This document shows positions 1-64,000 of a stretch of DNA of 64,000 nucleotides, in pieces; the stretch's first letter is position 1; the number at the start of each line of letters is the position of its first letter. Both the position numbers and the translations under genes were made by a program. Where the stretch lies: positions 24,414 to 88,413 of the IMG/VR virus record IMGVR_UViG_3300032086_003078; one strand, given 5' to 3'. This DNA comes from a virus. The notes beneath the pieces are model-generated. The model saw only the letters and a list, made by a program, of their open reading frames with translations, had not been told where the DNA came from and searched no databases.

Positions 1-13
1 AGGGGATTAATCT

Positions 14-994
14 ATGTCTACTATGTTAGAACAAGCAATCGTTGACGCAAAGGCTCTTCGTGAAGCCGCTGTTAAAAGTGCTGAAGCCGCTATCGTCGAA
101 AAATACAACGACGAAGTAAAAGATGCTGTAAGCAAACTTTTGGAACAAGATGATGAAATGGATCTTGGGATGGATTCTGGCGCAGAGGCAGAGATTGATA
201 CTACTGCTATGGAGCAAGTCCCAATGGCTCATCTTTCAGATGAAGACGAAGACATCGTTGTCGTAGACCTTGATGACATTATTGCCGCTGCTGAGTCCGA
301 AGAGGGCGACGAGCTTGATGAGCCTATGCTTGATAGAGAAGAGATAGCAGATGAAATTGGACTTCCTCTTGAGGACGACTTGCCTGCTAATCGTGATGAC
401 GAAATAGAAATTGAGGAAGACAGGCTAGTTGACCTATTCAAAGAAATGTTGACTGTAGACGTCCCCCAAATTGAGCTTGACCGAGCCCAAGAGGAAATTG
501 CAAACGAAAACAATGATAGAGTAGAGCAAGATGAAGATCCTGACTCTTTCTATACTGACGGAATGGACAAGGAAGATGTTGAAAATCTCCGCCGCTCCGA
601 AGAACAAAACGAAAGCCTCCAGAAGGAAAATGCTGAACTCAAGCAACTTCTAGGGCAAGTAAAAGAAAAACTACAAGAAATAAACTTGCAAAACGCAAGG
701 TTATTATATGCGAACCGTGTGCTTGGAGATTCCTCCTTGAATGAGCAGCAAAAAGCTAAAATTGCTGAGTTAGTTTCTGGAGCACGTTCGGTAGAAGAAG
801 CGAAGATGGTCTATGAGACTCTTCAAAAGACAATGGCGGGTATTCAAAAGAGCGCCCCACAATCGTTGTCTGAAGCTGTAACTAAGAGATCATCTGTCAT
901 TCTTAGTGGGAATCGTACAGAGGAACGCACTACCGAATCCAGTCCAACATATAGTCGTTGGGCAACTCTCGCAGCAATAAACAAGACAAAATAA
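14..994 (+). CDS. Prohead core scaffolding protein, T4 gp22-like
   Basis: A 326-residue, very acidic protein directly upstream of the major capsid gene. Residues 40-180 are rich in Asp/Glu, and residues about 190-240 form a heptad-like coiled coil (ENLRRSEEQNESLQ onwards). Acidic, helical scaffold proteins in this position form the inner core on which T4-type heads assemble and are later degraded by the prohead protease. An AGGGGA ribosome site at the window edge precedes ATG 14. Assignment rests on position and composition, not on a sequence motif. Confidence 0.7.
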   Translation: MSTMLEQAIVDAKALREAAVKSAEAAIVEKYNDEVKDAVSKLLEQDDEMDLGMDSGAEAEIDTTAMEQVPMAHLSDEDEDIVVVDLDDIIAAAESEEGDELDEPMLDREEIADEIGLPLEDDLPANRDDEIEIEEDRLVDLFKEMLTVDVPQIELDRAQEEIANENNDRVEQDEDPDSFYTDGMDKEDVENLRRSEEQNESLQKENAELKQLLGQVKEKLQEINLQNARLLYANRVLGDSSLNEQQKAKIAELVSGARSVEEAKMVYETLQKTMAGIQKSAPQSLSEAVTKRSSVILSGNRTEERTTESSPTYSRWATLAAINKTK

Positions 995-1014
995 TATTTT
1001 AAGGAGAAATAAAA

Positions 1015-2766
1015 ATGTCTGTAATTAACACACTCACCGAAGGCATTAGACAACGCTCTCTTGCCAATGAAGGTGAAGCTCTTCTTGAGAAGTGGCAGAA
1101 GACTGGACTCCTCGAAGGACTTGACGACCACAAAGCTGGTTCGATGGCTCGCCTTCTTGAGAACCAAGCCGCTCAGCTTCTTAAGGAACAATCTACAATG
1201 GCTGCCGGCGATGTCGAAGGTTTTGCCTCTGTTGCTTTCCCAATCGTTCGTCGTGTATTCGGCAACCTTATCGCACAAGACCTAGTCTCAGTGCAACCAA
1301 TGTCTCTACCAAGTGGACTCATTTTCTTCCTTGACTTTGTGTTCTCTGTTGATGGTGGCATGGTTGATCCAACAGACGGCACCGACGGCTTCCGCCTAGG
1401 TCAGAGACAAGACACCTCTGTTTACGGTGGTGGCAAAGTTGGTTCTGGCATCATTGATGGCGTCGATCTAGGTGGCAACAACGGTCAGCTTTCTGCTTAC
1501 AGCTTGAATAACGGCTACTCTAGTCCAACAGGCTCTCAGACAGGTGTCGTTGAAGTTCTCGCCTCTGGTACTTTCGGCGACGTAGCTTCTATTCACGACT
1601 GGGCCGACGTTCTTCACAGTGATCCAGTATTTACCTCTGGTACATCTGGTTACCTCGTTGGTAAAATTCCAACACCTTCTAGCCTTAACAAGGATGACTT
1701 GGTAGCTGTTACCTTGTCTAGTTCTCTTGGTAACGCTGGTCTATTTGACGGCGGCGCTCGAAGCTGTTTCCAAGTACGTCGCTTGACACAGTTCTCTGGT
1801 ACAGCCGAAGACCACCTACTAGTTGTTTTGGCTCAGCCAACAATAGCTACTGCTGATGACGCACACACAATTCTTAGTGCTGCTGCCGGTGAGGTTGGTT
1901 CTAGCACCTTCCCAATTGTTGATGGCTTCAACAACGGCGGCGCTATTGGTTCTATAGTTGGTGAGGCAACTTGGGGTCTTGAAGCCCAAGCCGGCATCCC
2001 AGAAATCGACATCAAGGTTGATTCTACTGCCGTAACAGCTATCACCAAGAAGCTTAAGGCTAAGTGGTCTCCAGAGCTAGCTCAAGACTTGAATGCTTAC
2101 CACAACCTCGACGCTGAAGTTGAGTTGACAAGCATCCTTTCTGAGCAAGTTGCTCTTGAAATCGACCAAGAAATCCTTGAAGATCTCGTCAAGGGTGCTA
2201 CCGCTGGTACATTGTACTGGTCTCGCAGCCCAGGTAAGTTCCTCAACCGTGAAACAGGTCGTCGTCTTGTCGGCACCACATACCCTGACTTCACAGGTAC
2301 TGTCTCCGAATGGTACGAAACACTTCTTGAAACAGTCAACGAAGTAAGTGCTCGTATTCACCGTAAGACACTTCGTGGCGGCGCAAACTTTGTTGTTTGC
2401 TCTCCAGAAATGGCTAACATTCTTGAATTCACAAGCGGCTTCCGTGCCAACGTCAACGTTGATGCTGACGGCTCTTGGGGTGCTATGAATGTCGGTTCTA
2501 TTAGCCGTAAGATGGACATTATTGTCGATCCTTACTTTACCCGTAACTTGCTCCTTGTCGGTCGTAAGGGCTCTAGCTTCCTCGAAAGTGGATATGTTTA
2601 CGCTCCTTACGTCCCACTACAAGTCACACCAACCATCTTTGGTACAGAAGATTTCGTGCCCCGCAAGGGCGTCATGACTCGCTATGCCAAGAAGATGGTG
2701 CGTCCTGACATGTACGGACTAGTTATTTGTCAAGATTTGGTCTCTAACGTCGATCATGCGTCGTAA
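1015..2766 (+). CDS. Major capsid protein, T4 gp23-like
   Basis: A 583-residue protein, slightly longer than T4 gp23 (521 residues). It begins with a helical segment that would be the cleaved propeptide (residues 1-65), followed by a conserved region with FASVAFPIVRRVFGNLIAQDLVSVQPM, typical of the gp23 N-arm, and a C-terminal half with KGSSFLESGYVYAPYVPLQ, typical of gp23-family capsid proteins. AAGGAG lies just ahead of ATG 1015. It sits directly behind the scaffold and ends at a strong terminator. The gene is rich in C-ending codons compared with its neighbours, as expected for the most highly expressed virion gene. Confidence 0.93.
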   Translation: MSVINTLTEGIRQRSLANEGEALLEKWQKTGLLEGLDDHKAGSMARLLENQAAQLLKEQSTMAAGDVEGFASVAFPIVRRVFGNLIAQDLVSVQPMSLPSGLIFFLDFVFSVDGGMVDPTDGTDGFRLGQRQDTSVYGGGKVGSGIIDGVDLGGNNGQLSAYSLNNGYSSPTGSQTGVVEVLASGTFGDVASIHDWADVLHSDPVFTSGTSGYLVGKIPTPSSLNKDDLVAVTLSSSLGNAGLFDGGARSCFQVRRLTQFSGTAEDHLLVVLAQPTIATADDAHTILSAAAGEVGSSTFPIVDGFNNGGAIGSIVGEATWGLEAQAGIPEIDIKVDSTAVTAITKKLKAKWSPELAQDLNAYHNLDAEVELTSILSEQVALEIDQEILEDLVKGATAGTLYWSRSPGKFLNRETGRRLVGTTYPDFTGTVSEWYETLLETVNEVSARIHRKTLRGGANFVVCSPEMANILEFTSGFRANVNVDADGSWGAMNVGSISRKMDIIVDPYFTRNLLLVGRKGSSFLESGYVYAPYVPLQVTPTIFGTEDFVPRKGVMTRYAKKMVRPDMYGLVICQDLVSNVDHAS

Positions 2767-2818
2767 GAATCGGTAAGTCGATGACATAATCTTTGTTCGA
2801 ATGAATAAAGATATAGGG

Positions 2819-2846
2819 AACCCCGTCCTTGTGGCGGGGTTTTCTT
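2819..2846 (+). terminator. Rho-independent terminator after capsid gene
   Basis: An AACCCCG / CGGGGTT stem (2819-2825 with 2835-2841) with a 9-base loop is followed by TTTCTT. It lies 52 bases after the capsid stop codon and insulates the capsid message from the neck genes. Confidence 0.88.
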
Positions 2847-2875
2847 ATTAGTGGGATAAAATAAGAAAGTCTAAA

Positions 2876-2883
2876 ACTATTTA
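2876..2883 (+). promoter_or_regulatory. Candidate late promoter element ACTATTTA
   Basis: ACTATTTA ends 19 bases before the gp13-like start. It is one of about eleven copies of ACTA-N-TTA that precede virion genes in this window, here directly behind a terminator, so a new transcript must start about here. Confidence 0.5.
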
Positions 2884-2902
2884 TACAAAGCGAGGAAGTT
2901 AG

Positions 2903-4153
2903 ATGCCAACTAATCTACAACCAGTTAGCACCACAAGTGCTGTTGTTCTGCCTTCGACAGGGACCCACTCCGATGTAGAGTCTGCTTTGTCTTATGGTGT
3001 GTATACCACAGATGCATTCATTAGTGGTGCAGTAGATCAAGTATCTTATACCTACAATAAGTTAGGTGGTAGAGTTCTTGATTTAGAAATAACACCAGAA
3101 ATAGTTTATAATGCATATGAAGAAGCGTGCTTAGAGTATTCTTACTTGGTAAACACACACCAAGCTAAGAATGTCCTTTCTGACATGCTAGGTAACACTA
3201 CAGGGTCTTTTGACCAGGACGGTGAGTTTACTGAATATGCTAATGGCACAGATGTAAAGCCAAATTTGAAATTTCCTCGTTTTCAGCTTGGGTATGCCAC
3301 CCATGTTGGGCGTGGGAGTAGCGTCCATGCCGGCATAGGTGCATCACAAACAGTTTATTCTGCTTCTTTTGTTCCTCGAAACGACGTTCAAGACTATGAT
3401 CTTCAGGCAATCATATATTCTGCCTCATTAGAAGCAGATTCACCATTCCAAGATGCCGTAGGCAGAAGTGCAATAACAATACAGAGAGTGTACTATCGGA
3501 CACCACAGACAATGTGGAGCTTTTTTGGAGGATATTCCATAGGGGCAGTTGGCAACCTGTCAACTTATGGGATGTATGCGGATGATAGTGCATTTCAGCT
3601 AGTACCAGCATGGCAAAATGTCCTACAGGCTTATGCTTTTGAAGAAGACATGAATGTCCGTGCATCACATTACTCTTTTAGGATCAATAATAATAAACTA
3701 AGAATTTTCCCAACCCCTGACGGACTAAATCCCGATAGATTTTGGGTAGACTTTAGAGTATCTGAAGACGCTTTCCAGGAAGAGTTTGATAGAAAATATG
3801 GTGCTGATGGTGTTAATAATATGAATACACTTCCATTTCCAAATGTACCATATAAAAATATCAATAGCATTGGCAAGCAGTGGATTAGAAGATTCGCTCT
3901 ATCTCTATCTAAAGAAACTCTGGGACAAGTTCGTTCAAAGTTGGCTAGTATACCAATACCTGGAAACGAGGTAACCCTAAACGGACCATCTTTAATATCA
4001 GAAGCAAAAGACGAGCAAAATGCTCTCAGGGATGAATTGAAGACTGTTCTTGATGAGATGGCTTATGGTGCCCTCATGGAAGGTGATGCACAATTGCAAA
4101 ACAACTTGTCTGAAGTAATCAAACATGTGCCAACTGGCATATACGTAGGATAA
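2903..4153 (+). CDS. Neck / head completion protein, T4 gp13-like
   Basis: A 416-residue protein. The C-terminal third carries the block typical of gp13-family neck proteins: a WIRRFALSLSKETLGQVRSK helix, then IPIPGNEVTLNGPSLISEA and a helical tail. T4 gp13 binds gp14 and the portal to close the filled head before tail joining. It is followed by gp14- and gp15-like genes in the T4 order 13-14-15. GAGGAAG precedes ATG 2903. It is longer than T4 gp13 (309 residues), with extra N-terminal sequence. Family call by motif and synteny. Confidence 0.75.
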   Translation: MPTNLQPVSTTSAVVLPSTGTHSDVESALSYGVYTTDAFISGAVDQVSYTYNKLGGRVLDLEITPEIVYNAYEEACLEYSYLVNTHQAKNVLSDMLGNTTGSFDQDGEFTEYANGTDVKPNLKFPRFQLGYATHVGRGSSVHAGIGASQTVYSASFVPRNDVQDYDLQAIIYSASLEADSPFQDAVGRSAITIQRVYYRTPQTMWSFFGGYSIGAVGNLSTYGMYADDSAFQLVPAWQNVLQAYAFEEDMNVRASHYSFRINNNKLRIFPTPDGLNPDRFWVDFRVSEDAFQEEFDRKYGADGVNNMNTLPFPNVPYKNINSIGKQWIRRFALSLSKETLGQVRSKLASIPIPGNEVTLNGPSLISEAKDEQNALRDELKTVLDEMAYGALMEGDAQLQNNLSEVIKHVPTGIYVG

Positions 4154-4157
4154 TTAG

Positions 4158-4673
4158 ATGGCTTCACGAAACAGATGGACTCAACCTAGCTCGCCACCAC
4201 CACCTCTTTTTGTTGGAAAAGCAGAGCGTGACTTTGTTAAGCAAATAAATGACGAAATAATAGAACACGTCATAGGTCAGCAGTTATTGTATTTTCCAAT
4301 CGATAGAAATAGAACAAATTATAATGAACTATATGGAGAAGCAATAGACAAGACTTTTCTTCCTCCTATTAGAGTTTATAGCTTGGTAGAGTTCAATGGT
4401 TCTGATAGAAAACAGGAAGAATATGGCTTTGACAACCTCTATAACATAACAGTTCACTTTCACAAAAGAAGATTGACACAAGATCAAAATTTATTTGCTC
4501 GTCTCGGAGATTTCGTGCAATATGATGGAATGTACTTTGAGATAGTAGATATTTCTGAACCAAGATATCTGTTCGGACAGGACAGTGATTTTGCCGACGG
4601 CACTTCTTTGGAAATCTCAGCAGTCTGTAGACAAGCTAGAAAAGGTTTATTCAATCCTGGAAAAAACATTTGA
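4158..4673 (+). CDS. Neck protein, T4 gp14-like
   Basis: A 171-residue protein. ERDFVKQINDEIIEHVIGQ, the YFPIDR segment and LYGEA followed by FGDFVQYDG-like sequence (LGDFVQYDGMYFEIVDI) resemble the conserved core of gp14, which with gp13 forms the neck ring. It starts four bases after the gp13-like stop. T4 gp14 is longer (256 residues), so this is a compact version. Confidence 0.75.
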   Translation: MASRNRWTQPSSPPPPLFVGKAERDFVKQINDEIIEHVIGQQLLYFPIDRNRTNYNELYGEAIDKTFLPPIRVYSLVEFNGSDRKQEEYGFDNLYNITVHFHKRRLTQDQNLFARLGDFVQYDGMYFEIVDISEPRYLFGQDSDFADGTSLEISAVCRQARKGLFNPGKNI

Positions 4674-4685
4674 GGAAAATAGCCA

Positions 4686-5576
4686 ATGCCTAAGAGAACA
4701 GATTTAAATGAAAAATTAGAGTCTGAATATCCTTTCTCACCGTCTACTCTGGAGAGTATCGATAAAGCTCTTTATAATTTTATAAACGATGATCTAAATG
4801 TATCCTGTGACACTAACAGTGGCTTCAAGAAAGTACCAATAATCTTTGCTACTCCAGAAAGGGCATTTCAAATAAAAGACATACCAGATGAGGGCAGCAT
4901 CAGAACGGATGGTAGGGTCCTAGAGTACCCCTTGATTTCGATTATTCGAACCAATCTTGTAAAGAACCCTCAAAACAAAGCAAAATACGGAGTACACATA
5001 CCTCCATACTACGATTTCTATAAAAAGGGTGGCTCTATCCCAATAGCTAGAAGGGTGGTACAGGACAAAACAAGAAACTTTGCCAATGCTGAGGCTAAAA
5101 AAAGGTTCGGAGCAAGTACAAACGAAAATTATGACAACTTTCCGTTCCAAAATAAAGAGGTTGTGTATGAAACATTGTATGCACCAATGCCTACCTATGT
5201 CGAAGTCAACTATGACATTAAAATGATCTCTAACTACCAGCAACAAATGAACCAAATGCTGGCTCCTTTCCTAGCCAGGTTCTCAACGCCAGCCGTTTTT
5301 AACATTTATCATGAAAAAAACACATATGAGGCTTTTGTGGAGCAAAACTTTAACAACGAGAGCAATAATGCGGGATTACAGACCGACGAAAGGATCTTTA
5401 GGACCACTGCTAATATTAAAGTTTTGGGATATCTTGTCGGGGAGCAGGAAAATCAAGAGACACCCGCTGTAATTGTCCGTGAATCTGCTGCGAAAGTTAC
5501 TATTGGCAGAGAAAGAGTTGTTGTTGGTGACGAACCAGAATTTCACGCAGGAAGAAAAGATAAATATAGACGATAA
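4686..5576 (+). CDS. Tail sheath stabiliser / tail completion protein, T4 gp15-like
   Basis: A 296-residue protein close to T4 gp15 in length (272). It shows the gp15 pattern: KKVPIIFATPERAF near the N-terminus, YDIKMISNYQQQMNQML in the middle and an ANIKVLGYLVGE strand toward the C-terminus. gp15 caps the distal end of the tail tube and sheath and connects tail to neck. It is the third gene of the neck cluster and precedes the sheath gene. Confidence 0.8.
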   Translation: MPKRTDLNEKLESEYPFSPSTLESIDKALYNFINDDLNVSCDTNSGFKKVPIIFATPERAFQIKDIPDEGSIRTDGRVLEYPLISIIRTNLVKNPQNKAKYGVHIPPYYDFYKKGGSIPIARRVVQDKTRNFANAEAKKRFGASTNENYDNFPFQNKEVVYETLYAPMPTYVEVNYDIKMISNYQQQMNQMLAPFLARFSTPAVFNIYHEKNTYEAFVEQNFNNESNNAGLQTDERIFRTTANIKVLGYLVGEQENQETPAVIVRESAAKVTIGRERVVVGDEPEFHAGRKDKYRR

Positions 5577-5604
5577 TCTAGTAGGGAGTTTGGAAATACG
5601 ACCT

Positions 5605-5612
5605 ACTATTTA
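5605..5612 (+). promoter_or_regulatory. Candidate late promoter element ACTATTTA
   Basis: ACTATTTA lies in the 99-base gap between the gp15-like and sheath genes, 63 bases before the sheath start. It is identical to the copy before the gp13-like gene. This is a longer leader than at most other copies. Confidence 0.45.
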
Positions 5613-5675
5613 TTATTGGTGTTTAGTGTATAAACCCTGCGAATATTTTATGCTAACCGAGGAGAAAACATTTCG

Positions 5676-8600
5676 ATGGCTGATAACTCTTCCAGAAAAT
5701 TTAAGTTTATATCACCTGGTGTCTTCATTAAGGAGATCGACAACTCAGAGCTTCCTGCTGTACCAGCAGAAGTTGGTCCTCTTCTAATAGGAAGAGCCAG
5801 GAAAGGTCCGGCTAACAAGCCAGTTCAAATAACCTCATACTCTGACTTCGTTCAGACTTTTGGTAACCCATCTGCTGGTAATGAAGGTGGTGATGTTTGG
5901 CGTGTTGGTGATTTTAATGCTCCAACCTATGCTCCTTTTGCAGCAAAAGCGTGGCTTGCTAGCAGCAATCCAATTACTTATATCAGAGCGCTTGGTGATG
6001 AGTCAGAAGGATATACTGCTGCAACTGGTCGAGCCGGGTGGAACCTAGATGCTACACAAGGGACGTCTTTAGCTCAAGGTGGTGCCTATGGTCTTCTTGT
6101 TTTCCCAAGTGGCAGTGGAACTGAGAATTTGACTGGTACTCTTGCAGCACAGTTTTACTGCCAAGACAGCCGAGTTCTTTTGTCGGGTAGTGTTAGAGGT
6201 ACTGATAATGGCGGTTCGTTTGGTTCTACCCTGATTGATTTGGGTACAAACCTAGATAGCATTCCTTTGGTGTTTACTGGTAGCGATATGAACCATAAAG
6301 AGTTTGTTAGTTTTAACGAAAGCAAACCAAATTATATTCGTAGGGTTCTCAATACAGACCCAACAGTCACAAACAGTACAATTACAAACAGTGAAACTCA
6401 AACATTTTATCAAGGCGGAAAGTACTTTCTTGGAGAAACATACGAGAACCGTATTGGTGAGGGTTCTTCTACATCACTAGGTCTTTTGAATGTTGGCGGT
6501 GGTGTTAGTAAATATTATGGTGCCATTGTTCCAATGGTAACTAAAACTGCTGCTACAACATTTACTAACGATCAGGCTAATTTCTTGGGCGCAGCAAGAA
6601 AAGCATCTACAGGATGGTTCTTCTCTCAAGACCTCGGATCAAACCCAGCCGCATACGCACACAAGAACATGCAGAGGTTGTTCCGTATTGAAGCATTAAC
6701 CGCTGGTGAAAACTTCAATAGAGATGTAAAGATTTCTATCGCAAACATTAAAGCAGGCAGAGGAGACTTCCAACCTTATGGCAGCTTCTCTCTTCTAGTT
6801 CGTTCCTTGAATGACACTGATAACAATCAAGTTATCTTGGAAAGATATGACAACTTGAACTTGAATCCTGCTTCTCCAAATTATATCGCTGCTCGAATTG
6901 GTGATAAATATCAAGTCTATTCTCAGGCAGAGAAGAGATCCACAGAATACGGTGAATTTGAAAATAGATCAAATTATATTAGAGTTGTAATGGATCCTGA
7001 TATCGCTGCTGGTATTGGTGAGACTAGGTTGCTACCTTTTGGTGTTTTTGGACCACCTAAATATCGAGACGTAACAATTACCTCTGGTTCAACAGGTTTG
7101 CAAAATCTTGCTTCAATACCCGATGGAGACCCAGTAACAGCGGCAGGTCCACTTTCTGCTCTAACCATGATTGCTCCTGGCGCTTCAGCATCTTTTGGCG
7201 CTGACGGTCACGATATTCAAGATAAAGGAACATATGTTGCTGCACCTCTTCTTATGAGATATGCTGATGATCGAGCCAGAGGGGATGTTCTTACAACTAA
7301 ATTTACAGGTTCAATTAAATTCCCAGCACCTGTTTGCAGAGCCAGTTCTTTACAAGGTTCTCCAAGGTCTCTAGATAACACATTCTGGGGTGTCTGGACT
7401 GGTAAAGCCTGGAACAACGCTCAATATAATCATGAGATGTCTGACTATCTTAGACCAAGAAACTTTGACGCATCTAGCGAGTCTTCTGTTTATGATCCAG
7501 CACAGGATGTTGATGGTGAGACCACAAATAGTGGCTCTAGCCCTCTTGTTCTTTCATACGCATTCTCTCTTGATGATGTTGCTGGAACTCTCAATGGCAC
7601 CGCACTTAGCGGCGCTGCTACTTGGGCCAGCGGTAACAGAGCCGGCTCAACTAGTATTAGTGCAAACTACAGCTACACTGGCACACTAGATGCAGGTATA
7701 GATAGGTTCACCACAGTTCTTGCTGGTGGGTCTGATGGCTATAATAAAACTGAGCGTGATCCATTTGCAAACAAAGATATGGATGGGAAAACAGAACAAA
7801 CATCTTATGGGTTGTTCTCCCTACGCAAGGCTGTAAACATTGCATCTGATCCCGAAGTGGTCCAGATGAATGCAATATCAATTCCAGGCGTTTGGGCTCC
7901 AGGAGTAACAAATTATGTTCTTGACACAGCAGAGTCAAGAGGTGATGCTCTTGCAGTGGTTGATTTGCAGTACGGCTGGACTCCTCAAGCCGAAACAAAT
8001 GACGATCCAGTTACAGCAAACGCAGGAAACACTCCAAAAGCTGCTGCTGATGCTCTTGCTAATAGAAGCATAAACAACAGTTACGGTGCTGCATACTATC
8101 CATGGGTACGCATCTATGATGATAACTCAGATAGATCTTTGTGGGCTCCACCTAGCGTCGCAGCTTTGGGTGTTCTATCTAACACAGATAGGCTTCGTGC
8201 CCCATGGTTCGCTCCCGCTGGATTCACCAGAGGTGGGCTTTCTGAGGGTGCTGCTGGTATTCCTGTTACAGATGTAACTCGTCGCTTGACTTCTGACGAT
8301 AGAGACTTGTTGTATGACAACAACATTAACCCTATCGCCAAGTTCCCTGCTGAAGGAATTGTTGTTTTCGGTCAAAAGACCTTACAACAGACAGCATCAG
8401 CCCTTGATCGAATCAATGTTCGTCGCTTGATGATCTACTTGAAGCGTGAAATTTCATTCATCGCCTCAAGACTATTGTTCGGTCCAAATACCTCAGTAAC
8501 CTGGGATACCTTCAAGGGGCAGGCTCTTCCAATCCTTAGAGATGTGAAGACAGATTTTGGTATTGAAGACTTCAAGTTGATTTTGGACGAATCTACCACT

Positions 8601-8723
8601 ACGCCTGACTTGGTTGACAGAAACATAATCTATGCTAAGTTGCTAGTAAAACCAACTCGTGCAGTTGAGTACTTTGCTATTGACTTCGTAGTCACAAATA
8701 GTGGAGCATCTTTCGAGGATTAA
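5676..8723 (+). CDS. Tail sheath protein, T4 gp18-like
   Basis: A 1015-residue contractile sheath subunit, much longer than T4 gp18 (659), so one or more surface domains are enlarged. The N-terminus has the sheath signature SPGVFIKEID. The C-terminal domain has RLMIYLKREISFIASRL, the segment around TSVTWDTFKGQ and the final VEYFAIDFVV strand, which make the inter-subunit mesh in myophage sheaths. A GAGGAG site precedes ATG 5676, and the tail tube gene follows at once. Confidence 0.93.
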   Translation: MADNSSRKFKFISPGVFIKEIDNSELPAVPAEVGPLLIGRARKGPANKPVQITSYSDFVQTFGNPSAGNEGGDVWRVGDFNAPTYAPFAAKAWLASSNPITYIRALGDESEGYTAATGRAGWNLDATQGTSLAQGGAYGLLVFPSGSGTENLTGTLAAQFYCQDSRVLLSGSVRGTDNGGSFGSTLIDLGTNLDSIPLVFTGSDMNHKEFVSFNESKPNYIRRVLNTDPTVTNSTITNSETQTFYQGGKYFLGETYENRIGEGSSTSLGLLNVGGGVSKYYGAIVPMVTKTAATTFTNDQANFLGAARKASTGWFFSQDLGSNPAAYAHKNMQRLFRIEALTAGENFNRDVKISIANIKAGRGDFQPYGSFSLLVRSLNDTDNNQVILERYDNLNLNPASPNYIAARIGDKYQVYSQAEKRSTEYGEFENRSNYIRVVMDPDIAAGIGETRLLPFGVFGPPKYRDVTITSGSTGLQNLASIPDGDPVTAAGPLSALTMIAPGASASFGADGHDIQDKGTYVAAPLLMRYADDRARGDVLTTKFTGSIKFPAPVCRASSLQGSPRSLDNTFWGVWTGKAWNNAQYNHEMSDYLRPRNFDASSESSVYDPAQDVDGETTNSGSSPLVLSYAFSLDDVAGTLNGTALSGAATWASGNRAGSTSISANYSYTGTLDAGIDRFTTVLAGGSDGYNKTERDPFANKDMDGKTEQTSYGLFSLRKAVNIASDPEVVQMNAISIPGVWAPGVTNYVLDTAESRGDALAVVDLQYGWTPQAETNDDPVTANAGNTPKAAADALANRSINNSYGAAYYPWVRIYDDNSDRSLWAPPSVAALGVLSNTDRLRAPWFAPAGFTRGGLSEGAAGIPVTDVTRRLTSDDRDLLYDNNINPIAKFPAEGIVVFGQKTLQQTASALDRINVRRLMIYLKREISFIASRLLFGPNTSVTWDTFKGQALPILRDVKTDFGIEDFKLILDESTTTPDLVDRNIIYAKLLVKPTRAVEYFAIDFVVTNSGASFED

Positions 8724-8733
8724 TTGAGATGCT

Positions 8734-8741
8734 ACTACTTA
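8734..8741 (+). promoter_or_regulatory. Candidate late promoter element ACTACTTA
   Basis: ACTACTTA lies 21 bases before the tail tube start. The extended string ACTACTTACTATAAG is repeated exactly before ftsH at 41282. Confidence 0.5.
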
Positions 8742-8762
8742 CTATAAGGAGCTAAAAAACAA

Positions 8763-9332
8763 ATGGCAAGTCTATTTTGGACCAATTCAAAAAGCGAACC
8801 AAAACGCAGGTACCGATTTGAACTGAGTTTTTCTTCTCGTGGTGACGAGACCAGGGGTTCTATTCCAGTCTGGACTGTGAAGACCGCTGCTAAGCCTCGT
8901 GCATCAGTCAATGTAGTAGAACATCAGTACATCGATCACACATTCAAGTACCCTGGAAGAGTAACCTGGGAAACCATCCAGGTAACATTGGTTGATCCTG
9001 TCAACCCTGACTTGTCATACTCTTTCCTTGATGTTCTAGGCGCTGCTGGTTACAAGTATCCAACCGACGCTGCTCTCTCTAAGAACAGCTTGAGCAAAGA
9101 TGCTTTCAGAAGAGCCATTGGTTCTGTGTTCCTTAAGCAGCTTGACGACCAAGGTAGACCAATCGAAGAGTGGGAACTTATCAACCCATTCATCACCAGC
9201 ATTGACTTTGGTGGAACTTTGAGCTATGAAGATGACATGATGAATGAGATCACCATTGAACTAGCGTTCGATTGGGCTCAGTTGAACTTCACAACTCAAG
9301 GCGTCCCTAGTAGCACAGGACAGGGCGCATAA
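8763..9332 (+). CDS. Tail tube protein, T4 gp19-like
   Basis: A 189-residue protein, near T4 gp19 (163). It has the tube-protein layout: N-terminal KRRYRFELSF strand, KYPGRVTWETIQVTLVDP in the middle and a C-terminal INPFITSIDFGG...EITIELAFDWAQL block. It polymerises into the rigid tube through which DNA passes. Adjacent to the sheath as in almost all myophages. Confidence 0.93.
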   Translation: MASLFWTNSKSEPKRRYRFELSFSSRGDETRGSIPVWTVKTAAKPRASVNVVEHQYIDHTFKYPGRVTWETIQVTLVDPVNPDLSYSFLDVLGAAGYKYPTDAALSKNSLSKDAFRRAIGSVFLKQLDDQGRPIEEWELINPFITSIDFGGTLSYEDDMMNEITIELAFDWAQLNFTTQGVPSSTGQGA

Positions 9333-9360
9333 AAAATAAACAAATTTTCAATAGTGTAAT

Positions 9361-9368
9361 ACTATTAG
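9361..9368 (+). promoter_or_regulatory. Candidate late promoter variant ACTATTAG
   Basis: ACTATTAG ends 21 bases before ATG 9390, the same spacing as better copies of the ACTA-N-TTA motif, but it lacks the second T-T-A spacing. Weak by itself. Confidence 0.3.
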
Positions 9369-9389
9369 AAAAAAGAAAGGTTATAAAAT

Positions 9390-10253
9390 ATGAGTAGAAA
9401 CCAGAATAGACTGGGAATTGAAGAAGAAAAATTCTTACAGGACGAGACACCCGCACCTTTCACAGGTCAGGAGTCTGGTCCTGCTTTTAATTGGTCTGTA
9501 CCAACAGAACTAGTTGAACTACCTAGCAAGGGTCTGTTTTACCCAGCAAATCACCCTCTTCATAAACAAGAGACTGTTGAGATTCGCTACATGACAGCGA
9601 AAGAAGAAGATTTGCTAACTTCTAGAGCACTTCTCAGAGAAGGCGTAGCATTAGACCGTATGCTTGCTAATCTCCTTGTAGATAGAAGCATTGATATCGG
9701 CACTTTGCTCCTCGGCGACAAAAATGCACTTTTAGTAGCTGCCAGAAGAACAGGGTACGGACCAGAGTATGAGACCTCTGTCACCTGTCCTTCGTGCGAA
9801 GAGAAATCAGAATTCTCTTTTGATATCTCTGAACCAAAGTCTGTTGAGTTTGAAGAGCAAGCCAATGCATGGGGTGTCTCTTATAGCGATGAGGGACATG
9901 TCAACATTAAGTTACCCATGACAAAGGCTGTAGTTACTTGTCGTTTGTTGACCTCAGAGGATGAAGTGAGGCTAGCAAAAGAGTTGCAGCGCAAAGAGAA
10001 GAAAAAAATAACATCCTCATCTACTACCGATACTCTAAGGGCAATTATCGTCGCAGTAAATGGAGACTCAGACAGAGTGACCCTAGAGTCTTTCATACAG
10101 GCTATGCCAGCTAGAGATGGTAGAACATTTCGAATGATTTATGGAGATATTACTCCAAACATTGATTTAACCCAATTTTTTGAATGTGGCAATTGCGGTC
10201 ATGGAGCGGACCTGGAGGTTCCGCTGGGTATTGACTTTTTTTGGCCTGGGTGA
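9390..10253 (+). CDS. Baseplate hub assembly protein, T4 gp26-like
   Basis: A 287-residue protein with the gp26-type core: VELPSKGLFYP, EIRYMTAKEEDLLTSRALLREG and MLANLL, followed by two CxxC pairs (CPSC near residue 133 and CGNC near 269) that probably hold one zinc ion. gp26 family proteins act in assembly of the baseplate hub. The gene overlaps the gp51-like frame downstream. T4 gp26 is 208 residues, so this form is larger. Confidence 0.75.
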   Translation: MSRNQNRLGIEEEKFLQDETPAPFTGQESGPAFNWSVPTELVELPSKGLFYPANHPLHKQETVEIRYMTAKEEDLLTSRALLREGVALDRMLANLLVDRSIDIGTLLLGDKNALLVAARRTGYGPEYETSVTCPSCEEKSEFSFDISEPKSVEFEEQANAWGVSYSDEGHVNIKLPMTKAVVTCRLLTSEDEVRLAKELQRKEKKKITSSSTTDTLRAIIVAVNGDSDRVTLESFIQAMPARDGRTFRMIYGDITPNIDLTQFFECGNCGHGADLEVPLGIDFFWPG

Positions 10254-10449
10254 TGACTATATCGAAGCTGTATACGAACAACTCTTCCAATTGAAATATT
10301 ATGGCGGTTGGAGCTTCTTTGAATCATACAATCTGCCTGTAAGTGTTCGAATGTGGTTTTTAGAGCGATTGATAAAGCAAAAGCAAGACGAGAATGAGGC
10401 AAGCAAGAAAGCATCATCCTCTTCTCGTGGCAAATCCTTTAGAACGTGA
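10231..10449 (+). CDS. Baseplate hub assembly catalyst, T4 gp51-like
   Basis: A 72-residue frame starting at TTG 10231, inside the end of the gp26-like gene. GGAGG at 10214-10218 is its ribosome site, though 12 bases away. The core YEQLFQLKYYGGWSFFESYNLPVSVRMWF resembles the short gp51-like proteins that follow gp26 in T4-type phages and catalyse hub assembly. Upstream ATGs in this frame (10180, 10201) lack ribosome sites and would lie deep in the previous gene. Confidence 0.55.
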   Translation: MTFFGLGDDYIEAVYEQLFQLKYYGGWSFFESYNLPVSVRMWFLERLIKQKQDENEASKKASSSSRGKSFRT

Positions 10450-10464
10450 TAATATTATTTAGAT

Positions 10465-10472
10465 ACTATTTA
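10465..10472 (+). promoter_or_regulatory. Candidate late promoter element ACTATTTA
   Basis: ACTATTTA lies in a 51-base gap, 28 bases before TTG 10501. Same 8-mer as before the gp13-like, sheath and 47896 genes. Confidence 0.5.
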
Positions 10473-10500
10473 ATAGACGAGCTTTTATGAGGGTTTGTTC

Positions 10501-10842
10501 TTGAAGATTGATTTTGAAAATGAGATTCTCGATTTATCTGACTTTAAGAAGTTAGATGAGAATGAAGTAATTAATGAAAACATTCTAAACGTCTTTGCTG
10601 CATGGCTTCAGTACCTCTTGTCTAAGATGTACAAAGGGCGTCGAATTCCTGTTCGTGTTCGAGGAAACAGAATAGAGGTTGAAAGATTCACTGATGCCTT
10701 GGTGAACGAAAAAAAGTATATGGATCTTATCAAGAAGTATGGTCTTGATGACCCCATGACATACAAGCAAAAAGCTAAACTTGATTTGGCTATCAAGAGA
10801 TTCGAAAGAGAGTCAGGCATTACTTGGCCTATACGTCGCTGA
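10501..10842 (+). CDS. Hypothetical tail-cluster protein
   Basis: A 113-residue protein starting at TTG 10501, chosen because GAGG at 10489 has normal spacing to it; TTG 10495 is too close. Content is helical and mixed-charge (ENEVINENILNVFAAWLQYLLSKMYKG, then RRIPVRVRGNRIEVERF). No family recognised. Position between the hub-assembly genes and the tape measure suggests a tail assembly chaperone or baseplate component. Confidence 0.7.
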   Translation: MKIDFENEILDLSDFKKLDENEVINENILNVFAAWLQYLLSKMYKGRRIPVRVRGNRIEVERFTDALVNEKKYMDLIKKYGLDDPMTYKQKAKLDLAIKRFERESGITWPIRR

Positions 10843-10855
10843 AGGTAATTAAGTA

Positions 10856-13087
10856 ATGGCACGAGACCCATCAGAGATAAAACGTGTAACTGATGCTATT
10901 GCAGCCGAAACCGCTGCACTAGATAGAGCAGCAAAAGCTCAAGAGAGAATGAATGCTGCCAAAGATCAGGGTAGCGACAGTTACAAGAAAGCCAAGCAGG
11001 ACTATGACGACGCCACTGCTGCTGCGAAAAAGTACGGAAAAGAAATAGATAACATAAGGGGCAAAGCAGCAGAAGCTGGCGATGCGGTTACTACATTTGG
11101 TGCTGCAATTGCTTCAATGTCTCAAGAAGTAACCAGAAACATAGACATGGTTGCTGGGACAAGCATTACAAATCTTACTAGTGGCGTAGCTGGTCTCGCT
11201 GGGGAGATTAATAAGTATACTGTTGCTTTGGCTGATATGCAAACCGAAAGCCGACGAGCTACAGGCTTTCAACAAAGATATAATAGAGAATTCGTTCAGC
11301 TTAAAGGGCTTTTCCAAGCCATGGGTATCCCCATGGCAAACCTACAAAAAGCACAATTAGCACTCAACAAAGAGTTTGGAGCTTTTGACTTCCTGTCTGG
11401 AAATGCCCGACTTAACTTAACTACTTTAGTCGGACATTTTGGAGAGCTTGGCGCAGAGGCTGGCACAACAGCTAAAGCCATGGATTTGATGATGTTTTCA
11501 TTCCACAAGAGCTATCAGTCAGCCAATGTGGCTCTTGCTGAAATGCAAGAATTTAGGAAAGAAGTCGGTCTTGGCATGGAGCAGTTATTGCAAAACTTCA
11601 ATCAAATGGCTCCTGCTCTTGCAAGATTCGGAAATGCTGGAAAAGAGGTCTTTAAAGATCTTCAACGTTTTTCAAGGCAGTTCAACGTTGAAATTAAGAG
11701 CGCTTTTGATATTCAAGACCAGCTAGACACTTACAGGGGTGCATCAGAGATTGTAGGTAAGCTCCAGGCTCAGTTTGGGATGAGTCTAAACGCTGTTGAA
11801 TTGATGAGGCAGCATGACCCGAGAAAGCGCCTTGAAATGGTTCAAAACGAGTTCTTTAGGCAAGGGCTTACTATGGAGAGTATCGGCTATCGAGGGAGGC
11901 AAATGATAGCCGAAATCTTTACTAAAGGTGACGTGGACGCCGCCCAGAGAATATTCAGAAGGGGCATGGACTTAAGAGCCGCTCAAGAAGATGTTGGAAG
12001 AGCAGATGACATGGGTGCCAAAGGTTTTGGTAAACGTTCCGATGAGATGACTGCACTTAATGAAATGCTTATGGATAGTCTACAAAGAATTTTTGGCGGA
12101 CACGAAGCTATTCTAGACGTCCAGTTAGCTATCTTGAGAGGGATGCAAAATAATATTGACTCTATTGCCCAGGCAACTGTTGGCGTTGCTGGTGCCAGAT
12201 CAGGATTGGACCTAGCAGCATACGGTATCAGCGGTTATGTCGGTATCAAAGGGCTAACAGCCTTATTTAGGAATAAAGGTGTCGGCGGCGTAGTTGAGCA
12301 GATGGCTAAGGCTCCAGGTAGGATCGGGACCATCGGAAAAATACTCGCTGCTGTTGGTCTCGGCGGCGCTGCTGCCACCACAGTCATGACTAAAGGAGGT
12401 GGAGCGCAAGAGTTAGCGAAACAACTAGCAAAAGCATCAACTAAAGGACAGAGAATCCCAGTTGCAGGAACCAGACCCAACACAGTAATTAATCCAAGAA
12501 CAGGCGCTGACATCCAAAAAGGCGGCAATGCATTTAGAAAGATATTCGGGAAAAATAATGTCAATCCCATTCAGGCAAATCCTGGTAACATTCCTGTAAA
12601 TACTGCTTCACGCACCGCCGCTAAAGTCGCTGGAAAAGCAATAACAGGTGGTCTTAAGATGATCCCAGTCCTTGGAGCAGGAGCGAGTCTTTATGATGCA
12701 TATCATAGGTTCCAACGAGGTGACAATATAGGGGCGGCAATGGAATTAGGGATGGCGGGTGTTAACCTGTTTGGCGGTAGCTTGGTTAGCACACTTGGAC
12801 GAGCGGCTGTTACGAACGCTCTTGGATATGGTGGAATCATGGCTTATGATGCTTACGGAAATCCAACTCTTGCTACGCCTGCCACACAAGCGCCTGCTAT
12901 GAATGTACCACCAGGAATTGACCCAGCCATTTTCAATGACCCCGCAGCCGCTCAAGGTCAAGGAGGAGTTCCAGGTGTGGTATATGTTGATGAGATGGTT
13001 TTGCCAATAACCTTCCAAGACAAAGATGGAACTCTTACAAAAACTGTAACCAGAGTCTTTAATCAAGAGCTTAGGTTTAATCAGTAG
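10856..13087 (+). CDS. Tape measure / baseplate hub-tail length protein
   Basis: A 743-residue protein. Residues 1-90 are Ala/Lys/Glu-rich coiled coil. Residues 90-460 are long amphipathic helices, and residues about 480-700 contain Gly/Ala-rich hydrophobic stretches (VGLGGAAATTVM, AVTNALGYGG), as in tape measure proteins that line the tube and reach the host membrane. The place between gp26/51-like and tube-cap genes fits T4 gp29 (590 residues). A homology search against gp29 and general tape measure families would separate the two labels. Confidence 0.7.
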   Translation: MARDPSEIKRVTDAIAAETAALDRAAKAQERMNAAKDQGSDSYKKAKQDYDDATAAAKKYGKEIDNIRGKAAEAGDAVTTFGAAIASMSQEVTRNIDMVAGTSITNLTSGVAGLAGEINKYTVALADMQTESRRATGFQQRYNREFVQLKGLFQAMGIPMANLQKAQLALNKEFGAFDFLSGNARLNLTTLVGHFGELGAEAGTTAKAMDLMMFSFHKSYQSANVALAEMQEFRKEVGLGMEQLLQNFNQMAPALARFGNAGKEVFKDLQRFSRQFNVEIKSAFDIQDQLDTYRGASEIVGKLQAQFGMSLNAVELMRQHDPRKRLEMVQNEFFRQGLTMESIGYRGRQMIAEIFTKGDVDAAQRIFRRGMDLRAAQEDVGRADDMGAKGFGKRSDEMTALNEMLMDSLQRIFGGHEAILDVQLAILRGMQNNIDSIAQATVGVAGARSGLDLAAYGISGYVGIKGLTALFRNKGVGGVVEQMAKAPGRIGTIGKILAAVGLGGAAATTVMTKGGGAQELAKQLAKASTKGQRIPVAGTRPNTVINPRTGADIQKGGNAFRKIFGKNNVNPIQANPGNIPVNTASRTAAKVAGKAITGGLKMIPVLGAGASLYDAYHRFQRGDNIGAAMELGMAGVNLFGGSLVSTLGRAAVTNALGYGGIMAYDAYGNPTLATPATQAPAMNVPPGIDPAIFNDPAAAQGQGGVPGVVYVDEMVLPITFQDKDGTLTKTVTRVFNQELRFNQ

Positions 13088-13104
13088 CAAAAAGCATCTC
13101 AGCA

Positions 13105-13112
13105 ACTAAATA
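13105..13112 (+). promoter_or_regulatory. Candidate late promoter variant ACTAAATA
   Basis: ACTAAATA lies 22 bases before ATG 13135, in the only gap of this baseplate cluster. It deviates from ACTA-N-TTA at one position but keeps the spacing. Confidence 0.4.
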
Positions 13113-13134
13113 AGTTTGTAGGAGATATACCACT

Positions 13135-14010
13135 ATGTCAACAGCTAATGGAAAATTCGGTTCTTCTGGAATGCATGGAATGCTGCTGTACATACAGCAT
13201 GTTCCAACTGGTCTTATAGTGGAGTTTCCCGCATTTTTAGAAAACTTCAGTGATCAGTATTCATCACACTGGAACAAGGAGCATGTTTTTGGTCGCATGG
13301 ACCCAATTTCAACGTTTTCTCACACTGAAAGAAATTTATCTCTTGCGTGGCATGTTCCTGCTGAATCTTTCGAGGACGCACAAAGAAACTTAACAAAAGT
13401 AAACAAATTAATGTCTTTTTTGTATCCTCTATATGACTCCACATCTGCTGGTGGTGCAACAGCTATGAATATGGGACCGCTTTTGAGACTTAAGTTTGGA
13501 AACCTAGTCCAGTCTGCCAATGGCGGTGGTTTATTAGGTTGGGTTAACGGCTTTACTTTTGATCCAATGTTAGAATATGGTATGTTTCACAAAAAGTCTG
13601 ACAAAGCAGCTACTGCGGGGAACAACACCTCAGCAGTACCAACAGCGGACGTAGAATATTATCCAAAAACATACAGACTAAACTGTGAATTGAATGTTTT
13701 ACACGAGCATAAGCTTGGTTTTGAACCAAATAAGACATCAGGTTCCAAGAGTAAGTTTTCTTTACGATCTAGCAACGGCAAAGGCAACCAAAATAATTTT
13801 CCATATGAAGTGGGTAATGCACCACCACATACAGGCATTCTTAGCGCTCAGTGGAATTCAGAAAACAAAGGACCAGTAGAAGCCTCGGATCCAAATTACC
13901 AACGTGCCCTTGATCTAGCTATTCGCAGTAATTCTACACTTGGCGGGAGAGACAGGATCAGTGCTGCCGTAAACCAGACTATCTTATTCCCTTCCAAAGA
14001 GGAGAAGTAA
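13135..14010 (+). CDS. Baseplate tail-tube cap protein, T4 gp48/gp54-like
   Basis: A 291-residue protein. ERNLSLAWHVPAESFEDAQRNL followed by MSFLYPLYD and GPLLRLKFGNLV is the signature seen in gp54/gp48 proteins, which sit on the hub and start tube polymerisation. GLLGWVNGFTFDPMLEYGMF matches the following strand region. Length is near T4 gp54 (320). The two T4 paralogues cannot be told apart by eye. Confidence 0.75.
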   Translation: MSTANGKFGSSGMHGMLLYIQHVPTGLIVEFPAFLENFSDQYSSHWNKEHVFGRMDPISTFSHTERNLSLAWHVPAESFEDAQRNLTKVNKLMSFLYPLYDSTSAGGATAMNMGPLLRLKFGNLVQSANGGGLLGWVNGFTFDPMLEYGMFHKKSDKAATAGNNTSAVPTADVEYYPKTYRLNCELNVLHEHKLGFEPNKTSGSKSKFSLRSSNGKGNQNNFPYEVGNAPPHTGILSAQWNSENKGPVEASDPNYQRALDLAIRSNSTLGGRDRISAAVNQTILFPSKEEK

Positions 14011-14352
14011 ATGACATACTCAAGGTACACTCGCCGTGAAATTTTTTTGAATGAAGATGAAGGATATAGAAAACAATTCTTTATCGACAGGGACATAGAA
14101 CAAACTTTTCAGTATGAAATGCCAAAAATATCCTTCCCTTCGGAGGAAGTAATAGCTAGTCTCAATAATGTCCTGCAAGTCTGGGGATCGACAGATAAGC
14201 TTTATAATATTTCGAACAAATACTATGGTTCGCCAAATTATTGGTGGGTTATAGCGTGGTATAACGAAAAAGCATCTGAAGCAGAATTCAAGACAGGCGA
14301 TCAGTATTATATACCACTGCCGCTAGACCAAGTATTGAGCTATATTGAATAG
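14011..14352 (+). CDS. Baseplate wedge protein with LysM-like domain, T4 gp53-like
   Basis: A 113-residue protein. Its C-terminal half, LYNISNKYYGSPNYWWVIAWYN...TGDQYYIPLPLDQVL, is a LysM-like fold as found in gp53, a wedge subunit that joins wedges around the hub. Start codon directly abuts the previous stop, so the genes are translationally coupled. Shorter than T4 gp53 (196), lacking part of the N-terminal region. Confidence 0.75.
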   Translation: MTYSRYTRREIFLNEDEGYRKQFFIDRDIEQTFQYEMPKISFPSEEVIASLNNVLQVWGSTDKLYNISNKYYGSPNYWWVIAWYNEKASEAEFKTGDQYYIPLPLDQVLSYIE

Positions 14353-14361
14353 AGGAAATGA

Positions 14362-17300
14362 ATGACTACACCTCCAGTCAAGGACGATAAATATTGGAAT
14401 AATGGAGAGGGTATTCATGACCCCGAAAATCCATATAATAGTCAAGACAACCTACCAGGATCCGACAATTACGATCGGGAACTGGCTGCGATTGATGCTA
14501 ACATAAGAAGACTAAGAAAGGACTTAAAAACAAGTCCTGCTAAAGAAGCAGCAGCATTAACTAAAGCTATCCAAGCATTCGAAAAAAACGCTTACACTCG
14601 CCGCCAAGAAAGAGCGGGAAAAGAGACAGATTTACAAAGAAAAAAGAGAGAAAGAGCAGAATTCGAGGATTCACCTTCTCGCCGCCGTGAAAGAGCGGTT
14701 CAGGCACAAAAAGATTTTCGAGATCTTAGTGATGAAAAGAGACTTCAATATTTTGATTCCTTGGTGCCACTAGCGGGTGGTTATGTTAGGGACAAGAAAA
14801 ATAATCTTTATTATGCGCTTGTCTATAAATCAGATCCAAACAGAATGTCTCCCAGAATTGAAATGTCTGAGGATGACACTGATAAACTATTAAAAGCAAT
14901 TGTTAAGGCATTAAGCAGTGAAGGGGCGGATTTATACAAGCTTTTTAAAACAGGCGAATGGCCTGGTAGATACGATGGCGACGGTCTTTACCGCACCACA
15001 GAACAAAATAGTAAAGCCCAGGTTCAGGTTGCCGAGGAGTCTCAAAAAGCAACACAAGAGCCACCTCCGCAATTACCAAAGTATATTCAGAACATACAAG
15101 CTCTTCTTATCAATGATATTGATACTATCTCTGAGAATTTTAGAAGATTTGATGCTAAGAACGGCGGAGTAAATAGTAAAGATATTTTAGCACTTGATAA
15201 TCAATTTGAAGCAGGTGCTTTTATGAACAGAATGTCTGGATTTGCGACTCCTCACGGAATGATGTCTAGTTTCATACATGCAACACCAGCGCAGCTTAGT
15301 CTTTTGGTGCCAACAATGCGATTTTTCATGGTTGATTCTGAGGGCAAAGAAGAGGAAATATATTTTAGCGATTATGGTGATGCAGAGCACATAAAGAAGA
15401 TGGCGAAAATAAGACGTGATGGTTCAATTTATGAGTTTTTTGGTTCCAAGGCACAAAAAGGCGCACAAGCTGGAATAAGCAGTTTCGAATGGTCCATAAA
15501 TACACTACACGAAGGACACTTCACATTTGACGCAACTTTAGACCTTTATTTTGGCTCTTTGGCTGAGTTAGCAAATAAAAATTATTTACAGTTTATATTC
15601 CCAACAGGACTTGAGGAACCCGAAGCACTTAAAGTTCAGGACCCGTACAGAAAACAATTTAGAGAAGCCGCAGGCGAAACGCCACGAGAAAAAATAACAA
15701 AAGAAATCGCTGAACTGTCTAAAACACTTAGTAAAAGCGAGGCAGAGATCAAGAAAGTATCTTTGTCTAAAAATCAGCGAGCCTCAGTGAAAAGAAACTA
15801 TAGGAATTTGAAAGTTCTTTGTGGATGGGCTCTCCCCGCTGGCAACGAAGCTCAGATGAAGAAGTTGTTTCCGAATGATAACCGTGGAAATCGCTATAAA
15901 AGCTTCATGGCTGGAATAAAAGCAACTACAAGGGCATATCTTCTAACATATAAAACACATAACATCAATTTTACACAAGAAGGTCCAACCACGCTTACGG
16001 TTGATTATACAGCGAGCTTATTGTCATATCTAAAAAATTCTAGTTCTGATATTTTTGGATCAAGTAATTTTTCAAAAAACTCTAGAATGTGGGACCTAAC
16101 AAAAGTCTCCATAGATGGCTTCAAGATGTACAAGGGGTCCATCGTTGATTCAAAAGGTGCCGACGCAAATTCTAGTAAAAAAGACAAAGCGATATATCAA
16201 GTAGGGAGACAAGTATCAGCACTAGAGCTAGACGAGGATGCTGCCTTTAGTCCGTATATAAAGAATGCAGCAAAGACCCGTTTTATCGACGACCAAGGAG
16301 AGGTGAGTATCAGGCTCAGTATGGGCGGACTCTACATGGCAGCAGATTTAGTTAGGAAGCAGCTAGCTTTGCAAGAGATGAATAATGCCAAACCAGACAG
16401 CCGAAGAGTTACACAACTTAGACGTATGGGTACAATCATATCCCTTCTTAGCGAGAGAATACGCATGAAACAAAAGAGGGCTCTTTATGCTTCTTTTTTG
16501 GAGACCATGGTAAAAGAAAAAGATAGGATTTTCAAAGCTAGGGTTGTTTTAGCACCAGACGCACAGACAAAAGTAAAGATATTATACAATCAAAAAGAAA
16601 TAGAGAAAAGAGATCGCAAAAGAGAGATGCGAAATGAAACTGATGTTGCGAAGCAAGAGAAAATAAAAGAACAAAAACAAAAAGAGCAAGATCTCGGAAT
16701 GTCTCTTTTTGCACCAGAGGACCCTCCTTTGCCACCAGAACAGAACGAAATTGATGTTTATTATATGCGTCTCGGGGACATAATAAAAACAGCCTGTGAA
16801 AACGCTGAGATGAGAGATGACATTACGTTTGTATTGGGTAATCACGAGACAAAGACAGGGTTTAGATATTCTATCTACGATATCCCAGTAACCGTAGGAA
16901 CCTTCGGGCAACTTTTTTACGACAATATTGTCAATATTGGTGCAACACAGTTTCCAATTCAGGAATTTGTTAATTTGCTTCTAAAATATATAACCAACAT
17001 GTTTAATAGGGACCCAAGTTCCTCTGAAAAGATAAGCTTTCAATCTTCACAGGTTACAACAAAGACAACTGTTGGAGATTTTACAAAAAAACAGGAGAGA
17101 CTTTCTGTTTCTGACTTGAGAAAGATAGGCAACGGAGAGTTGGATCCAGGTGTCAGGACAAAATTCAAGCTTCATCACTACTATACTATTTCAACCAAAA
17201 ATACGGACAAGGATAGGCTTGTCGGGGATAGGAAAAAAGATGAGAGTGAGGGCATTTATCACTATGTAATAGGTTCTGACACTGGTCTGGCAAAAAGATT

Positions 17301-17619
17301 TAATTTCAAAGCGTCAGAGATACCTTTTTATACAGAAATGAACATTGAAGCAGGAACAGATTTTTCAGTCAACAGGTCAGTTTTTCTGCCGCAGAATGTA
17401 TCAATAGATATGGTAGGCAATGGCATCCACAAAGTTGGAGACATGATTTTTGTCGATTCTGACCCAGCGATGGGTTCTTATGCTGGTCCTGTTTTGGGTA
17501 TCGGTGGTTACTATAGGATTGTCTCCATTAATAATAAAATTCAGGCTGGTCAAACATATAGTTCTGTGTTAGAGTGTCTTCTAGTGAAGAAAGACCCCAG
17601 AGGCACTGGAGGCGAATAA
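14362..17619 (+). CDS. Large baseplate / virion structural protein, unnamed
   Basis: A 1085-residue protein. Residues 1-130 are highly charged and coiled-coil-like. A middle region (residues about 290-560) is a mixed alpha/beta domain with LLVPTMRFFMVDSEG and AGISSFEWSINTLHEG. A Lys/Glu-rich helix lies near 735-780. The C-terminus (residues 930-1085) is beta-rich and ends in a region with VGDMIFVDSDPAMG. No family is recognised with certainty. Location straight after the gp53-like gene and in front of a second large structural gene indicates a baseplate component. Start ATG 14362 follows GAGGAAATGA. Confidence 0.75.
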   Translation: MTTPPVKDDKYWNNGEGIHDPENPYNSQDNLPGSDNYDRELAAIDANIRRLRKDLKTSPAKEAAALTKAIQAFEKNAYTRRQERAGKETDLQRKKRERAEFEDSPSRRRERAVQAQKDFRDLSDEKRLQYFDSLVPLAGGYVRDKKNNLYYALVYKSDPNRMSPRIEMSEDDTDKLLKAIVKALSSEGADLYKLFKTGEWPGRYDGDGLYRTTEQNSKAQVQVAEESQKATQEPPPQLPKYIQNIQALLINDIDTISENFRRFDAKNGGVNSKDILALDNQFEAGAFMNRMSGFATPHGMMSSFIHATPAQLSLLVPTMRFFMVDSEGKEEEIYFSDYGDAEHIKKMAKIRRDGSIYEFFGSKAQKGAQAGISSFEWSINTLHEGHFTFDATLDLYFGSLAELANKNYLQFIFPTGLEEPEALKVQDPYRKQFREAAGETPREKITKEIAELSKTLSKSEAEIKKVSLSKNQRASVKRNYRNLKVLCGWALPAGNEAQMKKLFPNDNRGNRYKSFMAGIKATTRAYLLTYKTHNINFTQEGPTTLTVDYTASLLSYLKNSSSDIFGSSNFSKNSRMWDLTKVSIDGFKMYKGSIVDSKGADANSSKKDKAIYQVGRQVSALELDEDAAFSPYIKNAAKTRFIDDQGEVSIRLSMGGLYMAADLVRKQLALQEMNNAKPDSRRVTQLRRMGTIISLLSERIRMKQKRALYASFLETMVKEKDRIFKARVVLAPDAQTKVKILYNQKEIEKRDRKREMRNETDVAKQEKIKEQKQKEQDLGMSLFAPEDPPLPPEQNEIDVYYMRLGDIIKTACENAEMRDDITFVLGNHETKTGFRYSIYDIPVTVGTFGQLFYDNIVNIGATQFPIQEFVNLLLKYITNMFNRDPSSSEKISFQSSQVTTKTTVGDFTKKQERLSVSDLRKIGNGELDPGVRTKFKLHHYYTISTKNTDKDRLVGDRKKDESEGIYHYVIGSDTGLAKRFNFKASEIPFYTEMNIEAGTDFSVNRSVFLPQNVSIDMVGNGIHKVGDMIFVDSDPAMGSYAGPVLGIGGYYRIVSINNKIQAGQTYSSVLECLLVKKDPRGTGGE

Positions 17620-17622
17620 AAA

Positions 17623-19131
17623 ATGGCTTACCAACCAGATCAAGACCCATATCGGTTTTCGGATAAATACACTTATGGATCGAATCGATCTGGGGCGAAA
17701 GAAATTTTCAAAGAAAGAGTTCGATATGACACAAAGTTCGACTTATTTTATGGTGATAGAAAAACTTTTTCAACATGGACCAAAGATCGTTTTTACGGCA
17801 TTGTTAATACAAAGGGCAATACGGTAATTCCAGACCAGAGAAGGCTGAAGTCTCTTAGGTTCTCTGGAGACTCAGGTCGCCAGTTGTTTGCTCTTGATTT
17901 TGTTGCTGATGCGTGGAATGATTTATCTCTTCGTTTGATAGAATTATCTAATAAGAACCTCATATTCAAAAACAGCCCATGGGCTAATCCTACTGTTTTC
18001 AGAGCCTGGCAGCCTTCACAAGATGCTTACGATATTTATCTTAGAGAGGAAATATACCCTATATTTGCAAATGAATATATGCAAACTTATGGAAATGATC
18101 TACAGGTTAAAGACTTCCATACTTTTTTGGCAAAGTTTGATGATTTTGCAAAAAACGTTGTAAGTAAAGCCGGTCCTCTAACCCGCTCAGGGATGATAGA
18201 GGGCTATAGTTCTCCAAACTACATGTCTGGTCTTATAATAGAGATTTCAGATGATGATTATGATGATGACTATAATAAGACTTCAAAGTTTCTGGATGAT
18301 AATTTTGATCTTATTTCCGCAGTTGTCACACAGTATGGTTTCTCAATTGATAAAAACATACCCTGGAGGTTGGTGGCAGATGTCTCAAATCCTGCTATGC
18401 AAGAATACATGGCAGGGGTGCCAATCGTTGGCTTTGATATCGAGCAAAGTTATGATTATGTGTGTAAGCCCGCTCAGCTTGGCAATGAGGTACCACCAAT
18501 CGCATTTGGTTATTCTCAAATACCAGGGCTAGAGAATGTAAAAAGACATATAGCGTTTTATAAAATCCCTGGAGGTGAATTTGTCCCAGGGTATGCAAGA
18601 TATAAGCAAAGTCGAGGAGATTCTTCAATTGCAGACAATTGGACTTCAATTTTAGACTCTTTGTCTACTGAGGAAGTTTATTCAACGATGTTCCTCTTGG
18701 ATTTTATTGAGACATGGACTTCAGATATAGACACGCTGCAACAATATCTTGTATATTTTTATAATTTCTATGTTTCAGCGAGACCCTCAGTTTTGGCTCA
18801 AAGACCATCAACGCAGACTTGCCCTCCTCTGAACTACTCTGTTGAGCGCCGACCAATAAGTCTCGACGATTTTAACAGGATGTATGGAAATCCTTGGAAA
18901 TTAAAAACATTCTATGTCCTGAGGAACATCGAAAGAGACAATAATTTGAGTGTCGCAGCGATGTCTAAGGCAGTGCAAGATTTTTATAATATTTACAATT
19001 TATCCGCACCTGAAAATGATACAGAGGCTTATCGTCGTGCATTGACTTATATTCAAGGTGAATATATAGGACCTGCTGACACCGACCCATTAACAATGGA
19101 ATATGTCTACGATATAATCTTATCGAAATGA
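17623..19131 (+). CDS. Virion structural protein, probably baseplate or tail
   Basis: A 502-residue protein, last gene of the tail cluster. It has an aromatic-rich N-terminus (PYRFSDKYTYGSNRSG), an acidic stretch DDDYDDDYN near residue 210, and a C-terminal half rich in Tyr and Phe. No catalytic motif seen and no family recognised. It starts three bases after the previous stop, so it should be made together with the 1085-residue protein. Confidence 0.7.
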   Translation: MAYQPDQDPYRFSDKYTYGSNRSGAKEIFKERVRYDTKFDLFYGDRKTFSTWTKDRFYGIVNTKGNTVIPDQRRLKSLRFSGDSGRQLFALDFVADAWNDLSLRLIELSNKNLIFKNSPWANPTVFRAWQPSQDAYDIYLREEIYPIFANEYMQTYGNDLQVKDFHTFLAKFDDFAKNVVSKAGPLTRSGMIEGYSSPNYMSGLIIEISDDDYDDDYNKTSKFLDDNFDLISAVVTQYGFSIDKNIPWRLVADVSNPAMQEYMAGVPIVGFDIEQSYDYVCKPAQLGNEVPPIAFGYSQIPGLENVKRHIAFYKIPGGEFVPGYARYKQSRGDSSIADNWTSILDSLSTEEVYSTMFLLDFIETWTSDIDTLQQYLVYFYNFYVSARPSVLAQRPSTQTCPPLNYSVERRPISLDDFNRMYGNPWKLKTFYVLRNIERDNNLSVAAMSKAVQDFYNIYNLSAPENDTEAYRRALTYIQGEYIGPADTDPLTMEYVYDIILSK

Positions 19132-19138
19132 GGCTAAG

Positions 19139-20359
19139 TTGTTATTTCAGACTCTTGACGATAAAACCGAGTGCGTCGGCATTTACGCCGATAGTCAGCT
19201 AATCTTCGACCCTGACGGCTTCCCACCAGAACTCACCCAAACTTGGAAATACGCTCCTTACCTGCGAGACCTCGATATTGAGTATATTTCGCTGTACCTT
19301 GAGGGCGGCAAGATTGGGGACGCAATCCCAGAATACCTAAAGGACGACTGGGAAGACGTATCTAAGAAGATTATGGCTTTCAGGCGCTCTTTGAGCATTT
19401 CCCAAGTGGATACCTACGAGAACTGCTTCTTTGACTTGGTGCCCGAAAGGTTCCTAGTTGAGTTTTGCGAGGTAAAAAATAAAATAACTGAATACGTCGC
19501 CAAGAACGTACAAAAGCCCGAAAGGTATGAGTTCTATAAGCACGTATCTATGATGCTAGAAGATATAAGCAACCAGAAGGTCAGCATAGACGCCCAGCGA
19601 GTATCATCATACCTACAAAGCCCAAAACTAAAGAACCATGCCAAGAACATTTTATCAGCGGCTCCATACGTTCGTTATAACCAGTTCGGCACGAAAACAG
19701 GCAGGCTCACAACCAAAAAGGGAAGTTTCCCAATCCTAACGATGAGCAAAGAGTTCCGTTCAGCGGTTAAGCCACAGAATGACTGCTTTGTAGAACTAGA
19801 TTTCAACGGAGCAGAAGTTCGCACTTTGCTCGGGCTTCTTGGCAAGGAGCAGCCAGAGGGCGACGTACACGATTTCCACCTTCAGGAAATCTTTACAAAA
19901 ATCAACACCCGTGACCAAGCCAAGATTGCCTTTTTCGCTTGGTTGTACGGCTCAAAAACAGCCGCCGACCAGCAAGAAATGACCAAACTAGCGGAGTTCT
20001 ACGAAAAGGACCGACTACTCAAAGAATATTGGGACGGAACAACAGTTAGAACGCCATTTAAAAAGCAAATACCCGACACAAGCGAACATCACGCCCTGAA
20101 CTACTTGGTCCAATCAACAGCCGCAGAACTCACTCTAAAGCAGGCTCTAAAGATAGAGTATCTTCTACGGAAACAGTCACAAGGCTCACACATCGCTTTC
20201 CTAATCCACGATGCTATTGTGATTGACATGAAAAACGAGGATGCGAACCTACTTAAATCAATGGTTGCACTTATGGGTTCCACGAATTTCGGCAAATTCA
20301 GGGTAAACATAAAAAGAGGTAAAACTCTCGGTTCTATGAAGGATATACGACTTGGATAA
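19139..20359 (+). CDS. Short family A DNA polymerase (PolA palm-fingers type)
   Basis: A 406-residue protein with the polymerase part of DNA polymerase I and no visible 3'-5' exonuclease. TGRLT lies near residue 182, motif A as DFNGAEVRTLLGLLG at about 221-235, motif B as RDQAKIAFFAWLYG at about 258-271 (keeps the R, K, F and YG positions), and motif C as HDAIVID near 356. Motif C normally reads HDE; here the Glu is Ala, though motif A Asp and motif C Asp remain. The start is TTG 19139 with GAGG upstream, eight bases after the tail cluster. A second, DnaE-type polymerase is at 31811, so this one may serve a special role such as repair or priming-end processing. Confidence 0.82.
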   Translation: MLFQTLDDKTECVGIYADSQLIFDPDGFPPELTQTWKYAPYLRDLDIEYISLYLEGGKIGDAIPEYLKDDWEDVSKKIMAFRRSLSISQVDTYENCFFDLVPERFLVEFCEVKNKITEYVAKNVQKPERYEFYKHVSMMLEDISNQKVSIDAQRVSSYLQSPKLKNHAKNILSAAPYVRYNQFGTKTGRLTTKKGSFPILTMSKEFRSAVKPQNDCFVELDFNGAEVRTLLGLLGKEQPEGDVHDFHLQEIFTKINTRDQAKIAFFAWLYGSKTAADQQEMTKLAEFYEKDRLLKEYWDGTTVRTPFKKQIPDTSEHHALNYLVQSTAAELTLKQALKIEYLLRKQSQGSHIAFLIHDAIVIDMKNEDANLLKSMVALMGSTNFGKFRVNIKRGKTLGSMKDIRLG

Positions 20360-21221
20360 AGTTATTGGTTTAGGGAAGCTCGGCTGTGCTATCGCAGAAG
20401 AACTAACAGCCTACCCAGAATACAGAATTTACAAGATTGACGGCGATATTGACGAGCGAGGAAGCTTGTCTATCGGCGAATATGGTGATATGGCCTCTTT
20501 TGAGGCAAATGTTGACAGTGATGAAGTGAGCGTTTATCTCCGATCTATCAAAAAAGGGGATGAAGTCCTGTTTGTCCTACAGGGCGGAGAACCAATCTCA
20601 GGTGCAACATTGAAAATATTGGAAACAATCAAGGATGTGAACCTAAACATCCTTTATATCTGTCCCGATCGACAAATGATTTCAGAGACCCAGAAGAGGG
20701 ATGATAAGATAGCTTTTATGATTTTGCAGGAATATGCTCGCTCAGGCAAGTTTCAGAACATGTTCTTGGTCGATAAAACAAAAGTCGAAGAATTAGCAGG
20801 ACACGTCCCAATAAATGAATATGAAAAGACAATATCCTACTTCATATCTTATGTTGTTGCCATGATAAACTTTTTCAAAAATACTAAACCAATCTTGGCA
20901 AACCCAATTAGTCCTCCTAATATTGCAAGACTTGTTGCTTATGGTGTTTCATCCCTAGATGAAGGAAATAGTGCGATCAACTTGCTCTTCCCTTTGGCGG
21001 AAACAAAAGACATTCATTTTTATTACGGCATACCAAAAAAAGAACTATCTGAAGATGCAACCCTAGTCAAGCGTATTAAAGAGCACGTCAAAAGTTATAA
21101 GACCGAAGACGTCTCCACCAGTTTTTCAGTCTATGAGACAACGCTTGAGTCTAAGATGGTTCTTTGTGTTGCCTACTCTTCTAAGATCCAAGATCTAGTG
21201 CTAGGTAAAAACACTCCTTGA
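20352..21221 (+). CDS. Divergent tubulin/FtsZ-like protein
   Basis: A 289-residue protein with the linear layout of the tubulin/FtsZ GTPase fold. A Gly-rich turn GLGKLG follows the first strand (residues 6-11). A tubulin-signature-like loop, LQGGEPISGATLKILE, is at 76-91 in place of GGGTGTG. KRDDKIAFMILQEY (115-128) and VDKTKVEEL (140-148) match the FtsZ segment after it, and ANPISPPNIARL (183-194) sits where the T7 loop would be. The G-box is degenerate, so GTP binding is uncertain. Start is TTG 20352, overlapping the polymerase stop. A Rossmann-like NAD protein is the main alternative. Confidence 0.5.
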   Translation: MDKVIGLGKLGCAIAEELTAYPEYRIYKIDGDIDERGSLSIGEYGDMASFEANVDSDEVSVYLRSIKKGDEVLFVLQGGEPISGATLKILETIKDVNLNILYICPDRQMISETQKRDDKIAFMILQEYARSGKFQNMFLVDKTKVEELAGHVPINEYEKTISYFISYVVAMINFFKNTKPILANPISPPNIARLVAYGVSSLDEGNSAINLLFPLAETKDIHFYYGIPKKELSEDATLVKRIKEHVKSYKTEDVSTSFSVYETTLESKMVLCVAYSSKIQDLVLGKNTP

Positions 21222-21224
21222 TAA

Positions 21225-21232
21225 ACTATATA
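21225..21232 (+). promoter_or_regulatory. Possible late-promoter-like variant ACTATATA
   Basis: ACTATATA lies in a 44-base gap, 33 bases before ATG 21266. It resembles the ACTA-N-TTA elements but has TATA in the second half. Low weight. Confidence 0.25.
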
Positions 21233-21265
21233 TTAGTGCTTATTTGATCGAGGAAACATTTGTAA

Positions 21266-21706
21266 ATGGCGAATAAAAGAGGGGCTTTGCTAGCATCGTT
21301 CATAATGACCGATAGCGAAGAACAAATACAAGAAGAAGTTGAATATATTGTCAATAATATTGAGATTACTAACAATCTCATTTTTTTGCTAGAGGAAAAA
21401 GAGAATCCTCTTAAAAAAATTATTACATACAATGCAGTTGTCGAAAAAGGAAAGTCTTTTAATGAAAGGCTTTTCACAATGCGTATGCATCGCAAGAAGC
21501 AGACCAACACCCTCTACACAATCAACGCCCTCAATGCTGCTGTAGCTTCCCAGCACGAAGGCAAAACAGGAAAAGACCTAAAACTAGACTGGACCCAGTA
21601 TGAGAATTCCATTCTATTGACTGCTGGAAAAGAACTAAAAGTCCACTCAGTACAAGTCAGTAAAATCTTCAAAATTGAAGACGAACCAGTAGAAGACGAC
21701 CAATAA
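21266..21706 (+). CDS. Conserved phage hypothetical protein
   Basis: A 146-residue protein with an acidic N-terminus (DSEEQIQEEVEYIVNN), a strongly conserved-looking core (EKENPLKKIITYNAVVEKGKS, then RMHRKKQTNTLYTINALNAAV) and an acidic end (DEPVEDDQ). The basic, Thr/Tyr-rich core suggests nucleic acid or protein contact. I do not recognise a named family. It sits between the tubulin-like gene and the ssDNA-binding gene, in the replication block. Confidence 0.75.
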   Translation: MANKRGALLASFIMTDSEEQIQEEVEYIVNNIEITNNLIFLLEEKENPLKKIITYNAVVEKGKSFNERLFTMRMHRKKQTNTLYTINALNAAVASQHEGKTGKDLKLDWTQYENSILLTAGKELKVHSVQVSKIFKIEDEPVEDDQ

Positions 21707-21756
21707 GTCTAAGCCGTTCATTTCTCGACGGAAACAAAAAAACATCAATAAAAAGC

Positions 21757-21784
21757 TTTACACGCCCTAGACGTGTGATACTAT
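21757..21784 (+). promoter_or_regulatory. Sigma-70-type promoter for ssDNA-binding gene
   Basis: TTTACA (21757) and TACTAT (21779) are separated by 16 bases, with TGTGA directly ahead of the -10. An inverted repeat ACACG / CGTGT (21760-21764 with 21772-21776) lies in the spacer and could be an operator. Confidence 0.65.
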
Positions 21785-21820
21785 ATGTTCAAGGTCAACT
21801 AACCAGTAAAGGAGAAAAAC

Positions 21821-22591
21821 ATGGGTATTGACTTAAACAAAATGCGGCAGAAGCACGCCGCCCTTACTAACCGAGGTGGAGATACCTCTGACAACTTTTG
21901 GAAGCCAGACGAAGGGACACATCAGATCCGCCTAGTCTGCCCTCCCAACGGTGACCCCTTCTTTGAAGCATATTATCACTACGGCATGGGATCTGAAGGA
22001 AAGACCACTGTTCTCAGCCCACGGACTAACGGTGATGCTGACCCAATCGCCGAGTGGGGGACCAAGCTCTGGAACGAGGGTACCGATGGCTCCAAGGAAG
22101 CAGCCAAGCGCTTCTGGCCTAAGATGCGAGTATTCGCTCCTGTCGTCGTCCGTGGAGAAGAGGACAAGGGTGTTCGCTGGTGGGGCTTTTCCCGCACCAC
22201 CTACCAAGCGCTCCTCGATGTAGTTCTTGACCCCGAGTACGGTGATATTACAGACCCAGAAAAGGGCACCGATATCCGTATTGATTACGGCAAGAAGCAG
22301 GGACAATCTTTCCCAACGACCGATGTCCGCCCAATGCGCCGAACCAGCACCTTGGCTGATTCCGAAGAGAATGTCAACACTCTTCTAGAGAGCATCAAGT
22401 CGGCTGACGATGTATTTGATGTTGCATCATATGAAGAATGCGAGAAGGTTCTCAATGAGACTCTTGGCGGTGCTGACACCACAAGCACTAATGAGACAAC
22501 TCGCTACGACAACACCGCAACCACGACTAACAACAGTGGTATGGAAGGTGTTAGCGACATCGAGTCAGCATTTGACGATCTACTGGCGTAG
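21821..22591 (+). CDS. Single-stranded DNA-binding protein, T4 gp32-like
   Basis: A 256-residue protein laid out like gp32. A basic N-terminus (LNKMRQKHAAL) would be the cooperativity LAST-like region. The OB-fold core carries many Trp/Tyr residues (FFEAYYHYGMG, RVFAPVVVRG, WWGFSRTTYQALLDVVLDP). A Ser/Thr-rich linker leads to an acidic tail ending in ESAFDDLLA, which recruits replication partners. The zinc-finger cysteines of T4 gp32 are not present in the core. It has its own promoter and precedes uvsX. It coats ssDNA in replication and recombination. Confidence 0.85.
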   Translation: MGIDLNKMRQKHAALTNRGGDTSDNFWKPDEGTHQIRLVCPPNGDPFFEAYYHYGMGSEGKTTVLSPRTNGDADPIAEWGTKLWNEGTDGSKEAAKRFWPKMRVFAPVVVRGEEDKGVRWWGFSRTTYQALLDVVLDPEYGDITDPEKGTDIRIDYGKKQGQSFPTTDVRPMRRTSTLADSEENVNTLLESIKSADDVFDVASYEECEKVLNETLGGADTTSTNETTRYDNTATTTNNSGMEGVSDIESAFDDLLA

Positions 22592-22611
22592 TTGACCGCC
22601 AAACCCGCAGG

Positions 22612-22634
22612 GAGGCACGGGGTACAGGTGCCTC
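22612..22634 (+). promoter_or_regulatory. Intergenic hairpin between gp32-like and uvsX genes
   Basis: GAGGCAC (22612-22618) pairs with GTGCCTC (22628-22634) around a 9-base loop. No T-run follows, so this is more likely an mRNA processing, stabilising or translational control element than a terminator. Confidence 0.4.
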
Positions 22635-22652
22635 TCCACTTTTGGAGATAAA

Positions 22653-23723
22653 ATGACAAAGAAGTCTGCAAACAGTCTTGTAAGTGATCTACGCACAGAA
22701 CTAAACAAGGCAGCTAAAGAAAACATTGCGTATGATCTGCATGGGGACAACCCAACAGATGTAAAGACCTGGATCTCTACTGGATCAACTCTGCTTGATT
22801 ATATTATCTCTAACCGCCGAGACGGTGGTATTCCTGTCGGCAAACTCACCACGATTGCTGGCGAGTCTGCCAGCGGCAAGAGTCTCATCGTCACACAGAT
22901 TTTGGCGAACACACAAAAGATGGGAGGGGTTGCTGTATATATTGATACAGAGAACGCAGCCTCTCCAGACTTTATGGAGCAGTTGGGACTTGACACCAAG
23001 AACAGCTTCTTGTATGTTCAGCCTGGTACGGTTGAGGAAGTTTTTGAGACAATTGAGCGGCTGATTGGACGTATCCGTGAAAAAGCACCTGATCGCTTGG
23101 TTTGTATTGTGTGGGACAGCGTTGCCGGCACACCAGTCAAAGCGGAGGTTGAGGGCGACTATGACCCTAACAGTCGTATCGGTCTGACAGCCAAGGCACT
23201 AGCCAAAGGTATGCGGAAAGTCACAGAGACGCTCGGCAAGGAACAGATTGCCATGGTCTTTACTAACCAGTTGAAGACCAATATCGGTGTGATGTTCGGA
23301 GACAACCGAGTTGAGCCAGGCGGCAAGGCTCTGCCCTACCATGCTTCCAGCCGTATCTGGCTTACCCAGCACAAGGGCAAAGCTAACGGTCAGATCCTCA
23401 ACGAGAAGAAGCAGGTCATTGGTTTTCATACCAGCGCCAAAACAATGAAGTCTCGCTTCGGACCATCACCAAGGAGTTGTGAGTTTGATGTATTATTTGA
23501 CCTTGCTAACGACCGTGTTGGCGTTGATGATGAAGGTTCCTGGCTTAGTGCTATCGCTGGTACGCCTGGGTGTGTTCGCAGCGGTGCTTGGTATACTATC
23601 AACGTTGACGGCGAAGATAAGAAGTTCCAAGCTAAAGAGTTTTTGAACCTACTGGAAGATAAGAAATTCCGTGCAAGAGTTCTTGACATTCTAGAAGATG
23701 AGTATAGAATAGGGAAGAAGTAG
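22653..23723 (+). CDS. uvsX: UvsX/RecA-type recombinase
   Basis: A 356-residue RecA-fold ATPase, near T4 UvsX (391). Walker A is GESASGKS at about 70-77, followed by VAVYIDTENAASPDF and a Walker B strand LVCIVWDSVAG. A MVFTNQLKTNIG segment matches the L2/strand region of this family. It forms filaments on ssDNA for strand exchange and recombination-dependent replication, working with the gp32-like protein encoded just upstream. Confidence 0.92.
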   Translation: MTKKSANSLVSDLRTELNKAAKENIAYDLHGDNPTDVKTWISTGSTLLDYIISNRRDGGIPVGKLTTIAGESASGKSLIVTQILANTQKMGGVAVYIDTENAASPDFMEQLGLDTKNSFLYVQPGTVEEVFETIERLIGRIREKAPDRLVCIVWDSVAGTPVKAEVEGDYDPNSRIGLTAKALAKGMRKVTETLGKEQIAMVFTNQLKTNIGVMFGDNRVEPGGKALPYHASSRIWLTQHKGKANGQILNEKKQVIGFHTSAKTMKSRFGPSPRSCEFDVLFDLANDRVGVDDEGSWLSAIAGTPGCVRSGAWYTINVDGEDKKFQAKEFLNLLEDKKFRARVLDILEDEYRIGKK

Positions 23724-23731
23724 GGAATGAA

Positions 23732-24163
23732 ATGGAATACGACCCGACAAGTGAGATCCGCAACAAGTTTCTCAAACTGGCTCTCCGCCGCATCGACGGA
23801 GAAGAATACAGCGACCACATTCAGCATCGCCACGCTGCTGTTATTGTAAAAGCGGGTCGAGTACTTTCAATCGGCAGAAACCGAAACAAGACGCATCCTG
23901 ACTCAGTTGGAATTGACAATGATGGCGAAGCCTTCACTAGAACTATCCATGCTGAGATGGATGCGATCTTGCGGGTAAAAAACAAATCACACTTAAAAGG
24001 TGCGACCATATATGTTGCTCGCAAGGGAAGAAACGAAAAAGCGGGGATGTCCTGTCCCTGTAAGATGTGTCAGAAACTGATTAACAAGCATGGACTGAAA
24101 AAAGCAGTCTTTACAACTGAGTACGGCACAGGTACATTAGAGTTTGAGGGAGAAGAGAAATGA
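23732..24163 (+). CDS. Cytidine/deoxycytidylate deaminase family enzyme
   Basis: A 143-residue zinc deaminase. HAEMDAILR supplies the zinc His and catalytic Glu, and CPCKMCQKL supplies the PCxxC ligands. In phages this fold usually deaminates dCMP to dUMP for dTTP supply. The protein is shorter than T4 Cd (193) and lacks a clear allosteric insert, so substrate (dCMP, cytidine or other) is not fixed. The stop overlaps the next gene by four bases. Confidence 0.8.
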   Translation: MEYDPTSEIRNKFLKLALRRIDGEEYSDHIQHRHAAVIVKAGRVLSIGRNRNKTHPDSVGIDNDGEAFTRTIHAEMDAILRVKNKSHLKGATIYVARKGRNEKAGMSCPCKMCQKLINKHGLKKAVFTTEYGTGTLEFEGEEK

Positions 24164-25116
24164 AGCGACTTTTGATTATTGACGGACAGAATATGTTTAT
24201 TCGAAACTATGTTATGTCCCCACAACTGGATATCAATGGAAATCCTATTGGAGGGCTAACTGGTTTTATGAGGTCCCTTCAAAAAGAGGTCCGTCGAGCA
24301 AAGCCTGATCGAGTTGTAGTCTGCTGGGAAGGTCCTGGCGGCTCTCAAAAACGACGGGAAAAAAACAAAAACTATAAACTTGGTCGTAAGGCTCCCAAGC
24401 TGAACCGTGAGTATGAATTTTCAACTCCAGAAGAGGAAAGAGAAAACAAATATGAGCAACTGCTGCGATTGACAGAATACCTAGAAAACCTGCCAATCCT
24501 TCAGATGTCCCTTGAGAATGTCGAAGCTGATGACATTATTGCATGGTTGTGTCACTGCAATGAGTACGCTGAATGGCAAAAAGTTATTGTATCTAACGAC
24601 CAAGATTTTCTTCAGTTGTGCGATGACAAGACCATCTTGTTGCGACCTGGCAAAAACGAACAAGTTCTCAATAAGAATAAAGTCTTGGAAGAATATGGTA
24701 TTCATCCTCGCAACTTTGCCTGGGCTCGTGCCATCGTAGGTGACAAGTCTGACAACCTTGCTGGCGTTAAGGGCTTGGGACTGAAGACGGTTTCTAAAAG
24801 ATTTCCTTTCCTTTCGGAAAATAAAGACTATGGTCTTGATGATATTCTGACGCACGCAAAAAATAATAATTCTAAAATCAAGGCTTATCAAAGCGTTGTA
24901 GACAATGAAGAAATTATTGCTTCAAATTACGAAATTATGCAGCTATATACCTCTACCATCTCGTCACAAGGAGTTCAAAAGCTCAAATATGCGGTTAAGA
25001 ATGACGGGGTCACTCTCAACCGTTCCGAAATTAGAAAAATGCTCCTAAAAGACGGAATTGGTACTCTAAACATAGATGAGCTTATGGTATTATTGAACTC
25101 TCATAGGAAAAAATGA
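24160..25116 (+). CDS. 5'-3' exonuclease / flap endonuclease, T4 RNase H-like
   Basis: A 318-residue PIN/FEN-fold nuclease, near T4 Rnh (305). Acidic metal ligands are visible in IIDGQNMF (D8), VEADDIIAW, SNDQDFLQL and GDKSDNLAGVKGLGLKT; the last includes the helix-hairpin-helix DNA grip. It removes RNA primers and flaps during lagging strand synthesis. ATGA overlap couples it to the deaminase gene, and a hairpin terminator covers its stop codon. Confidence 0.88.
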   Translation: MKRLLIIDGQNMFIRNYVMSPQLDINGNPIGGLTGFMRSLQKEVRRAKPDRVVVCWEGPGGSQKRREKNKNYKLGRKAPKLNREYEFSTPEEERENKYEQLLRLTEYLENLPILQMSLENVEADDIIAWLCHCNEYAEWQKVIVSNDQDFLQLCDDKTILLRPGKNEQVLNKNKVLEEYGIHPRNFAWARAIVGDKSDNLAGVKGLGLKTVSKRFPFLSENKDYGLDDILTHAKNNNSKIKAYQSVVDNEEIIASNYEIMQLYTSTISSQGVQKLKYAVKNDGVTLNRSEIRKMLLKDGIGTLNIDELMVLLNSHRKK

Positions 25117-25124
25117 GAGTTTGC
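25096..25124 (+). terminator. Probable terminator at end of Rnh-like gene
   Basis: AACTCTCAT (25096-25104) pairs with ATGAGAGTT (25113-25121) across an A-rich 8-base loop, followed by TGCTTTATATTTT. The stem contains the stop codon of the nuclease gene. A promoter begins right after it. Confidence 0.5.
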
Positions 25125-25152
25125 TTTATATTTTCGTTTTATAGGTTATAGT
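25125..25152 (+). promoter_or_regulatory. Sigma-70-type promoter for helicase operon
   Basis: TTTATA (25125) and TATAGT (25147) are 16 bases apart, ahead of the DnaB-like helicase gene, with AAGGAAAA as ribosome site. Confidence 0.55.
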
Positions 25153-25169
25153 AGAGACAAGGAAAACAA

Positions 25170-26699
25170 ATGACCGAACAACAATTTGATACATTCAGCA
25201 AGTTCGGAAAGTCCTTCCAAGAAAAATTAGTAAAAACCATTCTATTTGATCGCAACTTTGCGAACCAAATGGAAGAGGTTCTTGATACGAACTATTTGGA
25301 ACTGAAATACCTACAGGTCTTTGTTGACCTTTTGTTCCAACACAAGCAAGCTTATCCGCACCCAACTTATGAAGCAATGGTCTCGGTGGTGCGGACTCAA
25401 ACAGAAGATTATTCTGATAGCATCATTAAGCAAGTTATTGAGTTCATGGCTCGCATCAAAAGCAATGCCATTGGAGATGAGGACGAAGAGTATGTGAAGG
25501 AGAAGTCGCTTGACTTCTGTAAAAAACAGAAACTAAAAGAAGCAATTCTTAAATCGGTGGACCTTCTTCAATCACAGAGTTTTGATCAGATTCAAAAAGT
25601 CATCAATGATGCTATGAACTTGGGCGCTGATAACGATCACGGTCACGATTATCATCAAGATGTCTTGGATCGCTTTGAACTCAAGATGAGAAACCCAGTA
25701 TCAACAGCCTGGGATGAAATCGATGACATTACAAAAGGTGGTTTGGGGAAACGAGAACTTGGCGTCGTTGTGGCTCCAACTGGTGCTGGTAAGTCAATGG
25801 CTCTCGCCCACCTTGGTGCAATGGCGGTAGTAAAAGGGAAAACAGTAGTTCATTATACACTAGAGTTAGCAGATACAGTGGTGGGTCAGCGTTATGACTC
25901 GTGCATTACTGGAATTGAGCTAAAAAATCTAATGAATATGAAAGACACAATCATGATGGCTGTCGAGCACATCCCAGGCAAGCTTATCATCAAGGAGTAT
26001 CCAACTAAGTCTGCCTCTACTCGTACCTTGTCTACTCACCTAGAAAAGTTGCGACAAAAAGGTATCAACCCTGATATGATTATTGTGGATTATGCTGACC
26101 TTCTCAAACCAACAGCAACAGGCTTCAAATCACAAGAATTGCGCCATAGCTTAGGGAATCTCTACGAAGAGTTGCGAGGAATCGCTCAAACGTGGGATAT
26201 TCCAGTATGGACGGCATCCCAGACAAATCGCAGCGGATTGAACGCTGAGGTAATCACTATGGAATCGATTAGTGAAGCATTTAGCAAATGCTTTGTAGCC
26301 GATTTTATCTGTTCTATCTCTCGCACGATTGAGGATAAGACCGAGAACAAAGGTCGCATGTTTGTCGCCAAAAACCGTAACGGCATTGACGGCATTGTCT
26401 ATCCAATGGAAATTGACACTTCAAAGGTCCATCTTCGGGTACTCCCACCAGGAGAAGATTCCTCCATTGACGCTGTCGTTATGAAGACTAAGCAAGAACA
26501 AGACGAGCATTTGCGAAAGAAATATAGAAAATATCAAGAAGAGCGAAGAAAAGCTGCCGAAGAAGCAGAACAGAAAGCGAAAAAAGAAGAAGAGAAGCAG
26601 ACTGCTAAAAACATCAGCAGTACGCTTCGAGAATTGAATAGGGAGCTAAAACAAAAATTGGTTAACGAAGAACAAAAACAACAAGGAACAACAGTATGA
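25170..26699 (+). CDS. Replicative DNA helicase, DnaB/T4 gp41-like
   Basis: A 509-residue RecA-core hexameric helicase. The N-terminal 170 residues are helical, and Walker A is APTGAGKS near residue 203. A DMIIVDYADLLKP Walker B and VWTASQTNRSG (motif H3) follow. The C-terminus is a long Lys/Glu-rich coiled helix (EERRKAAEEAEQKAKKEEE) that could carry partner contacts. It unwinds the fork for the phage replisome. The reductase gene begins at the overlapping stop. Confidence 0.9.
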   Translation: MTEQQFDTFSKFGKSFQEKLVKTILFDRNFANQMEEVLDTNYLELKYLQVFVDLLFQHKQAYPHPTYEAMVSVVRTQTEDYSDSIIKQVIEFMARIKSNAIGDEDEEYVKEKSLDFCKKQKLKEAILKSVDLLQSQSFDQIQKVINDAMNLGADNDHGHDYHQDVLDRFELKMRNPVSTAWDEIDDITKGGLGKRELGVVVAPTGAGKSMALAHLGAMAVVKGKTVVHYTLELADTVVGQRYDSCITGIELKNLMNMKDTIMMAVEHIPGKLIIKEYPTKSASTRTLSTHLEKLRQKGINPDMIIVDYADLLKPTATGFKSQELRHSLGNLYEELRGIAQTWDIPVWTASQTNRSGLNAEVITMESISEAFSKCFVADFICSISRTIEDKTENKGRMFVAKNRNGIDGIVYPMEIDTSKVHLRVLPPGEDSSIDAVVMKTKQEQDEHLRKKYRKYQEERRKAAEEAEQKAKKEEEKQTAKNISSTLRELNRELKQKLVNEEQKQQGTTV

Positions 26700-28567
26700 G
26701 TAATCAAGACCTATCAACACAAATTTTATCAGACATCACAGTCTACATGAAGTACGCTCGCTACTTGCCTGAAAAGCAACGACGAGAAACTTGGGATGAA
26801 CTGGTAACTCGCAACTTGGAGATGCACGTAAAGAAGTATCCCGAACTCAAGGGCGAGATTGTTGAAACTTATAGAAACGTTTTCGACAAGAAGGTGTTGC
26901 CTTCAATGCGCTCAATGCAGTTTGCAGGTAAGCCCATCGAAATCTCACCAAACCGTGTTTTCAACTGTGCTTATGCTCCAGTGGATGATTGGCGAGTTTT
27001 CGGCGAGATTATGTTTTTGCTTCTCGGCGGCACAGGCGTTGGCTACTCTGTCCAGCAGCATCACGTCGATGAATTGCCAGAAATCCGCAAACCCAACCCT
27101 AACCGTTCAAGGAGGTACCTAGTAAATGACAGTATTGAAGGATGGGCTGATGCCGTCAAATATCTTATCCGCAGCTACTTTTATGGTGGCTCAAAGCTAC
27201 GATTTGATTTTAGCGATATTCGCCCTAAAGGTGCTCGCCTTGTAACTTCTGGCGGAAAGGCTCCAGGACCACAGCCACTAAAAGAGTGCCTGGTCAAAGT
27301 AGAGGGTGTTCTCGCAGAAAAGAATGACGGAGACAAGCTTTCAGCTATTGAAGTCCACGATATTGTTTGCCACATTGCTGACGCTGTTTTGGCTGGTGGT
27401 ATTCGCCGTGCTGCTCTCATCTCCTTATTTTCTGCAAGCGATAACGAGATGATCTCAGCCAAGGCTGGCAACTGGTGGGAGACCAACCCACAGCGTGGTC
27501 GAGCTAACAACTCTGCTGTACTTTTGCGGCACAAAGTAACAAAATCATTCTTCCTAGACCTATGGAAGCGAGTAGAGGCATCCAATGCTGGAGAACCAGG
27601 CATCTACCTTTCTAACGACAAAGACTGGGGAACCAACCCTTGCTGTGAAATCGGACTACGACCATTCCAGTTCTGTAACCTCACAGAAGTCAATGTCAGC
27701 AACATCAAGGACCAAAAGGACCTTGAGGATCGAGTTCGTGCTGCTGCCTTTATCGGCACACTCCAAGCAGGCTACACAGATTTTCACTATCTCCGCCCAG
27801 TTTGGCAACGAACCACAGAAAAGGACGCTCTCATTGGCGTCTCAATGACTGGGATCGCCTCAGGACGAGTCCTACAAGATGATATTGATTTGGTTGCTGC
27901 CGCCAATGTCGTCAAGGAAGAGAATGCCCGTGTCGCTCAGTTGATCGGCATTAACAAGGCTGCTCGCACAACCTGCGTCAAGCCAGCAGGAACAACCAGC
28001 CTAGCACTCGGCACTTCCAGCGGTATTCACGCTTGGCACAACGACTACTACATTCGTCGTATCCGTGTCGGCAAGAATGAGCCAATCTACTGGCACCTCG
28101 CTATTCACCACCCAGAACTAGTAGAAGACGAGTACTTCCGCCCACACGATACAGCCGTAATCTCGGTTCCACAAAGGGCACCTGAAGGCTCTATCTTCCG
28201 CACCGAAAGTGCTTTCCAACTTTTGCGGAGAATCAAAAAAATCACTAGTGAATGGGTCAAGGCAGGACACCGCTCAGGTCAAAACGGGCACAATGTCTCA
28301 GCAACCATTTCGCTCCGTGAAAACGAGTGGGTAGATGCCGGCGAGTGGATGTGGGACAACCGAAATGCTTACAATGGTCTTTCAGTTCTTCCCTACGATG
28401 GTGGCTCTTACCAGCAGGCTCCCTTTGAAGACTGCACCAGAGAACACTACGAGACAATGCTTAACACCCTTAAGGATGTGGATCTAACTCAAATTGAAGA
28501 GACAGAAGATAACACAGACCTTAAGGACCAGGCGGCTTGTGCTGGTGGTGCTTGCGAAATCACCTGA
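26696..28567 (+). CDS. Adenosylcobalamin-dependent (class II) ribonucleotide reductase
   Basis: A 623-residue monomeric-type reductase resembling ribonucleoside-triphosphate reductases (usually about 700). The redox cysteine is in VFNCAYAPVD near residue 90. The thiyl and partner cysteines are the first and last of NPCCEIGLRPFQFC (11 residues apart, as in the family; the usual Gly after NPC is Cys here). PAGTTSLALGTSSGIH binds the phosphate. A C-terminal CAGGAC pair (CxxxxC) would shuttle electrons. It makes deoxynucleotides without oxygen and needs host vitamin B12. No separate small subunit is seen. Confidence 0.92.
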   Translation: MSNQDLSTQILSDITVYMKYARYLPEKQRRETWDELVTRNLEMHVKKYPELKGEIVETYRNVFDKKVLPSMRSMQFAGKPIEISPNRVFNCAYAPVDDWRVFGEIMFLLLGGTGVGYSVQQHHVDELPEIRKPNPNRSRRYLVNDSIEGWADAVKYLIRSYFYGGSKLRFDFSDIRPKGARLVTSGGKAPGPQPLKECLVKVEGVLAEKNDGDKLSAIEVHDIVCHIADAVLAGGIRRAALISLFSASDNEMISAKAGNWWETNPQRGRANNSAVLLRHKVTKSFFLDLWKRVEASNAGEPGIYLSNDKDWGTNPCCEIGLRPFQFCNLTEVNVSNIKDQKDLEDRVRAAAFIGTLQAGYTDFHYLRPVWQRTTEKDALIGVSMTGIASGRVLQDDIDLVAAANVVKEENARVAQLIGINKAARTTCVKPAGTTSLALGTSSGIHAWHNDYYIRRIRVGKNEPIYWHLAIHHPELVEDEYFRPHDTAVISVPQRAPEGSIFRTESAFQLLRRIKKITSEWVKAGHRSGQNGHNVSATISLRENEWVDAGEWMWDNRNAYNGLSVLPYDGGSYQQAPFEDCTREHYETMLNTLKDVDLTQIEETEDNTDLKDQAACAGGACEIT

Positions 28568-28569
28568 CC

Positions 28570-28598
28570 TTTACGGAACCAAAAAACTAGAATATAAT
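28570..28598 (+). promoter_or_regulatory. Sigma-70-type promoter
   Basis: TTTACG (28570) and a perfect TATAAT (28593) with a 17-base spacer, in the gap before the 28621 gene. It would drive the small zinc-ribbon gene and the GroES-like gene. Confidence 0.65.
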
Positions 28599-28620
28599 AC
28601 TTAACCGAAAGGAATGTATT

Positions 28621-28854
28621 ATGAGTAAAGATTTAAATCATATCATGCCCTCATATGCATCCAGGGGGCTATGTAAGCGGGAAGACAAAAACAAGGTACA
28701 ACATCGTTGGGTACCTAGCGGTCAGTCCCGTGCTCTCCCTGGAATGCATGTGGGGGTTGAGTGCTATTGCAAACATTGTGGAGAGCGAGAGTGGGGCACT
28801 GTTGCTCGTCAAGAATTTGTTTTATTATCTGAATCTTGGGAGGAGTTAAGTTGA
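28621..28854 (+). CDS. Small hypothetical protein with zinc-ribbon-like cysteines
   Basis: A 77-residue protein with CYCKHCGEREW near residue 50, one CxxC pair plus a Cys two positions before it. A second ligand pair is not obvious (only Cys 18 earlier). It is preceded by a promoter and AAAGGA, and its stop overlaps the GroES-like start. No family recognised. Confidence 0.65.
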   Translation: MSKDLNHIMPSYASRGLCKREDKNKVQHRWVPSGQSRALPGMHVGVECYCKHCGEREWGTVARQEFVLLSESWEELS

Positions 28855-29102
28855 AACCTTTAAATAGAAGACTACTTATAGAGATTAATAAGGAGGAAAC
28901 ACATCAGGGAGCTTTCTACGTGCCTGTAGAAGAAAAGGTAGAAGAATTTGTTACTGCCACAGTTCTTTCTTGTGCTGATGACTGTTCGCAAGACTTCACG
29001 GGAAAGAATGTTGTTCTTCACTCCTTCGGTGTAGAACAAGTAACTGTTCGAGGCGAAACCTATACTTTTATCGGCGAAAATCACCTGATCTGTGCGGAAT
29101 AA
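28851..29102 (+). CDS. GroES/gp31-like co-chaperonin
   Basis: An 83-residue protein. KPLNRRLLIEI matches the first strand of GroES (IRPLHDRVIV-type), QGAFYVPVEE falls where the mobile loop would be, and ATVLSCADD...GKNVVLHSFGVEQVTVRGETYTFIGENHLI follows the rest of the GroES barrel. It would cap a chaperonin ring; T4 uses gp31 this way to fold its capsid protein. Start TTG 28851 is favoured over TTG 28836 because GGGAGGAG at 28838-28845 lies between them. The phage GroEL is 22 kb away at 51261. Confidence 0.78.
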   Translation: MKPLNRRLLIEINKEETHQGAFYVPVEEKVEEFVTATVLSCADDCSQDFTGKNVVLHSFGVEQVTVRGETYTFIGENHLICAE

Positions 29103-29103
29103 A

Positions 29104-29802
29104 ATGAATATATTCAATCCATGGCGAAAGTTTTTGTTACAAGAATCAGGATTCAACAGAATCATGAATATTTTGCAAGGTAAAGTGACATCAGTAGATA
29201 CTGTCGGTTTCTTAACTGGCGAAAACCCCATGGCTCAAAAGATGTCATCTAAGGAGAATCGAGCCCTCAACAAGGAGTTGATGGCTTGGATGCGTGATCG
29301 TGGCTACGGTCCCATTCGCATTCGTGGTAAGTTTGGCAACAAAGAGCGCTCTATGATTATTCCAAACATTACTAGGGAAGATATGGTAGAGGCGGGCAAA
29401 ACATTCAATCAAGAGTCTGTAATCTGGGGGAAGAGAACCGAAAAAGATAAGTTTATTTTCGAATATATTGAGGGCGACAAGACTATTCAGAAAAGAGATG
29501 TTGTTCTTTTTGATAAAGATGTTCAAGCAAGGGAAGATTACTACTCGCAAGAGAGACAATCAGCCGGGCGTAAATTTTATATTCCATTTTTTGATGATGA
29601 GTATGAGATGGAAGAAGGTCAGGAATCAGAATATGATTTGCCTGAATTGACCGAGAGGCAAATCGCCAAACACAAAGAACTTATCCAGGAAATCAATCAC
29701 CGCCTGAAACTCTCTTTAGACGGATTGAGAACAGAGAAGTCTCGCTGGCAGCAGCGGCAGATCGCTCGTCTAAGACTTCGGGAACTAAAGAAGAAACTAT
29801 GA
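29104..29802 (+). CDS. Hypothetical protein, DUF3293-like N-half
   Basis: A 232-residue protein. After a short MNIFNPWRKFLLQES leader, the part KENRALNKELMAWMRDRGYGPIRIRGKFG...QESVIW has the pattern of the small DUF3293 family (function unknown). The C-terminus is a highly basic coiled helix rich in Arg/Gln. The leader resembles the T4 capsid-targeting peptide pattern (FxxFLxE), so the protein might be packed into the head and injected. The ATG at 29104 is preferred to 29092 because it begins after the GroES-like stop. Confidence 0.6.
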   Translation: MNIFNPWRKFLLQESGFNRIMNILQGKVTSVDTVGFLTGENPMAQKMSSKENRALNKELMAWMRDRGYGPIRIRGKFGNKERSMIIPNITREDMVEAGKTFNQESVIWGKRTEKDKFIFEYIEGDKTIQKRDVVLFDKDVQAREDYYSQERQSAGRKFYIPFFDDEYEMEEGQESEYDLPELTERQIAKHKELIQEINHRLKLSLDGLRTEKSRWQQRQIARLRLRELKKKL

Positions 29803-30311
29803 AATCATTTGAACAAAGCTTTCGAGAGTTCCTAACAGAGGCTGAACTGGGACAATATGTGGATGGTGGTCAGGTCACCTTGTTCCACTATACTAAGCAC
29901 CCAGAGGATTCCTTGGTTTTGGACCCAAAATACTTTGCGGATCGTGCGACTCGTAGTGCCTTTAGTAGAAATGAGTACGAGATCAGCCAGGTCCCAAGAA
30001 CTTTTTATTATGTAGATCCCAAGCAGAGGGAGACATTCTTCGGTGCAGGGGTCCCACTTTTTACCACAAAAGTCCCCGCTAGTAAAATATATGATCTAAA
30101 GAATGACCCTGAAGGATACAAAGAAAAGAATAGACATCCAGTTTACGGCTTAAGGAAAGGCGAAGAATGGAATACACTATTAGAGGATATCCGTGAGGAT
30201 TACGACGGAATTTTTTATTCCACCAACAGGTTCGATGTGGTCGCTTGGTTTCAGCCCATCGAAGTTAACAAGGTTTCCCAAGAGGAGCAAGCTCGCCTAG
30301 AAAACGAGTAG
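29799..30311 (+). CDS. Hypothetical protein with capsid-targeting-like leader
   Basis: A 170-residue protein starting MKSFEQSFREFLTEAE, close to the T4 internal-protein targeting pattern (MKTYQEFIAEA-type). The body begins VTLFHYTKHPEDSLVLDPKYF and has FYYVDPKQRETFF and YDGIFYSTNRFDVVAWF. The His-Tyr-Thr start and aromatic strands recall ADP-ribosyltransferase folds, but no catalytic Glu can be assigned. ATGA overlap with the previous gene suggests the two act together. Function is inference only. Confidence 0.6.
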   Translation: MKSFEQSFREFLTEAELGQYVDGGQVTLFHYTKHPEDSLVLDPKYFADRATRSAFSRNEYEISQVPRTFYYVDPKQRETFFGAGVPLFTTKVPASKIYDLKNDPEGYKEKNRHPVYGLRKGEEWNTLLEDIREDYDGIFYSTNRFDVVAWFQPIEVNKVSQEEQARLENE

Positions 30312-30323
30312 AAAGGCATATAA

Positions 30324-30620
30324 ATGAGATTTCAGGACGATTCATACAGCATTGAGGTCGGCACCTTTGTTATGAATAATCATCATGGGCTGTTGAGAAT
30401 GGGCGTTGTAGAAGACATGCGTATCACTGAAGAGGGGTGGGCTATGTATAAAGTAAACTTCCTAGAAGATGAAATATATCAGCGCAATAAAACGTTTCAT
30501 AGTGAGATCTCTGGTAGAGACGAGTTTCAGTACGAACACAGAAGGGATCAACTTGTTAAAGTAAACCCTCAGTGGCTGCAAAATGTTGTAAATGCCTACG
30601 AGGAGATTCAAAATGTCTGA
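30324..30620 (+). CDS. Small hypothetical protein, GDLV/SH3-like family (distant)
   Basis: A 98-residue protein. SIEVGTFVMNN...LLRMGVVEDM followed by a YKVNFLEDE strand and an RDQLVKVNP end repeats the beta-barrel layout of the small KPGDLVR proteins found further on, but with more divergence. Its end overlaps the next start by eight bases. Confidence 0.6.
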   Translation: MRFQDDSYSIEVGTFVMNNHHGLLRMGVVEDMRITEEGWAMYKVNFLEDEIYQRNKTFHSEISGRDEFQYEHRRDQLVKVNPQWLQNVVNAYEEIQNV

Positions 30621-30963
30621 AGATAATAATATAAAAGAAGAGGTTGCGGATGATCTCATCCCAAAGCCACCACCAAAACTAGCACCAAGAGGGATTACCA
30701 GCTTCACAGTTTATCGCCAACAGGATGAAACAGGTGTATCAGGTGAGGGTGTCGTAATCGAGGGTGTTGTTATGGCTACGGGTCAATGCGTTGTACACTG
30801 GCTCTATCCGCCACCCCGTGGAGGTATTGCCATCTTTGATAGTATGAGCGACTTTGTGAAGGTTCATATTGAACCCCACCCAGCGAATCAAACTATTATA
30901 ACTTATCAGGATGGCACTAAAGATGTGTATGGCGAGAAGCCAGAAGAAGAAAGCACTGATTAG
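30613..30963 (+). CDS. Hypothetical protein, Pro-rich N-terminus
   Basis: A 116-residue protein starting at ATG 30613, supported by GAGGAG at 30600-30605. An acidic start, then KPPPKLAPRG, and a beta-rich core (GEGVVIEGVVMATGQCVVHWLYPPPRGGIAIF). Acidic tail EKPEEESTD. The core looks like a small barrel; no family recognised. Last gene before a strong terminator. Confidence 0.6.
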   Translation: MSEDNNIKEEVADDLIPKPPPKLAPRGITSFTVYRQQDETGVSGEGVVIEGVVMATGQCVVHWLYPPPRGGIAIFDSMSDFVKVHIEPHPANQTIITYQDGTKDVYGEKPEEESTD

Positions 30964-31015
30964 AGAATATTAATACTATATATTCTAATTGGAATCCCTG
31001 CCAAGGCAGGTGGCT

Positions 31016-31046
31016 GAGCAGGGAGATGGTGCCCTGCTCTTTTTTT
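31016..31046 (+). terminator. Strong Rho-independent terminator
   Basis: GAGCAGGG (31016-31023) pairs with CCCTGCTC (31032-31039) and is followed by seven or more T. A smaller CTGCC/GGCAG hairpin lies just upstream at about 30998-31009. Confidence 0.92.
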
Positions 31047-31076
31047 GCGTTATAGTTTTTTTGGTAGCTAATTAAA

Positions 31077-31084
31077 TATACAAA
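31077..31084 (+). promoter_or_regulatory. Candidate late promoter variant GCTAATTA
   Basis: GCTAATTA (CTA-N-TTA core) ends 20 bases before GTG 31105 and directly follows the terminator, so transcription must restart here. Confidence 0.45.
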
Positions 31085-31104
31085 GAAGCAAGGAGCTAAG
31101 CATA

Positions 31105-31527
31105 GTGTCGGATTATTTTCAATACCCTCCTGGTCTTGGTAATGTTTCTTCTTACCAAGTTTCTGGTAAGCCCTTCGCCCAAGGTAATTTGACCGCACCA
31201 GCTTCAAGTGGTACTCCAATAAAGGTAACCTTTCCTTCTGTTACAAACTGGGTTAAGGTCTTACCAGTCACTGGGTCTAGTTCTACTCATTTACGCATAG
31301 GATTCTCAGAAAATGGTGTTAAGGGCACAAATTATTTTAGATATTTGGCTGGGAATAATTTTAACCATGAACTGGCTTCTGCTGCGCCACTACAACTAAA
31401 AGTGACAGAATTATATTTTCTTGGAGATGATACAGCAACAGTCAATTTTGATGTCGTTGCTGGTCTTACGGGCATAAATGTCGATCAGATTTCGAATAAT
31501 TGGTCTGGCTCAGTTGGCGTGGGCTAA
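31105..31527 (+). CDS. Probable virion or head-surface protein
   Basis: A 140-residue protein starting at GTG 31105 behind AAGGAG. It is rich in Ser, Thr, Gly and beta-strand residues (WVKVLPVTGSSSTHLRIGFSENG, ELYFLGDDTATVNFDVVAGLTG), like a jelly-roll decoration protein, and almost lacks Cys. It stands alone between a terminator and the next sigma-70 promoter and has a late-type element, which supports a virion role. No family recognised. Confidence 0.55.
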   Translation: MSDYFQYPPGLGNVSSYQVSGKPFAQGNLTAPASSGTPIKVTFPSVTNWVKVLPVTGSSSTHLRIGFSENGVKGTNYFRYLAGNNFNHELASAAPLQLKVTELYFLGDDTATVNFDVVAGLTGINVDQISNNWSGSVGVG

Positions 31528-31532
31528 AAAAC

Positions 31533-31560
31533 TTTACTTTTCTCAGAACTAGTCTATAAT
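31533..31560 (+). promoter_or_regulatory. Sigma-70-type promoter
   Basis: TTTACT (31533) and a perfect TATAAT (31555) with a 16-base spacer, just upstream of the 31585 and dnaE genes. Confidence 0.7.
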
Positions 31561-31584
31561 AAACATATAGAAGAGGAGAGATAA

Positions 31585-31797
31585 ATGAAAGTCGGAGATC
31601 TTGTCAACTTCACAGACCGCAGCCACAGCCTTTATCGCAAGTATTCCAAAGGTCCAGGTGTCATCGTAGACATTGATTATATTGCCAAATACAACCGAAT
31701 GTCCCGCCACAAATATCTTGGAGCAAAGGTCACAGTCCAGTTCCCAGGGCTAGACAAACCATCAGTCGTTACAGAATATTCACTACAAGCAATCTAA
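31585..31797 (+). CDS. Small GDLV/SH3-like protein
   Basis: A 70-residue protein beginning MKVGDLVNFTDRSHSLYRKY, then GVIVDIDYI, AKVTVQFPG and a final TEYSLQAI. This is the strand order of the small SH3-like barrel family that recurs about twenty times in the window. It is the first gene of the dnaE transcript. Function unknown; the fold often binds nucleic acid or protein tails. Confidence 0.7.
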   Translation: MKVGDLVNFTDRSHSLYRKYSKGPGVIVDIDYIAKYNRMSRHKYLGAKVTVQFPGLDKPSVVTEYSLQAI

Positions 31798-31810
31798 AGA
31801 AAGGTTTTAG

Positions 31811-34800
31811 ATGACTAACCGAATTGAAAGCAAAATCCCTTTTGTGGGATTACACGCCCACTCAGGGCTTTCTCCGTTTGACGGACTAGGAATGCCTGGC
31901 GAGCATATGGACTTCGCCTATGAAAACGGAATGAATGCCCACGCTCTCACAGACCACGGGCATATGAACGGACTGTCGTTTCAGGTCGAACATTTGAAGA
32001 AAATGCGAGCAGACGGCAAAGAGTTCCGAGCCTTGTATGGCTGTGAATCCTACTTCATCCGCTCACACAAGAAGTGGCGGCAGATGTACGAGGAGCACAA
32101 GGCTAATCAAAAGCGCCAAAAGAAAGAAGAGTTTGGCATGGTCATCGAGGACGAGGATCGAGGCAAGAAGCGTAATCCGCTCAACAACCGCCGCCACCTC
32201 GTGATGATCGCCCAAAATCAGACAGGTCTAAACAACTTGTTCCAACTGGTATCGGATAGCTATCAGCCTGAGAACTTTTACCGCTACCCTCGTATGGACT
32301 TTGAGATGCTGGATAAGTATAACGAGGGGCTAATCATCAGCAGCGCCTGTATGTCAGGTCCATTGTTCGAAGACTTTTGGAAGAATAGAGACAAGAGCCC
32401 TGACCACGTGCTTGCAGCGATGCGGGACACGATCGCCCAGTTCAAGGAGATCTTCGGAGACAGGTTTTACGGGGAAGTCCAGTGGAATGATATTAAGGAG
32501 CAGCACGAGGGTAACAACCTCATTATCCAAGCCTGCATGGAAATGGGTGTTGAGGTTATCAGCACGGCGGACAGCCACTACCCACGACCTGACTTGTGGA
32601 AAGACCGAGAGATGTATAAGCGCATCGGCTGGGGCGGCAAGATCCCAGAGTGGGCGGACCCTGATAGTCTTCTGCCAGCATCGGTTGACGAGGTGGGCTA
32701 CGAGTTGTACCCGAAGAATGGCGACCAAATGTGGGAGTCTTACAAAAAGTATTCGGGCAAGCACAACATCGAGTATGACGATACTTTTATCCGTGATAGT
32801 ATTGAGCGCACACATCACATCGCCTTTGATCGCTGTGAAGACTTCCTGCCCGATAGCACTGTCCGACTCCCAGAGTTTGTTGTGCCCGAGGGCAAGACAG
32901 CCATCCAGGCCTTGACTTCTGACGCTCTCAAGGGGATGAAAAGTAAGAATCTTACGAGCCCTGAGTATGTTGATCGCCTGAAATATGAACTCAATATTAT
33001 CAACGAGCGTGGCTTCGCTCAATACTTCTTGACGATGAAAGCCATCTCAGACAAAGCCCAAGAGGAAATGCTGGTCGGACTAGGACGAGGCTCAGCCGCT
33101 GGTTCACTCTTATCTTATGTGCTAGATATCACACAAGTGGACCCTATCAAATATCAGTTGCAGTTTGAGAGGTTCCTAACCAAGGGCGGCAGCGGCTACC
33201 CTGATATCGACTTTGACGTTGAAGAGCCAATGCTTTTGAAGGAGCAACTGGCAGAAGAGTGGGGACCGACTACAGTTGTACCGATCAGCAACTTCAACAC
33301 GCTCCAACTTCGATCGCTCATCAAGGACATCGGTAAGTTTTATGGTATTCCGTTCACCGAAGTCAACAAGGTGACTAGCGTGATGATGAGCGAAGCCACT
33401 CCAAAAGCCAAGGCAGCCAGGGGGCAAACTGCTGGCGTCTACACTCCAACATTTGACGAGGTAAAAGAATATAGTGAAACACTCCAAGACTTCTTTGACA
33501 AGTACCCAGAGGTTGCTACTCACGTTGATAACCTCTTCGGCAATATGCGGAGTATTTCTCGGCACGCTGGTGGGGTTGTGGTGGCAGAAAACCTTGACCG
33601 CCATATGCCCCTAATCAACTCTGGCGGTGTCATCCAAACGCCGTGGAGTGAAGGGCAAAACGTCAGGCACCTGGAGCCGCTCGGCTTTATTAAGTTTGAC
33701 CTGCTTGGCTTGTCAACTCTCCGTATGATTTCGGGAGCCATTCGTCACATCCTCAAGCGTCACCAAGGCATTGAGGAGCCAACCTTCGAGCAGGTGAGAG
33801 ATTATTATAATATTCACCTCCACCCAGACGTGATCGATTTTGATAATCAAGAAGTCTGGCGTGAGGTATTCCACAAAGGTAAGTGGGCTGGCATCTTCCA
33901 GATGACTAACGGCGGAGCCCAGCGGTTCTGCCAAGAAGCCCAGCCAACTTCACTTTTGGACTTCGCAGCAGTCACCGCTATTTTCCGCCCCGGACCACTT
34001 AGCGCCAAGGCTCACAGTCTGTATGTTGCGAACAAGTCTAACCCTAGCCAAGTACACTACGAGCACCCAATCATCAAAGAAGTGCTCGGAGATACATACG
34101 GCTTGCTGGTCTTCCAGGAGCAGTTGGCTATGCTCGCTCACAAGTTGGGCGACAACATCTCGCTGGATGAGGGCAACCTTCTCCGCAAAGTCTTGACGAA
34201 AAAGGGAACAGGCAAAGATAAAGTCAAAGACAAATTATATAAAAAGTTTGTCAAGGGCTGTAACAACCACGGACTAAGTGAAGATGTTGCCAAGAATCTC
34301 TGGTCCAAGATGGAGTTTTTCTCAGGCTACGGCTTTAACCTGTCTCACGCTGTCTCCTACGGTGCCGTGTCCTTCCAGTGCGCTTGGTTGAGCTACTACT
34401 ATCCAGTTGAATGGATGGCTGCCTTCCTCGATAAGGAGCCAGAAGACAAGAAAGCAGGAGCGATCAACACTGCCAAGTCCTTTGGTTTTGAGATTGTCCC
34501 GCCAAGCATTAACAAGTCAGGACGAGTCTGGGAAATTGCTGAAGATGGCAAGACTCTGATTCAACCTCTTGCTGGTATCAAAGGTCTTGGCGATAGTGCT
34601 ATCGATCAAATCGTTACTAACCGACCCTTCAGCAGTATTGAAGAGTTCTTATTCAACGAGAACATCACATACTCCAAGCTAAATAAGAAGGCGCTAGATG
34701 TTCTGGTTAGGAGCAAAGCCCTTGATGAATTGATGGATGATAGGTTCACGGGACTAAAGCATTTCTGGTCTGCCGTCGCAGTTGACCGCCCACGCAAGGA

Positions 34801-35221
34801 AAAGAACCTAGTGGAAAATATTGAGTTGTATGCGCCAGAGGGAGACTTCTCCGAAGAAGAGAAGTTGGAACACTTCGCTTCGCTCACAGGCATTTTCCCA
34901 ATCCACGAGATTATGCCGCAGGAAATCCAAGACAACCTAATGAACCGAGGTTGCCCTCCTATCAGCGAGTATGACCCCGACCTACAACTGGTCTGGTTCA
35001 TTCCAAGGGAAGTAAAAGTAAAGAAGACCAAGAACGGCAAGGAATACTGGATTATCCACACCACCGACAGCAATGCCCACGATGCTCGCATCCGTTGTTG
35101 GGGAGTGAAAGAAAACGATAGGATCTCCCTTAACAAAGTGTATGTTGCTAACTTAGAATATAACGAGAAGTGGGGGTTCAGCACCCGCTCGATCAAAAAG
35201 TCATTTAGGAGGCTCACATGA
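31811..35221 (+). CDS. dnaE: DNA polymerase III alpha subunit (DnaE-type, family C)
   Basis: A 1136-residue replicase, full length for bacterial DnaE. The PHP domain has FVGLHAHSG (H15, H17) and LTDHGH (near 47-51), so its metal site looks intact. The palm carries GLGRGSAAGS near 423, PDIDFD near 463 (two catalytic Asp) and FIKFDLLGL near 627 (third Asp). QEQLAMLAHKLG and LLRKVLTKKG follow, and an OB-fold is near the C-terminus. It should be the main fork polymerase in place of T4 gp43. The ATGA stop overlap links it to the next gene. Confidence 0.95.
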   Translation: MTNRIESKIPFVGLHAHSGLSPFDGLGMPGEHMDFAYENGMNAHALTDHGHMNGLSFQVEHLKKMRADGKEFRALYGCESYFIRSHKKWRQMYEEHKANQKRQKKEEFGMVIEDEDRGKKRNPLNNRRHLVMIAQNQTGLNNLFQLVSDSYQPENFYRYPRMDFEMLDKYNEGLIISSACMSGPLFEDFWKNRDKSPDHVLAAMRDTIAQFKEIFGDRFYGEVQWNDIKEQHEGNNLIIQACMEMGVEVISTADSHYPRPDLWKDREMYKRIGWGGKIPEWADPDSLLPASVDEVGYELYPKNGDQMWESYKKYSGKHNIEYDDTFIRDSIERTHHIAFDRCEDFLPDSTVRLPEFVVPEGKTAIQALTSDALKGMKSKNLTSPEYVDRLKYELNIINERGFAQYFLTMKAISDKAQEEMLVGLGRGSAAGSLLSYVLDITQVDPIKYQLQFERFLTKGGSGYPDIDFDVEEPMLLKEQLAEEWGPTTVVPISNFNTLQLRSLIKDIGKFYGIPFTEVNKVTSVMMSEATPKAKAARGQTAGVYTPTFDEVKEYSETLQDFFDKYPEVATHVDNLFGNMRSISRHAGGVVVAENLDRHMPLINSGGVIQTPWSEGQNVRHLEPLGFIKFDLLGLSTLRMISGAIRHILKRHQGIEEPTFEQVRDYYNIHLHPDVIDFDNQEVWREVFHKGKWAGIFQMTNGGAQRFCQEAQPTSLLDFAAVTAIFRPGPLSAKAHSLYVANKSNPSQVHYEHPIIKEVLGDTYGLLVFQEQLAMLAHKLGDNISLDEGNLLRKVLTKKGTGKDKVKDKLYKKFVKGCNNHGLSEDVAKNLWSKMEFFSGYGFNLSHAVSYGAVSFQCAWLSYYYPVEWMAAFLDKEPEDKKAGAINTAKSFGFEIVPPSINKSGRVWEIAEDGKTLIQPLAGIKGLGDSAIDQIVTNRPFSSIEEFLFNENITYSKLNKKALDVLVRSKALDELMDDRFTGLKHFWSAVAVDRPRKEKNLVENIELYAPEGDFSEEEKLEHFASLTGIFPIHEIMPQEIQDNLMNRGCPPISEYDPDLQLVWFIPREVKVKKTKNGKEYWIIHTTDSNAHDARIRCWGVKENDRISLNKVYVANLEYNEKWGFSTRSIKKSFRRLT

Positions 35222-35439
35222 GCAAAAAACTATTTCAAGCCGCTTTGTCGAAATACGAAGCACAACGTGACGAGGCACTAGCTGTTCTTGATGTTTATCT
35301 AAAGAGTTCAGTTGGGATCGGAGAACACTCGAATCTTCTAGAAGAAGTCACTAAATGGACGGAGACTTTGACGGAAGCAGAAGAAAATATTGAAACTATT
35401 AAGCGCCACTTCAGCGCCGGAGGAAAAAACAATGGCTAA
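35218..35439 (+). CDS. Small hypothetical coiled-coil protein
   Basis: A 73-residue helical protein (FQAALSKYEAQRDEALAVLDVYL, then LLEEVTKWTETLTEAEENIETIK). It is translationally coupled to dnaE by a 4-base overlap and could be a small partner, though no evidence ties it to the polymerase. Family not recognised. Confidence 0.65.
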   Translation: MSKKLFQAALSKYEAQRDEALAVLDVYLKSSVGIGEHSNLLEEVTKWTETLTEAEENIETIKRHFSAGGKNNG

Positions 35440-36010
35440 TCATGTGACTTTCAGAGCTAATTTTGAACAAATCAACGAAGCAGCCCTAGAGAAGCTTCAA
35501 GAGCTATACAGCCGCTTCCAAGATAACGATTGTAATTTTGGAGATATGTTTGTAGATGGCGGAGAAGATTCACCAACTTATGAAGAAACAAATAGTCGCA
35601 GTTGGTATATTGAAAATGTTGGAGCAAAGTGGTGCTACCTTGAGGAACATGATGAAGAAGGTATCTTTGGAACAAGTGCCTGGGATGCTCCAGAGTTAGG
35701 ACTATGCTGGCTAGCCGAACAACTGGGAGACCTTGACCCAGAACTCTTAATGAATGTTTCCTATGAAGATGAAGGTCCAAACTTTGTCGGCTGGATGGTG
35801 TTCAGTGGTCCTGATCTATGGAGCGGCGGCATTGCGGAAACAGAAGATGAGGTTAGGGATATTGTCAGCCGATATTCCCCCGACACCAACCTTGATAATG
35901 AAGATGAATATTACGATGCCCTTTGGGAATCTATTGACGACTGGCAGCGAGATAACTTTAGGCAGACAGAAAAAGAAATCATTAACTCAAGGAGTTTTGA
36001 AGTTGATTGA
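35432..36010 (+). CDS. Hypothetical acidic protein, YubB ferredoxin-like pattern
   Basis: A 192-residue acidic protein starting at ATG 35432 behind GGAGGAAA. The section SWYIENVGAKWCYLEEHDEEG...WDAPELGLCWLAEQLGDLDPELLMNVSYEDEG...GWMVF resembles plasmid and phage YubB/DUF1281-type ferredoxin-like proteins (unknown role). Tail region is Asp/Glu/Tyr rich. Assignment is weak. Confidence 0.6.
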   Translation: MANHVTFRANFEQINEAALEKLQELYSRFQDNDCNFGDMFVDGGEDSPTYEETNSRSWYIENVGAKWCYLEEHDEEGIFGTSAWDAPELGLCWLAEQLGDLDPELLMNVSYEDEGPNFVGWMVFSGPDLWSGGIAETEDEVRDIVSRYSPDTNLDNEDEYYDALWESIDDWQRDNFRQTEKEIINSRSFEVD

Positions 36011-36113
36011 TGGAAAAGATTTAGTAAAAGACGAAGATTGCTTTGGTTGCGGTTGCAATCTAAAGCCAGCTTGCCCAGGATACTGGGACGAAAAAAAGGA
36101 AGAAAATAATAAT

Positions 36114-36575
36114 ATGCGTGTAAGAGTCCAACGAGTTCACGAAAATGCTAAACTACCAAAACGAGCCCATGCAGATGATGCTGGCATGGACTTGTTTTTT
36201 TGCCCACCGCCAAAACCAGAGCTAGATTCTCAGATTGAGACTGTACTACCTTTTGGCTCCTCGGTCCTCCCAACAGGACTAAAGATTGAAGTTCCTAAGG
36301 GTTATATGCTTGAGATCAAAAACAAGTCAGGCATTGCTTCAAAGCGAGGGTTGATTGTCGGCGCTTGTGTGGTTGACAGAGGGTATACGGGAGAGATTTT
36401 TGTGAATCTTCACAACATTACCCATCGCAACCAGACCCTCCACGAGGGAGACAAAATCGCCCAGGCAGTTTTTGTAAAAGTCAGGACTGACATTGAACTG
36501 ATTGATTCAGATCACATCTACGACGAAGAGACCAGTCGAGCAGAAGGTGCTCTTGGCTCAACGGGAGACAGATAA
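36114..36575 (+). CDS. dut: dUTP diphosphatase
   Basis: A 153-residue trimeric dUTPase. All five family motifs are visible: ADDAGMDLF (1), KNKSGIASKRGLIV (2), GACVVDRGYTGEIFV (3), EGDKIAQAVFV (4) and the C-terminal AEGALGSTGDR loop (5). It converts dUTP to dUMP, keeping uracil out of DNA and feeding dTTP synthesis. The frame remains open upstream to TTG 36003, which has AAGGAG before it and would add a Cys-rich 37-residue extension (CFGCGCNLKPACPGYW). ATG 36114 gives the normal family length and is used here. Confidence 0.9.
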   Translation: MRVRVQRVHENAKLPKRAHADDAGMDLFFCPPPKPELDSQIETVLPFGSSVLPTGLKIEVPKGYMLEIKNKSGIASKRGLIVGACVVDRGYTGEIFVNLHNITHRNQTLHEGDKIAQAVFVKVRTDIELIDSDHIYDEETSRAEGALGSTGDR

Positions 36576-36580
36576 AAAAA

Positions 36581-36608
36581 TTGACCTCTTTGTAACTTGT
36601 GATAATAT
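36581..36608 (+). promoter_or_regulatory. Sigma-70 extended -10 promoter
   Basis: TTGACC (36581), 16 bases ending TGA, TAATAT (36603). Member of the repeated TTGACN-N13-TGR-TAATAT family. It drives the 36628 group of small genes. Confidence 0.85.
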
Positions 36609-36627
36609 AAGATAGAAGGAGAGAGTT

Positions 36628-36855
36628 ATGGAAGTCGGTAAAAAAGTAAGGCTTACAGGCATCACACGCCATGGCAAGAATCGTGTTCGAGAACAGGGAG
36701 ATGTTTGGGAAGTCATTCGCATGAACCCATCAGTATCTTTCAAAACAAATGCTCCTGGACCTTTTATGTTGCTCCAGGCAACCACCACTATCAATATGCG
36801 GTGGGTCTCAACAATTAATGACGACAACTTCTCAGTAGAGGTGATTGATGAGTAA
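36628..36855 (+). CDS. Small GDLV/SH3-like protein
   Basis: A 75-residue protein starting MEVGKKVRLTGITRHG, then GDVWEVIRMNPSVSF and MRWVSTINDDNFSVEVIDE. The order (short strand with V-G-x-x-V, central variable loop, final VEV strand) is that of the local SH3-like family. Overlaps the next gene by 11 bases. Confidence 0.65.
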   Translation: MEVGKKVRLTGITRHGKNRVREQGDVWEVIRMNPSVSFKTNAPGPFMLLQATTTINMRWVSTINDDNFSVEVIDE

Positions 36856-37060
36856 AAACGAATGGCGTAAAAATCTGAAGGTCGGCGACCTCGTGAAGAT
36901 GAAGTCAGGACATCTTGCGATTCTGACCGAGGTATATATGCGCCAAACTGGACCTAACGGCAGCGATTATCCGCACGTCAAAATACTATATTGTGATGAT
37001 CAGTCCGCCGGCGGGTGTAGTGCTTGGCGAGTTGCGGAGGTTCTCAATGAAGCCAGGTGA
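36845..37060 (+). CDS. Small GDLV/SH3-like protein
   Basis: A 71-residue protein: NLKVGDLVKMKSGHLAILTEVYMR, VKILYCDD and a final WRVAEVLNEAR. Clear family member. Its last 14 bases hold the start of the next family member, with GGAGG as ribosome site inside the gene. Confidence 0.7.
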   Translation: MMSKNEWRKNLKVGDLVKMKSGHLAILTEVYMRQTGPNGSDYPHVKILYCDDQSAGGCSAWRVAEVLNEAR

Positions 37061-37241
37061 TCTAGTACGAATCTCAGACTGGGACACCAAACTCAACCGA
37101 GGCTGGAATCCCATCGGGCTTGTTTTATCAGAGCCCGAAGTAAAGAATCACGGCACAACCTGTGTCCTTGTTGATTGGCTTGAGTCGCCAGACACTGAAT
37201 ATTACTCGGTTCACCACCTAGAAATAATTTCAAATTCATAA
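37047..37241 (+). CDS. Small GDLV/SH3-like protein
   Basis: A 64-residue protein starting at ATG 37047: MKPGDLVRISDWDTKL, IGLVLSEPEVK, CVLVDWLE and HHLEIISNS. It shows the family consensus almost perfectly. Start chosen at the MKPGDLVR Met because GCGGAGG precedes it; the frame is open further back. Confidence 0.75.
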   Translation: MKPGDLVRISDWDTKLNRGWNPIGLVLSEPEVKNHGTTCVLVDWLESPDTEYYSVHHLEIISNS

Positions 37242-37246
37242 GAAAA

Positions 37247-37274
37247 TTTACAAAAGAAAACTTTGTGGTACAAT
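37247..37274 (+). promoter_or_regulatory. Sigma-70 extended -10 promoter
   Basis: TTTACA (37247), 16 bases ending TGG, TACAAT (37269). It drives the nuclease-methyltransferase pair. Confidence 0.7.
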
Positions 37275-37296
37275 AAACCAGCGTTAGGAGAACGTA

Positions 37297-37902
37297 ATGG
37301 AAATGATGTTTGAAGTCGCATCTCGAATCACTAATGAAATTAGCAAGAAAAGAATCAAAGCAAACATCTGGGAAGGGTCTCGGTTTGAGGTTCTAAAAGA
37401 TTATACTTGTGATGAGATTGGAGAGTGGGGTGAGAGTTTAGTCTATGACGTAATGAACTCTGATCCTGAGGTGACAGTCACTCATGGCGGCAATACCATT
37501 CTTGAAGACGGTCATTATGATTTTTACATGACAGGTCCGTTTGGAAATCTTCGTGTAGAGCAAAAAACTGCCCGTCTCAACTCTGGACCAGGCGGCACTT
37601 TTCAGCACGAGAGTTTGCGCCTTGACGGAACTTGTGAATCTTTTATTTTCCTTGATGTGTGTCCGAACGAAATGTTCTTGACTGTGATTGCTTCTAATTC
37701 CATCAAGCACGGCGAGCGCCACTCGATCCTGAAGAGGACACCTCACCAGCGTGCGGAGAGTAAAAAATATAAGTTTGATCTTAGCCGTAAGATCTGTGAG
37801 AGCCGAGGCATTCCTGCTGGTATCACAATGCGTATTGATATCAATACTACACCAACAGAGGTACGAAACTTTATTAAGGAGAGACTAAGTGCAGTTTCCT
37901 AG
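37297..37902 (+). CDS. PD-(D/E)XK nuclease-like protein, possible restriction partner
   Basis: A 201-residue protein with a plausible PD-(D/E)XK active site: E46 in EWGESLVYDVM, D75 in GHYDFYM, and E88-Q-K90 in LRVEQKTA. The following strand-rich part (CESFIFLDVCPNEMFLTVI) fits the fold. It overlaps the methyltransferase gene by 14 bases on a shared transcript, the usual arrangement of a type II restriction-modification pair. An alternative is a nuclease for host DNA breakdown with the methylase guarding phage DNA. Confidence 0.6.
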   Translation: MEMMFEVASRITNEISKKRIKANIWEGSRFEVLKDYTCDEIGEWGESLVYDVMNSDPEVTVTHGGNTILEDGHYDFYMTGPFGNLRVEQKTARLNSGPGGTFQHESLRLDGTCESFIFLDVCPNEMFLTVIASNSIKHGERHSILKRTPHQRAESKKYKFDLSRKICESRGIPAGITMRIDINTTPTEVRNFIKERLSAVS

Positions 37903-38953
37903 CATGGAATCACAAGAAGAACTGCTTGATCTTCTAGAGGATGTTATCGATGCTACAAGCATTAAAGAAGTGGCATCGATGTTTAACGTTGTTCCCAACA
38001 CAGTAGAGAGGTGGTTTCTGCTTGGAGAAATACCACGGCAATACTATTTTGATTTAGCACAAATGACTGGCTTTGAAATAGACTATTCAAAACACAGCTT
38101 CAGAGATAAAGATCAGTTTTTTACCCCATCCGAAACTGCTACTTATTGTTATAATGTTTTGTGCCGTAAATTAGAAGAGCTTGGAGTTGACGAGACGAAA
38201 GTAAATTACGTAGAGCCATCGGCAGGCTCTGGTAACTTCTTGAATGTTTTGCCACCAGATCGCCGCACTGGGCTAGATATCGAACCTAGATCACCAGAGA
38301 TTATTGAAGGCGATTATTTGTCATGGAAACCAGAAACTGATAATAATATTGTTATTGGAAACCCACCTTTTGGTCTTCGAGGGCATTTAGCTCTCCGCTT
38401 TATGAATCACTCAAGTAAATTTGCTGACTTTGTTGCTTTTATTTTGCCGCAATTATTTGAGAGCGATGGGAAAGGTTCACCCAAGAAAAGAGTCCAGGGG
38501 TACAACCTTATCCACTCAGAGAAGTTAGACACTTCTTTTGTCGATCCTGAGGGAAAGACTATCCCAGTGAATACAGTATTCCAGATTTGGTCGAAAGAGT
38601 TTTCAGACCCTTCATATGTTGTCGATACTTCGTCTTGTGACAAGCATTTAAAAGTCTATTCTTTGTCTGATGGCGGCACTCCTGGGACTACAAGAAACAA
38701 GCCACTATTAGATAAGTGTGATGTGTACCTTCCATCTACATGTTTCGGCGAAGATAAGATGAAAGTTTATAAAAGCTTCGAAGATCTACCAGGAAGAAAA
38801 GGATACGGTGTGGTATTTCTATCGAAGAAGAATGAAAATAAAAAAGTATTTGAGAATATTAACTGGGCGCAGCAAAGTTTTAAGTCTACAAATTCCGCTT
38901 TCAACCTTAGAACTTCAATTATAAAAAAAGCATTTATTGACAATAAAAGTTGA
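37889..38953 (+). CDS. DNA adenine-N6-type methyltransferase with N-terminal HTH
   Basis: A 354-residue protein starting at GTG 37889 behind AAGGAG. Residues 20-55 contain an HTH (SIKEVASMFNVVPNTVERWF). The SAM-binding motif is VEPSAGSGNFL near 107, and the catalytic motif is NPPF near 158. N/D-PP-F/Y and the I-to-IV order point to a gamma-type adenine methylase. The target sequence cannot be read from the protein. The HTH could allow it to repress its own promoter. Confidence 0.85.
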   Translation: MQFPSMESQEELLDLLEDVIDATSIKEVASMFNVVPNTVERWFLLGEIPRQYYFDLAQMTGFEIDYSKHSFRDKDQFFTPSETATYCYNVLCRKLEELGVDETKVNYVEPSAGSGNFLNVLPPDRRTGLDIEPRSPEIIEGDYLSWKPETDNNIVIGNPPFGLRGHLALRFMNHSSKFADFVAFILPQLFESDGKGSPKKRVQGYNLIHSEKLDTSFVDPEGKTIPVNTVFQIWSKEFSDPSYVVDTSSCDKHLKVYSLSDGGTPGTTRNKPLLDKCDVYLPSTCFGEDKMKVYKSFEDLPGRKGYGVVFLSKKNENKKVFENINWAQQSFKSTNSAFNLRTSIIKKAFIDNKS

Positions 38954-38977
38954 CAGACTCCTCTTCCGTGGTAATAT
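38950..38977 (+). promoter_or_regulatory. Sigma-70 extended -10 promoter
   Basis: TTGACA (38950), 16 bases ending TGG, TAATAT (38972). Near-consensus. It overlaps the end of the methyltransferase gene and starts the main small-gene array. Confidence 0.88.
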
Positions 38978-38997
38978 ACTAATGTAAGGAGAGAGTG

Positions 38998-39192
38998 ATG
39001 AGCGACTTCAATATGTTTCACGGCGAGCGTGTCAAGTACGCAGGGTACCATCCCCTTTACCGTGGCTGCAAGGGTGTCGTTGTCGGCGGCGACCACCACA
39101 ACATTCGTGTGGAGTGGGAAGGTCATGAAGACTATCCCCCCCGTCTTCACGAGGCGTGGGAAATTGTTTGGCTCGTAGATAGCGGAGAGTAG
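38998..39192 (+). CDS. Small SH3-like barrel protein
   Basis: A 64-residue protein starting at ATG 38998 after AAGGAGAGAG. GERVKYAGYHPLYRGCKGVVVGGD, NIRVEWEGHED and WEIVWLVDSGE follow the family pattern with the first strand changed to GERV. First gene of the 38998-39676 run. Confidence 0.65.
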   Translation: MSDFNMFHGERVKYAGYHPLYRGCKGVVVGGDHHNIRVEWEGHEDYPPRLHEAWEIVWLVDSGE

Positions 39193-39194
39193 TT

Positions 39195-39362
39195 ATGAAG
39201 ATGAAAGAAGGCGATCTGGTTCGACACCTTGAGAATGGTCAAGCGGGAGTTATTGTTCTCTCTTGGGGCGTGATGGATGTCGTAGAGGTTCTTTGGAATG
39301 ATGGTGAAGTCAGGGGACAGAACCTCTGCGAATTGGAGTTGATCAATGCAGCAAATAAATAG
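39195..39362 (+). CDS. Small GDLV/SH3-like protein
   Basis: A 55-residue frame: MKMKEGDLVRHLENGQAGVIV, VVEVLWNDGEV, CELELINAANK. One of the shortest family members. Starts three bases after the previous stop; ends inside the next gene. Confidence 0.7.
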   Translation: MKMKEGDLVRHLENGQAGVIVLSWGVMDVVEVLWNDGEVRGQNLCELELINAANK

Positions 39363-39528
39363 GTTCGGTGTCGGTGCCCTAGTCAATGTTGATAAGCATT
39401 ACAACAAAACTTTGGGTATGATTGTCCGCCAAAGCCGTGGGTACAACTGGATTGTCAAACGTATGAACGACGGTCAAAATGTCCTAGCTCACGAAGACAA
39501 TATGGAGGTGGTCAGTGAAGCCAGGTGA
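39346..39528 (+). CDS. Small GDLV/SH3-like protein
   Basis: A 60-residue protein: RFGVGALVNVDKHYNKTLGMIVRQ, NWIVKRMNDG, NMEVVSEAR. Family pattern with VGALV replacing PGDLV. It overlaps neighbours on both sides, with ribosome sites embedded in coding sequence. Confidence 0.7.
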   Translation: MQQINRFGVGALVNVDKHYNKTLGMIVRQSRGYNWIVKRMNDGQNVLAHEDNMEVVSEAR

Positions 39529-39676
39529 TTTGGTTCGGCACCGAGGGAACAAAAAAGTATACCTCATACTTAAAACCCGTAAGATCAAAGGCGAGGTTAT
39601 CTATGTTCACCTAGAGGGTATGCCCGACAACAATGTTCATTATCCAGAATCTCTAGAACTAATACAAAAAGCTTGA
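39515..39676 (+). CDS. Small GDLV/SH3-like protein
   Basis: A 53-residue frame starting at GTG 39515 behind GGAGGTG: VKPGDLVRHRGNKKVYLIL, EVIYVHLEG, LELIQKA. A near-minimal version of the family. Its stop codon lies within the -35 box of the next promoter. Confidence 0.7.
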   Translation: MKPGDLVRHRGNKKVYLILKTRKIKGEVIYVHLEGMPDNNVHYPESLELIQKA

Positions 39677-39700
39677 CAGCAACCCTATCCGTGATAGTAT
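39673..39700 (+). promoter_or_regulatory. Sigma-70 extended -10 promoter
   Basis: TTGACA (39673), 16 bases ending TGA, TAGTAT (39695). Followed by the same AAGGAGAGAG leader as the 38950 promoter. Confidence 0.82.
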
Positions 39701-39719
39701 AAGATGTAAGGAGAGAGAA

Positions 39720-39875
39720 ATGTCGGTTCAAGAACACATCGAAAACATCCTCAATGCCGAAGGTCAAGCAGCACTTGATGCTTGGTATGTCGCCATCCAC
39801 GAACACCCTCAAAGTGCTATGGATATCCACGATGAGGTTGTTGATCACCTTGTCGCTAACACCTTCTTGTACTAA
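39720..39875 (+). CDS. Small acidic hypothetical protein
   Basis: A 51-residue frame, helical and acidic (MSVQEHIENILNAEGQAAL, SAMDIHDEVVDHLVA). Not an SH3-like family member, although embedded among them. Promoter and AAGGAGAGAG precede it. Confidence 0.55.
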   Translation: MSVQEHIENILNAEGQAALDAWYVAIHEHPQSAMDIHDEVVDHLVANTFLY

Positions 39876-39885
39876 GGAGAGAGCG

Positions 39886-40149
39886 ATGCTTTACGGCGAA
39901 GAACTTCTCAAGTCAATTCAGAACCGCTGCCGCATCCAGCCTGGTATGCTGATTCGCAGCCGACCAGAAGGCTTTGGAGAGAATGCCCCTCACGGCGGTA
40001 AGGTTGCTCTTGTCACGAAGGTGTCTCCTGGCTGTAAGTTTGATCGGGACTACGAAGGCGCAGAAGAACACATCTTCTATGTCTGCGAGCCCTTTGACGG
40101 CACAAATGAGTTCGTAGACTATGTTTGTAATATGGAGCAGGTATCGTGA
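39886..40149 (+). CDS. Small GDLV/SH3-like protein, extended
   Basis: An 87-residue protein with about 17 extra helical residues ahead of IQPGMLIRSRPEG, then GGKVALVTKVSPG, IFYVCEPFDG and NMEQVS. Start ATG 39886 follows AAGGAGAGAGCG. Overlaps the next gene by four bases. Confidence 0.7.
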   Translation: MLYGEELLKSIQNRCRIQPGMLIRSRPEGFGENAPHGGKVALVTKVSPGCKFDRDYEGAEEHIFYVCEPFDGTNEFVDYVCNMEQVS

Positions 40150-40406
40150 AGGTCGGGCAGATTGTAAAACTAACGCCAAAGGCTTTAGGCAAGTTCGCTC
40201 CTGGTATTCGCAAACGACTTGAAGGCTCAATTGGTCTGGTAATCAAGGAGAAGTATGACCTCTCCTACAGGATTGACCAAGACAAGCTCCCAGAGCGAGT
40301 TAAGGTTTATCCAGCTTGCGTACAGTTCAACGAATTAGAAGACATCTTGGGTTGTGAAGATAACACTATCATGCTCTTTGACAATGAAGCGGAGGTCTTA
40401 TCATGA
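40146..40406 (+). CDS. Small GDLV/SH3-like protein
   Basis: An 86-residue protein starting at GTG 40146: VKVGQIVKLTPKALGKF, GSIGLVIKEKYDL, VKVYPACVQF, NEAEVLS. Family member with a longer loop. GTGA overlap with the previous stop. Confidence 0.7.
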   Translation: MKVGQIVKLTPKALGKFAPGIRKRLEGSIGLVIKEKYDLSYRIDQDKLPERVKVYPACVQFNELEDILGCEDNTIMLFDNEAEVLS

Positions 40407-40600
40407 AACCAGGTGATTTAGTTCGCATTAGAAAGTCAGCGATTGATGCTTATTCCACCCTGTGGTTCATTGACCTCGCCGAAAGAAAGGCACCGCTGCT
40501 TTTAATGGAACTCGTCAATAGACGCCATTGGAAAGTAATGAAGCCCGATGGAAATACTTTTTTTGTTGAAGAAGAAAGCCTAACGAAGAGGTTGTGGTAA
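40403..40600 (+). CDS. Small GDLV/SH3-like protein
   Basis: A 65-residue protein: MKPGDLVRIRKSAIDA, LLLMELVNRRHWKVMKPDGN and an end (FFVEEESLTKRLW) different from the usual EVxS. ATGA overlap with the previous stop, GGAGG upstream. Confidence 0.72.
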   Translation: MKPGDLVRIRKSAIDAYSTLWFIDLAERKAPLLLMELVNRRHWKVMKPDGNTFFVEEESLTKRLW

Positions 40601-40836
40601 TGCAACGAGAAACATACAACTCACGGCTCAATATGAACCCCGACAATGTTAAGCCAGGGACGCTACTACGGGCAAAGAAGTGGTGTCGAAATAATATCAC
40701 TATACGCAAGAACGGCGAGTATGCTATCATTGTACCAGCAAAAGAAAAGTATTCTGAGTATGATGTTATGTTCCCCAGCGGAATGAGAATTATGTATATG
40801 GCGATTAACTGGGAGGTGTTGAGTAATGTTGGTTAA
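40600..40836 (+). CDS. Small GDLV/SH3-like protein
   Basis: A 78-residue protein starting at ATG 40600 (TAATG overlap). An extra 16-residue head precedes VKPGTLLRAKKWCRNN, then EYAIIVPAKEK, YDVMFPSGMRI and NWEVLSNVG. Confidence 0.7.
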   Translation: MQRETYNSRLNMNPDNVKPGTLLRAKKWCRNNITIRKNGEYAIIVPAKEKYSEYDVMFPSGMRIMYMAINWEVLSNVG

Positions 40837-41065
40837 GGATAAGATGTGGAAAGTCCAGCAGCCTGGAACTATTTTACGAGCCCGTCATAGTGCTCGCCGT
40901 GGTCAGTTGGCTTTGGTTCTTGCGAGAGCCGAGCCCGGTCCTCGACCAAGCAACGGCTATCCTCCCACCGAGTATGTGAAGATGCAGATGATCTCAAGCG
41001 GCGAGAGGATCAAGGAATCACTCACTAACGCCAACAACTGCTGGGATATTGTGAGCGAACCCTGA
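40826..41065 (+). CDS. Small GDLV/SH3-like protein
   Basis: A 79-residue protein: VQQPGTILRARHSARRGQLALVLARA, YVKMQMISSG, NCWDIVSEP. Basic first half. Overlaps both neighbours. Confidence 0.7.
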   Translation: MLVKDKMWKVQQPGTILRARHSARRGQLALVLARAEPGPRPSNGYPPTEYVKMQMISSGERIKESLTNANNCWDIVSEP

Positions 41066-41268
41066 TGGCTCTTAAATCAAAGCATGTTCCAGGACAACTC
41101 GTCGAGATTACGATCGCTGGTCAGCGTTACATGGCATTGGTTCTTTCAACGATTCCAGCCCCACGCCGTGGCATGAGCCCCATGGTTCAGGTCCAGTGGA
41201 TCGGCGATGCCCCTCGTGATTATCAGGTTGAATATGTAGAGGATCATGCCGTAAAGCCAGTGAAATAA
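41065..41268 (+). CDS. Small GDLV/SH3-like protein
   Basis: A 67-residue protein: HVPGQLVEITIAGQRYMALVLST, VQVQWIGDAP and EYVEDHAVKPVK. Last gene of the array. Start shares its A with the previous TGA. Confidence 0.68.
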   Translation: MALKSKHVPGQLVEITIAGQRYMALVLSTIPAPRRGMSPMVQVQWIGDAPRDYQVEYVEDHAVKPVK

Positions 41269-41281
41269 CCTACCCTCGTGA

Positions 41282-41289
41282 ACTACTTA
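41282..41289 (+). promoter_or_regulatory. Candidate late promoter element ACTACTTA
   Basis: ACTACTTA ends 23 bases before ATG 41313. The 15-mer ACTACTTACTATAAG is identical to that before the tail tube gene. Confidence 0.5.
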
Positions 41290-41312
41290 CTATAAGATAG
41301 TTTGCGGGGAAA

Positions 41313-43142
41313 ATGAAAATGCCTATAAGCAGTAGAAATAAAAGTCTTATATTATGGTTTTTAGTAGTAGTATCTGTTTTCTTTCTGTTGAGTGTCGGCA
41401 CGTATGAAAAACCGCTTTTAGTAGAAAAAATATCTTATACGGAAATGATAAAAGTCATTTCTGAGGCAGACGATCAAAATACAGAAATCTCGGTGGTTAT
41501 CCAAGGTAACACTTGGAAAACAAACATAAAAGATAAAACATATACTACGATAGCTCCGCTCACTGACAAGACAATTGACGATCTATCAAATCATAAAAAC
41601 CTTGAAATACGTTTCTTAGAACCTAAGCAGCCATCAATCTGGTTAAATATCCTTATTGGTTGGCTTCCGTTCTTAATTATATTTTATTTTGTTTACCGCT
41701 TTTTTAAGAACGCTCCAAAACTAGGCGGCGGCGCTGACAGAATGAGCGACTTTGGGAAGTCAGGTGCCACAGTCATCATGCCTGGAATAGATAACACCAA
41801 GTTCGGCGACGTTGCTGGCTGCGACGAAGCCAAAGAAGAACTGGAAGATCTTGTCGAGTTTTTGCGGAACCCAAAGAAATTTACAGATATGGGTAGCAAA
41901 CTCCCTAAAGGTGTTCTACTGCATGGACCTCCTGGAACAGGTAAAACACTCCTAGCCAAAGCAATGGCTGGCGAAGCAGAAGTTCCGTTCTTATTGGCTG
42001 CTGGCTCAGACTTCGTAGAAATGTTTGTTGGCGTAGGTGCTTCCCGTGTCCGTGATTTATTTGACCAGGCTTATCAACTTGCTCCTTGCGTAGTCTTCAT
42101 TGATGAGATTGACGCCATCGGCAAGAAGCGTGGTGGACCTGGCGGCGGAGGCAATGACGAGCGAGAGCAGACACTCAACCAAATGCTTGTCGAAATGGAC
42201 GGCTTCGCAGACAATTCAGGCATCATCATTTTAGCGGCTACAAACCGAGTAGAAATGCTTGACCGAGCCCTTACCCGCCCTGGACGCTTTGACCGCAAAG
42301 TTTCGGTTGGATTGCCCGATGTAAATGGACGGAAACAAATATTAAAGATACACACACGCAACGTCCCCGTTGCTGAAGACTTAGACCTAGAACTCATAGC
42401 CAAAACAACACCAGGCTTTTCAGGCGCTGACCTATCCAACCTCGTCAATGAGGCTTCCATCATAGCAGCCCTAGACGAAGCACCCGTAGTTGAGAACTAC
42501 CACTTCGACCAAGCCAGAGACAAAGTCACTATGGGCAAGCCTCGCAAGTCAATGAATATGAGCGAGGAGTCCAGACGTGCTACAGCAATCCACGAAGCGG
42601 GACACGCTCTGTTGGCTTACTACCTAGAGGACGCCGACCCTCTACACAAGGTCACCATCATTCCTCACGGCAGAGCCCTCGGCTTAACAATGCAACTCCC
42701 AGAAGACGACAAATATTCGTGGAGCAAAAAAGAAAACATAGCAAGAATCAAAGTATTGCTGGGCGGCTACATCGCAGAGAAAATGTTTTATGGTATTGAA
42801 GGCACATCAACAGGCGTATCAAATGACTTATTGCGAGCCAAGCAGATAGCCGAGACAATGGTCAAGGACTACGGAATGGGCTCAGTCGGTCCAGTCTATT
42901 TCGGCAATGCTGACGCTTACGGCAATCGTGGTGCTGATATGTCTGACTTCACTAAAGAGCAGTTCGACACAGCCGTCAATGAGATTATGACCCAAGCCCT
43001 GCGGGAAGCAGAAGAACTACTCAAGGAAAAGCGAGAGCACATCGTCATTCTAACCAACATGCTCTTGGAGCAGGACACAGTCCTAGAAGAAGAGTTGGAA
43101 GGTATGTTCGGTCTCCTCGACATTTATTTTGAGGAAGACTAA
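41313..43142 (+). CDS. ftsH: FtsH-type membrane AAA+ zinc protease
   Basis: A 609-residue FtsH of near-normal length (E. coli 644). Two membrane helices (about residues 11-28 and 110-130) flank a small periplasmic domain. Walker A is GPPGTGKT (205-212), Walker [12 protein letters not shown], the SRH region [21 protein letters not shown], and the zinc site HEAGH (427-431). The hydrophobic pore loop keeps [10 protein letters not shown]. The first 430 bases are clearly AT-rich while the AAA and protease parts are richer in G/C-ending codons, which hints at a mosaic origin. It could degrade host membrane or regulatory proteins, or defend phage membrane functions. ATG 41319 is an alternative start. 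Confidence 0.95.
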
Positions 43143-43150
43143 AATAAAAC

Positions 43151-43178
43151 TTGACCGATAGAAACCCTGTGGTAATGT
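43151..43178 (+). promoter_or_regulatory. Sigma-70 extended -10 promoter
   Basis: TTGACC (43151), 16 bases ending TGG, TAATGT (43173). It drives the 43201-45360 group including the IMPDH-like gene. Confidence 0.78.
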
Positions 43179-43200
43179 AGTATCACAGGGAGGAAGATAT

Positions 43201-43719
43201 ATGAATATCTTTGCTATTGAAGGTGATGCCGAAACTGGTCAAATTGACTGGGAAGCATCTGCTCGTTCTCAAGACAACTTGCGAGTCGTCAAGATGATTC
43301 TAGAGTCATGTCAGATTCTATCCACAGTATTGAACGAGCAGGGGATGAAAGCCCCTTATCGCTCCTTCAATCCAAAGCACCCTTCGTGTCTGTGGGCTGC
43401 CGAGTCAGCCAACAACTTTACCAACCTTGCTCTGCACTGTCAGGCAATGATTGACGAGTACGAGCACCGCTTTGGCAAAGAACACAAGTGTCAAGCAGTC
43501 CTCCACAAACTCATTGAGATGTTTGACCCTGATCTGTTTCCACAGCAGGAATGCACTCCATTGCGGCTCGCTATGCCCGAAGAGTTCCAGTCGGACAATC
43601 CTGTTGTATCTTATCGCAAGTTCTATGCTTCGAAGCCACGCTTGCGTTATCCAGTAGACAAAATTCCAGAGTGGGTGTATGATTATCGTGAGGAGCCCTT
43701 TGAGGTAGTCAATGCATAA
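43201..43719 (+). CDS. Conserved phage hypothetical protein
   Basis: A 172-residue soluble protein with MNIFAIEGD, DNLRVVKMILESCQILSTVL, HPSCLWAAESANNFTNLALHC, EYEHRFGKEHKC, a TPLRLAMPEEFQ segment and a Trp/Tyr-rich end (KIPEWVYDYREE). I recognise this layout as common in marine T4-type phages but know no function. His/Cys/Asp positions could form a catalytic site. Overlaps the next gene by eight bases. Confidence 0.7.
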   Translation: MNIFAIEGDAETGQIDWEASARSQDNLRVVKMILESCQILSTVLNEQGMKAPYRSFNPKHPSCLWAAESANNFTNLALHCQAMIDEYEHRFGKEHKCQAVLHKLIEMFDPDLFPQQECTPLRLAMPEEFQSDNPVVSYRKFYASKPRLRYPVDKIPEWVYDYREEPFEVVNA

Positions 43720-43990
43720 GAAACAAAAGAAAAAGCTCAAACGAGCAGCAAAGAAGAAAAAAGATAAAGTCCAAGCACAACGGCAACAAGAACAAATCGT
43801 TAAGCAAATGAATATGTTTGACAGATTGCCTGAGTCGTGCGATGCTTGCGGTAAAGAATTCCCAAAGACTCGTGAAGCCCACATGTCTTGGCGAGTTACA
43901 GTACGAAACAAAGAACAAACAGTCAGGCTTTTCTGTCCTGAGTGTATTGACAAAACCAAGGAACTTGTGGAGGAACACAATGAAGTTTAA
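43712..43990 (+). CDS. Small zinc-finger protein with basic N-terminus
   Basis: A 92-residue protein. Residues 1-25 are almost all Lys/Arg/Gln (KKQKKKLKRAAKKKKDK), and a four-Cys site follows: CDACGKEF and, 30 residues on, CPEC. A treble-clef or ribbon zinc fold with a nucleic-acid-binding tail is likely. It overlaps the IMPDH-like start. Confidence 0.65.
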   Translation: MHKKQKKKLKRAAKKKKDKVQAQRQQEQIVKQMNMFDRLPESCDACGKEFPKTREAHMSWRVTVRNKEQTVRLFCPECIDKTKELVEEHNEV

Positions 43991-45017
43991 AGAAGCCGTA
44001 ACCTATGATGATATGCTGCTGGTACCTCAGTATAGCGATATCGAAAGCAGAAGCGAAGTCAATATTGGCAGCTTTTTGAATGAAGTGCGCTATAGTTTAC
44101 CTATTATCTCTTCTCCTATGGATACAGTGTCTGAAGTTGAGATGCTAGTTGCCATGGATGAAGCGGGCGGTCTTGGTGTCCTTCACCGATATAACACAAT
44201 CGATGAACAAGTCAGAATGGTTGAGGAGGTTTTCTCCCGTGGAGTTTCTAACTTTGCCGTAGCAATTGGAGTTTCGGGCGATTATTTAGAGCGTGCAGCG
44301 ACTCTTGTTGATATTGGAGTGAATACCTTTTGTCTTGACGTAGCCCACGGTCATCACGTCCTGATGAAGAACGCCTTGACTACACTGAGGAAGAAGTTCG
44401 GGAGAAGCATCACGCTGATTGCAGGGAATGTCTGTACCCTAGAGGGAGTAAATGATCTCGCTGACTGGGGTGCTGATGCTGTCCGAGCCAACATTGGTGG
44501 CGGAAGCATTTGCTCAACCCGCATCGTTACAGGTCACGGACTCCCAGGACTTCAGACCATTTTTGATTGTGCCCGAACTGACCGTGATGTAAAGATCATC
44601 GCCGACGGTGGCATCAAGACGTCTGGCGACATTGTGAAAGCTCTAGCTGCTGGTGCTGACTTTGTAATGTGTGGTTCGCTTCTAGCGGGCACAACCCAAA
44701 GCCCAGGTAACTTGGTTGTCTTGCCTGGCGAACCGCCAATGAAAGAGTATCGAGGCATGGCTTCTAAGGACGCCCAGATGAGTTGGCGAAGCAGGTCATC
44801 GACCCCAGAAGGCGTTGCTTCTTATATTCCTTATAAGGGAAGTGTTTTGGATATACTTGGTGATCTAGAGGGCGGCATTCGCAGCGGGTTGTCTTATTCT
44901 GGCGCTCGATCAATATCCCAACTCCAACACAAAGCGCAGTGGTCTCGCCAGACTTCGGCTGGGACTGTTGAGAGCGGGACACATATTCTTACGGCTCAAG
45001 ACGGACGGAGAAAATAA
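43980..45017 (+). CDS. IMP dehydrogenase / GMP reductase family enzyme
   Basis: A 345-residue TIM-barrel enzyme without CBS domains. It starts with [10 protein letters not shown], has [14 protein letters not shown], the catalytic Cys loop [14 protein letters not shown], the IMP-binding [33 protein letters not shown], and [12 protein letters not shown] near the end. The length and MASKDAQ segment fit GMP reductase (about 346) as well as a CBS-less IMP dehydrogenase, so the direction (IMP to XMP, or GMP to IMP) is open. It would adjust guanine nucleotide supply. Confidence 0.85.
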
Positions 45018-45018
45018 A

Positions 45019-45360
45019 ATGTTTTATCGCAAAGACTCTAAAGAACAACAAGACGAGTTGAATAGGAATCCATCAGAGCACGAAGTCCAGTATGGCAGTA
45101 ATCCAAAATGTTTCGAGGTTCATGAAAAGTGGCAAGTAGAGTGCGACCAAAACAATTGCCGAAACTGGATTGACTTCGGAGATGACTTGAATTGTGCGGT
45201 CGTTTGCGCCAGGAAATATGATGGCGGACTTAGCCTTAGAGAGGTTTCAGAAAGGCTTGGAGTTAGCTTCCCAAGGGTTAGTCAAATCGAGCACGCTGCC
45301 TTCAAAAAAATGATGTCAAACAAAGATTTAGATGATTTAAGTTATTTTGATGAAGAATGA
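45019..45360 (+). CDS. Sigma-70 region 4-like HTH protein with Cys cluster
   Basis: A 113-residue protein starting at ATG 45019. Residues about 70-100 (LSLREVSERLGVSFPRVSQIEHAAFKKM) reproduce the sigma-70 region 4.2 helix-turn-helix, including the RVxQIE signature. Before it lies a Cys cluster CDQNNCRNW...NCAVVC that could bind zinc. No region 2 is present, so it is not a full sigma factor. It may be a gp33-like co-activator that occupies the beta-flap, or a DNA-binding regulator of late transcription. Confidence 0.65.
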   Translation: MFYRKDSKEQQDELNRNPSEHEVQYGSNPKCFEVHEKWQVECDQNNCRNWIDFGDDLNCAVVCARKYDGGLSLREVSERLGVSFPRVSQIEHAAFKKMMSNKDLDDLSYFDEE

Positions 45361-45381
45361 GGGTTTTTTACGTAATGTTAA

Positions 45382-45389
45382 ACTACTTA
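45382..45389 (+). promoter_or_regulatory. Candidate late promoter element ACTACTTA
   Basis: ACTACTTA ends 43 bases before ATG 45433, in the gap after the sigma-region-4-like gene. Confidence 0.45.
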
Positions 45390-45432
45390 AAGTTGATTGC
45401 CTTTTGAATGGCATGATAAAGGAGATTTTAAA

Positions 45433-46017
45433 ATGACAAAAAGTTCGAAGACACTCATTAATGAAACTATCGTTCGCCGTTGGGGCAAGCTTGCTAACAT
45501 GCCAGCTTTGACAGAAAACTTTCTTGACACCCTCGCAGAAGAAGAGGAAGAGATGGAAGCCGAAATGGAAATGGACGCTGAGCCTGCTGGTGAAGCTGAA
45601 ATGGACGCCGAAGAAGCAACTCCAGAAGAGCAAGACGCTGTTGAATCTATCGTTCAAGCCGTCGTAGATGCTATTTCTGCTGAAACAGGCGTTGAAATCG
45701 AAGTCGAAGGCGAAGCTGGTGGCGAAGAAATGGATATGGATATGGATATGGATGCTGACGCTGAAATGGACGCAGAAGAAGAGCCAGCCATGCGTGACGG
45801 CGATGCCATGCGTGACGAGCCAGCAATGCGCAGTCCAATGAATCGTGACGACGAGATTGAAGAAGCTAAAAAGAAAGACGAAGACGAAGACGACGCAGCA
45901 ATGCGTGACGACAAGGAAGCAAAAAACGAAGAACTCGAACTCGATGTAATCGACGACGAAGCTCTCACCGAAGCAGTTCTTGCTCGTGTTGTCGAACGAC
46001 TTCTAAAGAAGAACTAA
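45433..46017 (+). CDS. Highly acidic protein with AMRD repeats, possible head-interior protein
   Basis: A 194-residue protein starting at ATG 45433 behind AAGGAG. The N-terminus (LINETIVRRWGKLANMPALTENFLDTLAEEE) is a conserved-looking helical leader. The rest is Glu/Asp/Met-rich, with MDMDMDMDAD and about five copies of an AMRD unit (residues about 118-160). Its C-terminus is a helix (ALTEAVLARVVERLLKK). Composition resembles the scaffold at 14-994, and a late-type element precedes it, so a prohead core or packaged internal protein is likely. Confidence 0.6.
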   Translation: MTKSSKTLINETIVRRWGKLANMPALTENFLDTLAEEEEEMEAEMEMDAEPAGEAEMDAEEATPEEQDAVESIVQAVVDAISAETGVEIEVEGEAGGEEMDMDMDMDADAEMDAEEEPAMRDGDAMRDEPAMRSPMNRDDEIEEAKKKDEDEDDAAMRDDKEAKNEELELDVIDDEALTEAVLARVVERLLKKN

Positions 46018-46037
46018 TCTAAAGAGAGGTTCTCCAA

Positions 46038-46868
46038 ATGACGAAGCCGCTGCCTTCCATTAACTTGAAGAATTTAGTTCGCCAAGTTATAACGGAACAG
46101 CGGCATTCGTCTATCATATACTCTCCAAAAGTCATCAATGAAGGGGTATACGACCCAGGGATACTCAAGGCTGTCTTTACAGCAGGTGGACCAGGGAGTG
46201 GAAAGTCCTTTTTGGCTGATGTAGTTTTTGGGGTTCGTACTCCTACTGCAAAACCATTCTTCAAGAACGCCAGTTTTGTTGGCGGGAATGGTCTCAAGTA
46301 TATTAATTCTGATCGTTTCTTTGAGAGAGAGCTAGCGAAACTAGGAATCGACCCCAAAGACCTTCAAGACATCGCAGAACTACCAAGCGATGAGTTATGG
46401 AATATAGTTCAGGGAGCGGATGAACCAGAGTCTGCTCGCAATATCGCAAAAGGTAAGCTAAAAAAACTCAGAGGATATTTTGAAGAGGGTCGTCTTGGGA
46501 TGTTGATAGACGGAACTGGGAGCAAGTACGACAAGATAGTCAAAGAAAAAGAACTTGCTGAATCAATGGGTTATGATACTTACATGCTCTTTGTCGATAC
46601 TTCTTTGCCCGTAGCCATCGAGAGAGATTCTAAAAGGTCCAGAACCTTGGGACCTGAACTGGTCGAAGATATATGGCAGGCAGTCCAAGATAACAAAGAG
46701 AGATACAAAGAATTATTTGGTGATAATTTTGCCCTTGTAGAAAATTCAGTATATGGACCACCACCACAAGAGGTTATCAAGTCTCTAAATAACTTTGTAG
46801 AGTCGCCAGTAGAAAACCCAAGAGGGCAAGCTTGGATCCAGGGCGAGCTAGAAAAAAAGAGAAAATAA
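46038..46868 (+). CDS. P-loop kinase, zeta-toxin-like
   Basis: A 276-residue protein with Walker A GGPGSGKS near residue 52, YINSDRFFE (substrate site), MLIDGTGSKYDK and MLFVDTSLPVAIERDSKRSR, the pattern of zeta-toxin/polynucleotide kinase-type P-loop proteins. The N-terminal LKNLVRQVITEQ may be a capsid-targeting leader. Possible activity: phosphorylation of a nucleotide sugar, nucleic acid end or protein; not resolvable here. Two acidic neighbours share this style of leader. Confidence 0.7.
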   Translation: MTKPLPSINLKNLVRQVITEQRHSSIIYSPKVINEGVYDPGILKAVFTAGGPGSGKSFLADVVFGVRTPTAKPFFKNASFVGGNGLKYINSDRFFERELAKLGIDPKDLQDIAELPSDELWNIVQGADEPESARNIAKGKLKKLRGYFEEGRLGMLIDGTGSKYDKIVKEKELAESMGYDTYMLFVDTSLPVAIERDSKRSRTLGPELVEDIWQAVQDNKERYKELFGDNFALVENSVYGPPPQEVIKSLNNFVESPVENPRGQAWIQGELEKKRK

Positions 46869-46882
46869 AGAAAGGCGGATAA

Positions 46883-47281
46883 ATGCCTGATGACATTCTT
46901 AACCTCTTAGTTAAAGAGGGTTTTGTAACTTTTCCTACCGAAGATGATAATCTTATTGATGCTGAGCGAGCTTTTTTCGGTCACCGAGCAATTCAATGGA
47001 TAAAGAAAAAAACCAAAGAAGACAAGAACTTTAATTTACACTCTTATTTAGTCGCATTAACTTATTACAAGCTTGGTCTAGCAGACTTAAAGATCGAAGA
47101 TAATGAGTTACTATATAGATACAGAGGCAATATAACAAACGAGAGAGCCGATGAATATTCTCAAGTTAATAATGAATCTTTTGGCGAGTTCTATCGCCCA
47201 GACCAGCCCCCGATCACCAGAAAGAAAAACAAGTCTGAAGGAACTGCTGACGAGCAAGAACCTACAGAAGGTGATGAATAA
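46883..47281 (+). CDS. Hypothetical protein
   Basis: A 132-residue protein with a helical N-terminal two-thirds (DDILNLLVKEGFVTF, AIQWIKKKTKEDKNFNLHSYLVALTYYKLG) and a disordered Lys/Glu-rich tail. No family recognised. Ribosome site AAAGGCGG. Ends over the start of the possible transpeptidase. Confidence 0.65.
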   Translation: MPDDILNLLVKEGFVTFPTEDDNLIDAERAFFGHRAIQWIKKKTKEDKNFNLHSYLVALTYYKLGLADLKIEDNELLYRYRGNITNERADEYSQVNNESFGEFYRPDQPPITRKKNKSEGTADEQEPTEGDE

Positions 47282-47849
47282 AAAGGGCTACACCTTTTTT
47301 GACGGCAACAAACAATTAAATGTAAACCTGATTGGAGTTCGCAGGGACAACCCAGGGACCAACGAGTTTGATGATTTCTTTGTAATGATTTACAGGGACA
47401 AGCAACTAAAAGAAGTCTGTGAAGTTTTCCCAGTGACTACCGACCCAGGCGAATACTGGCTCGAAAACCCAATGAACCCCAAGGGAACAGCGGTTCTAGT
47501 TCCAGGACAATATCGAGGAACTTGGCAACTAGGCAAGCACCAGAACAACTACGAAGCCCTTGTCCAGCGAAAAGAAGTCAAGGTTTGGCGGGACAACAAT
47601 AAAGATAAAGTAATTGATTACAAGAGTTTCCACACAATCAGCGAAGGCTACTTTGGTATTAATATCCACCGCAGCAATCCCTACGACAAGTCCTACCTCG
47701 TCAATAAGTGGAGTGCTGGTTGTCAGGTGTTCCAGTCCGTTAATGACTTTGATGAGTTTATGAAAATCTGTAAGAAGTCAGCCAATCTCTACGGCAACTC
47801 TTTTACTTACACTTTATTAACGGAACAAGAAATTAGGAAACACCTTTAG
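47274..47849 (+). CDS. Possible L,D-transpeptidase-fold enzyme (lysis or wall processing)
   Basis: A 191-residue protein from ATG 47274, the first in-frame Met with a ribosome site (GAAGGTG) near the previous stop. GYFGINIHRSN (H132) followed by NKWSAGCQVF (C150) matches the HxxS...S-x-G-C pattern of YkuD-type L,D-transpeptidases, which have a catalytic Cys after S-x-G. If active it would act on peptidoglycan cross-links. No signal peptide is seen. Confidence 0.5.
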   Translation: MNKKGYTFFDGNKQLNVNLIGVRRDNPGTNEFDDFFVMIYRDKQLKEVCEVFPVTTDPGEYWLENPMNPKGTAVLVPGQYRGTWQLGKHQNNYEALVQRKEVKVWRDNNKDKVIDYKSFHTISEGYFGINIHRSNPYDKSYLVNKWSAGCQVFQSVNDFDEFMKICKKSANLYGNSFTYTLLTEQEIRKHL

Positions 47850-47854
47850 AACTG

Positions 47855-47862
47855 ACTATTTA
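47855..47862 (+). promoter_or_regulatory. Candidate late promoter element ACTATTTA
   Basis: ACTATTTA ends 33 bases before ATG 47896. It lies in a local imperfect inverted repeat (GACTATTTATAGTTAGTC). Confidence 0.48.
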
Positions 47863-47895
47863 TAGTTAGTCTTATTTTAATAAGGAGAAAAAACA

Positions 47896-48198
47896 ATGTC
47901 CCAATATAAGATTTCCAAAGCAAGGTTGAAAGAAATCATCAAAGAAGAATACGAGGCTGCTATGACTCGTGTTGAGGAAGCAGAAAAGCCAGACTTTCTT
48001 GACTTAGACAAAGACGGCGATAAAGAAGAGCCAATGTCTAAGGCTGCCGACGAAAAGGAAGAGAAGGAAGGCGATAAAGAAGAAAAGGACTTGAGTAAAG
48101 TACCACCACAACTTCGTAAAAGCATGGAAAAGAAGATGAAGAAAGAATCCCTTGATTCAATCCGTGCCCTTATTCATCAAGAACTTAAGAACCTATAA
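47896..48198 (+). CDS. Small Lys/Glu-rich protein, possible head-interior protein
   Basis: A 100-residue protein starting MSQYKISKARLKEIIKEEYEAA, followed by alternating charged residues (DLDKDGDKEEPMSK, EEKEGDKEEKDLSK) and a closing helix. It has no Cys or Trp. The leader and late-type element suggest a packaged core protein; a DNA-condensation or scaffold role is inference. Confidence 0.55.
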   Translation: MSQYKISKARLKEIIKEEYEAAMTRVEEAEKPDFLDLDKDGDKEEPMSKAADEKEEKEGDKEEKDLSKVPPQLRKSMEKKMKKESLDSIRALIHQELKNL

Positions 48199-49553
48199 TG
48201 AATTTAAAACCTCATCAAGTTGATTTAATTATCAATAGTGGACCAGTGCGGGATGAGTTTACCCAGAAGGTCAAGGAACTAGATCGCCGCTTGAAGATGA
48301 ACGGGATGGACTACAAGCAGTGGGACACCCTTACAGACCATCAGCACGAGATCTTTACAGATAATCTGTTCCTTGACGGCGAGTGTGCTGCTAGTCCAGA
48401 GAATTATGTCCAAGGCGCAGTGTCTAGCTGCGGCTGCCCCGACGTAGTGGAAGACCTACACCACCACTCCCCAGTCTTGATGAGGGAAATAGAAAAACAA
48501 CAGGAAATGGCTCCTGATATGACTGTGAAGATCAGCGAGAGCCTGAACTTTTTGAACGAATTTATTGACACACAAGTCGATAAAATTAGACTGACTGAAA
48601 GTAAGACCCAACGAGCCTTTGATCTGTATGAGCAAAAGGTTTATGGTGCCTGTGCCCAGACAGATATTCTAGGACCCTGGTCGATTGCTAAGGCTGGTGC
48701 TTCTCCAGATGAGACTGGGCCAGATATCCAGATTCAAATACCAGGACTAGACCCAGCCTTTGTGGAAGTAAAGCTTAACCTAAAGGCCGGCATGGGCGAG
48801 GGTTCTGCTAATTACTCCCCAGAACAAGGGAAGTTTAATATTGTTGTCCCTCGGGACAAACCACCAATGGAGCCAGAGTTTGCTGAGTTTGTACTTCAGG
48901 AACTGTACAGCAACGAGCAGAACATTAAAGAGTTCGCCCTAGCAATCAGAGACTGGCGTCGTAAAGCAAGCTACAAGTGGGACTCCACACGAGGTGGCGA
49001 TCCTAGTTTGTTCGCTTTTCCTTTTAGTACCACTTACGAAGCTTATGCCAACGCAGTCAAGGCAGGGTTGTACCGTAAAGCCTCCGAGTGGCCTACGGCT
49101 GGTGGCGGTGTGATGCTTCCTGACTTCTTTATTCACAAGCTTTATGCCCGAAAGGATACTTTCTATATCCAAGTGGGGCGCAAGGGGCTTTATTATTTGG
49201 CAGAAAACCCGCTGAATCTGCCAGTGCCGCAGTTCCCATCTAAGGCTGCTCTTATCTATCGCCCTAAACCATCTGGCTCTAAGAAACTGCCGCCAACACC
49301 AGAGCAAGCAGCACGGGGAGAAAAAGGAGATATTAATTACGGATGGGAGAGCCAAGACCCACGCCCTGAAGGAGAGCGTGATGATCGAAACTATTCCCCT
49401 TATAACGGAACGTTTATGATTCAGTCAAAGCTCCCCACAGGTGCCAACCTACCAAACTCGCCATACACATTAGATGATCCAGCGAGCATTGAGGTATTGT
49501 TGGCAGCACTAAACGTAGAGACAGAACAACCCGAAGAAAGTGAGGGCTTGTGA
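48198..49553 (+). CDS. Protein with PD-(D/E)XK-like motif, unknown role
   Basis: A 451-residue protein starting at the TAATG overlap. The N-terminal 140 residues are helical with Cys/His (SSCGCPDVVEDLHHH). Residues 171-195 contain GPDIQIQ (D176) and AFVEVKLN (E190, K192), the spacing of a PD-(D/E)XK nuclease. The C-terminal part has LFAFPFSTTYEAYANAVKAG and VGRKGLYYLAENPLNLP. It overlaps the Mom-like gene by four bases (GTGA). A nuclease or a large DNA-modification partner is possible; neither is proven. Confidence 0.55.
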   Translation: MNLKPHQVDLIINSGPVRDEFTQKVKELDRRLKMNGMDYKQWDTLTDHQHEIFTDNLFLDGECAASPENYVQGAVSSCGCPDVVEDLHHHSPVLMREIEKQQEMAPDMTVKISESLNFLNEFIDTQVDKIRLTESKTQRAFDLYEQKVYGACAQTDILGPWSIAKAGASPDETGPDIQIQIPGLDPAFVEVKLNLKAGMGEGSANYSPEQGKFNIVVPRDKPPMEPEFAEFVLQELYSNEQNIKEFALAIRDWRRKASYKWDSTRGGDPSLFAFPFSTTYEAYANAVKAGLYRKASEWPTAGGGVMLPDFFIHKLYARKDTFYIQVGRKGLYYLAENPLNLPVPQFPSKAALIYRPKPSGSKKLPPTPEQAARGEKGDINYGWESQDPRPEGERDDRNYSPYNGTFMIQSKLPTGANLPNSPYTLDDPASIEVLLAALNVETEQPEESEGL

Positions 49554-50470
49554 GAGCCGATCCATTTGAACGCTTCAAAGATCTAAAAGAAAATCACTGC
49601 TGGCAATACGAAGTAAGACTTCGCAACAGTAAGAAAGACCTACGAGAACTAGGCAAGGACCAGAAGTGGGCTGAAGACCTACGGACTGATGACTTTGACT
49701 TTGCTTATGTTGATAAGGCAGCCAAAGCACAATGTGCTGAAATCAAAGCATTTATCGAACGCCACGAGTTTCTAGGCATTCTACCTAACCGACCAACTCA
49801 CCGCTTCACTGCTCGGCTTAAGAACAGCGGAGTGCTAGCAGGTGTGGTTGTTATGGCGACACCCAACTCATTCAGTTTTTTACTGGGACGAGAAAACAGG
49901 GACATTATTAAGTTGGTATCAAGAGGAGCATCAATCAGTTGGGCTCCCAAGAACCTAGGGTCATGGCTGGTGTCCCGTGCTTGTAAGTGGATGGTCCAAA
50001 ATACAGAGTTCAGGTGCTTCGAAGCCTATAGCGATCCACTGGCTAAAGAGTTGGGAACAATCTATCAGGCACTGAACTGGACCTACCTTGGTCAAACTTC
50101 GGGCACAATAAAAATGTATAGGGACCCAAACGCCCTAGAGAAGGGCTGGTTTAGCGACCGAGAATTCCGCAAGAAATCTAAGTATCGTCGTTATGCTGAA
50201 GCAGCGGGCATCCCCTACGAGGAATGGAAAAAACACCTAGGTAAGTACACTCCTAAATGGGATGAAATGCCTTTTGGGTGGAAAGAGAAGGTCAAAGAAC
50301 AAGAGAAGCTTTACCGAGAGAGTTGTGAGTGCCGAGTTGTGCCCTCAAAACACAAATACTGCTATATTTTAGGCAGATCAAAAAAAGAAACTAAACACTT
50401 GAGAAATTTGTTTATACAATATAATCCTAATCGGGCAAATCTGCCCTATCCTAAAGAAAGAGGAGAATGA
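49550..50470 (+). CDS. GNAT/Mom-like protein, possible DNA base modification enzyme
   Basis: A 306-residue protein starting at GTG 49550. Residues 85-190 have the order of Mom-type acyltransferase folds: TARLKNSGVLAGVVVMATPNSF, LVSRGAS, GSWLVSRACKWM, FEAYSDP, then GTIYQALNWTYLGQTSG, which is close to the YQAxNFxYLG end of Mu Mom-like proteins. The C-terminus is basic and Trp/Tyr/Lys-rich with a Cys pair (ESCECRVV), suitable for DNA contact. In Mu, Mom alters adenine to block restriction. Here substrate is unknown. Confidence 0.55.
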   Translation: MRADPFERFKDLKENHCWQYEVRLRNSKKDLRELGKDQKWAEDLRTDDFDFAYVDKAAKAQCAEIKAFIERHEFLGILPNRPTHRFTARLKNSGVLAGVVVMATPNSFSFLLGRENRDIIKLVSRGASISWAPKNLGSWLVSRACKWMVQNTEFRCFEAYSDPLAKELGTIYQALNWTYLGQTSGTIKMYRDPNALEKGWFSDREFRKKSKYRRYAEAAGIPYEEWKKHLGKYTPKWDEMPFGWKEKVKEQEKLYRESCECRVVPSKHKYCYILGRSKKETKHLRNLFIQYNPNRANLPYPKERGE

Positions 50471-50471
50471 G

Positions 50472-50915
50472 ATGACGACCGTAACCGACGGCAGCACCGT
50501 GACCTTTCATTACAAAGGCACACTAGAAGATGGAACTCAGTTTGACAGTTCCTATGATCGCAATGAACCCATGACTGTTGAATTGGGTAATGGAAAACTT
50601 ATTGCAGGTTTTGAGAGCGCCCTTCAGGGTATGGGCTCTGGCGACTCAAAGAAGTTCACACTCAGCCCAGAAGAAGCATACGGAAACCGCAGGGAAGACG
50701 CTACAACAACTTTAAACAAGAGTATGTTTCCTGAGGATTTTCAGTTTGAAGAGGGTATGCCGATTCCCCTAATGGCACCTAACGGGCAACAGGTGATAGC
50801 AAAGCTTTTGGAAGTTAGTGATAGCACAGTTACCGCTGACTTGAATCACCCGCTCGCTGGCGAAGAGCTAACATTTGAGATTGAAGTGCTGGGCGTGGAA
50901 GGTGACAATGGGTAG
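50472..50915 (+). CDS. FKBP/SlyD-type peptidyl-prolyl isomerase
   Basis: A 147-residue protein with FKBP motifs: VTFHYKGTLEDGTQFDSS, PMTVELGNGKLIAGFESALQGM, KKFTLSPEEAYG, an insert-in-flap-like stretch (EEGMPIPLMAPNGQQV) and a LTFEIEVLGV end. Length and arrangement are those of SlyD-like proteins, which isomerise prolines and have chaperone activity. It lacks the His/Cys-rich metal tail of E. coli SlyD. It overlaps the cupin gene and lies on the same transcript as GroEL. Confidence 0.88.
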   Translation: MTTVTDGSTVTFHYKGTLEDGTQFDSSYDRNEPMTVELGNGKLIAGFESALQGMGSGDSKKFTLSPEEAYGNRREDATTTLNKSMFPEDFQFEEGMPIPLMAPNGQQVIAKLLEVSDSTVTADLNHPLAGEELTFEIEVLGVEGDNG

Positions 50916-51255
50916 CGACATGAAGGTTGATAAACCTTGGGGTCACGAGATTCGCTGGGCTATTACCAACAAATATCTAGGCAAACTATTACGTATCGAG
51001 GCAGGTCATCGGCTCTCACGCCAGTATCACGAACAAAAAGAAGAGAGCATATATGTTCTTAACGGAACTCTTGTTCTTGAACTGGGAGAGGGGGATAGTT
51101 TCGAGAAGGTTATAATAAGTGAAGGTGGAACTTGGCATATCACGCCAGGAACTATTCACAGGTTTTGTGCTCCTTCGGGAGGTTGTACTTTGATTGAGGT
51201 TTCAACACCAGAGATAGATGATGTTGTTAGACTTCAAGATGATTATGGAAGGTAA
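50908..51255 (+). CDS. Cupin, mannose-6-phosphate isomerase type II-like
   Basis: A 115-residue cupin starting at ATG 50908 behind GGAAGG. KPWGHEIRWA, RIEAGHRLSRQYHEQKEESIYVL (metal His/His/Glu) and the GGTWHITPGTIHRF segment (fourth His) match the C-terminal phosphomannose isomerase domain of ManC/AlgA-type proteins. It could act on mannose phosphates or as a general sugar isomerase/epimerase. Its position between FKBP and GroEL genes is unexplained. Confidence 0.75.
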   Translation: MGSDMKVDKPWGHEIRWAITNKYLGKLLRIEAGHRLSRQYHEQKEESIYVLNGTLVLELGEGDSFEKVIISEGGTWHITPGTIHRFCAPSGGCTLIEVSTPEIDDVVRLQDDYGR

Positions 51256-51260
51256 AACAA

Positions 51261-52847
51261 ATGACCAAAGACAATATCTTATTCGGAGATGACATCCGAC
51301 AAAGGCTAATCTGCGGAGCAAATAAGCTCGCTGATGCCGTCGCTTCAACGCTTGGACCAAGGGGGCAAAATGTAATCCTCTACAAGCGAGGAGCAAACCC
51401 AGTCATCACTAAAGACGGGGTAAGTGTTGCTCGTGTTGTAGAACTGGATAATGACTATGAACAAGCCGCTGTTGAGGTTCTCCGTCAGGCTGCTCTGGAA
51501 ACAGAAAAGACTAGCGGGGACGGAACCACTACCAGCACTGTATTGGCTAGGGCTATTCTAGTAGCAGCCAATAAGCATATTGCTGCTGGTGCTTCATCCA
51601 TTGACGTCAAGCGAGGCATTGACCTTGCGGTTGATGCAATCTGTGAGAAGATCACAGAGATGTCCCAGCCAGTCTCAAGCGAAGAAGAGATTCGACATGT
51701 TGCTACAGTGTCTGCGAATGGAGACGAGTCCATCGGCGCTCTTATCGCTTCAGCCGTTGATGCTGCTGGAAAAGACGGAGCCATCACAATTGAAGAAAGT
51801 CGCTCTTTGGAAACATCTCTAGATGTAACAGAAGGGTTTCAGTTTGATGGAGGCTTTGTTTCTCAACAGTTTATTACAGACGAGAGACGAGGAGTGGTTG
51901 ACTATAGAGACTGTCTAATCTTTGTTACAGACGAATCGCTTGACAATGTAGATGAGATGTTGCCAATTCTAGAGGTGGTAGCCAGAGACGGACGACCTCT
52001 TGTCATCGTCGCCGAACAAATAGAAGGGCAGCTTTTGGCTGCATTGATTATGAATCGCATGAGAAACAATATGAAAATCTCTGCAATCAAGGCTCCACGA
52101 TATGGCGAAGAGAGAAGGAATATCCTCAAGGATCTAGCTCTTGTTACGGGAGCAACGCTTATCAGCAAGGATTCGGGCATCAAATTAAACAACGTCAAAC
52201 TAGAACACCTGGGTATGGCTAGCAGAGTCGAGTGTAGCAAGTATAACACCACAATTGCTGATGGGAATACAAACTATGAAGAGCTTGAGAAGCACCTGGA
52301 GTCTCTTAGGTCACAATTGAAAGAAACTGATAGCCTTCAAGAAGCTGAACGTATTCAAGAACGAATTACCAGGCTGTCATCAGGAGTTGCTGTTATCCGT
52401 ATCGGCGGTGCTACAGAGATTGAGGTCACCGAAAAGAAACATCGTGTAGAGGACGCCCTGGAAGCAGTCAAGTCAGCGCAAGAGGAGGGGATTGTCTCTG
52501 GCGGCGGCACCGCTCTTTTGAAAGCAACGAAGAATCTTGAGCTTAGCCCACAAAACGAAGATCAGGTTCGAGGAGTTCAGGCTTTGATAGAATCTTGTTA
52601 CTCGCCAATAACTCAAATCTTATCTAATGCAGACATATCTTCTGACATTGTAATAAATTCCTTAAGTTATGACAATCACGACAAGAATACAGGCTTTAAT
52701 GTTCGGACAGAAAAGTTCGAAAACCTAGTCGAAACAGGCGTCATCGACCCTGCGAAGACTGTTAAGTGTGCGTTGCGTAATGCAGCCTCAGCGGCTGGGA
52801 CGCTTCTCACAACAAATTGTGCTGTTCTCAAGGAAGGTGGTGAATAA
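51261..52847 (+). CDS. groEL: Chaperonin GroEL (60 kDa)
   Basis: A 528-residue chaperonin, near full length (bacterial about 548). The ATP site is visible in LGPRGQNVIL, TKDGVSVARVVEL and TSGDGTTTSTVLA; the DGTTT and the second Asp region (QEEGIVSGGGTALL) are kept. The apical domain (residues about 190-370) has the conserved EGFQFDGGFVSQQFIT and LVIVAEQIEGQ. It lacks the C-terminal GGM repeat. With the phage GroES-like protein (28851) it could form a phage-encoded folding chamber for capsid or tail proteins. Confidence 0.95.
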   Translation: MTKDNILFGDDIRQRLICGANKLADAVASTLGPRGQNVILYKRGANPVITKDGVSVARVVELDNDYEQAAVEVLRQAALETEKTSGDGTTTSTVLARAILVAANKHIAAGASSIDVKRGIDLAVDAICEKITEMSQPVSSEEEIRHVATVSANGDESIGALIASAVDAAGKDGAITIEESRSLETSLDVTEGFQFDGGFVSQQFITDERRGVVDYRDCLIFVTDESLDNVDEMLPILEVVARDGRPLVIVAEQIEGQLLAALIMNRMRNNMKISAIKAPRYGEERRNILKDLALVTGATLISKDSGIKLNNVKLEHLGMASRVECSKYNTTIADGNTNYEELEKHLESLRSQLKETDSLQEAERIQERITRLSSGVAVIRIGGATEIEVTEKKHRVEDALEAVKSAQEEGIVSGGGTALLKATKNLELSPQNEDQVRGVQALIESCYSPITQILSNADISSDIVINSLSYDNHDKNTGFNVRTEKFENLVETGVIDPAKTVKCALRNAASAAGTLLTTNCAVLKEGGE

Positions 52848-52863
52848 AAACACATGTCTAACG

Positions 52864-52871
52864 ACTAATTA
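52864..52871 (+). promoter_or_regulatory. Candidate late promoter variant ACTAATTA
   Basis: ACTAATTA lies 73 bases before ATG 52945 but upstream of the terminator at 52892, so its use as a promoter for that gene is doubtful. Confidence 0.25.
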
Positions 52872-52891
52872 AGAATAGCCGGTTACATCTC

Positions 52892-52928
52892 AAAAAGACC
52901 AGAGTATTTATTGCCTGGTCTTTTTTTT
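52892..52928 (+). terminator. Strong Rho-independent terminator after groEL
   Basis: AAAAAGACCAG (52892-52902) pairs with CTGGTCTTTTT, with eight T at 52921-52928. It closes the 48198-52847 group. Confidence 0.93.
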
Positions 52929-52944
52929 ATCTGGAGGCTTTCTA

Positions 52945-53403
52945 ATGAGTGATGAAACATTAAAATTAGTTTTACAAAAGATCGAAGTCTTAGAAAATAA
53001 AATATGTAGTGCCAAGTCGCTCAATGGAGGCTTTGATAAGTTGGCAAACGATGTGGAGCACATCAAAGAGAGCCAATCAGATATTCTCGATGGTATTCGT
53101 GGTGTAAAGCAAAACCTTTACGAGCCAGATTCAGGCTTGTTTAGTCGTGTAAAAGATTTGGAAGTAGAATCAATTCGTCGTCAAGAATTCATCAATGAAG
53201 TAAAGCCAATCATTACCCAGCATCAAGAAGTTGTCTTGTGGAAGAAACAAGCAGAGAAAGAAGTGGATGAAGTAGAAGAACTACGACACGAAATATCTAA
53301 ACTTCAAGAATGGAAGTCTGGTATGCAAAGAGTTATCTGGCTCATCGCTACTGCCGCTGGTGGTATGTGGGTAAAACACTTTATGGACTTGATGATGAAA
53401 TGA
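52945..53403 (+). CDS. Coiled-coil protein with C-terminal membrane helix, holin-like candidate
   Basis: A 152-residue protein with long heptad helices (residues 1-120) and one hydrophobic helix near the end (VIWLIATAAGGMWV, about 129-142) before a short MDLMMK tail. The layout resembles XhlA-type and other phage tail-anchored lysis proteins. GGAGG precedes the start. ATGA overlap with a second small membrane protein supports a lysis module; the holin function is inference. Confidence 0.6.
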   Translation: MSDETLKLVLQKIEVLENKICSAKSLNGGFDKLANDVEHIKESQSDILDGIRGVKQNLYEPDSGLFSRVKDLEVESIRRQEFINEVKPIITQHQEVVLWKKQAEKEVDEVEELRHEISKLQEWKSGMQRVIWLIATAAGGMWVKHFMDLMMK

Positions 53404-53534
53404 TTATCTTAAGTATGATATCAATTTTATCTTTGTCTTCCGCTCTTTATTACCGACATTTGTGGAAGAAAGAAAGGAAACAAAAACAAAATCTTTCTAA
53501 AAATCTAAGACAAATGGAGTGGTGGGGAGAATAA
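53400..53534 (+). CDS. Small membrane protein
   Basis: A 44-residue frame with an N-terminal hydrophobic helix (MIILSMISILSLSSALYY) then a basic tail (KKERKQKQNLSK). Begins at the ATGA overlap with the 52945 gene. It could be a lysis accessory (spanin-like or antiholin); no direct evidence. Confidence 0.55.
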   Translation: MIILSMISILSLSSALYYRHLWKKERKQKQNLSKNLRQMEWWGE

Positions 53535-53535
53535 G

Positions 53536-53898
53536 ATGAAGAACTGGAAACCAATCTTTATAGAGAACAGCAAAATACCTGTATGGTTATCTTACTTGGC
53601 TCCGATTAACATCGGTGCGATTACTCTATTCTTTCTCGTCTTCAGTCGTGGAGAGATGAGCGAAGAAACAAAGCGACACGAAACAATCCATTTTCAGCAA
53701 ATGCTTGAAACTTTTGTAATTGGCTTCATCATCCTTTATTACTGGGATTATCTTCGAGGATATTTTAAATACTGTAAGAATGGTAGGGCAGCCTATTTCA
53801 GTATTCGGGCAGAACAGGAAGCCTATCACAAAGCATCACTACCTTTTTATATAAAAGAGCGAAAGAGATGGCGATGGATTTGGGACTATAAAGTCTAA
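53536..53898 (+). CDS. Membrane protein with HExxH metallopeptidase-like motif
   Basis: A 120-residue protein with two hydrophobic helices (IPVWLSYLAPINIGAITLFFLV and FVIGFIILYYW). Between them lies HETIH (residues 48-52), a zinc HExxH site, and a possible third ligand Glu in RAEQEAY (E93 or E95). It looks like a minimal membrane metallopeptidase. Possible targets are peptidoglycan-linked or inner membrane proteins. Next to lysis candidates. Confidence 0.6.
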   Translation: MKNWKPIFIENSKIPVWLSYLAPINIGAITLFFLVFSRGEMSEETKRHETIHFQQMLETFVIGFIILYYWDYLRGYFKYCKNGRAAYFSIRAEQEAYHKASLPFYIKERKRWRWIWDYKV

Positions 53899-53906
53899 TT
53901 ATTTTC

Positions 53907-53934
53907 TTGACTCCTACAACTCTTATGATAATAT
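53907..53934 (+). promoter_or_regulatory. Sigma-70 extended -10 promoter
   Basis: TTGACT (53907), 16 bases ending TGA, TAATAT (53929). It drives the 53956 gene. Confidence 0.85.
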
Positions 53935-53955
53935 AACAATGTAGGGAGAAGAGAT

Positions 53956-54594
53956 ATGAGCTACTGGCATCAAATGTATCCTCAGAAAAGAGCCTCTGAG
54001 CGAGTGGAAGTTCCTAACGGCGAAGCTCGCTTTGAAGCACTCCTCGCCAAAGAACTCAGTGTACATGACCGCAAGTTCGCCACATCCCTGAGTGAGCAAC
54101 TTAAGGACCAAGGCAAACTCTCTCCCAAGCAGGTTGAGTGCCTTGATCGTATGGAAGAGCGATACTCAGAAGAGGCTATGATTGCTCGCAAGAACTGGGA
54201 AGCGACCTACAAAGCAGAGCACCGCCAGACAGCGATTATCTGTGCGAACTACTACGTCACGACCAGTTACTTCCGTGACCTCGCAGTCAAGATTGCGACC
54301 GACGAAGATTTCGTCCCCACCGAACGGCAGTTCAACGCCCTCACCAAAAACAAGTATGCCCAGAAGGCTATCAAGGCTGCGACCGAGCCGCCTGCCTTTC
54401 CTGTCGGCACCCTTGCCAAGGTTCGAGCCAACTACAACTTGGTTAATGACCGCTCCCTCCACAACCAGATCGGTCTGGTGGTAGCGAACCACGCTAAAGG
54501 GCTCTACGCTTCCTCAACCATCCTTGTAAATGGGAAGCAGCACAAGCTAGAAGACCGCTGCCTCAAGTCCGCTGCGGGCAAGAAAAAGAAATAA
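53956..54594 (+). CDS. Hypothetical protein with C-terminal SH3-like domain
   Basis: A 212-residue protein. Residues 1-145 are helical and charged (RMEERYSEEAMIARKNWEATYKAEH). The last 65 residues repeat the local small-protein pattern (FPVGTLAKVRANYNL, HNQIGLVVANH, TILVNGKQHKLEDRCLK), so it is a fusion of the SH3-like fold to a helical domain, ending in a Lys tail. Function unknown. Confidence 0.65.
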   Translation: MSYWHQMYPQKRASERVEVPNGEARFEALLAKELSVHDRKFATSLSEQLKDQGKLSPKQVECLDRMEERYSEEAMIARKNWEATYKAEHRQTAIICANYYVTTSYFRDLAVKIATDEDFVPTERQFNALTKNKYAQKAIKAATEPPAFPVGTLAKVRANYNLVNDRSLHNQIGLVVANHAKGLYASSTILVNGKQHKLEDRCLKSAAGKKKK

Positions 54595-54595
54595 C

Positions 54596-54624
54596 TTAAG
54601 CAACAATATAACCTATTGTATAAT
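54596..54624 (+). promoter_or_regulatory. Possible sigma-70 promoter with weak -35
   Basis: A perfect TATAAT (54619) with a poor -35 (TTAAGC, 54596, 17-base spacer), just before ATG 54646. Confidence 0.45.
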
Positions 54625-54645
54625 ACAACAAAGGAGGACTCGTAT

Positions 54646-55068
54646 ATGCGAGCAACAATTAGTTTTGAGACTGATGTAGATCAAGTAGAGGGCACCATGG
54701 CAGTTATTGCCTGCGAAGAAGAGCACAACCTTCGTGCTGCTGCTGATATCTTGGGCAACTACACTGTCCTAGATGGCAGCTTGCTAGACGCCATCACAGA
54801 GGTACTGCGTGTGCTAGACTCGTCTACCGAACAACTTAGACAATATCAGCAGATGTTAGTTTCTTTTGAGAAGGCAAGGTTCGAGACAATGCTTCCGCAG
54901 TCTGCGCCTGCCACAGTGCCAGTTACAGCTAAAAGCATTGGCGAAACAGTAAGAGCAATAAAAGAGGCTCAAAATCAATCAGCACAGATGGAAATGTTTA
55001 ATAAATTCATCAATCGAATTGATAAAGAAGAGGAAGAGAGCGATGGACTTCAAACCCAAGAAGGGTGA
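54646..55068 (+). CDS. Hypothetical protein
   Basis: A 140-residue protein from ATG 54646 (AAGGAGGA ahead). Acidic beta start (MRATISFETDVDQVEG), then helices (LLDAITEVLRVLDSSTEQLRQYQQML) and a Glu-rich end. No family recognised. Overlaps the next gene by 26 bases. Confidence 0.6.
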   Translation: MRATISFETDVDQVEGTMAVIACEEEHNLRAAADILGNYTVLDGSLLDAITEVLRVLDSSTEQLRQYQQMLVSFEKARFETMLPQSAPATVPVTAKSIGETVRAIKEAQNQSAQMEMFNKFINRIDKEEEESDGLQTQEG

Positions 55069-55285
55069 TCTAGTATATCTTCCCTCGAATATTATGATCA
55101 TCGGAGAAGGACTCGCTCAGAATACCAGCGTACCTGATCGATGGCTAAACTTAATTGAGCCAACTATGGGCGTGATGGTTGAGCCAAACTACAATAATGA
55201 AAACATATATCACAAAGTTCACCTACAGGGTAACGACTGGCTCGTTAGAACAATTGATACGCTAGAGGTAATTTCCAGTGCTTGA
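55043..55285 (+). CDS. Small GDLV/SH3-like protein
   Basis: An 80-residue protein: FKPKKGDLVYLPSNIMI, MGVMVEPNYN, HKVHLQGNDW, DTLEVISSA. Clear family member, 14 kb away from the main array. It starts inside the previous gene. Confidence 0.7.
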   Translation: MDFKPKKGDLVYLPSNIMIIGEGLAQNTSVPDRWLNLIEPTMGVMVEPNYNNENIYHKVHLQGNDWLVRTIDTLEVISSA

Positions 55286-55559
55286 ATTGAAAGAAGTTTT
55301 TGTTGATAAAGTAAAGAATGATGTGGGTTATGAAAAGGTATACTCGTCCCGTGATTGTCTTGTGAACCCAGATTACATTGTAACTGTGTACCCTCATGAA
55401 TTTTCTAGCTCTAGTGACGAAAAAATGCTAAGTAATTTTCATGAGAAAATGGACCCGGTAGAATTCTCAAGGATTGTTTTAGATGGAAATAATTTTAGAA
55501 CATCTGAGATGATTGTTCTCATTCCATATGAAAAGTTAGTGGGTTTGTTGAAGTCGTGA
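55278..55559 (+). CDS. Hypothetical beta-rich protein
   Basis: A 93-residue protein from GTG 55278: LELKEVFVDKVKN, DCLVNPDYIVTVYPHEF, then a strand-helix end (MIVLIPYEKLVGLLKS). No catalytic motif. Overlaps both neighbours. Confidence 0.6.
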   Translation: MLELKEVFVDKVKNDVGYEKVYSSRDCLVNPDYIVTVYPHEFSSSSDEKMLSNFHEKMDPVEFSRIVLDGNNFRTSEMIVLIPYEKLVGLLKS

Positions 55560-56437
55560 GTAGTCATACTTGGTACGATCTAGCAGATCATTTCTGTGCT
55601 AGAGAAAAGTCCCTTATGGACGGGGGCGACAATCGTTATTTTGAAAGGCTTGCTGCCAGACGTTATAACTATGCTCTGAAGAATAATCCAGGCGCTGTGC
55701 GTTTGGTTTTCTTACGCTCGGCAGCAGAGAATCCAACGAACAAGACTTTGTTGCGTAATGGGCGTTTCATCTGGTGCAAGAACTTACGCTTTGAGGGAGT
55801 AACTGAAGGCAATCTAAGGAAGCTCTCCTTTACGATTGGCAAAGGGCAGAAGAGATTTACAGTCACCGAACAAGATGTCTTGGTTATTCCTGGGAACATC
55901 TACATTAATAACAATTCTTTTTTCCGCAAGTATGAGAAAGTATTTTCATCGTTCTCCTCGGTGTTTGCCTGTCGGGAATGTCTTAAAATAATGAAAAGAA
56001 GTGACGGATATGACTGGAAATCTCTAGATGAGTTTGCAGAGTATATCAGGAGCTATGCCCCGTTCCGACCTGGGACATTGGTTTCCCCTCGTATGGGCTT
56101 CTTTGTCCCTAGGATCAGCAAACTACAGGATAAAGTAGCAGATCTGTCAGACAAGTTCTGCCAAGAAAAATCAATCAACAACAGAAAGCAAGAGCTAATT
56201 TCCTACCTTTCAGGAAGGGATTATATTACCACAGACAAAAAGCTCCTGAAGATGTTTAACGATTTTAATGAGTGGTGCGAAAACGAACCCTCAGCAGTTC
56301 ATCCTGTTGGTGTTATTCTAGGTCAAGCTCGTGATGTTTCGCCACATTCAGGTAGGGAACTTTACCGAGTGAGCTTTGCGGAAACTATTTATGAAAAGGT
56401 ACATCCAATACAGATGGAGGTTTTAAATGAAGTTTAG
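55556..56437 (+). CDS. Hypothetical protein with split SH3-like domain
   Basis: A 293-residue protein from GTG 55556. Residues 1-165 are basic and aromatic (YFERLAARRYNYALKN, RKYEKVFSSFSSVFACRECLKIM). The C-terminal part opens with FRPGTLVSPRMGFFV and closes with VGVILGQARDVS, YRVSFAETIYEKVHPIQMEVL, the strands of the GDLV family, separated by about 70 inserted residues. It is therefore a long member with an insertion. It overlaps the glutaredoxin gene. Confidence 0.6.
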   Translation: MSSHTWYDLADHFCAREKSLMDGGDNRYFERLAARRYNYALKNNPGAVRLVFLRSAAENPTNKTLLRNGRFIWCKNLRFEGVTEGNLRKLSFTIGKGQKRFTVTEQDVLVIPGNIYINNNSFFRKYEKVFSSFSSVFACRECLKIMKRSDGYDWKSLDEFAEYIRSYAPFRPGTLVSPRMGFFVPRISKLQDKVADLSDKFCQEKSINNRKQELISYLSGRDYITTDKKLLKMFNDFNEWCENEPSAVHPVGVILGQARDVSPHSGRELYRVSFAETIYEKVHPIQMEVLNEV

Positions 56438-56684
56438 ACTATACACAAAATCTAATTGTCCCTATTGTCATGCGGCTATGCAACTTTTGACACAACACCA
56501 AAAAGAGTTTGAACTCTATGGCTTGGATAAGCAGCCAGAACTGCTCAACGAAATCCAGAGCACTTACAACTGGCGCACAGTTCCCGTGGTTGTAGAGATC
56601 ACTGAAGGGCAAGAAAAGTTCATTGGGGGATTCACCGACCTCAAAGAATATCTAAGCAACGGTAAGCAACTACTAAAAGGATAA
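56427..56684 (+). CDS. Glutaredoxin
   Basis: An 85-residue protein with the classic CPYC active site (residues 11-14), TVPVVVEI (cis-Pro) and IGGFTDLKEYL (glutathione site). It can pass electrons to the ribonucleotide reductase C-terminal cysteines (26696 gene). T4 NrdC is a comparable phage partner. Confidence 0.88.
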   Translation: MKFRLYTKSNCPYCHAAMQLLTQHQKEFELYGLDKQPELLNEIQSTYNWRTVPVVVEITEGQEKFIGGFTDLKEYLSNGKQLLKG

Positions 56685-56691
56685 ATAATAT

Positions 56692-57294
56692 ATGATTTGG
56701 AAAACAGAGGTATCACCGCTAATCAAGGAGTTTGAACTAAGGCGGCAACCTGTTATCATCAGGGTTAATAAATTCGACGAAGTATCAGCTAAAGAGTTTG
56801 CCAGCAGAATGGCTATGGCACACAATTCAGGACAGAAAGTAATCCCAGTAATCATTGATTCTTACGGCGGACAAGTTTATTCTTTGATGTCCATGATCGC
56901 ATCAATTAAGTCATCAGAACTTCCCGTTGCTACAATTGTAGAGGGCAAGGCGATGTCTTGCGGTGCTGTCTTGTTGTCCTTCGGCGAACAGGGTATGCGC
57001 TTTGCTGATCCCGATGCAACCATTATGATTCACGATGTGAGCAGTGGCGGACGTGGGAAGATTGAAGAGCTTAAAGCTGACGTAGCAGAGGCTGATCGTC
57101 TTGACGAGAAGATCTTTACAATGATGGCTCGCAACTGCGGAAAGAAAGACGATTACTTCAAGAAAAAGGTTTTTAATAAAAAGCACGCTGACTGGTTTAT
57201 GGACGCCGAAGAGGCAAAACGCCACGGACTAGTGAATCAACTTAGGGTGCCAAAACTTTCTATCAAAGTAGATGTAGAGATTGATTTCGAATGA
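56692..57294 (+). CDS. ClpP-like serine protease
   Basis: A 200-residue protein with the ClpP/crotonase fold and full triad: S89 in EGKAMSCGAVLLSF, H114 in TIMIHDV, D167 in HADWFMDAEEA (aligned with the ClpP RDRFLSA segment). PVIIDSYGGQVYSLMSMIASI is the strand-helix oxyanion region. Length equals bacterial ClpP (about 195-207). The N-terminal axial loop is short. It may form a tetradecamer with host ClpX/ClpA or act as a prohead-type protease. Overlaps the transglycosylase start. Confidence 0.88.
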   Translation: MIWKTEVSPLIKEFELRRQPVIIRVNKFDEVSAKEFASRMAMAHNSGQKVIPVIIDSYGGQVYSLMSMIASIKSSELPVATIVEGKAMSCGAVLLSFGEQGMRFADPDATIMIHDVSSGGRGKIEELKADVAEADRLDEKIFTMMARNCGKKDDYFKKKVFNKKHADWFMDAEEAKRHGLVNQLRVPKLSIKVDVEIDFE

Positions 57295-57791
57295 TTGAGA
57301 AATTTGTTCTTCTAGTATCGATGTTAATGCCAATGGCTTTTCCTATATCTTTTACGGAAGAACAAAAAGAAGTTTCTAAGAAAATTATCAAACAAGCCAA
57401 CCTAATGGGTGAGGACCCCTATAGCTTGATGGCGATTGCTTATCATGAGTCAAGACTGATTAGAGGCAGGGTGTCTGAGACGGGCGATGCGGGAATATTT
57501 CAGATCAACTGGAACTTCTGGGGCAAAAGGATGTGGAAGTACAAGTCTTTCGCTCAATTCGCAAAAGATATGGATGATCCAACTTTAGGCACGATCGGTG
57601 CCGTTGTCGTTCTAAAAGAGATGCGTCTTTATAAAACTTGTATTGGAATTAATTTATTTGCTTGTTATAACGGCGGACCTGCATGGATGAAGTCAAAAAA
57701 CATTGACAAAATCGCTAAATATGCAAGAATGGTTGAGATCCGCCGCAAGAGATATGAAAAGAAATACCCAAGCTGGAAAAAAAGGAAATGA
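57291..57791 (+). CDS. Lytic transglycosylase (SLT-like endolysin)
   Basis: A 166-residue protein with an N-terminal signal sequence (FVLLVSMLMPMAFPIS) and a lysozyme-like SLT core: LMAIAYHESRL (catalytic E53), SETGDAGIFQINW and LFACYNGG. The basic tail (KKYPSWKKRK) suits wall binding. It cuts glycan strands, for lysis or for local entry. Confidence 0.8.
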   Translation: MIEKFVLLVSMLMPMAFPISFTEEQKEVSKKIIKQANLMGEDPYSLMAIAYHESRLIRGRVSETGDAGIFQINWNFWGKRMWKYKSFAQFAKDMDDPTLGTIGAVVVLKEMRLYKTCIGINLFACYNGGPAWMKSKNIDKIAKYARMVEIRRKRYEKKYPSWKKRK

Positions 57792-58129
57792 GTAAAAATA
57801 AGCCTGGATCATATGCCATGAAACTAGACTCGGTCCTAATTGGTATTGATACCACTAGAGATGATTTAGAGTTTTTGTGTAGTCTGGCTGAATCTCCAGA
57901 CAACGAGTATGGTATACCAGACGCTGTTGATTATGCTTACGCTATCGTTTCGCTTCATAAGCAGCTAGATTACTTGTCTAATCACGTATCAACCAATCAG
58001 TTATCGGAGGACGGCGAACTGTTATTGCTAACTGAAAAAGAGGTTGTAACTTTGTCAAATCTTGCGGATGAGGTTGAAGATAATTTAGAGAGGCTAAGAG
58101 AATGTGGAATATCCCTAAAGAGAAACTAA
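57788..58129 (+). CDS. Hypothetical acidic protein
   Basis: A 113-residue protein, acidic and helical (SLAESPDNEYGIPDAVDYAYAIVSL, LTEKEVVTLSNLADEVEDNLERL). No family recognised. Overlaps the transglycosylase stop and the following membrane gene. Confidence 0.6.
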   Translation: MSKNKPGSYAMKLDSVLIGIDTTRDDLEFLCSLAESPDNEYGIPDAVDYAYAIVSLHKQLDYLSNHVSTNQLSEDGELLLLTEKEVVTLSNLADEVEDNLERLRECGISLKRN

Positions 58130-58302
58130 AGTATCTTGCTTTTTACTATTTTTGGTTGTATTTTTTGGTTCTCTGTATCTGCTTCGATGTTTATATGGAT
58201 ACGGTAACTGGCTTCACTTTTGGCTACGCAGGTGCTTATGTTTATATGTGGCTTAGACTCCAAGAAGCAAAGGAATTATTGAAAGGCGACGATGATGAGT
58301 AA
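58102..58302 (+). CDS. Small membrane protein, two helices
   Basis: A 66-residue protein: a hydrophobic stretch (YYFWLYFLVLCICFDVY) and a second less strong one (FGYAGAYVYMWL), ending KGDDDE. Function unknown; possible lysis or superinfection-related. Confidence 0.6.
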   Translation: MWNIPKEKLKYLAFYYFWLYFLVLCICFDVYMDTVTGFTFGYAGAYVYMWLRLQEAKELLKGDDDE

Positions 58303-58534
58303 GAAAAGAAAAATAATCAATGTCTGGGATGCAGAACATAGTAAACTCTCAAAAACAGTTAGCTTTAAGGTTGTATGCGACCAAGAAATTATAGATCTAG
58401 TCAAAGCTATTACGTACAAGGACGAATTAACTACAGATCAGGTGGCGGCTGAACTGGGAAGTTTGCTAGAGGGTGCAATCCACATGAACTTGCCTAGGTC
58501 ACATCGCTTCTGGAAAAAGGGAAAAGATGTTTGA
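58292..58534 (+). CDS. Hypothetical small basic protein
   Basis: An 80-residue protein (KKRKIINVWDAEHSKLSKTV, then a helix KAITYKDELTTDQVAAELGSLLEGAIHM). Overlaps neighbours on both ends. No family recognised. Confidence 0.55.
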   Translation: MMSKKRKIINVWDAEHSKLSKTVSFKVVCDQEIIDLVKAITYKDELTTDQVAAELGSLLEGAIHMNLPRSHRFWKKGKDV

Positions 58535-58634
58535 CAAGGGCGCTCAAATTTTTTGGAACACGGCTGTTGGTCTAACTCTGTTGGTGATAGTTGGTGCTGT
58601 GATGGTAGCAAATAGAATGAATGACAGAAAATGA
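58527..58634 (+). CDS. Tiny membrane protein
   Basis: A 35-residue frame with one hydrophobic helix (FWNTAVGLTLLVIVGAVMVAN) flanked by short charged ends. Overlaps the previous gene by eight bases and shares ATGA with the next. Supported by coupling and content, too short for certainty. Confidence 0.5.
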   Translation: MFDKGAQIFWNTAVGLTLLVIVGAVMVANRMNDRK

Positions 58635-59092
58635 GTGTTGTAGATTCGCATCCATGGCAGAGTCTTTCTGGGGATCCTGTAGAGGATATTCGAAGTAAGA
58701 TAAAAGATATCTTAAAAAATGAAAAATATACTTTACATGTTGGGACTGACACAAAGCCATATTTGAATCATACCACTCTCATAACGACAATATGCTTGAG
58801 AGAGAAGGGTAAAGGCGCTTTAGTTTTCTATCAAAAAAGAAAGCTAGAATCTTTTAGCAGCGTTTTAGATAGGTTGCTGCACGAAGCGGTCATCTCTCTT
58901 GAGGTTGCGGAAGAAGTTAAAGGATTTACTGGCGTCGTTCCGACGATTCATGCAGATATAAATCCTGATAAGCAAAACTTAAGCAATCGGGTAGCAGATG
59001 CTATAATAGGGATGATTAAAGGAATGGGATACCCTGTGTTGATAAAGCCCGATGCTTGGGCTGCTGATATTGCAGATATGTATACGAGATAA
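58631..59092 (+). CDS. RNase H-like DUF458 (YkuK-type) protein
   Basis: A 153-residue protein with the DUF458 layout: HVGTDTKPY (metal Asp), LERL-like ESFSSVLDRLLHEAVISLEVA, IHADINPDK and the MGYPVLIKPDAWAADIADMYTR end. This RNase H-fold family (for example B. subtilis YkuK) lacks a firm known role. It could be a nuclease acting on RNA or RNA-DNA hybrids. Confidence 0.72.
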   Translation: MSVVDSHPWQSLSGDPVEDIRSKIKDILKNEKYTLHVGTDTKPYLNHTTLITTICLREKGKGALVFYQKRKLESFSSVLDRLLHEAVISLEVAEEVKGFTGVVPTIHADINPDKQNLSNRVADAIIGMIKGMGYPVLIKPDAWAADIADMYTR

Positions 59093-59116
59093 ATCACTTG
59101 AAAAGAAAGGAAAAAA

Positions 59117-59473
59117 GTGAAAAACTCACAAAAGTATATCGATGACTTCAAAACCTTTTGTAGAAATAATCGTTTGAGACTTAGGGAGGCAGGTGATGGA
59201 CTTCCTATTGCTAGAGCTATTGGCAAATTCTCTGATGATTCTTTTTTCTGTAACTTTGAGCGTGGATCTATTGGGGTTTATGTTTCTAGAGAGACACAAA
59301 GACAATTTACATACTTGAATAAGAAACTAGAAAAACTTGGATGCAAGCCTAAGCAAATTGGCGACTCGGAGGGAACTTATCAAATTGAATGGATGAACAT
59401 TCCCCCTGTTGCTAAACTGTTGAAGATCAAAAAAGGAGCACCGAAGGTGAAAGACCCTTCATGGCTAAAATAA
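59117..59473 (+). CDS. Hypothetical protein
   Basis: A 118-residue protein from GTG 59117 (AAAGG upstream). N-terminal helical and basic (DDFKTFCRNNRLRLREAG), middle beta (DSFFCNFERGSIGVYVS), basic tail. No family recognised. Confidence 0.6.
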   Translation: MKNSQKYIDDFKTFCRNNRLRLREAGDGLPIARAIGKFSDDSFFCNFERGSIGVYVSRETQRQFTYLNKKLEKLGCKPKQIGDSEGTYQIEWMNIPPVAKLLKIKKGAPKVKDPSWLK

Positions 59474-59474
59474 G

Positions 59475-59669
59475 ATGGACAATGAAGAAAAAGCATATGA
59501 AGTTCTCAAAACTTTCTTGGAAGAGGATGATCCACAAAAGCTAAGAATCGCTTTCATGGAGCTTGTGGTTGCCGTTTCGTTTTGGTACCGTCGAGCATCC
59601 ATCTACAAGATGCTAAACCCAATTTTATTTTTAGTTGGATTTTTGTCTTGCTATTTCTTTGTAAAGTAG
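59475..59669 (+). CDS. Small tail-anchored membrane protein
   Basis: A 64-residue protein with an acidic helical body and one C-terminal hydrophobic helix (LFLVGFLSCYFFV). Its stop overlaps the next promoter. Function unknown. Confidence 0.55.
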   Translation: MDNEEKAYEVLKTFLEEDDPQKLRIAFMELVVAVSFWYRRASIYKMLNPILFLVGFLSCYFFVK

Positions 59670-59675
59670 TATAAT
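59648..59675 (+). promoter_or_regulatory. Sigma-70-type promoter
   Basis: TTGCTA (59648) and a perfect TATAAT (59670) with a 16-base spacer. It begins in the end of the previous gene and drives the 59701 group. Confidence 0.7.
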
Positions 59676-59700
59676 TGGGGCACAAAGAAAGGAGCCTAAG

Positions 59701-59940
59701 ATGGCTACACGACCTGGACGACTTCTCGATAAAACATTCACCTCGTTCACCGAAGCGAGCGGACGACTCGAAGACACGATCAATTGGGTCCTTCGGGCAG
59801 AGGCTTTGGCTAATGAGTTCGAGCCGGGCTGCAAGGCAGAGGTCTCGCTCCATCTGTTGGGCAAGGTATTAGAAAAAGCACATAAAGAGTTGGATAAAGC
59901 ATCCGCCGAACTAGCAAAGGAGGTTTTCGGAGACCAATGA
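59701..59940 (+). CDS. Hypothetical helical protein
   Basis: A 79-residue protein (SFTEASGRLEDTINWVLRAEALANEFEPG, then a Leu/Ala/Lys helix). No family recognised. AAAGGAGCC ribosome site. Confidence 0.6.
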   Translation: MATRPGRLLDKTFTSFTEASGRLEDTINWVLRAEALANEFEPGCKAEVSLHLLGKVLEKAHKELDKASAELAKEVFGDQ

Positions 59941-60104
59941 AAGACATAGAGAAATTCGAGGAAGATATTCAGAAAATATTAGATAAGTTTGAGTTTTCCG
60001 GCGAAACTCGCCGCAAAATTTTTTCACAGATAATGGAATACGCAACAGAGAATGCTCGTTTTGAACAGGAGCAGGCAAACCCAAAGAAAGGCAATCAAAA
60101 ATGA
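59937..60104 (+). CDS. Small hypothetical helical protein
   Basis: A 55-residue frame (MKDIEKFEEDIQKILDKFEF, RRKIFSQIMEYATENARF) with a Lys/Asn tail. ATGA overlaps on both sides make it a coupled gene. No family recognised. Confidence 0.55.
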   Translation: MKDIEKFEEDIQKILDKFEFSGETRRKIFSQIMEYATENARFEQEQANPKKGNQK

Positions 60105-60340
60105 CAACAACAGATAACAATTTTGAAACAACCGTCAAGGAATTCGTGAACCGCTTGACAGAGATCGAGAATGAGATCACAGTCCTTCGACAAGATCGTT
60201 CGGAACTGTTCGCAGAAATGAAGAACAAGCTGGATACTCGTTCATTCCGAGCAGCCCTCAAGATTCACAATCTACAAACGTCAACACCAGATCAATATTC
60301 TTTACAGAAAATCCTGAGTGTTTTGGGAAATACTGAATAG
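60101..60340 (+). CDS. Coiled-coil protein with GapR/DUF2312-like pattern
   Basis: A 79-residue protein. VKEFVNRLTEIENEITVLRQDRSELFAEMKNKLDTRSFRAAL resembles the short GapR/DUF2312 family, coiled-coil proteins that bind AT-rich overtwisted DNA in alphaproteobacteria. The C-terminal part differs. Weak assignment by eye. Confidence 0.5.
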   Translation: MTTTDNNFETTVKEFVNRLTEIENEITVLRQDRSELFAEMKNKLDTRSFRAALKIHNLQTSTPDQYSLQKILSVLGNTE

Positions 60341-60374
60341 TTATTAATACTATGGGGTAACAACAGAAAAACCT

Positions 60375-60839
60375 TTGGAACTTTGCGTAGCCTTCTACAA
60401 AGGTGAGGGTGCTTGGCACAACCGCATTGTCCGCTGGTCAACCCAAAGCAAATACTCCCACGCCGAACTGATTATGCCCGATGGTAAATCAATAAGCATC
60501 AAACCTTTCGACCCGCTGGGAATAAGAAAGGAACGCTTTTACGAAGTGGAGCCGCTGGAAGACTACGACATGATTTGTGTGCCCGTAAATCAAGAGCAGA
60601 TTAACACAATTGAGATGTTCTTTAGAGACACCAAAGGTGATGGCTACGACTGGCCGGGAATGTTGATCTCAAAGCTTACACCATTTTTCGTCAAGCGAAC
60701 AGGGCGCTGGTATTGTTCCGAATGGATTGCCTACGCTCTTCGCTTGTCGGGAGTGGTTGATAGCCTGTATCACTACAACGATCTAACGCCGCAAAGGCTG
60801 TACGAGGTTCTCCAAAAATATGCCGACGAACAACGTTAG
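60375..60839 (+). CDS. Permuted NlpC/P60-like (YiiX-type) cysteine hydrolase
   Basis: A 154-residue protein from TTG 60375. SKYSHAELIMPDG (H29) near the start and WYCSEWIAYAL (C114) near the end give the swapped His-Cys order of permuted papain-like amidases. It may cut an amide in peptidoglycan or lipid-linked substrates. The ribosome site is weak, so the start is not firm. Confidence 0.65.
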   Translation: MELCVAFYKGEGAWHNRIVRWSTQSKYSHAELIMPDGKSISIKPFDPLGIRKERFYEVEPLEDYDMICVPVNQEQINTIEMFFRDTKGDGYDWPGMLISKLTPFFVKRTGRWYCSEWIAYALRLSGVVDSLYHYNDLTPQRLYEVLQKYADEQR

Positions 60840-60852
60840 TGAAAGAGTTGTT

Positions 60853-61080
60853 ATGCAAGTGGGAGCACTTGTTGAAACCACCGACAAGATCTTTACACTG
60901 CCCTCTCATAGCGAAGTGGATGGTCTCCATGATATCCTGGACAAAGGAACAGTAGGCATCATTGTGAAGCGCCCAACCCACGGCAAACCACGTCAATACT
61001 TGATTAACTTTGTTGGTGGTAGAGAGTATTGGATGTTTAGCAATGAGATCAAGCCGTACATGGGAGAAAAAAATGTTTGA
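60853..61080 (+). CDS. Small GDLV/SH3-like protein
   Basis: A 75-residue protein: MQVGALVETTDKIFTL, GTVGIIVKRPTHG, YLINFVGGREYWMFSNEIKP, end MGEKNV. ATG 60853 is chosen because earlier Met codons sit inside the hydrolase gene. Its last bases form one copy of a 16-base repeat flanking the HNH gene. Confidence 0.68.
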   Translation: MQVGALVETTDKIFTLPSHSEVDGLHDILDKGTVGIIVKRPTHGKPRQYLINFVGGREYWMFSNEIKPYMGEKNV

Positions 61081-61081
61081 A
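61066..61081 (+). repeat. Direct repeat, left copy
   Basis: GAAAAAAATGTTTGAA, a 16-base perfect repeat, also at 61541-61556. It holds the end of the SH3-like gene and start of the HNH gene. Confidence 0.7.
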
Positions 61082-61555
61082 ACCTTTACAATTATGTCCC
61101 CCAAACACGGTCCAAAGCAGGTGCTAGTAGATAAAGAGGACCTTTATTTACTTGAGCAACACAAGTGGCACATATGGGAAGACCATGGCAGGGGTATATT
61201 TTATGTTCGGCGCACAAAAAGAAATGCACCTCAAGGCTATGAAAACTATCTTGCTCGCTTGATTGTTGGTGCAAAAAAAGGTGACGTTGTAGATCACATA
61301 AATGGCAACACGTTGGACAACAGGAAAGAAAACCTAAGAGTGACAACTCAATCAAAGAATGGCTTGAACCGAAGAGGACCAAATAAGAATAATAAGAGTG
61401 GTGCTCTAGGTGTAGTAAAGAAGTGGAATAAATATTATCCCTACATCAAGATCGACAGAAAACAAACATGGTTTGGTGGTTACGACACGCTTGACGAGGC
61501 AGTAGCAGTAAGGGCAGCTAAATTGAAAGAGCACTTGGAGGAAAAAAATGTTTGA
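61073..61555 (+). mobile_element. HNH homing endonuclease with AP2-like DNA-binding domain
   Basis: A 160-residue protein from ATG 61073. DVVDHINGNTLDNRKENLRVTT is the HNH nuclease core, and SGALGVVKKWNKYYPYIKIDRKQTWFGGYDTLDEAVAV is an AP2-like domain. Such genes move as stand-alone homing elements in phages. A perfect 16-base repeat at both ends of the gene fits insertion. No intron boundary is visible. Confidence 0.82.
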
Positions 61556-61556
61556 A
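61541..61556 (+). repeat. Direct repeat, right copy
   Basis: GAAAAAAATGTTTGAA, identical to 61066-61081. It carries the end of the HNH gene and the start of the SNase gene. Confidence 0.7.
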
Positions 61557-61886
61557 TACTACGCAAAAGTTTTAAAGATAGTTGACGGCGACACAATCGA
61601 TGTGATGGTTGATCTGGGTATGGGCGTTCACCGCAAGGAACGCTTACGCTTTTCCCGCATCAATGCTTGGGAAGTCCGTGGGGAACACAAAGAGAAAGGC
61701 AAGCTCGCAAAGGCTAGAGTTGCCGAACTTATTCCTGTGGGTGAAAAAATTATTATTAAAACTGAGAAAGATAAAAGAGGGAAGTTCGGGCGGTATCTAG
61801 CAGAGATTATTATCTTAGATGACGACGAAACCAACTTAAACGATTTGCTACTAAACGAAGGACACGCTGTCCTCTATAATAAGTAA
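61548..61886 (+). CDS. Staphylococcal nuclease-like (SNase/thermonuclease) protein
   Basis: A 112-residue protein with KIVDGDTIDVMVDLG (metal Asp), LRFSRINAWEVRG (active Arg region), KTEKDKRGKFGRYLAEI (second Arg/Lys site) and LNDLLLNEGHAVLY. All SNase landmarks are present in a short form without signal peptide. It could cut host nucleic acid or process DNA ends. Confidence 0.82.
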   Translation: MFEYYAKVLKIVDGDTIDVMVDLGMGVHRKERLRFSRINAWEVRGEHKEKGKLAKARVAELIPVGEKIIIKTEKDKRGKFGRYLAEIIILDDDETNLNDLLLNEGHAVLYNK

Positions 61887-61930
61887 TACTTCCTATATAC
61901 TATAGCAAAAACATAAGGAGAAGTGCTATA

Positions 61931-62215
61931 ATGAATACAATCAATTACCAACAGATCTTTGAAGAAGAACTCGATGATGTTACCAAAGAGCTAATGAATC
62001 TTACAACTAGCTACTTCGACCTGTCAGAAGAGCAGCGCAGGATGATTGAACAATTGGTTGATATCGGATACCAGCGGGCGCTGGAAGATGCTCTCGATCC
62101 AGAAGTCCTAGCAGAGACAGCCGAACTCTCAGGAGAGATGGGTACACAGCTTTATAACTTTTCAAATATGATTCAGTCATTTTTATCCACTAAAAATACT
62201 GATGCAGAGAACTAA
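61931..62215 (+). CDS. Hypothetical acidic helical protein
   Basis: A 94-residue protein (INYQQIFEEELDDVTKELMNL, LSEEQRRMIEQLVDIGYQRALEDALD). AAGGAG ahead. A TATACT box at 61896 could be its -10, but no -35 fits. No family recognised. Confidence 0.58.
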   Translation: MNTINYQQIFEEELDDVTKELMNLTTSYFDLSEEQRRMIEQLVDIGYQRALEDALDPEVLAETAELSGEMGTQLYNFSNMIQSFLSTKNTDAEN

Positions 62216-62561
62216 TTATAGAGCCGGTGATATCGTAAGGATTACCGTAGTAAATGGCTGGACTCTAGGTCACTACCATGGCAATAGGTCTAGACATTTT
62301 TTACCCTTAAATTGGTTACGTGAGTGCCCTACTCCAATGTCGGAACTGTATCATACAGATTTTGACAAGCACTATACATCTTTCGAGGGAGAGTTGGCAC
62401 TGTTGTTGAAGATTACAAGAAATCTACTTGACCAACCCACAGGTTATCAAGTACAGATCGGTCAGAACATTATGTTATGTAAATCTGTTATAGCCGAGAA
62501 GTATTTTGAACTTGCGGGGGATAAAAACAATGTGGCAGGCAGGGGAGCTAGTAAGGTTTAA
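62202..62561 (+). CDS. GDLV/SH3-like protein, extended
   Basis: A 119-residue protein: YRAGDIVRITVVNGWTLG at the start and LALLLKITRNLLDQPTGYQVQIGQNIMLCKSV later, with a long loop between. Family member by pattern, with an unusual C-terminal extension. Overlaps both neighbours. Confidence 0.6.
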   Translation: MQRTNYRAGDIVRITVVNGWTLGHYHGNRSRHFLPLNWLRECPTPMSELYHTDFDKHYTSFEGELALLLKITRNLLDQPTGYQVQIGQNIMLCKSVIAEKYFELAGDKNNVAGRGASKV

Positions 62562-62706
62562 AACATACGAAATGCAGCCAGAATGGAAAATTGGCTTGGT
62601 TCTACGACACGATAAGTTTCTTGGTATTGTTGAGATACTTGTCGATGGTGAGCTTCATTATGCACCGAAGCGATTAGTCCATGCATATTCTGGAGGATAT
62701 AAATGA
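62530..62706 (+). CDS. Small GDLV/SH3-like protein
   Basis: A 58-residue protein from ATG 62530: MWQAGELVRFKTYEM, KIGLVLRHDKFLG, VEILVDGELHYAP, KRLVHAYSGGYK. Family member. GGGGG site just before, inside the previous gene. Confidence 0.68.
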   Translation: MWQAGELVRFKTYEMQPEWKIGLVLRHDKFLGIVEILVDGELHYAPKRLVHAYSGGYK

Positions 62707-62786
62707 AACATCTTAAATTAGATGCCGTAGAATTGTTACTTTTGTTAGCTTGTATTCTTGCTGGAGTTTACTTTCACTATGGCTGA
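62703..62786 (+). CDS. Tiny membrane peptide
   Basis: A 27-residue frame, mostly one hydrophobic helix (VELLLLLACILAGVYF). Coupled by ATGA to the previous gene and overlapping the next start. Real status uncertain. Confidence 0.4.
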   Translation: MKHLKLDAVELLLLLACILAGVYFHYG

Positions 62787-63057
62787 ATATCTTACATACG
62801 CTTATGGGCTATCTCAGTTACTAACGTTTTTTGTTTATATACCTCACTTGCTGACAGTCTGGCGCTCGGAAACGGCTGATGCGATCAATGTGCCAGCACA
62901 GTTTTCATTTTTTATCATTGGAGCGATCGCTGCCATCTATATGATTGTTGTAAATGGTGATACACTAGCTACGATGGTCATATGCGGTCACATAACTGTC
63001 GGGAATCTCTCAACAGCTTTGATGGCACTATATAAACAAAGAAAGGCAAATAAATGA
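62779..63057 (+). CDS. SemiSWEET/PQ-loop-like membrane protein
   Basis: A 92-residue protein from ATG 62779 with three hydrophobic helices (LTYAYGLSQLLTFFVYIP, VPAQFSFFIIGAIAAIYMIV, LATMVICGHITVGNLSTALMAL). IPHLLTVWRSETADAINVPAQ is the PQ-loop-type turn after helix 1, with H in place of Q. Size and topology are those of SemiSWEET sugar carriers, which work as dimers. In a phage it might alter sugar or metabolite flow; that is inference. Confidence 0.6.
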   Translation: MAEYLTYAYGLSQLLTFFVYIPHLLTVWRSETADAINVPAQFSFFIIGAIAAIYMIVVNGDTLATMVICGHITVGNLSTALMALYKQRKANK

Positions 63058-63266
63058 CAAAAGCATTTTTTATATGTTCTTCAAAAACTCCCCGTAACAA
63101 CGGCATGGTGAAGAAATGCACCACACGCTTGGAGTTAGATGAATTGGGTTCTTATCATTGTCCCACTTGTTCTGCGCCTATGGTGAATGAGAATGCAGGA
63201 CTGAGCGTGTCCCAGTTACTGAGAAAAGGTCTCAGGGAAGAGTCGAAGAAAGGAAACCACGCATGA
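63054..63266 (+). CDS. Small protein with zinc-ribbon-like cysteines
   Basis: A 70-residue protein with CSS near residue 8, CTT near 22 and CPTC near 36-39, which could hold one zinc. Basic C-terminus. ATGA overlap with the previous gene. No family recognised. Confidence 0.6.
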   Translation: MTKAFFICSSKTPRNNGMVKKCTTRLELDELGSYHCPTCSAPMVNENAGLSVSQLLRKGLREESKKGNHA

Positions 63267-63523
63267 TTAAAGCATATTTTATTTTTCTTGCTGCCCTTTT
63301 AACGGCGGACTTGACGAGCCCAGAAGCCGTTTACGGCGGGCAGATAAGCAGACACCAAGACCTTAGAAAAGCGGAACAAATCACACAAATTCTAAAGAAC
63401 CAGAACCAGAGAACTATCTCTCTCATTCTCCGCAAAATGAAGTGGACTTACTACTCGAACTATGCCCGTGAGCGGCGGAGAAACAAACAATGTCGAAAGA
63501 CAGTTTATCAAATGCTCCACTAA
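63263..63523 (+). CDS. Small secreted basic protein
   Basis: An 86-residue protein with a signal-like start (MIKAYFIFLAALLTADLTSPEAVYGG) and a very basic helical body (RTISLILRKMKW, ARERRRNKQC). It may act in the periplasm. No family recognised. Stop followed by a 96-base gap with the next promoter. Confidence 0.55.
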   Translation: MIKAYFIFLAALLTADLTSPEAVYGGQISRHQDLRKAEQITQILKNQNQRTISLILRKMKWTYYSNYARERRRNKQCRKTVYQMLH

Positions 63524-63569
63524 TACCGCACTTTTTTCGTTAATTTATAAAAAAGAACGAATTTAAAAC

Positions 63570-63597
63570 TTGACGTACTCCCTATCGGTGATAATAT
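63570..63597 (+). promoter_or_regulatory. Sigma-70 extended -10 promoter
   Basis: TTGACG (63570), 16 bases ending TGA, TAATAT (63592), then AAGGGAG. It is almost identical in its right half to the 36581 and 39673 promoters. Confidence 0.87.
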
Positions 63598-63619
63598 AAG
63601 ATGTAAGGGAGATACAGAT

Positions 63620-64000
63620 ATGGGTTATCGCACTAATCAATGCTCTTCTTGTGCCGGCTGGGGTCACAATCGTCGTGGTTGTCCTGAGGTCAAAGCGGCT
63701 TATGAGAAGGTCGTCAAGCTCTGTGCTAAATACGGCATTGAGCCTGACCCTGAAGCTTACCGCTCTACGTGGCTTGACGCCCTTCGAGAAAAGCAGATGG
63801 CAGCCCACGGTGTCAGCGACTACTATGAGATTCACCACCTTGATCACGAAGAACACATCAGCTACTGGGAATCCTGCCGCTTTCAAGAGCATGGCGAGCG
63901 TCTCGCTGTCGCTGACCGACGCAAAAAGCGTGGCGTAAAGCGTCAATGTAGTTTCTGCGGCAAGACTGGTCACAACCGTCGCAACTGCCCAGAGAAGGAA
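63620..64000 (+). CDS. CCHC zinc-knuckle protein, partial (runs off right edge)
   Basis: An open frame from ATG 63620 to the window end, at least 127 residues, with no stop inside the window. CSSCAGWGHNRRGC (residues 8-21) and CSFCGKTGHNRRNC (about 111-124) are two CX2CX4HX4C zinc knuckles, and a charged helical segment with many His and Tyr lies between. Zinc knuckles of this type bind single-stranded nucleic acid. It has a strong promoter. C-terminus unknown. Confidence 0.78.
   Translation, partial: MGYRTNQCSSCAGWGHNRRGCPEVKAAYEKVVKLCAKYGIEPDPEAYRSTWLDALREKQMAAHGVSDYYEIHHLDHEEHISYWESCRFQEHGERLAVADRRKKRGVKRQCSFCGKTGHNRRNCPEKE

Follow-up and report, generated by a model that had tools for sequence, protein, structure and literature searches.

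In published surveys, phage-encoded tubulins are a hallmark of the Chimalliviridae, the nucleus-forming jumbo phages, with few examples elsewhere (PMC11835377, PMC11724907, PMC13282480). The described proteins that bear on the present locus are PhuZ of these jumbo phages (gp39 of phiKZ), the TubZ/RepX proteins of Bacillus plasmids, with gp138-like proteins in Bacillus phage G, and bacterial FtsZ. A polymerase-linked tubulin in T4-like phages was not found in the literature searched, outside of which lay preprints and many subscription papers. Here we describe a protein with a predicted tubulin fold, T2, that appears as a standard neighbor of the DNA polymerase and single-stranded DNA-binding protein (SSB) genes in hundreds of contigs from uncultured, T4-like phages. 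We take these viruses to be marine, judging by the set of metagenomes and by what has been published on phages of this kind.

The window that was analyzed is a stretch of 64,000 nucleotides (positions 24,414 to 88,413) from an 88.4-kb virus record, IMGVR_UViG_3300032086_003078. The replication operon around T2 contains the following features, in window positions:

19139–20359, + strand: family-A DNA polymerase of 406 aa, without an exonuclease domain, adjoining T2 upstream (Pfam DNA_pol_A, E 9e-16)
20338–20354, + strand: start signals of T2, a Shine-Dalgarno-like AAGGA followed by TTG, which overlap the polymerase gene at its end (translational coupling, read from the sequence)
20352–21221, + strand: T2, tubulin/FtsZ-fold protein of 289 aa, TTG start (AlphaFold2, Foldseek, TubZ profile match)
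21266–21706, + strand: protein of 146 aa without a family match, between T2 and the SSB, in the T1-bearing clade only
21821–22591, + strand: gp32-like SSB, downstream of T2 (phrog_1192, E 3e-17)
22653–23723, + strand: UvsX/RecA-type recombinase (Pfam RecA, E 9e-43; phrog_97, E 1e-76)

The 289-residue reading frame is present where the original prediction placed it, and the proposed translational coupling to the polymerase holds up: AAGGA lies 8 nt before the TTG, the start overlaps the polymerase stop by 8 nt, and the same junction recurs in relatives. Pairwise dN values of 0.08–0.20, against a dS of 1.9 (near-saturated) or saturated, imply purifying selection on the protein. Judged by the recurring junction and the low dN, T2 is a real gene.

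The gene order is highly conserved. Of 80 loci examined, a family-A polymerase is found upstream of T2 at all 77 that are informative, usually within 0–600 bp, and a gp32-like SSB downstream at all 76 that are informative, usually followed by UvsX, an exonuclease and DnaB. The predicted placement of T2 between polymerase and SSB thus stands on the upstream side, where the polymerase is the direct neighbor. On the downstream side, the SSB gene usually follows T2 immediately in the wider family, whereas in the clade to which the window belongs the 146-aa frame separates the two. This additional gene is present at every locus of the T1-bearing clade with enough sequence and is absent from the wider family.

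The genome itself is T4-like, with Portal_T4, Gp23 and T4-type terminase genes, and related contigs reach 148–190 kb. The description of the setting as T4-like is therefore correct for the portal, capsid and terminase, but not for the polymerase, which belongs to family A rather than being a T4 gp43. A bacterial-type DNA polymerase III alpha subunit with PHP, NTPase and finger domains is also encoded (31811–35221), so the role of main replicase may not belong to the small, exonuclease-less PolA. Elsewhere in the window is a gene for a Mom-like DNA modification protein (49550–50470; phrog_1384, E 1e-18). Near the left end of the record (locus L030, G000:C1:1-5000), several unrelated reading frames start with near-identical peptides, MKITKSQLRQIIKEE or MKKLLTEWRKFLKE, that resemble a shared targeting tag, and positions 2855–3658 of this locus encode a putative membrane site-2-protease-like protein with a HELGHYLAARAMGV motif.

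An AlphaFold2 model of T2 made with 21 diverse relatives aligned has a pLDDT of 91.7 and a pTM of 0.90, with an H7 helix at residues 154–176 and a C-terminal domain. A poor earlier model, for which five near-identical sequences had been aligned, reached a pLDDT of 50.9 and was set aside. In a Foldseek search of the PDB, all of the matches listed were FtsZ or TubZ, with E-values of about 1e-12 to 1e-11, a probability of 1.00, more than 300 alignment columns and, for nearly all of the top matches, TM-scores to the query of 0.64–0.72. The alignment spans the whole chain and both domains. Structure prediction and fold search had been proposed as the check on this protein, with a Rossmann fold lacking the tubulin C-terminal domain as the outcome that would speak against a tubulin. 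Such a fold did not appear, since the C-terminal domain is predicted and lies within the Foldseek matches. That T2 is an ordinary Rossmann protein of the dehydrogenase or TrkA type, whose GLGxxG motif mimics FtsZ, was suggested by TrkA_N or NAD-binding matches of single members, all weak and under the Pfam cut-off. This candidate was rejected because the high-confidence model aligns to FtsZ and TubZ over more than 300 columns in both domains, and because the profile match to TubZ described below survives without the GLGxxG region. Refuted in silico, it is now barely credible.

The sequence evidence comes from comparing profiles. An alignment of 81 T2 sequences, less than 90% identical to each other, was compared using hhalign with an alignment of TubZ proteins (T1, the second tubulin described below, plasmid TubZ and phage G gp138). 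The match has a probability of 97.2 and an E-value of 3.1e-11 over 193 columns, and it persists without the N-terminal 40 residues (E 8.7e-8), without T1 (E 3.6e-9), and with T2 sequences of the window clade alone against the TubZ profile (E 2.8e-6). The controls gave nothing comparable: the reversed TubZ alignment gave an E-value of 0.3, and 30 column shuffles scored at most 24, against 86 for the real match. It is the breadth of the T2 family that makes the match significant; a narrow comparison of T2 and T1 profiles gave an E-value of 0.0012 over 56 columns, which is suggestive only. The match and the failure of the controls make T2 a true member of the tubulin superfamily. By predicted structure and profile together, both fold and membership of the tubulin/FtsZ superfamily are well supported, and the original description of a divergent tubulin/FtsZ-like protein is borne out. 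Among the families compared by sequence, T2 is nearest to TubZ, with FtsZ and PhuZ each represented by one sequence, a weak test: E. coli FtsZ gave a non-significant E-value of 0.21, and phiKZ PhuZ one of 0.07 over 27 columns, covering the N-terminal motif only.

These comparisons also bear on the idea that T2 serves host takeover by assembling together with bacterial FtsZ and blocking it. The top PDB fold matches of T2 are indeed FtsZ proteins, and tubulin homologs with a dead GTPase could poison FtsZ polymers. Nevertheless, the profile fits TubZ and not E. coli FtsZ, within the limits of that single-sequence test, and the T2 gene belongs to the replication operon and is not placed with the variable host-takeover genes, all of which makes this role very improbable.

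Relatives of T2 are encoded at no fewer than 582 loci in IMG/VR and diverge down to 31% identity. No credible match was found by single-sequence searches of Pfam, PHROGs, NCBIfam and PDB sequences or by profile searches of the PDB, and no PhuZ match was found in PHROGs. Relatives were not found among the cultured phages searched, nor in GTDB genomes, where the search used a single degenerate pattern and was weak. By these searches, T2 founds an unrecognized family, absent from Pfam, PHROGs, NCBIfam and cultured phages, which has gone unnoticed because sequence searches miss the tubulin fold.

Asparagines in the T6 loop and the H7 helix contact guanine in tubulin and FtsZ. The corresponding pocket positions in T2 were mapped through the alignment with TubZ, and residues were counted separately in 55 members of the wider family and in the 26 members of the window clade, which is monophyletic (support 100/99). 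In the window, they are:

20367–20390, + strand: motif GLGKLGCA of the loop designated T1 in tubulins, residues 6–13; Asn13 in 33/55 (wider family) and 0/26 (clade)
20583–20603, + strand: signature loop GGEPISG, residues 78–84, equivalent to GGGTGTG of FtsZ; Gly80 in 52/55 and 0/26
20775–20777, + strand: Lys142, where T6 would contact guanine; Asn142 in 53/55 and 0/26
20835–20837, + strand: Ser162, where H7 would contact guanine; Asn162 in 54/55 and 5/26

Asp30 follows the same trend, being present in 54/55 members of the wider family and 12/26 of the clade. The signature loop of the window protein reads GGEPISG, as had been reported; it is a partial and degenerate form of the GGGTGTG/S signature, and the guanine-contacting Asn is missing in both T6 and H7. 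The degeneracy is confined to the window branch, the consensus in the wider family being a Gly-rich GxGxISG. A check of the GTP-binding residues, also proposed at the outset, thus gave a divided answer: they are kept in most of the wider family, while Asn13, Gly80, Asn142 and mostly Asn162 are gone in the window clade. Since the TubZ outgroup has both the T6 and the H7 Asn, the difference is most simply explained as a loss of guanine-contacting residues in the window clade under purifying selection, and the T2 of the window is probably no longer a GTPase. The catalytic Asp of T7 has a clear counterpart in no T2 protein, Glu190 (32/55 of the wider family) being one position off. GTP hydrolysis and treadmilling may therefore be absent from the wider family as well. 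The T3-loop region is very short.

The record that contains the window encodes a second tubulin:

G000:C1:12316-13452 (L031 1317-2453), about 11 kb to the left of window base 1 and outside the window: T1, TubZ-like tubulin of 378 aa

T1 exceeds the Pfam cut-offs for Tubulin (37.3 vs. 33 bits) and TubZ-like_C (30.3 vs. 26 bits), has TubZ (4ei7, E 8.6e-12) as its best solved relative and carries the T7 motif FDATD. It is, by these matches, a canonical TubZ-like tubulin. Its gene lies between a transmembrane/coiled-coil gene and a gene for a secreted protein, just upstream of the terminase. T1 and T2 are found together in ten records (G000, G002, G008–G011, G013, G014, G016 and G023), including every sufficiently long record of the window clade, and in long records they are about 31 kb apart on one strand. 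T1 is present in both sub-clades; from gene positions and contig extent, the partners missing in other records of the clade are judged to fall beyond the contig ends. The protein is 92–94% identical between phages whose T2 proteins are only 50–65% identical.

In the wider family, T1 was not found in five long genomes (148–184 kb). In the region upstream of the terminase in three of these genomes and in G031, the flanking genes are in place and T1 was not found, and T1 therefore looks like a clade-specific insertion. A single evolutionary event probably accounts for its presence or absence in one clade, so the co-occurrence of the two tubulins does not amount to a set of independent observations. 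The locus L162 (in G031) encodes the sister of the window clade (support 99/95), on a long branch, and it too has lost Asn142. T1 was not found in its 58.6-kb fragment, which includes the region where it would lie, so the loss of the pocket may precede T1. The idea that the pocket was lost in response to the arrival of T1 is weakened accordingly.

What, then, might T2 do? Our preferred reading, held tentatively and at a little below even confidence, is that T2 is a replisome-linked tubulin paralog, a pseudo-GTPase adaptor or scaffold in the window clade and nucleotide-binding in the wider family. Ancestrally, the protein would have been a guanine-nucleotide binder that either assembled on replicating phage DNA or positioned it. 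In the window clade, where canonical GTP binding would be poor or gone, T2 could be a polymer-competent or capping adaptor, or a hetero-subunit, that connects the complex of polymerase and SSB with a scaffold. T1 filaments are a candidate for this scaffold, in which case T1 would be the partner driven by GTP. Against the adaptor reading, the pocket decay of L162 without T1 means that the decay may not have been a response to T1 at all, and since T1 lies beside the terminase, about 31 kb from the T2 operon, it may instead serve packaging or capsid delivery. A bolder version, which we consider doubtful, is a two-tubulin cytoskeleton in which the pocket-less T2 became an obligate adaptor, cap or hetero-subunit for the later-acquired T1, giving a phage filament that joins replication sites and packaging in non-jumbo, T4-like marine phages.

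Alternatively, T2 could still be a self-assembling, nucleotide-dependent cytomotive filament similar to PhuZ or TubZ, with an altered pocket, that centers or segregates phage replication sites. The predicted fold is complete in both domains, and the wider family keeps the base-contacting Asn and the Gly loop. The window also contains a gene for a GroEL-type chaperonin (51261–52847; phrog_5725, E 8e-145). Chaperonins are reported to co-occur with tubulins in jumbo phages (PMC7824862), an analogy that weakly favors a working tubulin system. With four pocket residues wholly or mostly gone in the window clade, a very short T3 loop and an unmatched T7 Asp, such a filament is rather unlikely here.

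The near-invariant linkage to PolA and gp32, in a family that diverges so far, could also point to a non-polymerizing replication accessory, its tubulin fold having been turned into a protein–protein module for loading or regulating PolA or SSB. This would fit the conservation pattern, which peaks in LQEYARSG, YPxY and SVYxT and not in the nucleotide loops. However, linkage of genes does not by itself demonstrate a complex, and the guanine-contacting Asn residues present in >95% of the wider family suggest nucleotide-controlled assembly, leaving an accessory of this kind unlikely.

If T2, in whichever form, organizes replication, then positioning of phage DNA inside cells would be far more common than thought. 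The window clade, with its decayed pocket and new TubZ, amounts to a natural experiment on how a tubulin may lose the use of GTP and gain partners, and its pocket provides named residues for testing.

Compared with described systems, T2 has its best PDB fold matches in FtsZ (TM about 0.7, E about 1e-12), but the two are only 13–15% identical, and T2 differs in lacking the C-terminal tail, in its degenerate nucleotide loops and in its viral operon. PhuZ is likewise a phage-encoded protein of tubulin fold, although its profile similarity to T2 is limited to the N-terminal motif in the single-sequence comparison, and its operon context is different. Unlike the PhuZ-bearing Chimalliviridae, the T2 phages are of the T4-like kind and have genomes of roughly 150–190 kb, and their T4-type portal, capsid and terminase argue against a nucleus-forming type. 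The closest viral fold in BFVD is A0A6J5RW92, labeled “FtsZ”, from an uncultured Caudovirales phage (TM 0.77); at 452 aa and 15% identity it belongs to a different family, and no close relative of T2 was found in that search. No TubR gene was found beside T2 or T1, whose neighbors are PolA and SSB for the former and the transmembrane/coiled-coil and secreted-protein genes for the latter. T2 thus resides in a replication operon, in contrast to the TubR-TubZ partition locus of TubZ, and it is a shorter protein with no long C-terminal extension, a GGEPISG loop in place of GGGTGTG and no match for the T7 Asp. Even so, T2 shares with TubZ/RepX the full predicted fold and sequence-profile homology (E 3e-11), while T1 is directly homologous to it.

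What the first reader, a model, noticed from the sequence alone, without database searches (positions are those of the whole stretch)
30324..62706. Expansion of about twenty tiny GDLV/SH3-like proteins
Roughly twenty frames (30324, 31585, 36628, 36845, 37047, 38998, 39195, 39346, 39515, 39886, 40146, 40403, 40600, 40826, 41065, 55043, 60853, 62202, 62530, plus fused copies in 53956 and 55556) share a plan: K-P/V-G-D-L-V-R, a loop, G-L/V-V-L, a V-x-V/W strand and an end like L/W-E-V-I-S. Fourteen are nearly contiguous at 36628-41268 and overlap head to tail. They look like single small SH3-like barrels that have multiplied and diverged. A family this large in one phage region suggests an arms-race or modular adaptor role rather than housekeeping.
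Basis: partly seen in the sequence, partly recalled or inferred. Interest (0 to 1): 0.88.

Follow-up and report, generated by a model that had tools for sequence, protein, structure and literature searches.

The report
Shuffling arrays of tiny SH3-like phage genes
A group of uncultured marine T4-like viruses carries strings of about 10 to 36 tiny genes that all make the same small barrel-shaped protein, often linked by one shared 32-letter DNA joint that is ribosome site, start and stop at once, so the genes behave like exchangeable cassettes, probably aimed at the bacterial host.

Summary
Of 21 frames named, 10 pass a held-out HMM test, 8 more are supported by profile-profile or iterated-profile comparison (including both fused copies), and 3 stay weak (30324, 36628, 38998). 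Three extra members lie upstream of the window. AlphaFold2 gives a confident five-strand SH3-like barrel (pLDDT 90). No Pfam, PHROGs or NCBIfam family covers them.

The stronger finding is how the arrays are built. Neighbours very often overlap by exactly 14 nt: 71 of 182 distinct pairs in loci not chosen for it; other genes 4 of 249. One 32-bp joint, about TTGGAGGTNATCAGTGAAAGTCGGTGATTTGGT, encodes the upstream tail (LEVISESR-stop), the Shine-Dalgarno, the start and the downstream MKVGDLV. Relatives carry the same cassettes in other orders behind the same joint; close copies within one locus are almost absent (4 of 1,094), so this is exchange, not recent tandem duplication. Sub-operons start at a strict sigma-70-type promoter (6 matches, 0 expected). 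dN/dS is about 0.19. The arrays mark one uncultured marine Far-T4-like clade.

Best reading: an early, swappable library of single-domain binders for host takeover or counter-defence. The target function is inferred, not shown.

The parts
36845..37060 (+). SH3-like cassette; its relatives are joined by the 14-nt joint to six different downstream cassettes
   Evidence: held-out E 0.01
37036..37066 (+). dual-coding joint 1: Shine-Dalgarno, start of 37047 and stop of 36845
   Evidence: exact consensus match, 0 expected
37047..37241 (+). SH3-like cassette; modelled structure
   Evidence: held-out E 1e-5; AF2 pLDDT 90
37297..37902 (+). type II restriction enzyme-like gene inside the array
   Evidence: PADLOC REase_II E 2.6e-4
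37889..38953 (+). type II DNA methyltransferase inside the array; block replaced by an unrelated methyltransferase in L122
   Evidence: PADLOC MTase_II E 9e-51
38998..39192 (+). probable SH3-like cassette, weak statistical support
   Evidence: held-out E 9; profile-profile P 3.5
39195..39362 (+). SH3-like cassette
   Evidence: held-out E 5e-4
39346..39528 (+). SH3-like cassette
   Evidence: held-out E 4e-4
39504..39534 (+). dual-coding joint 2: Shine-Dalgarno, start of 39515 and stop of 39346
   Evidence: exact consensus match, 0 expected
39515..39676 (+). SH3-like cassette; interior replaced relative to L122 with joint intact
   Evidence: held-out E 7e-5
39886..40149 (+). SH3-like cassette, divergent
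   Evidence: profile-profile P 60
40146..40406 (+). SH3-like cassette
   Evidence: E 0.002 untrained; P 88
40403..40600 (+). SH3-like cassette; interior diverged relative to L122
   Evidence: held-out E 1e-5
40600..40836 (+). SH3-like cassette
   Evidence: held-out E 0.45, no decoy above; iterated profile
40826..41065 (+). SH3-like cassette, divergent; second modelled structure
   Evidence: P 35; AF2 same strand order, pLDDT 74
41065..41268 (+). SH3-like cassette; L122 has an extra 260-bp cassette inserted just before it
   Evidence: P 95
31585..31797 (+). solitary SH3-like gene
   Evidence: held-out E 3e-4
55043..55285 (+). solitary SH3-like gene
   Evidence: P 80
60853..61080 (+). solitary SH3-like gene
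   Evidence: E 0.003 untrained; P 30
62202..62561 (+). SH3-like gene, divergent
   Evidence: P 17; ortholog L115:9116-9442 E 0.003
62530..62706 (+). SH3-like gene, close to L003:11574-11777
   Evidence: held-out E 0.0015
53956..54594 (+). larger protein with an SH3-like domain at residues 136-212
   Evidence: P 83.5
55556..56437 (+). larger protein with an SH3-like C-terminal region (residues 146-293, long insertion)
   Evidence: P 22; ortholog L115:14556-15341 E 2e-8
36628..36855 (+). first gene of the cluster; possible distant member
   Evidence: weak: P 1.5, E 0.013 against controls of 0.07 or more
30324..30620 (+). possible distant member
   Evidence: weak: P 5, E 0.0024
36581..36608 (+). 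conserved sigma-70-type promoter heading the cluster
   Evidence: 6 matches, 0 expected
38950..38977 (+). same promoter, second sub-operon
39673..39700 (+). same promoter, third sub-operon
53907..53934 (+). same promoter before the fused gene 53956

Best explanation
This is a cassette island of an uncultured marine Far-T4-like myovirus. Each cassette is a 50-80 residue single SH3-like barrel with a conserved core and hypervariable loops. Cassettes are strung head to tail. In the commonest arrangement a 32-bp joint, inside coding sequence, encodes the last beta strand and tail of one protein (LEVISESR-stop), the Shine-Dalgarno (GGAGGT, read as L-E-V), the start codon and the first strand of the next protein (MKVGDLV). 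A crossover in two such joints adds, removes or swaps a gene without harming frame, ribosome site or coupling. Shown: the joint, permuted orders, cassette gain and replacement. Inferred: homologous recombination at the joint. Sub-operons are headed by a strict host sigma-70-type promoter, so they are probably early genes (inferred). The proteins share no conserved surface or catalytic residues, range from acidic to basic, and are each under purifying selection, so they most likely form a library of binders, each fitted to a different host protein or complex, used for host takeover and counter-defence (inferred).
For: Fold. Family beyond chance: 277 members, none on the wrong strand; 1,130 members in 129 loci, 3 on the minority strand. 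Joint: 84 of 214 adjacent pairs at -14, 71 of 182 distinct, joint 63% identical with flanks 26-28% among 22 non-redundant joints; other gene pairs 4 of 249; joint pattern in at least 120 viral stretches but 10 in 257 Gb of cellular genomes. Exchange: one cassette joined to six different partners, 20 of 22 testable clusters with two or more partners; insertion at 41064 and replaced interiors with intact joints against L122; near absence of close same-locus copies. Early-type promoter: 6 in window, 0 expected, none in 1-36580; 24 sense and 0 antisense in relatives. Binder pattern: column variation and pI 4.2-9.9, dN/dS 0.19. Swapped methyltransferases and a restriction enzyme-like gene inside the array.
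Against: No target, expression or phenotype is known. Genes interspersed in other arrays are mostly nucleotide, chaperone and repair genes, not known defence or anti-defence. Slow amino-acid change within orthologs argues against an intense arms race. KOW-type fold neighbours would also fit a role on RNA polymerase or ribosomes. More than half of neighbouring pairs use other spacings (-4, -11, -1, -8 or a gap), so the joint is common but not universal.
Confidence: 0.55

Rival explanations
1. The proteins are KOW-like factors that all act on the same machinery, RNA polymerase or the ribosome, each member tuning a different step or host version of it.
For: Sequence profile and structure both point first to Spt5, NusG, uL24, eL21, eL26 and EF-P barrels; early-type promoters.
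Against: Charge runs from pI 4.2 to 9.9 and no surface is conserved, unlike a set with one nucleic-acid ligand; the matches are below family thresholds.
Confidence: 0.2
2. The arrays are mostly neutral or selfish: a gene type that spreads because its joint makes insertion harmless and self-starting, with little use to the phage.
For: Fast gain and loss of whole cassettes and a joint that makes insertion frame-safe.
Against: Strong purifying selection, median dN/dS 0.19; near absence of redundant copies; family kept at 18-22 members in every long relative tested in this subclade.
Confidence: 0.1
3. The joint is not a recombination site: it arises again and again because the GD codons of strand 1 contain TGA and the LEV codons of strand 5 contain a Shine-Dalgarno, and arrays grew by old tandem duplication.
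For: GGTGAT gives Gly-Asp in one frame and a stop in the other; both motifs are structural and occur in solitary members.
Against: The same upstream cassette keeps the 14-nt joint in front of six different partners; interiors are replaced while joints stay intact; unrelated gene pairs rarely use -14; close same-locus copies are missing.
Confidence: 0.1
4. Small virion or internal head proteins injected with the DNA.
For: Two outlying groups lie close to terminase and capsid genes (L003:9918-11777).
Against: The main arrays lie in the replication and host-metabolism region under host-type promoters that are absent from the virion gene region; gene content is far more variable than the virion genes.
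Confidence: 0.05

Closest known systems
SPO1 host-takeover module (26 mostly small early genes; PMC6873191)
   Same: Dense cluster of small genes under early, host-type promoters, thought to hit many host processes.
   Different: SPO1 genes are not one fold (own knowledge) and have no shared joint; here one fold is used throughout. No toxicity or target is shown here.
T4-type mobile regulatory cassettes, PeSLs (Arbiol 2010, Comeau 2014, cited in PMC4503421; the papers themselves are not held)
   Same: Short repeated elements between genes of T4-like phages linked to modular shuffling; an early-type promoter recurs between array sub-operons here.
   Different: PeSLs are intergenic promoter plus stem-loop (title and own knowledge). 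The joint lies inside two overlapping reading frames, has no structure above chance and no promoter; terminator-like sites are at chance level.
KOW, Tudor and other small SH3-like barrel proteins (Spt5, NusG, uL24, NdhS, PetP, CarD)
   Same: Five-strand barrel with a short turn before the last strand; GD-x-V in strand 1, G-x-V in strand 2.
   Different: Sequence similarity is below any family threshold; single-domain, almost phage-only, in arrays.
ORFanage region of cyanophage S-PM2 (PMC4503421)
   Same: Run of 33 orphan genes in a marine T4-like phage, prone to loss.
   Different: The family profile finds no member in S-PM2.
Far-T4 phages (PMC4360716; RM378, Flavobacterium phage immuto)
   Same: Genome type: terminase and capsid protein are nearest to Far-T4 phages.
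   Different: The array family is absent from RM378, immuto and Microcystis phage Mel-JY01, and SH3 is not mentioned in the Far-T4 paper.

Membership tests
SH3-like small-barrel fold | Five beta strands in barrel order with a 3-10 turn before strand 5 | tested here: met
   AF2 pLDDT 90 for 37047, 74 for divergent 40826 with the same order; Foldseek neighbours are small barrels with TM 0.5-0.7. E-values are above 0.03, so fold class only.
KOW domain family | Significant match to a KOW sequence model | tested here: not met
   No member above a Pfam cut-off; best KOWx_SPT5 E 0.045 for one of 104; PDB profile search best E 0.01.
KOW domain family | Role in transcription or translation | not testable with these tools
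   No expression or binding data.
Known phage protein families (PHROGs) | Significant PHROGs match | tested here: not met
   Window members best E 0.015; of 104 members a few scattered hits, best 1.8e-4, to different families of unknown function.
   30324, 36628 and 38998 only weakly.
T4-type PeSL cassette | Intergenic early promoter plus stem-loop terminator at module borders | tested here: not met
   The joint is inside coding sequence, z-scores 0.4 to 1.2 for folding; terminator-like sites at chance level; the promoter recurs only at sub-operon starts.
Integron gene cassette | attC-like inverted repeats at cassette ends | tested here: not met
   No inverted repeat pair in 36500-41350 at 16 nt or more.
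Phage host-takeover module | Early expression | tested here: inconclusive
   Host-type promoter of fixed sequence before sub-operons; expression not measured.
Phage host-takeover module | Products bind or inhibit host proteins | not testable with these tools
   Needs pull-downs or growth tests.

The most novel reading that the evidence does not exclude
A phage combinatorial system: one scaffold fold, exchanged between phages as whole genes through a dual-coding joint that is at once strand 5 of one protein, ribosome site, start, stop and strand 1 of the next, giving each phage a different, non-redundant set of host-binding proteins.
Probability: 0.4. Interest if true: 0.87.

Novelty: new variant of a known kind. 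Interest (0 to 1): 0.74.

Why it matters
It would be a natural, clade-wide protein scaffold library: more than a thousand diverged single-barrel genes in a small sample, none in Pfam, with exchange built into the coding sequence. It gives a concrete, testable route by which large lytic phages renew host-directed genes without tandem duplication, and a source of small binders of bacterial proteins. It also warns annotators that shared protein ends can be imposed by a DNA joint.

Tried and rejected
Pfam, PHROGs, NCBIfam and PDB sequence searches gave no family. Searching viral contigs with the first alignment failed for lack of conserved blocks. tblastn of a member against cultured phages found nothing and a consensus only weak single hits in Aeromonas phages and one Sinorhizobium phage. 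Recent tandem duplication: rejected. Rapid positive selection: rejected. attC-like or PeSL-like structure at the joint: rejected. Defence genes dominating array neighbourhoods: not found in general, although a restriction-modification pair sits in this array. T4 late-promoter motif TATAAATA: at chance level. One genome-contig hit (Mesobacillus, L276) holds no member and is a chance match. The PeSL papers could not be read. Four paper searches for earlier reports of such arrays found none; this library is open-access only, so that is weak evidence of novelty.
Full report
What the window is. The window is bases 24414-88413 of an 88,413-base virus record. Its head, tail and packaging genes are T4-like; the terminase is nearest to Flavobacterium phage immuto (48%) and Microcystis phage Mel-JY01 (44%), and the capsid protein to the same phages, two huge uncultured phages and RM378: the Far-T4 neighbourhood (PMC4360716). 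It also carries a DnaE-type polymerase, FtsH, GroEL, IMP dehydrogenase, a ClpP-like protease and a sigma region-4 protein.

Observation. All frames exist. A simple motif scan already shows strand bias: tight pattern 15 on + and 2 on -, although - has more ORFs. In a leave-one-out test eleven of fifteen core members are found by a profile of the others at E 0.01 or better with no unrelated ORF above them; shuffled members are not. Selection by the end motif makes that partly circular, so two more tests were made. Profile-profile comparison with related rows removed supports nine frames against ten controls that give almost nothing. A model of the central part alone, without either end motif, separates members from other ORFs with AUC 0.97. 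The fused copies in 53956 (residues 136-212) and 55556 are supported; 30324, 36628 and 38998 stay weak.

Fold. AF2 on a 104-row alignment gives pLDDT 90 and five strands with a short turn before the last. The outlier 40826, modelled from only eight sequences, has the same order. Foldseek matches are small barrels: PetP, NdhS, Tudor, kin17 and Spt5 KOW, CarD, chromo, PWWP, EF-P; the best viral hit has TM 0.84. The E-values are modest, as expected for 60-residue barrels, so the claim is fold class, not family.

Distribution. A terminase scan gave 80 related viral loci, and one gene of the array gave 16 loci that span the array. An iterated profile finds 277 members in these loci, none on the wrong strand. 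Each long relative of this subclade (115-191 kb) holds 18-22 members; RM378, immuto, Mel-JY01 and S-PM2 hold none. A pattern for the joint (below) hits at least 120 viral stretches, but only 10 stretches in 257 Gb of cellular genomes, several of them marine metagenome bins. Those loci hold 1,130 members, one with 36 in 14.8 kb. Twenty-two of 28 of the larger joint-bearing contigs carry the same capsid protein, 54-77% identical, including a 293-kb contig. The arrays are thus a property of one large uncultured clade.

The joint. In loci fetched by homology and not by pattern, 71 of 182 distinct adjacent pairs overlap by exactly 14 nt (84 of 214 before removing duplicates). With one stricter start rule applied to all genes of these phages, family pairs do so in 17 of 82 and other pairs in 4 of 249. 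Prokaryotic overlaps are normally -4 or -1 (PMC10666635, PMC6728339). In these pairs one stretch encodes both ends: AGTGAAAGTCGGTGAT reads S-E-S-R-stop in one frame and V-K-V-G-D in the next, and the preceding GGAGGT, read L-E-V in the upstream gene, is a Shine-Dalgarno five nt before the start. Among 22 joints whose flanks are unrelated (26-28% identity) the joint is 63% identical. Two joints in the window match a 31-nt consensus without mismatch; none is expected.

Exchange. Among clusters with at least four observed downstream neighbours, 20 of 22 have two or more different family partners and 11 are joined to different partners by the 14-nt joint; the cassette of 36845 is joined that way to six. 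Against L122, which is about 94% identical in most of the cluster, the window shows a replaced restriction-modification block, two cassettes (39515, 40403) with diverged interiors and intact joints or borders, and a 260-bp cassette gained in L122 exactly at the gene border 41064. Only 4 of 1,094 members have a close relative in the same locus, while 366 have one elsewhere. This is exchange with little redundancy, not recent tandem amplification. That homologous recombination uses the joint is inferred.

Selection and surface. dN/dS within orthologs, joints excluded, has median 0.19 and never exceeds 1. The core (G-D-L-V, G-L-V, V-x-V-x-W, L-E-V-V) is conserved, loops vary in sequence and length, and pI runs from 4.2 to 9.9. 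This suits a scaffold with different partners rather than one shared nucleic-acid ligand.

Expression. TTGAC-N13-RTGRTARTRT occurs six times in the window, all on +, none expected, none before 36581; four head array sub-operons or the fused gene 53956 (36581, 38950, 39673, 53907), and relatives show 24 sense and no antisense matches. A common ribosome site, ATGTAAGGAGAGAG, follows several of them. A host-type promoter suggests early expression; this was not measured.

Function. The array sits among replication and host-metabolism genes and contains a type II restriction enzyme-like gene and a methyltransferase that a relative replaces by an unrelated methyltransferase. Interspersed genes in other arrays are mixed. 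An early, exchangeable library of host-directed binders is the most likely reading, a KOW-like role on RNA polymerase or ribosomes second, neutral persistence third.

Limits. Most relatives are fragments; the profile was trained on this subclade, so counts elsewhere are lower bounds; the 424 of 1,001 pairs at -14 come from loci chosen by the joint pattern and are biased; clustering by blastp splits remote orthologs; no host is known; 'marine' rests on titles of metagenome bins that carry the joint and on related phages, not on sample records for the window itself.

Noticed in passing
window 36581, 38950, 39673, 43151, 53907, 63570: Strict sigma-70-type promoter TTGAC-N13-RTGRTARTRT, often followed by ATGTAAGGAGAGAG; 6 exact matches, 0 expected, all + strand, none in the virion gene region.
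   Followed up: yes
window 37297-38953: Type II restriction enzyme-like gene and methyltransferase inside the array; the same slot in relative L122 holds a different methyltransferase.
   Followed up: partly
L003:3692, 4003, 4341; window 46038 and 47896: Unrelated small proteins share an N-terminal leader like MKITKSQLRQIIKEE, possibly an assembly or prohead signal; L003:4003 seems to carry a barrel behind it.
   Followed up: no
window 29092-29802: DUF3293 protein with a sub-threshold match to the S-adenosylmethionine lyase family (E 3.6e-4), a possible anti-restriction enzyme.
   Followed up: no
G025 (contig of L167), 176287-180138: A 293-kb relative has two adjacent copies of the major capsid protein gene.
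   Followed up: no
L275, L279 (CP070664.1): A WOR-3 metagenome 'chromosome' holds two pieces with family members about 64 kb apart, either an integrated or a misassembled phage.
   Followed up: no
window 28836, 41313, 43980, 51261, 56692: Phage copies of GroES-like, FtsH, IMP dehydrogenase, GroEL and ClpP-like proteins in one 30-kb stretch.
   Followed up: partly
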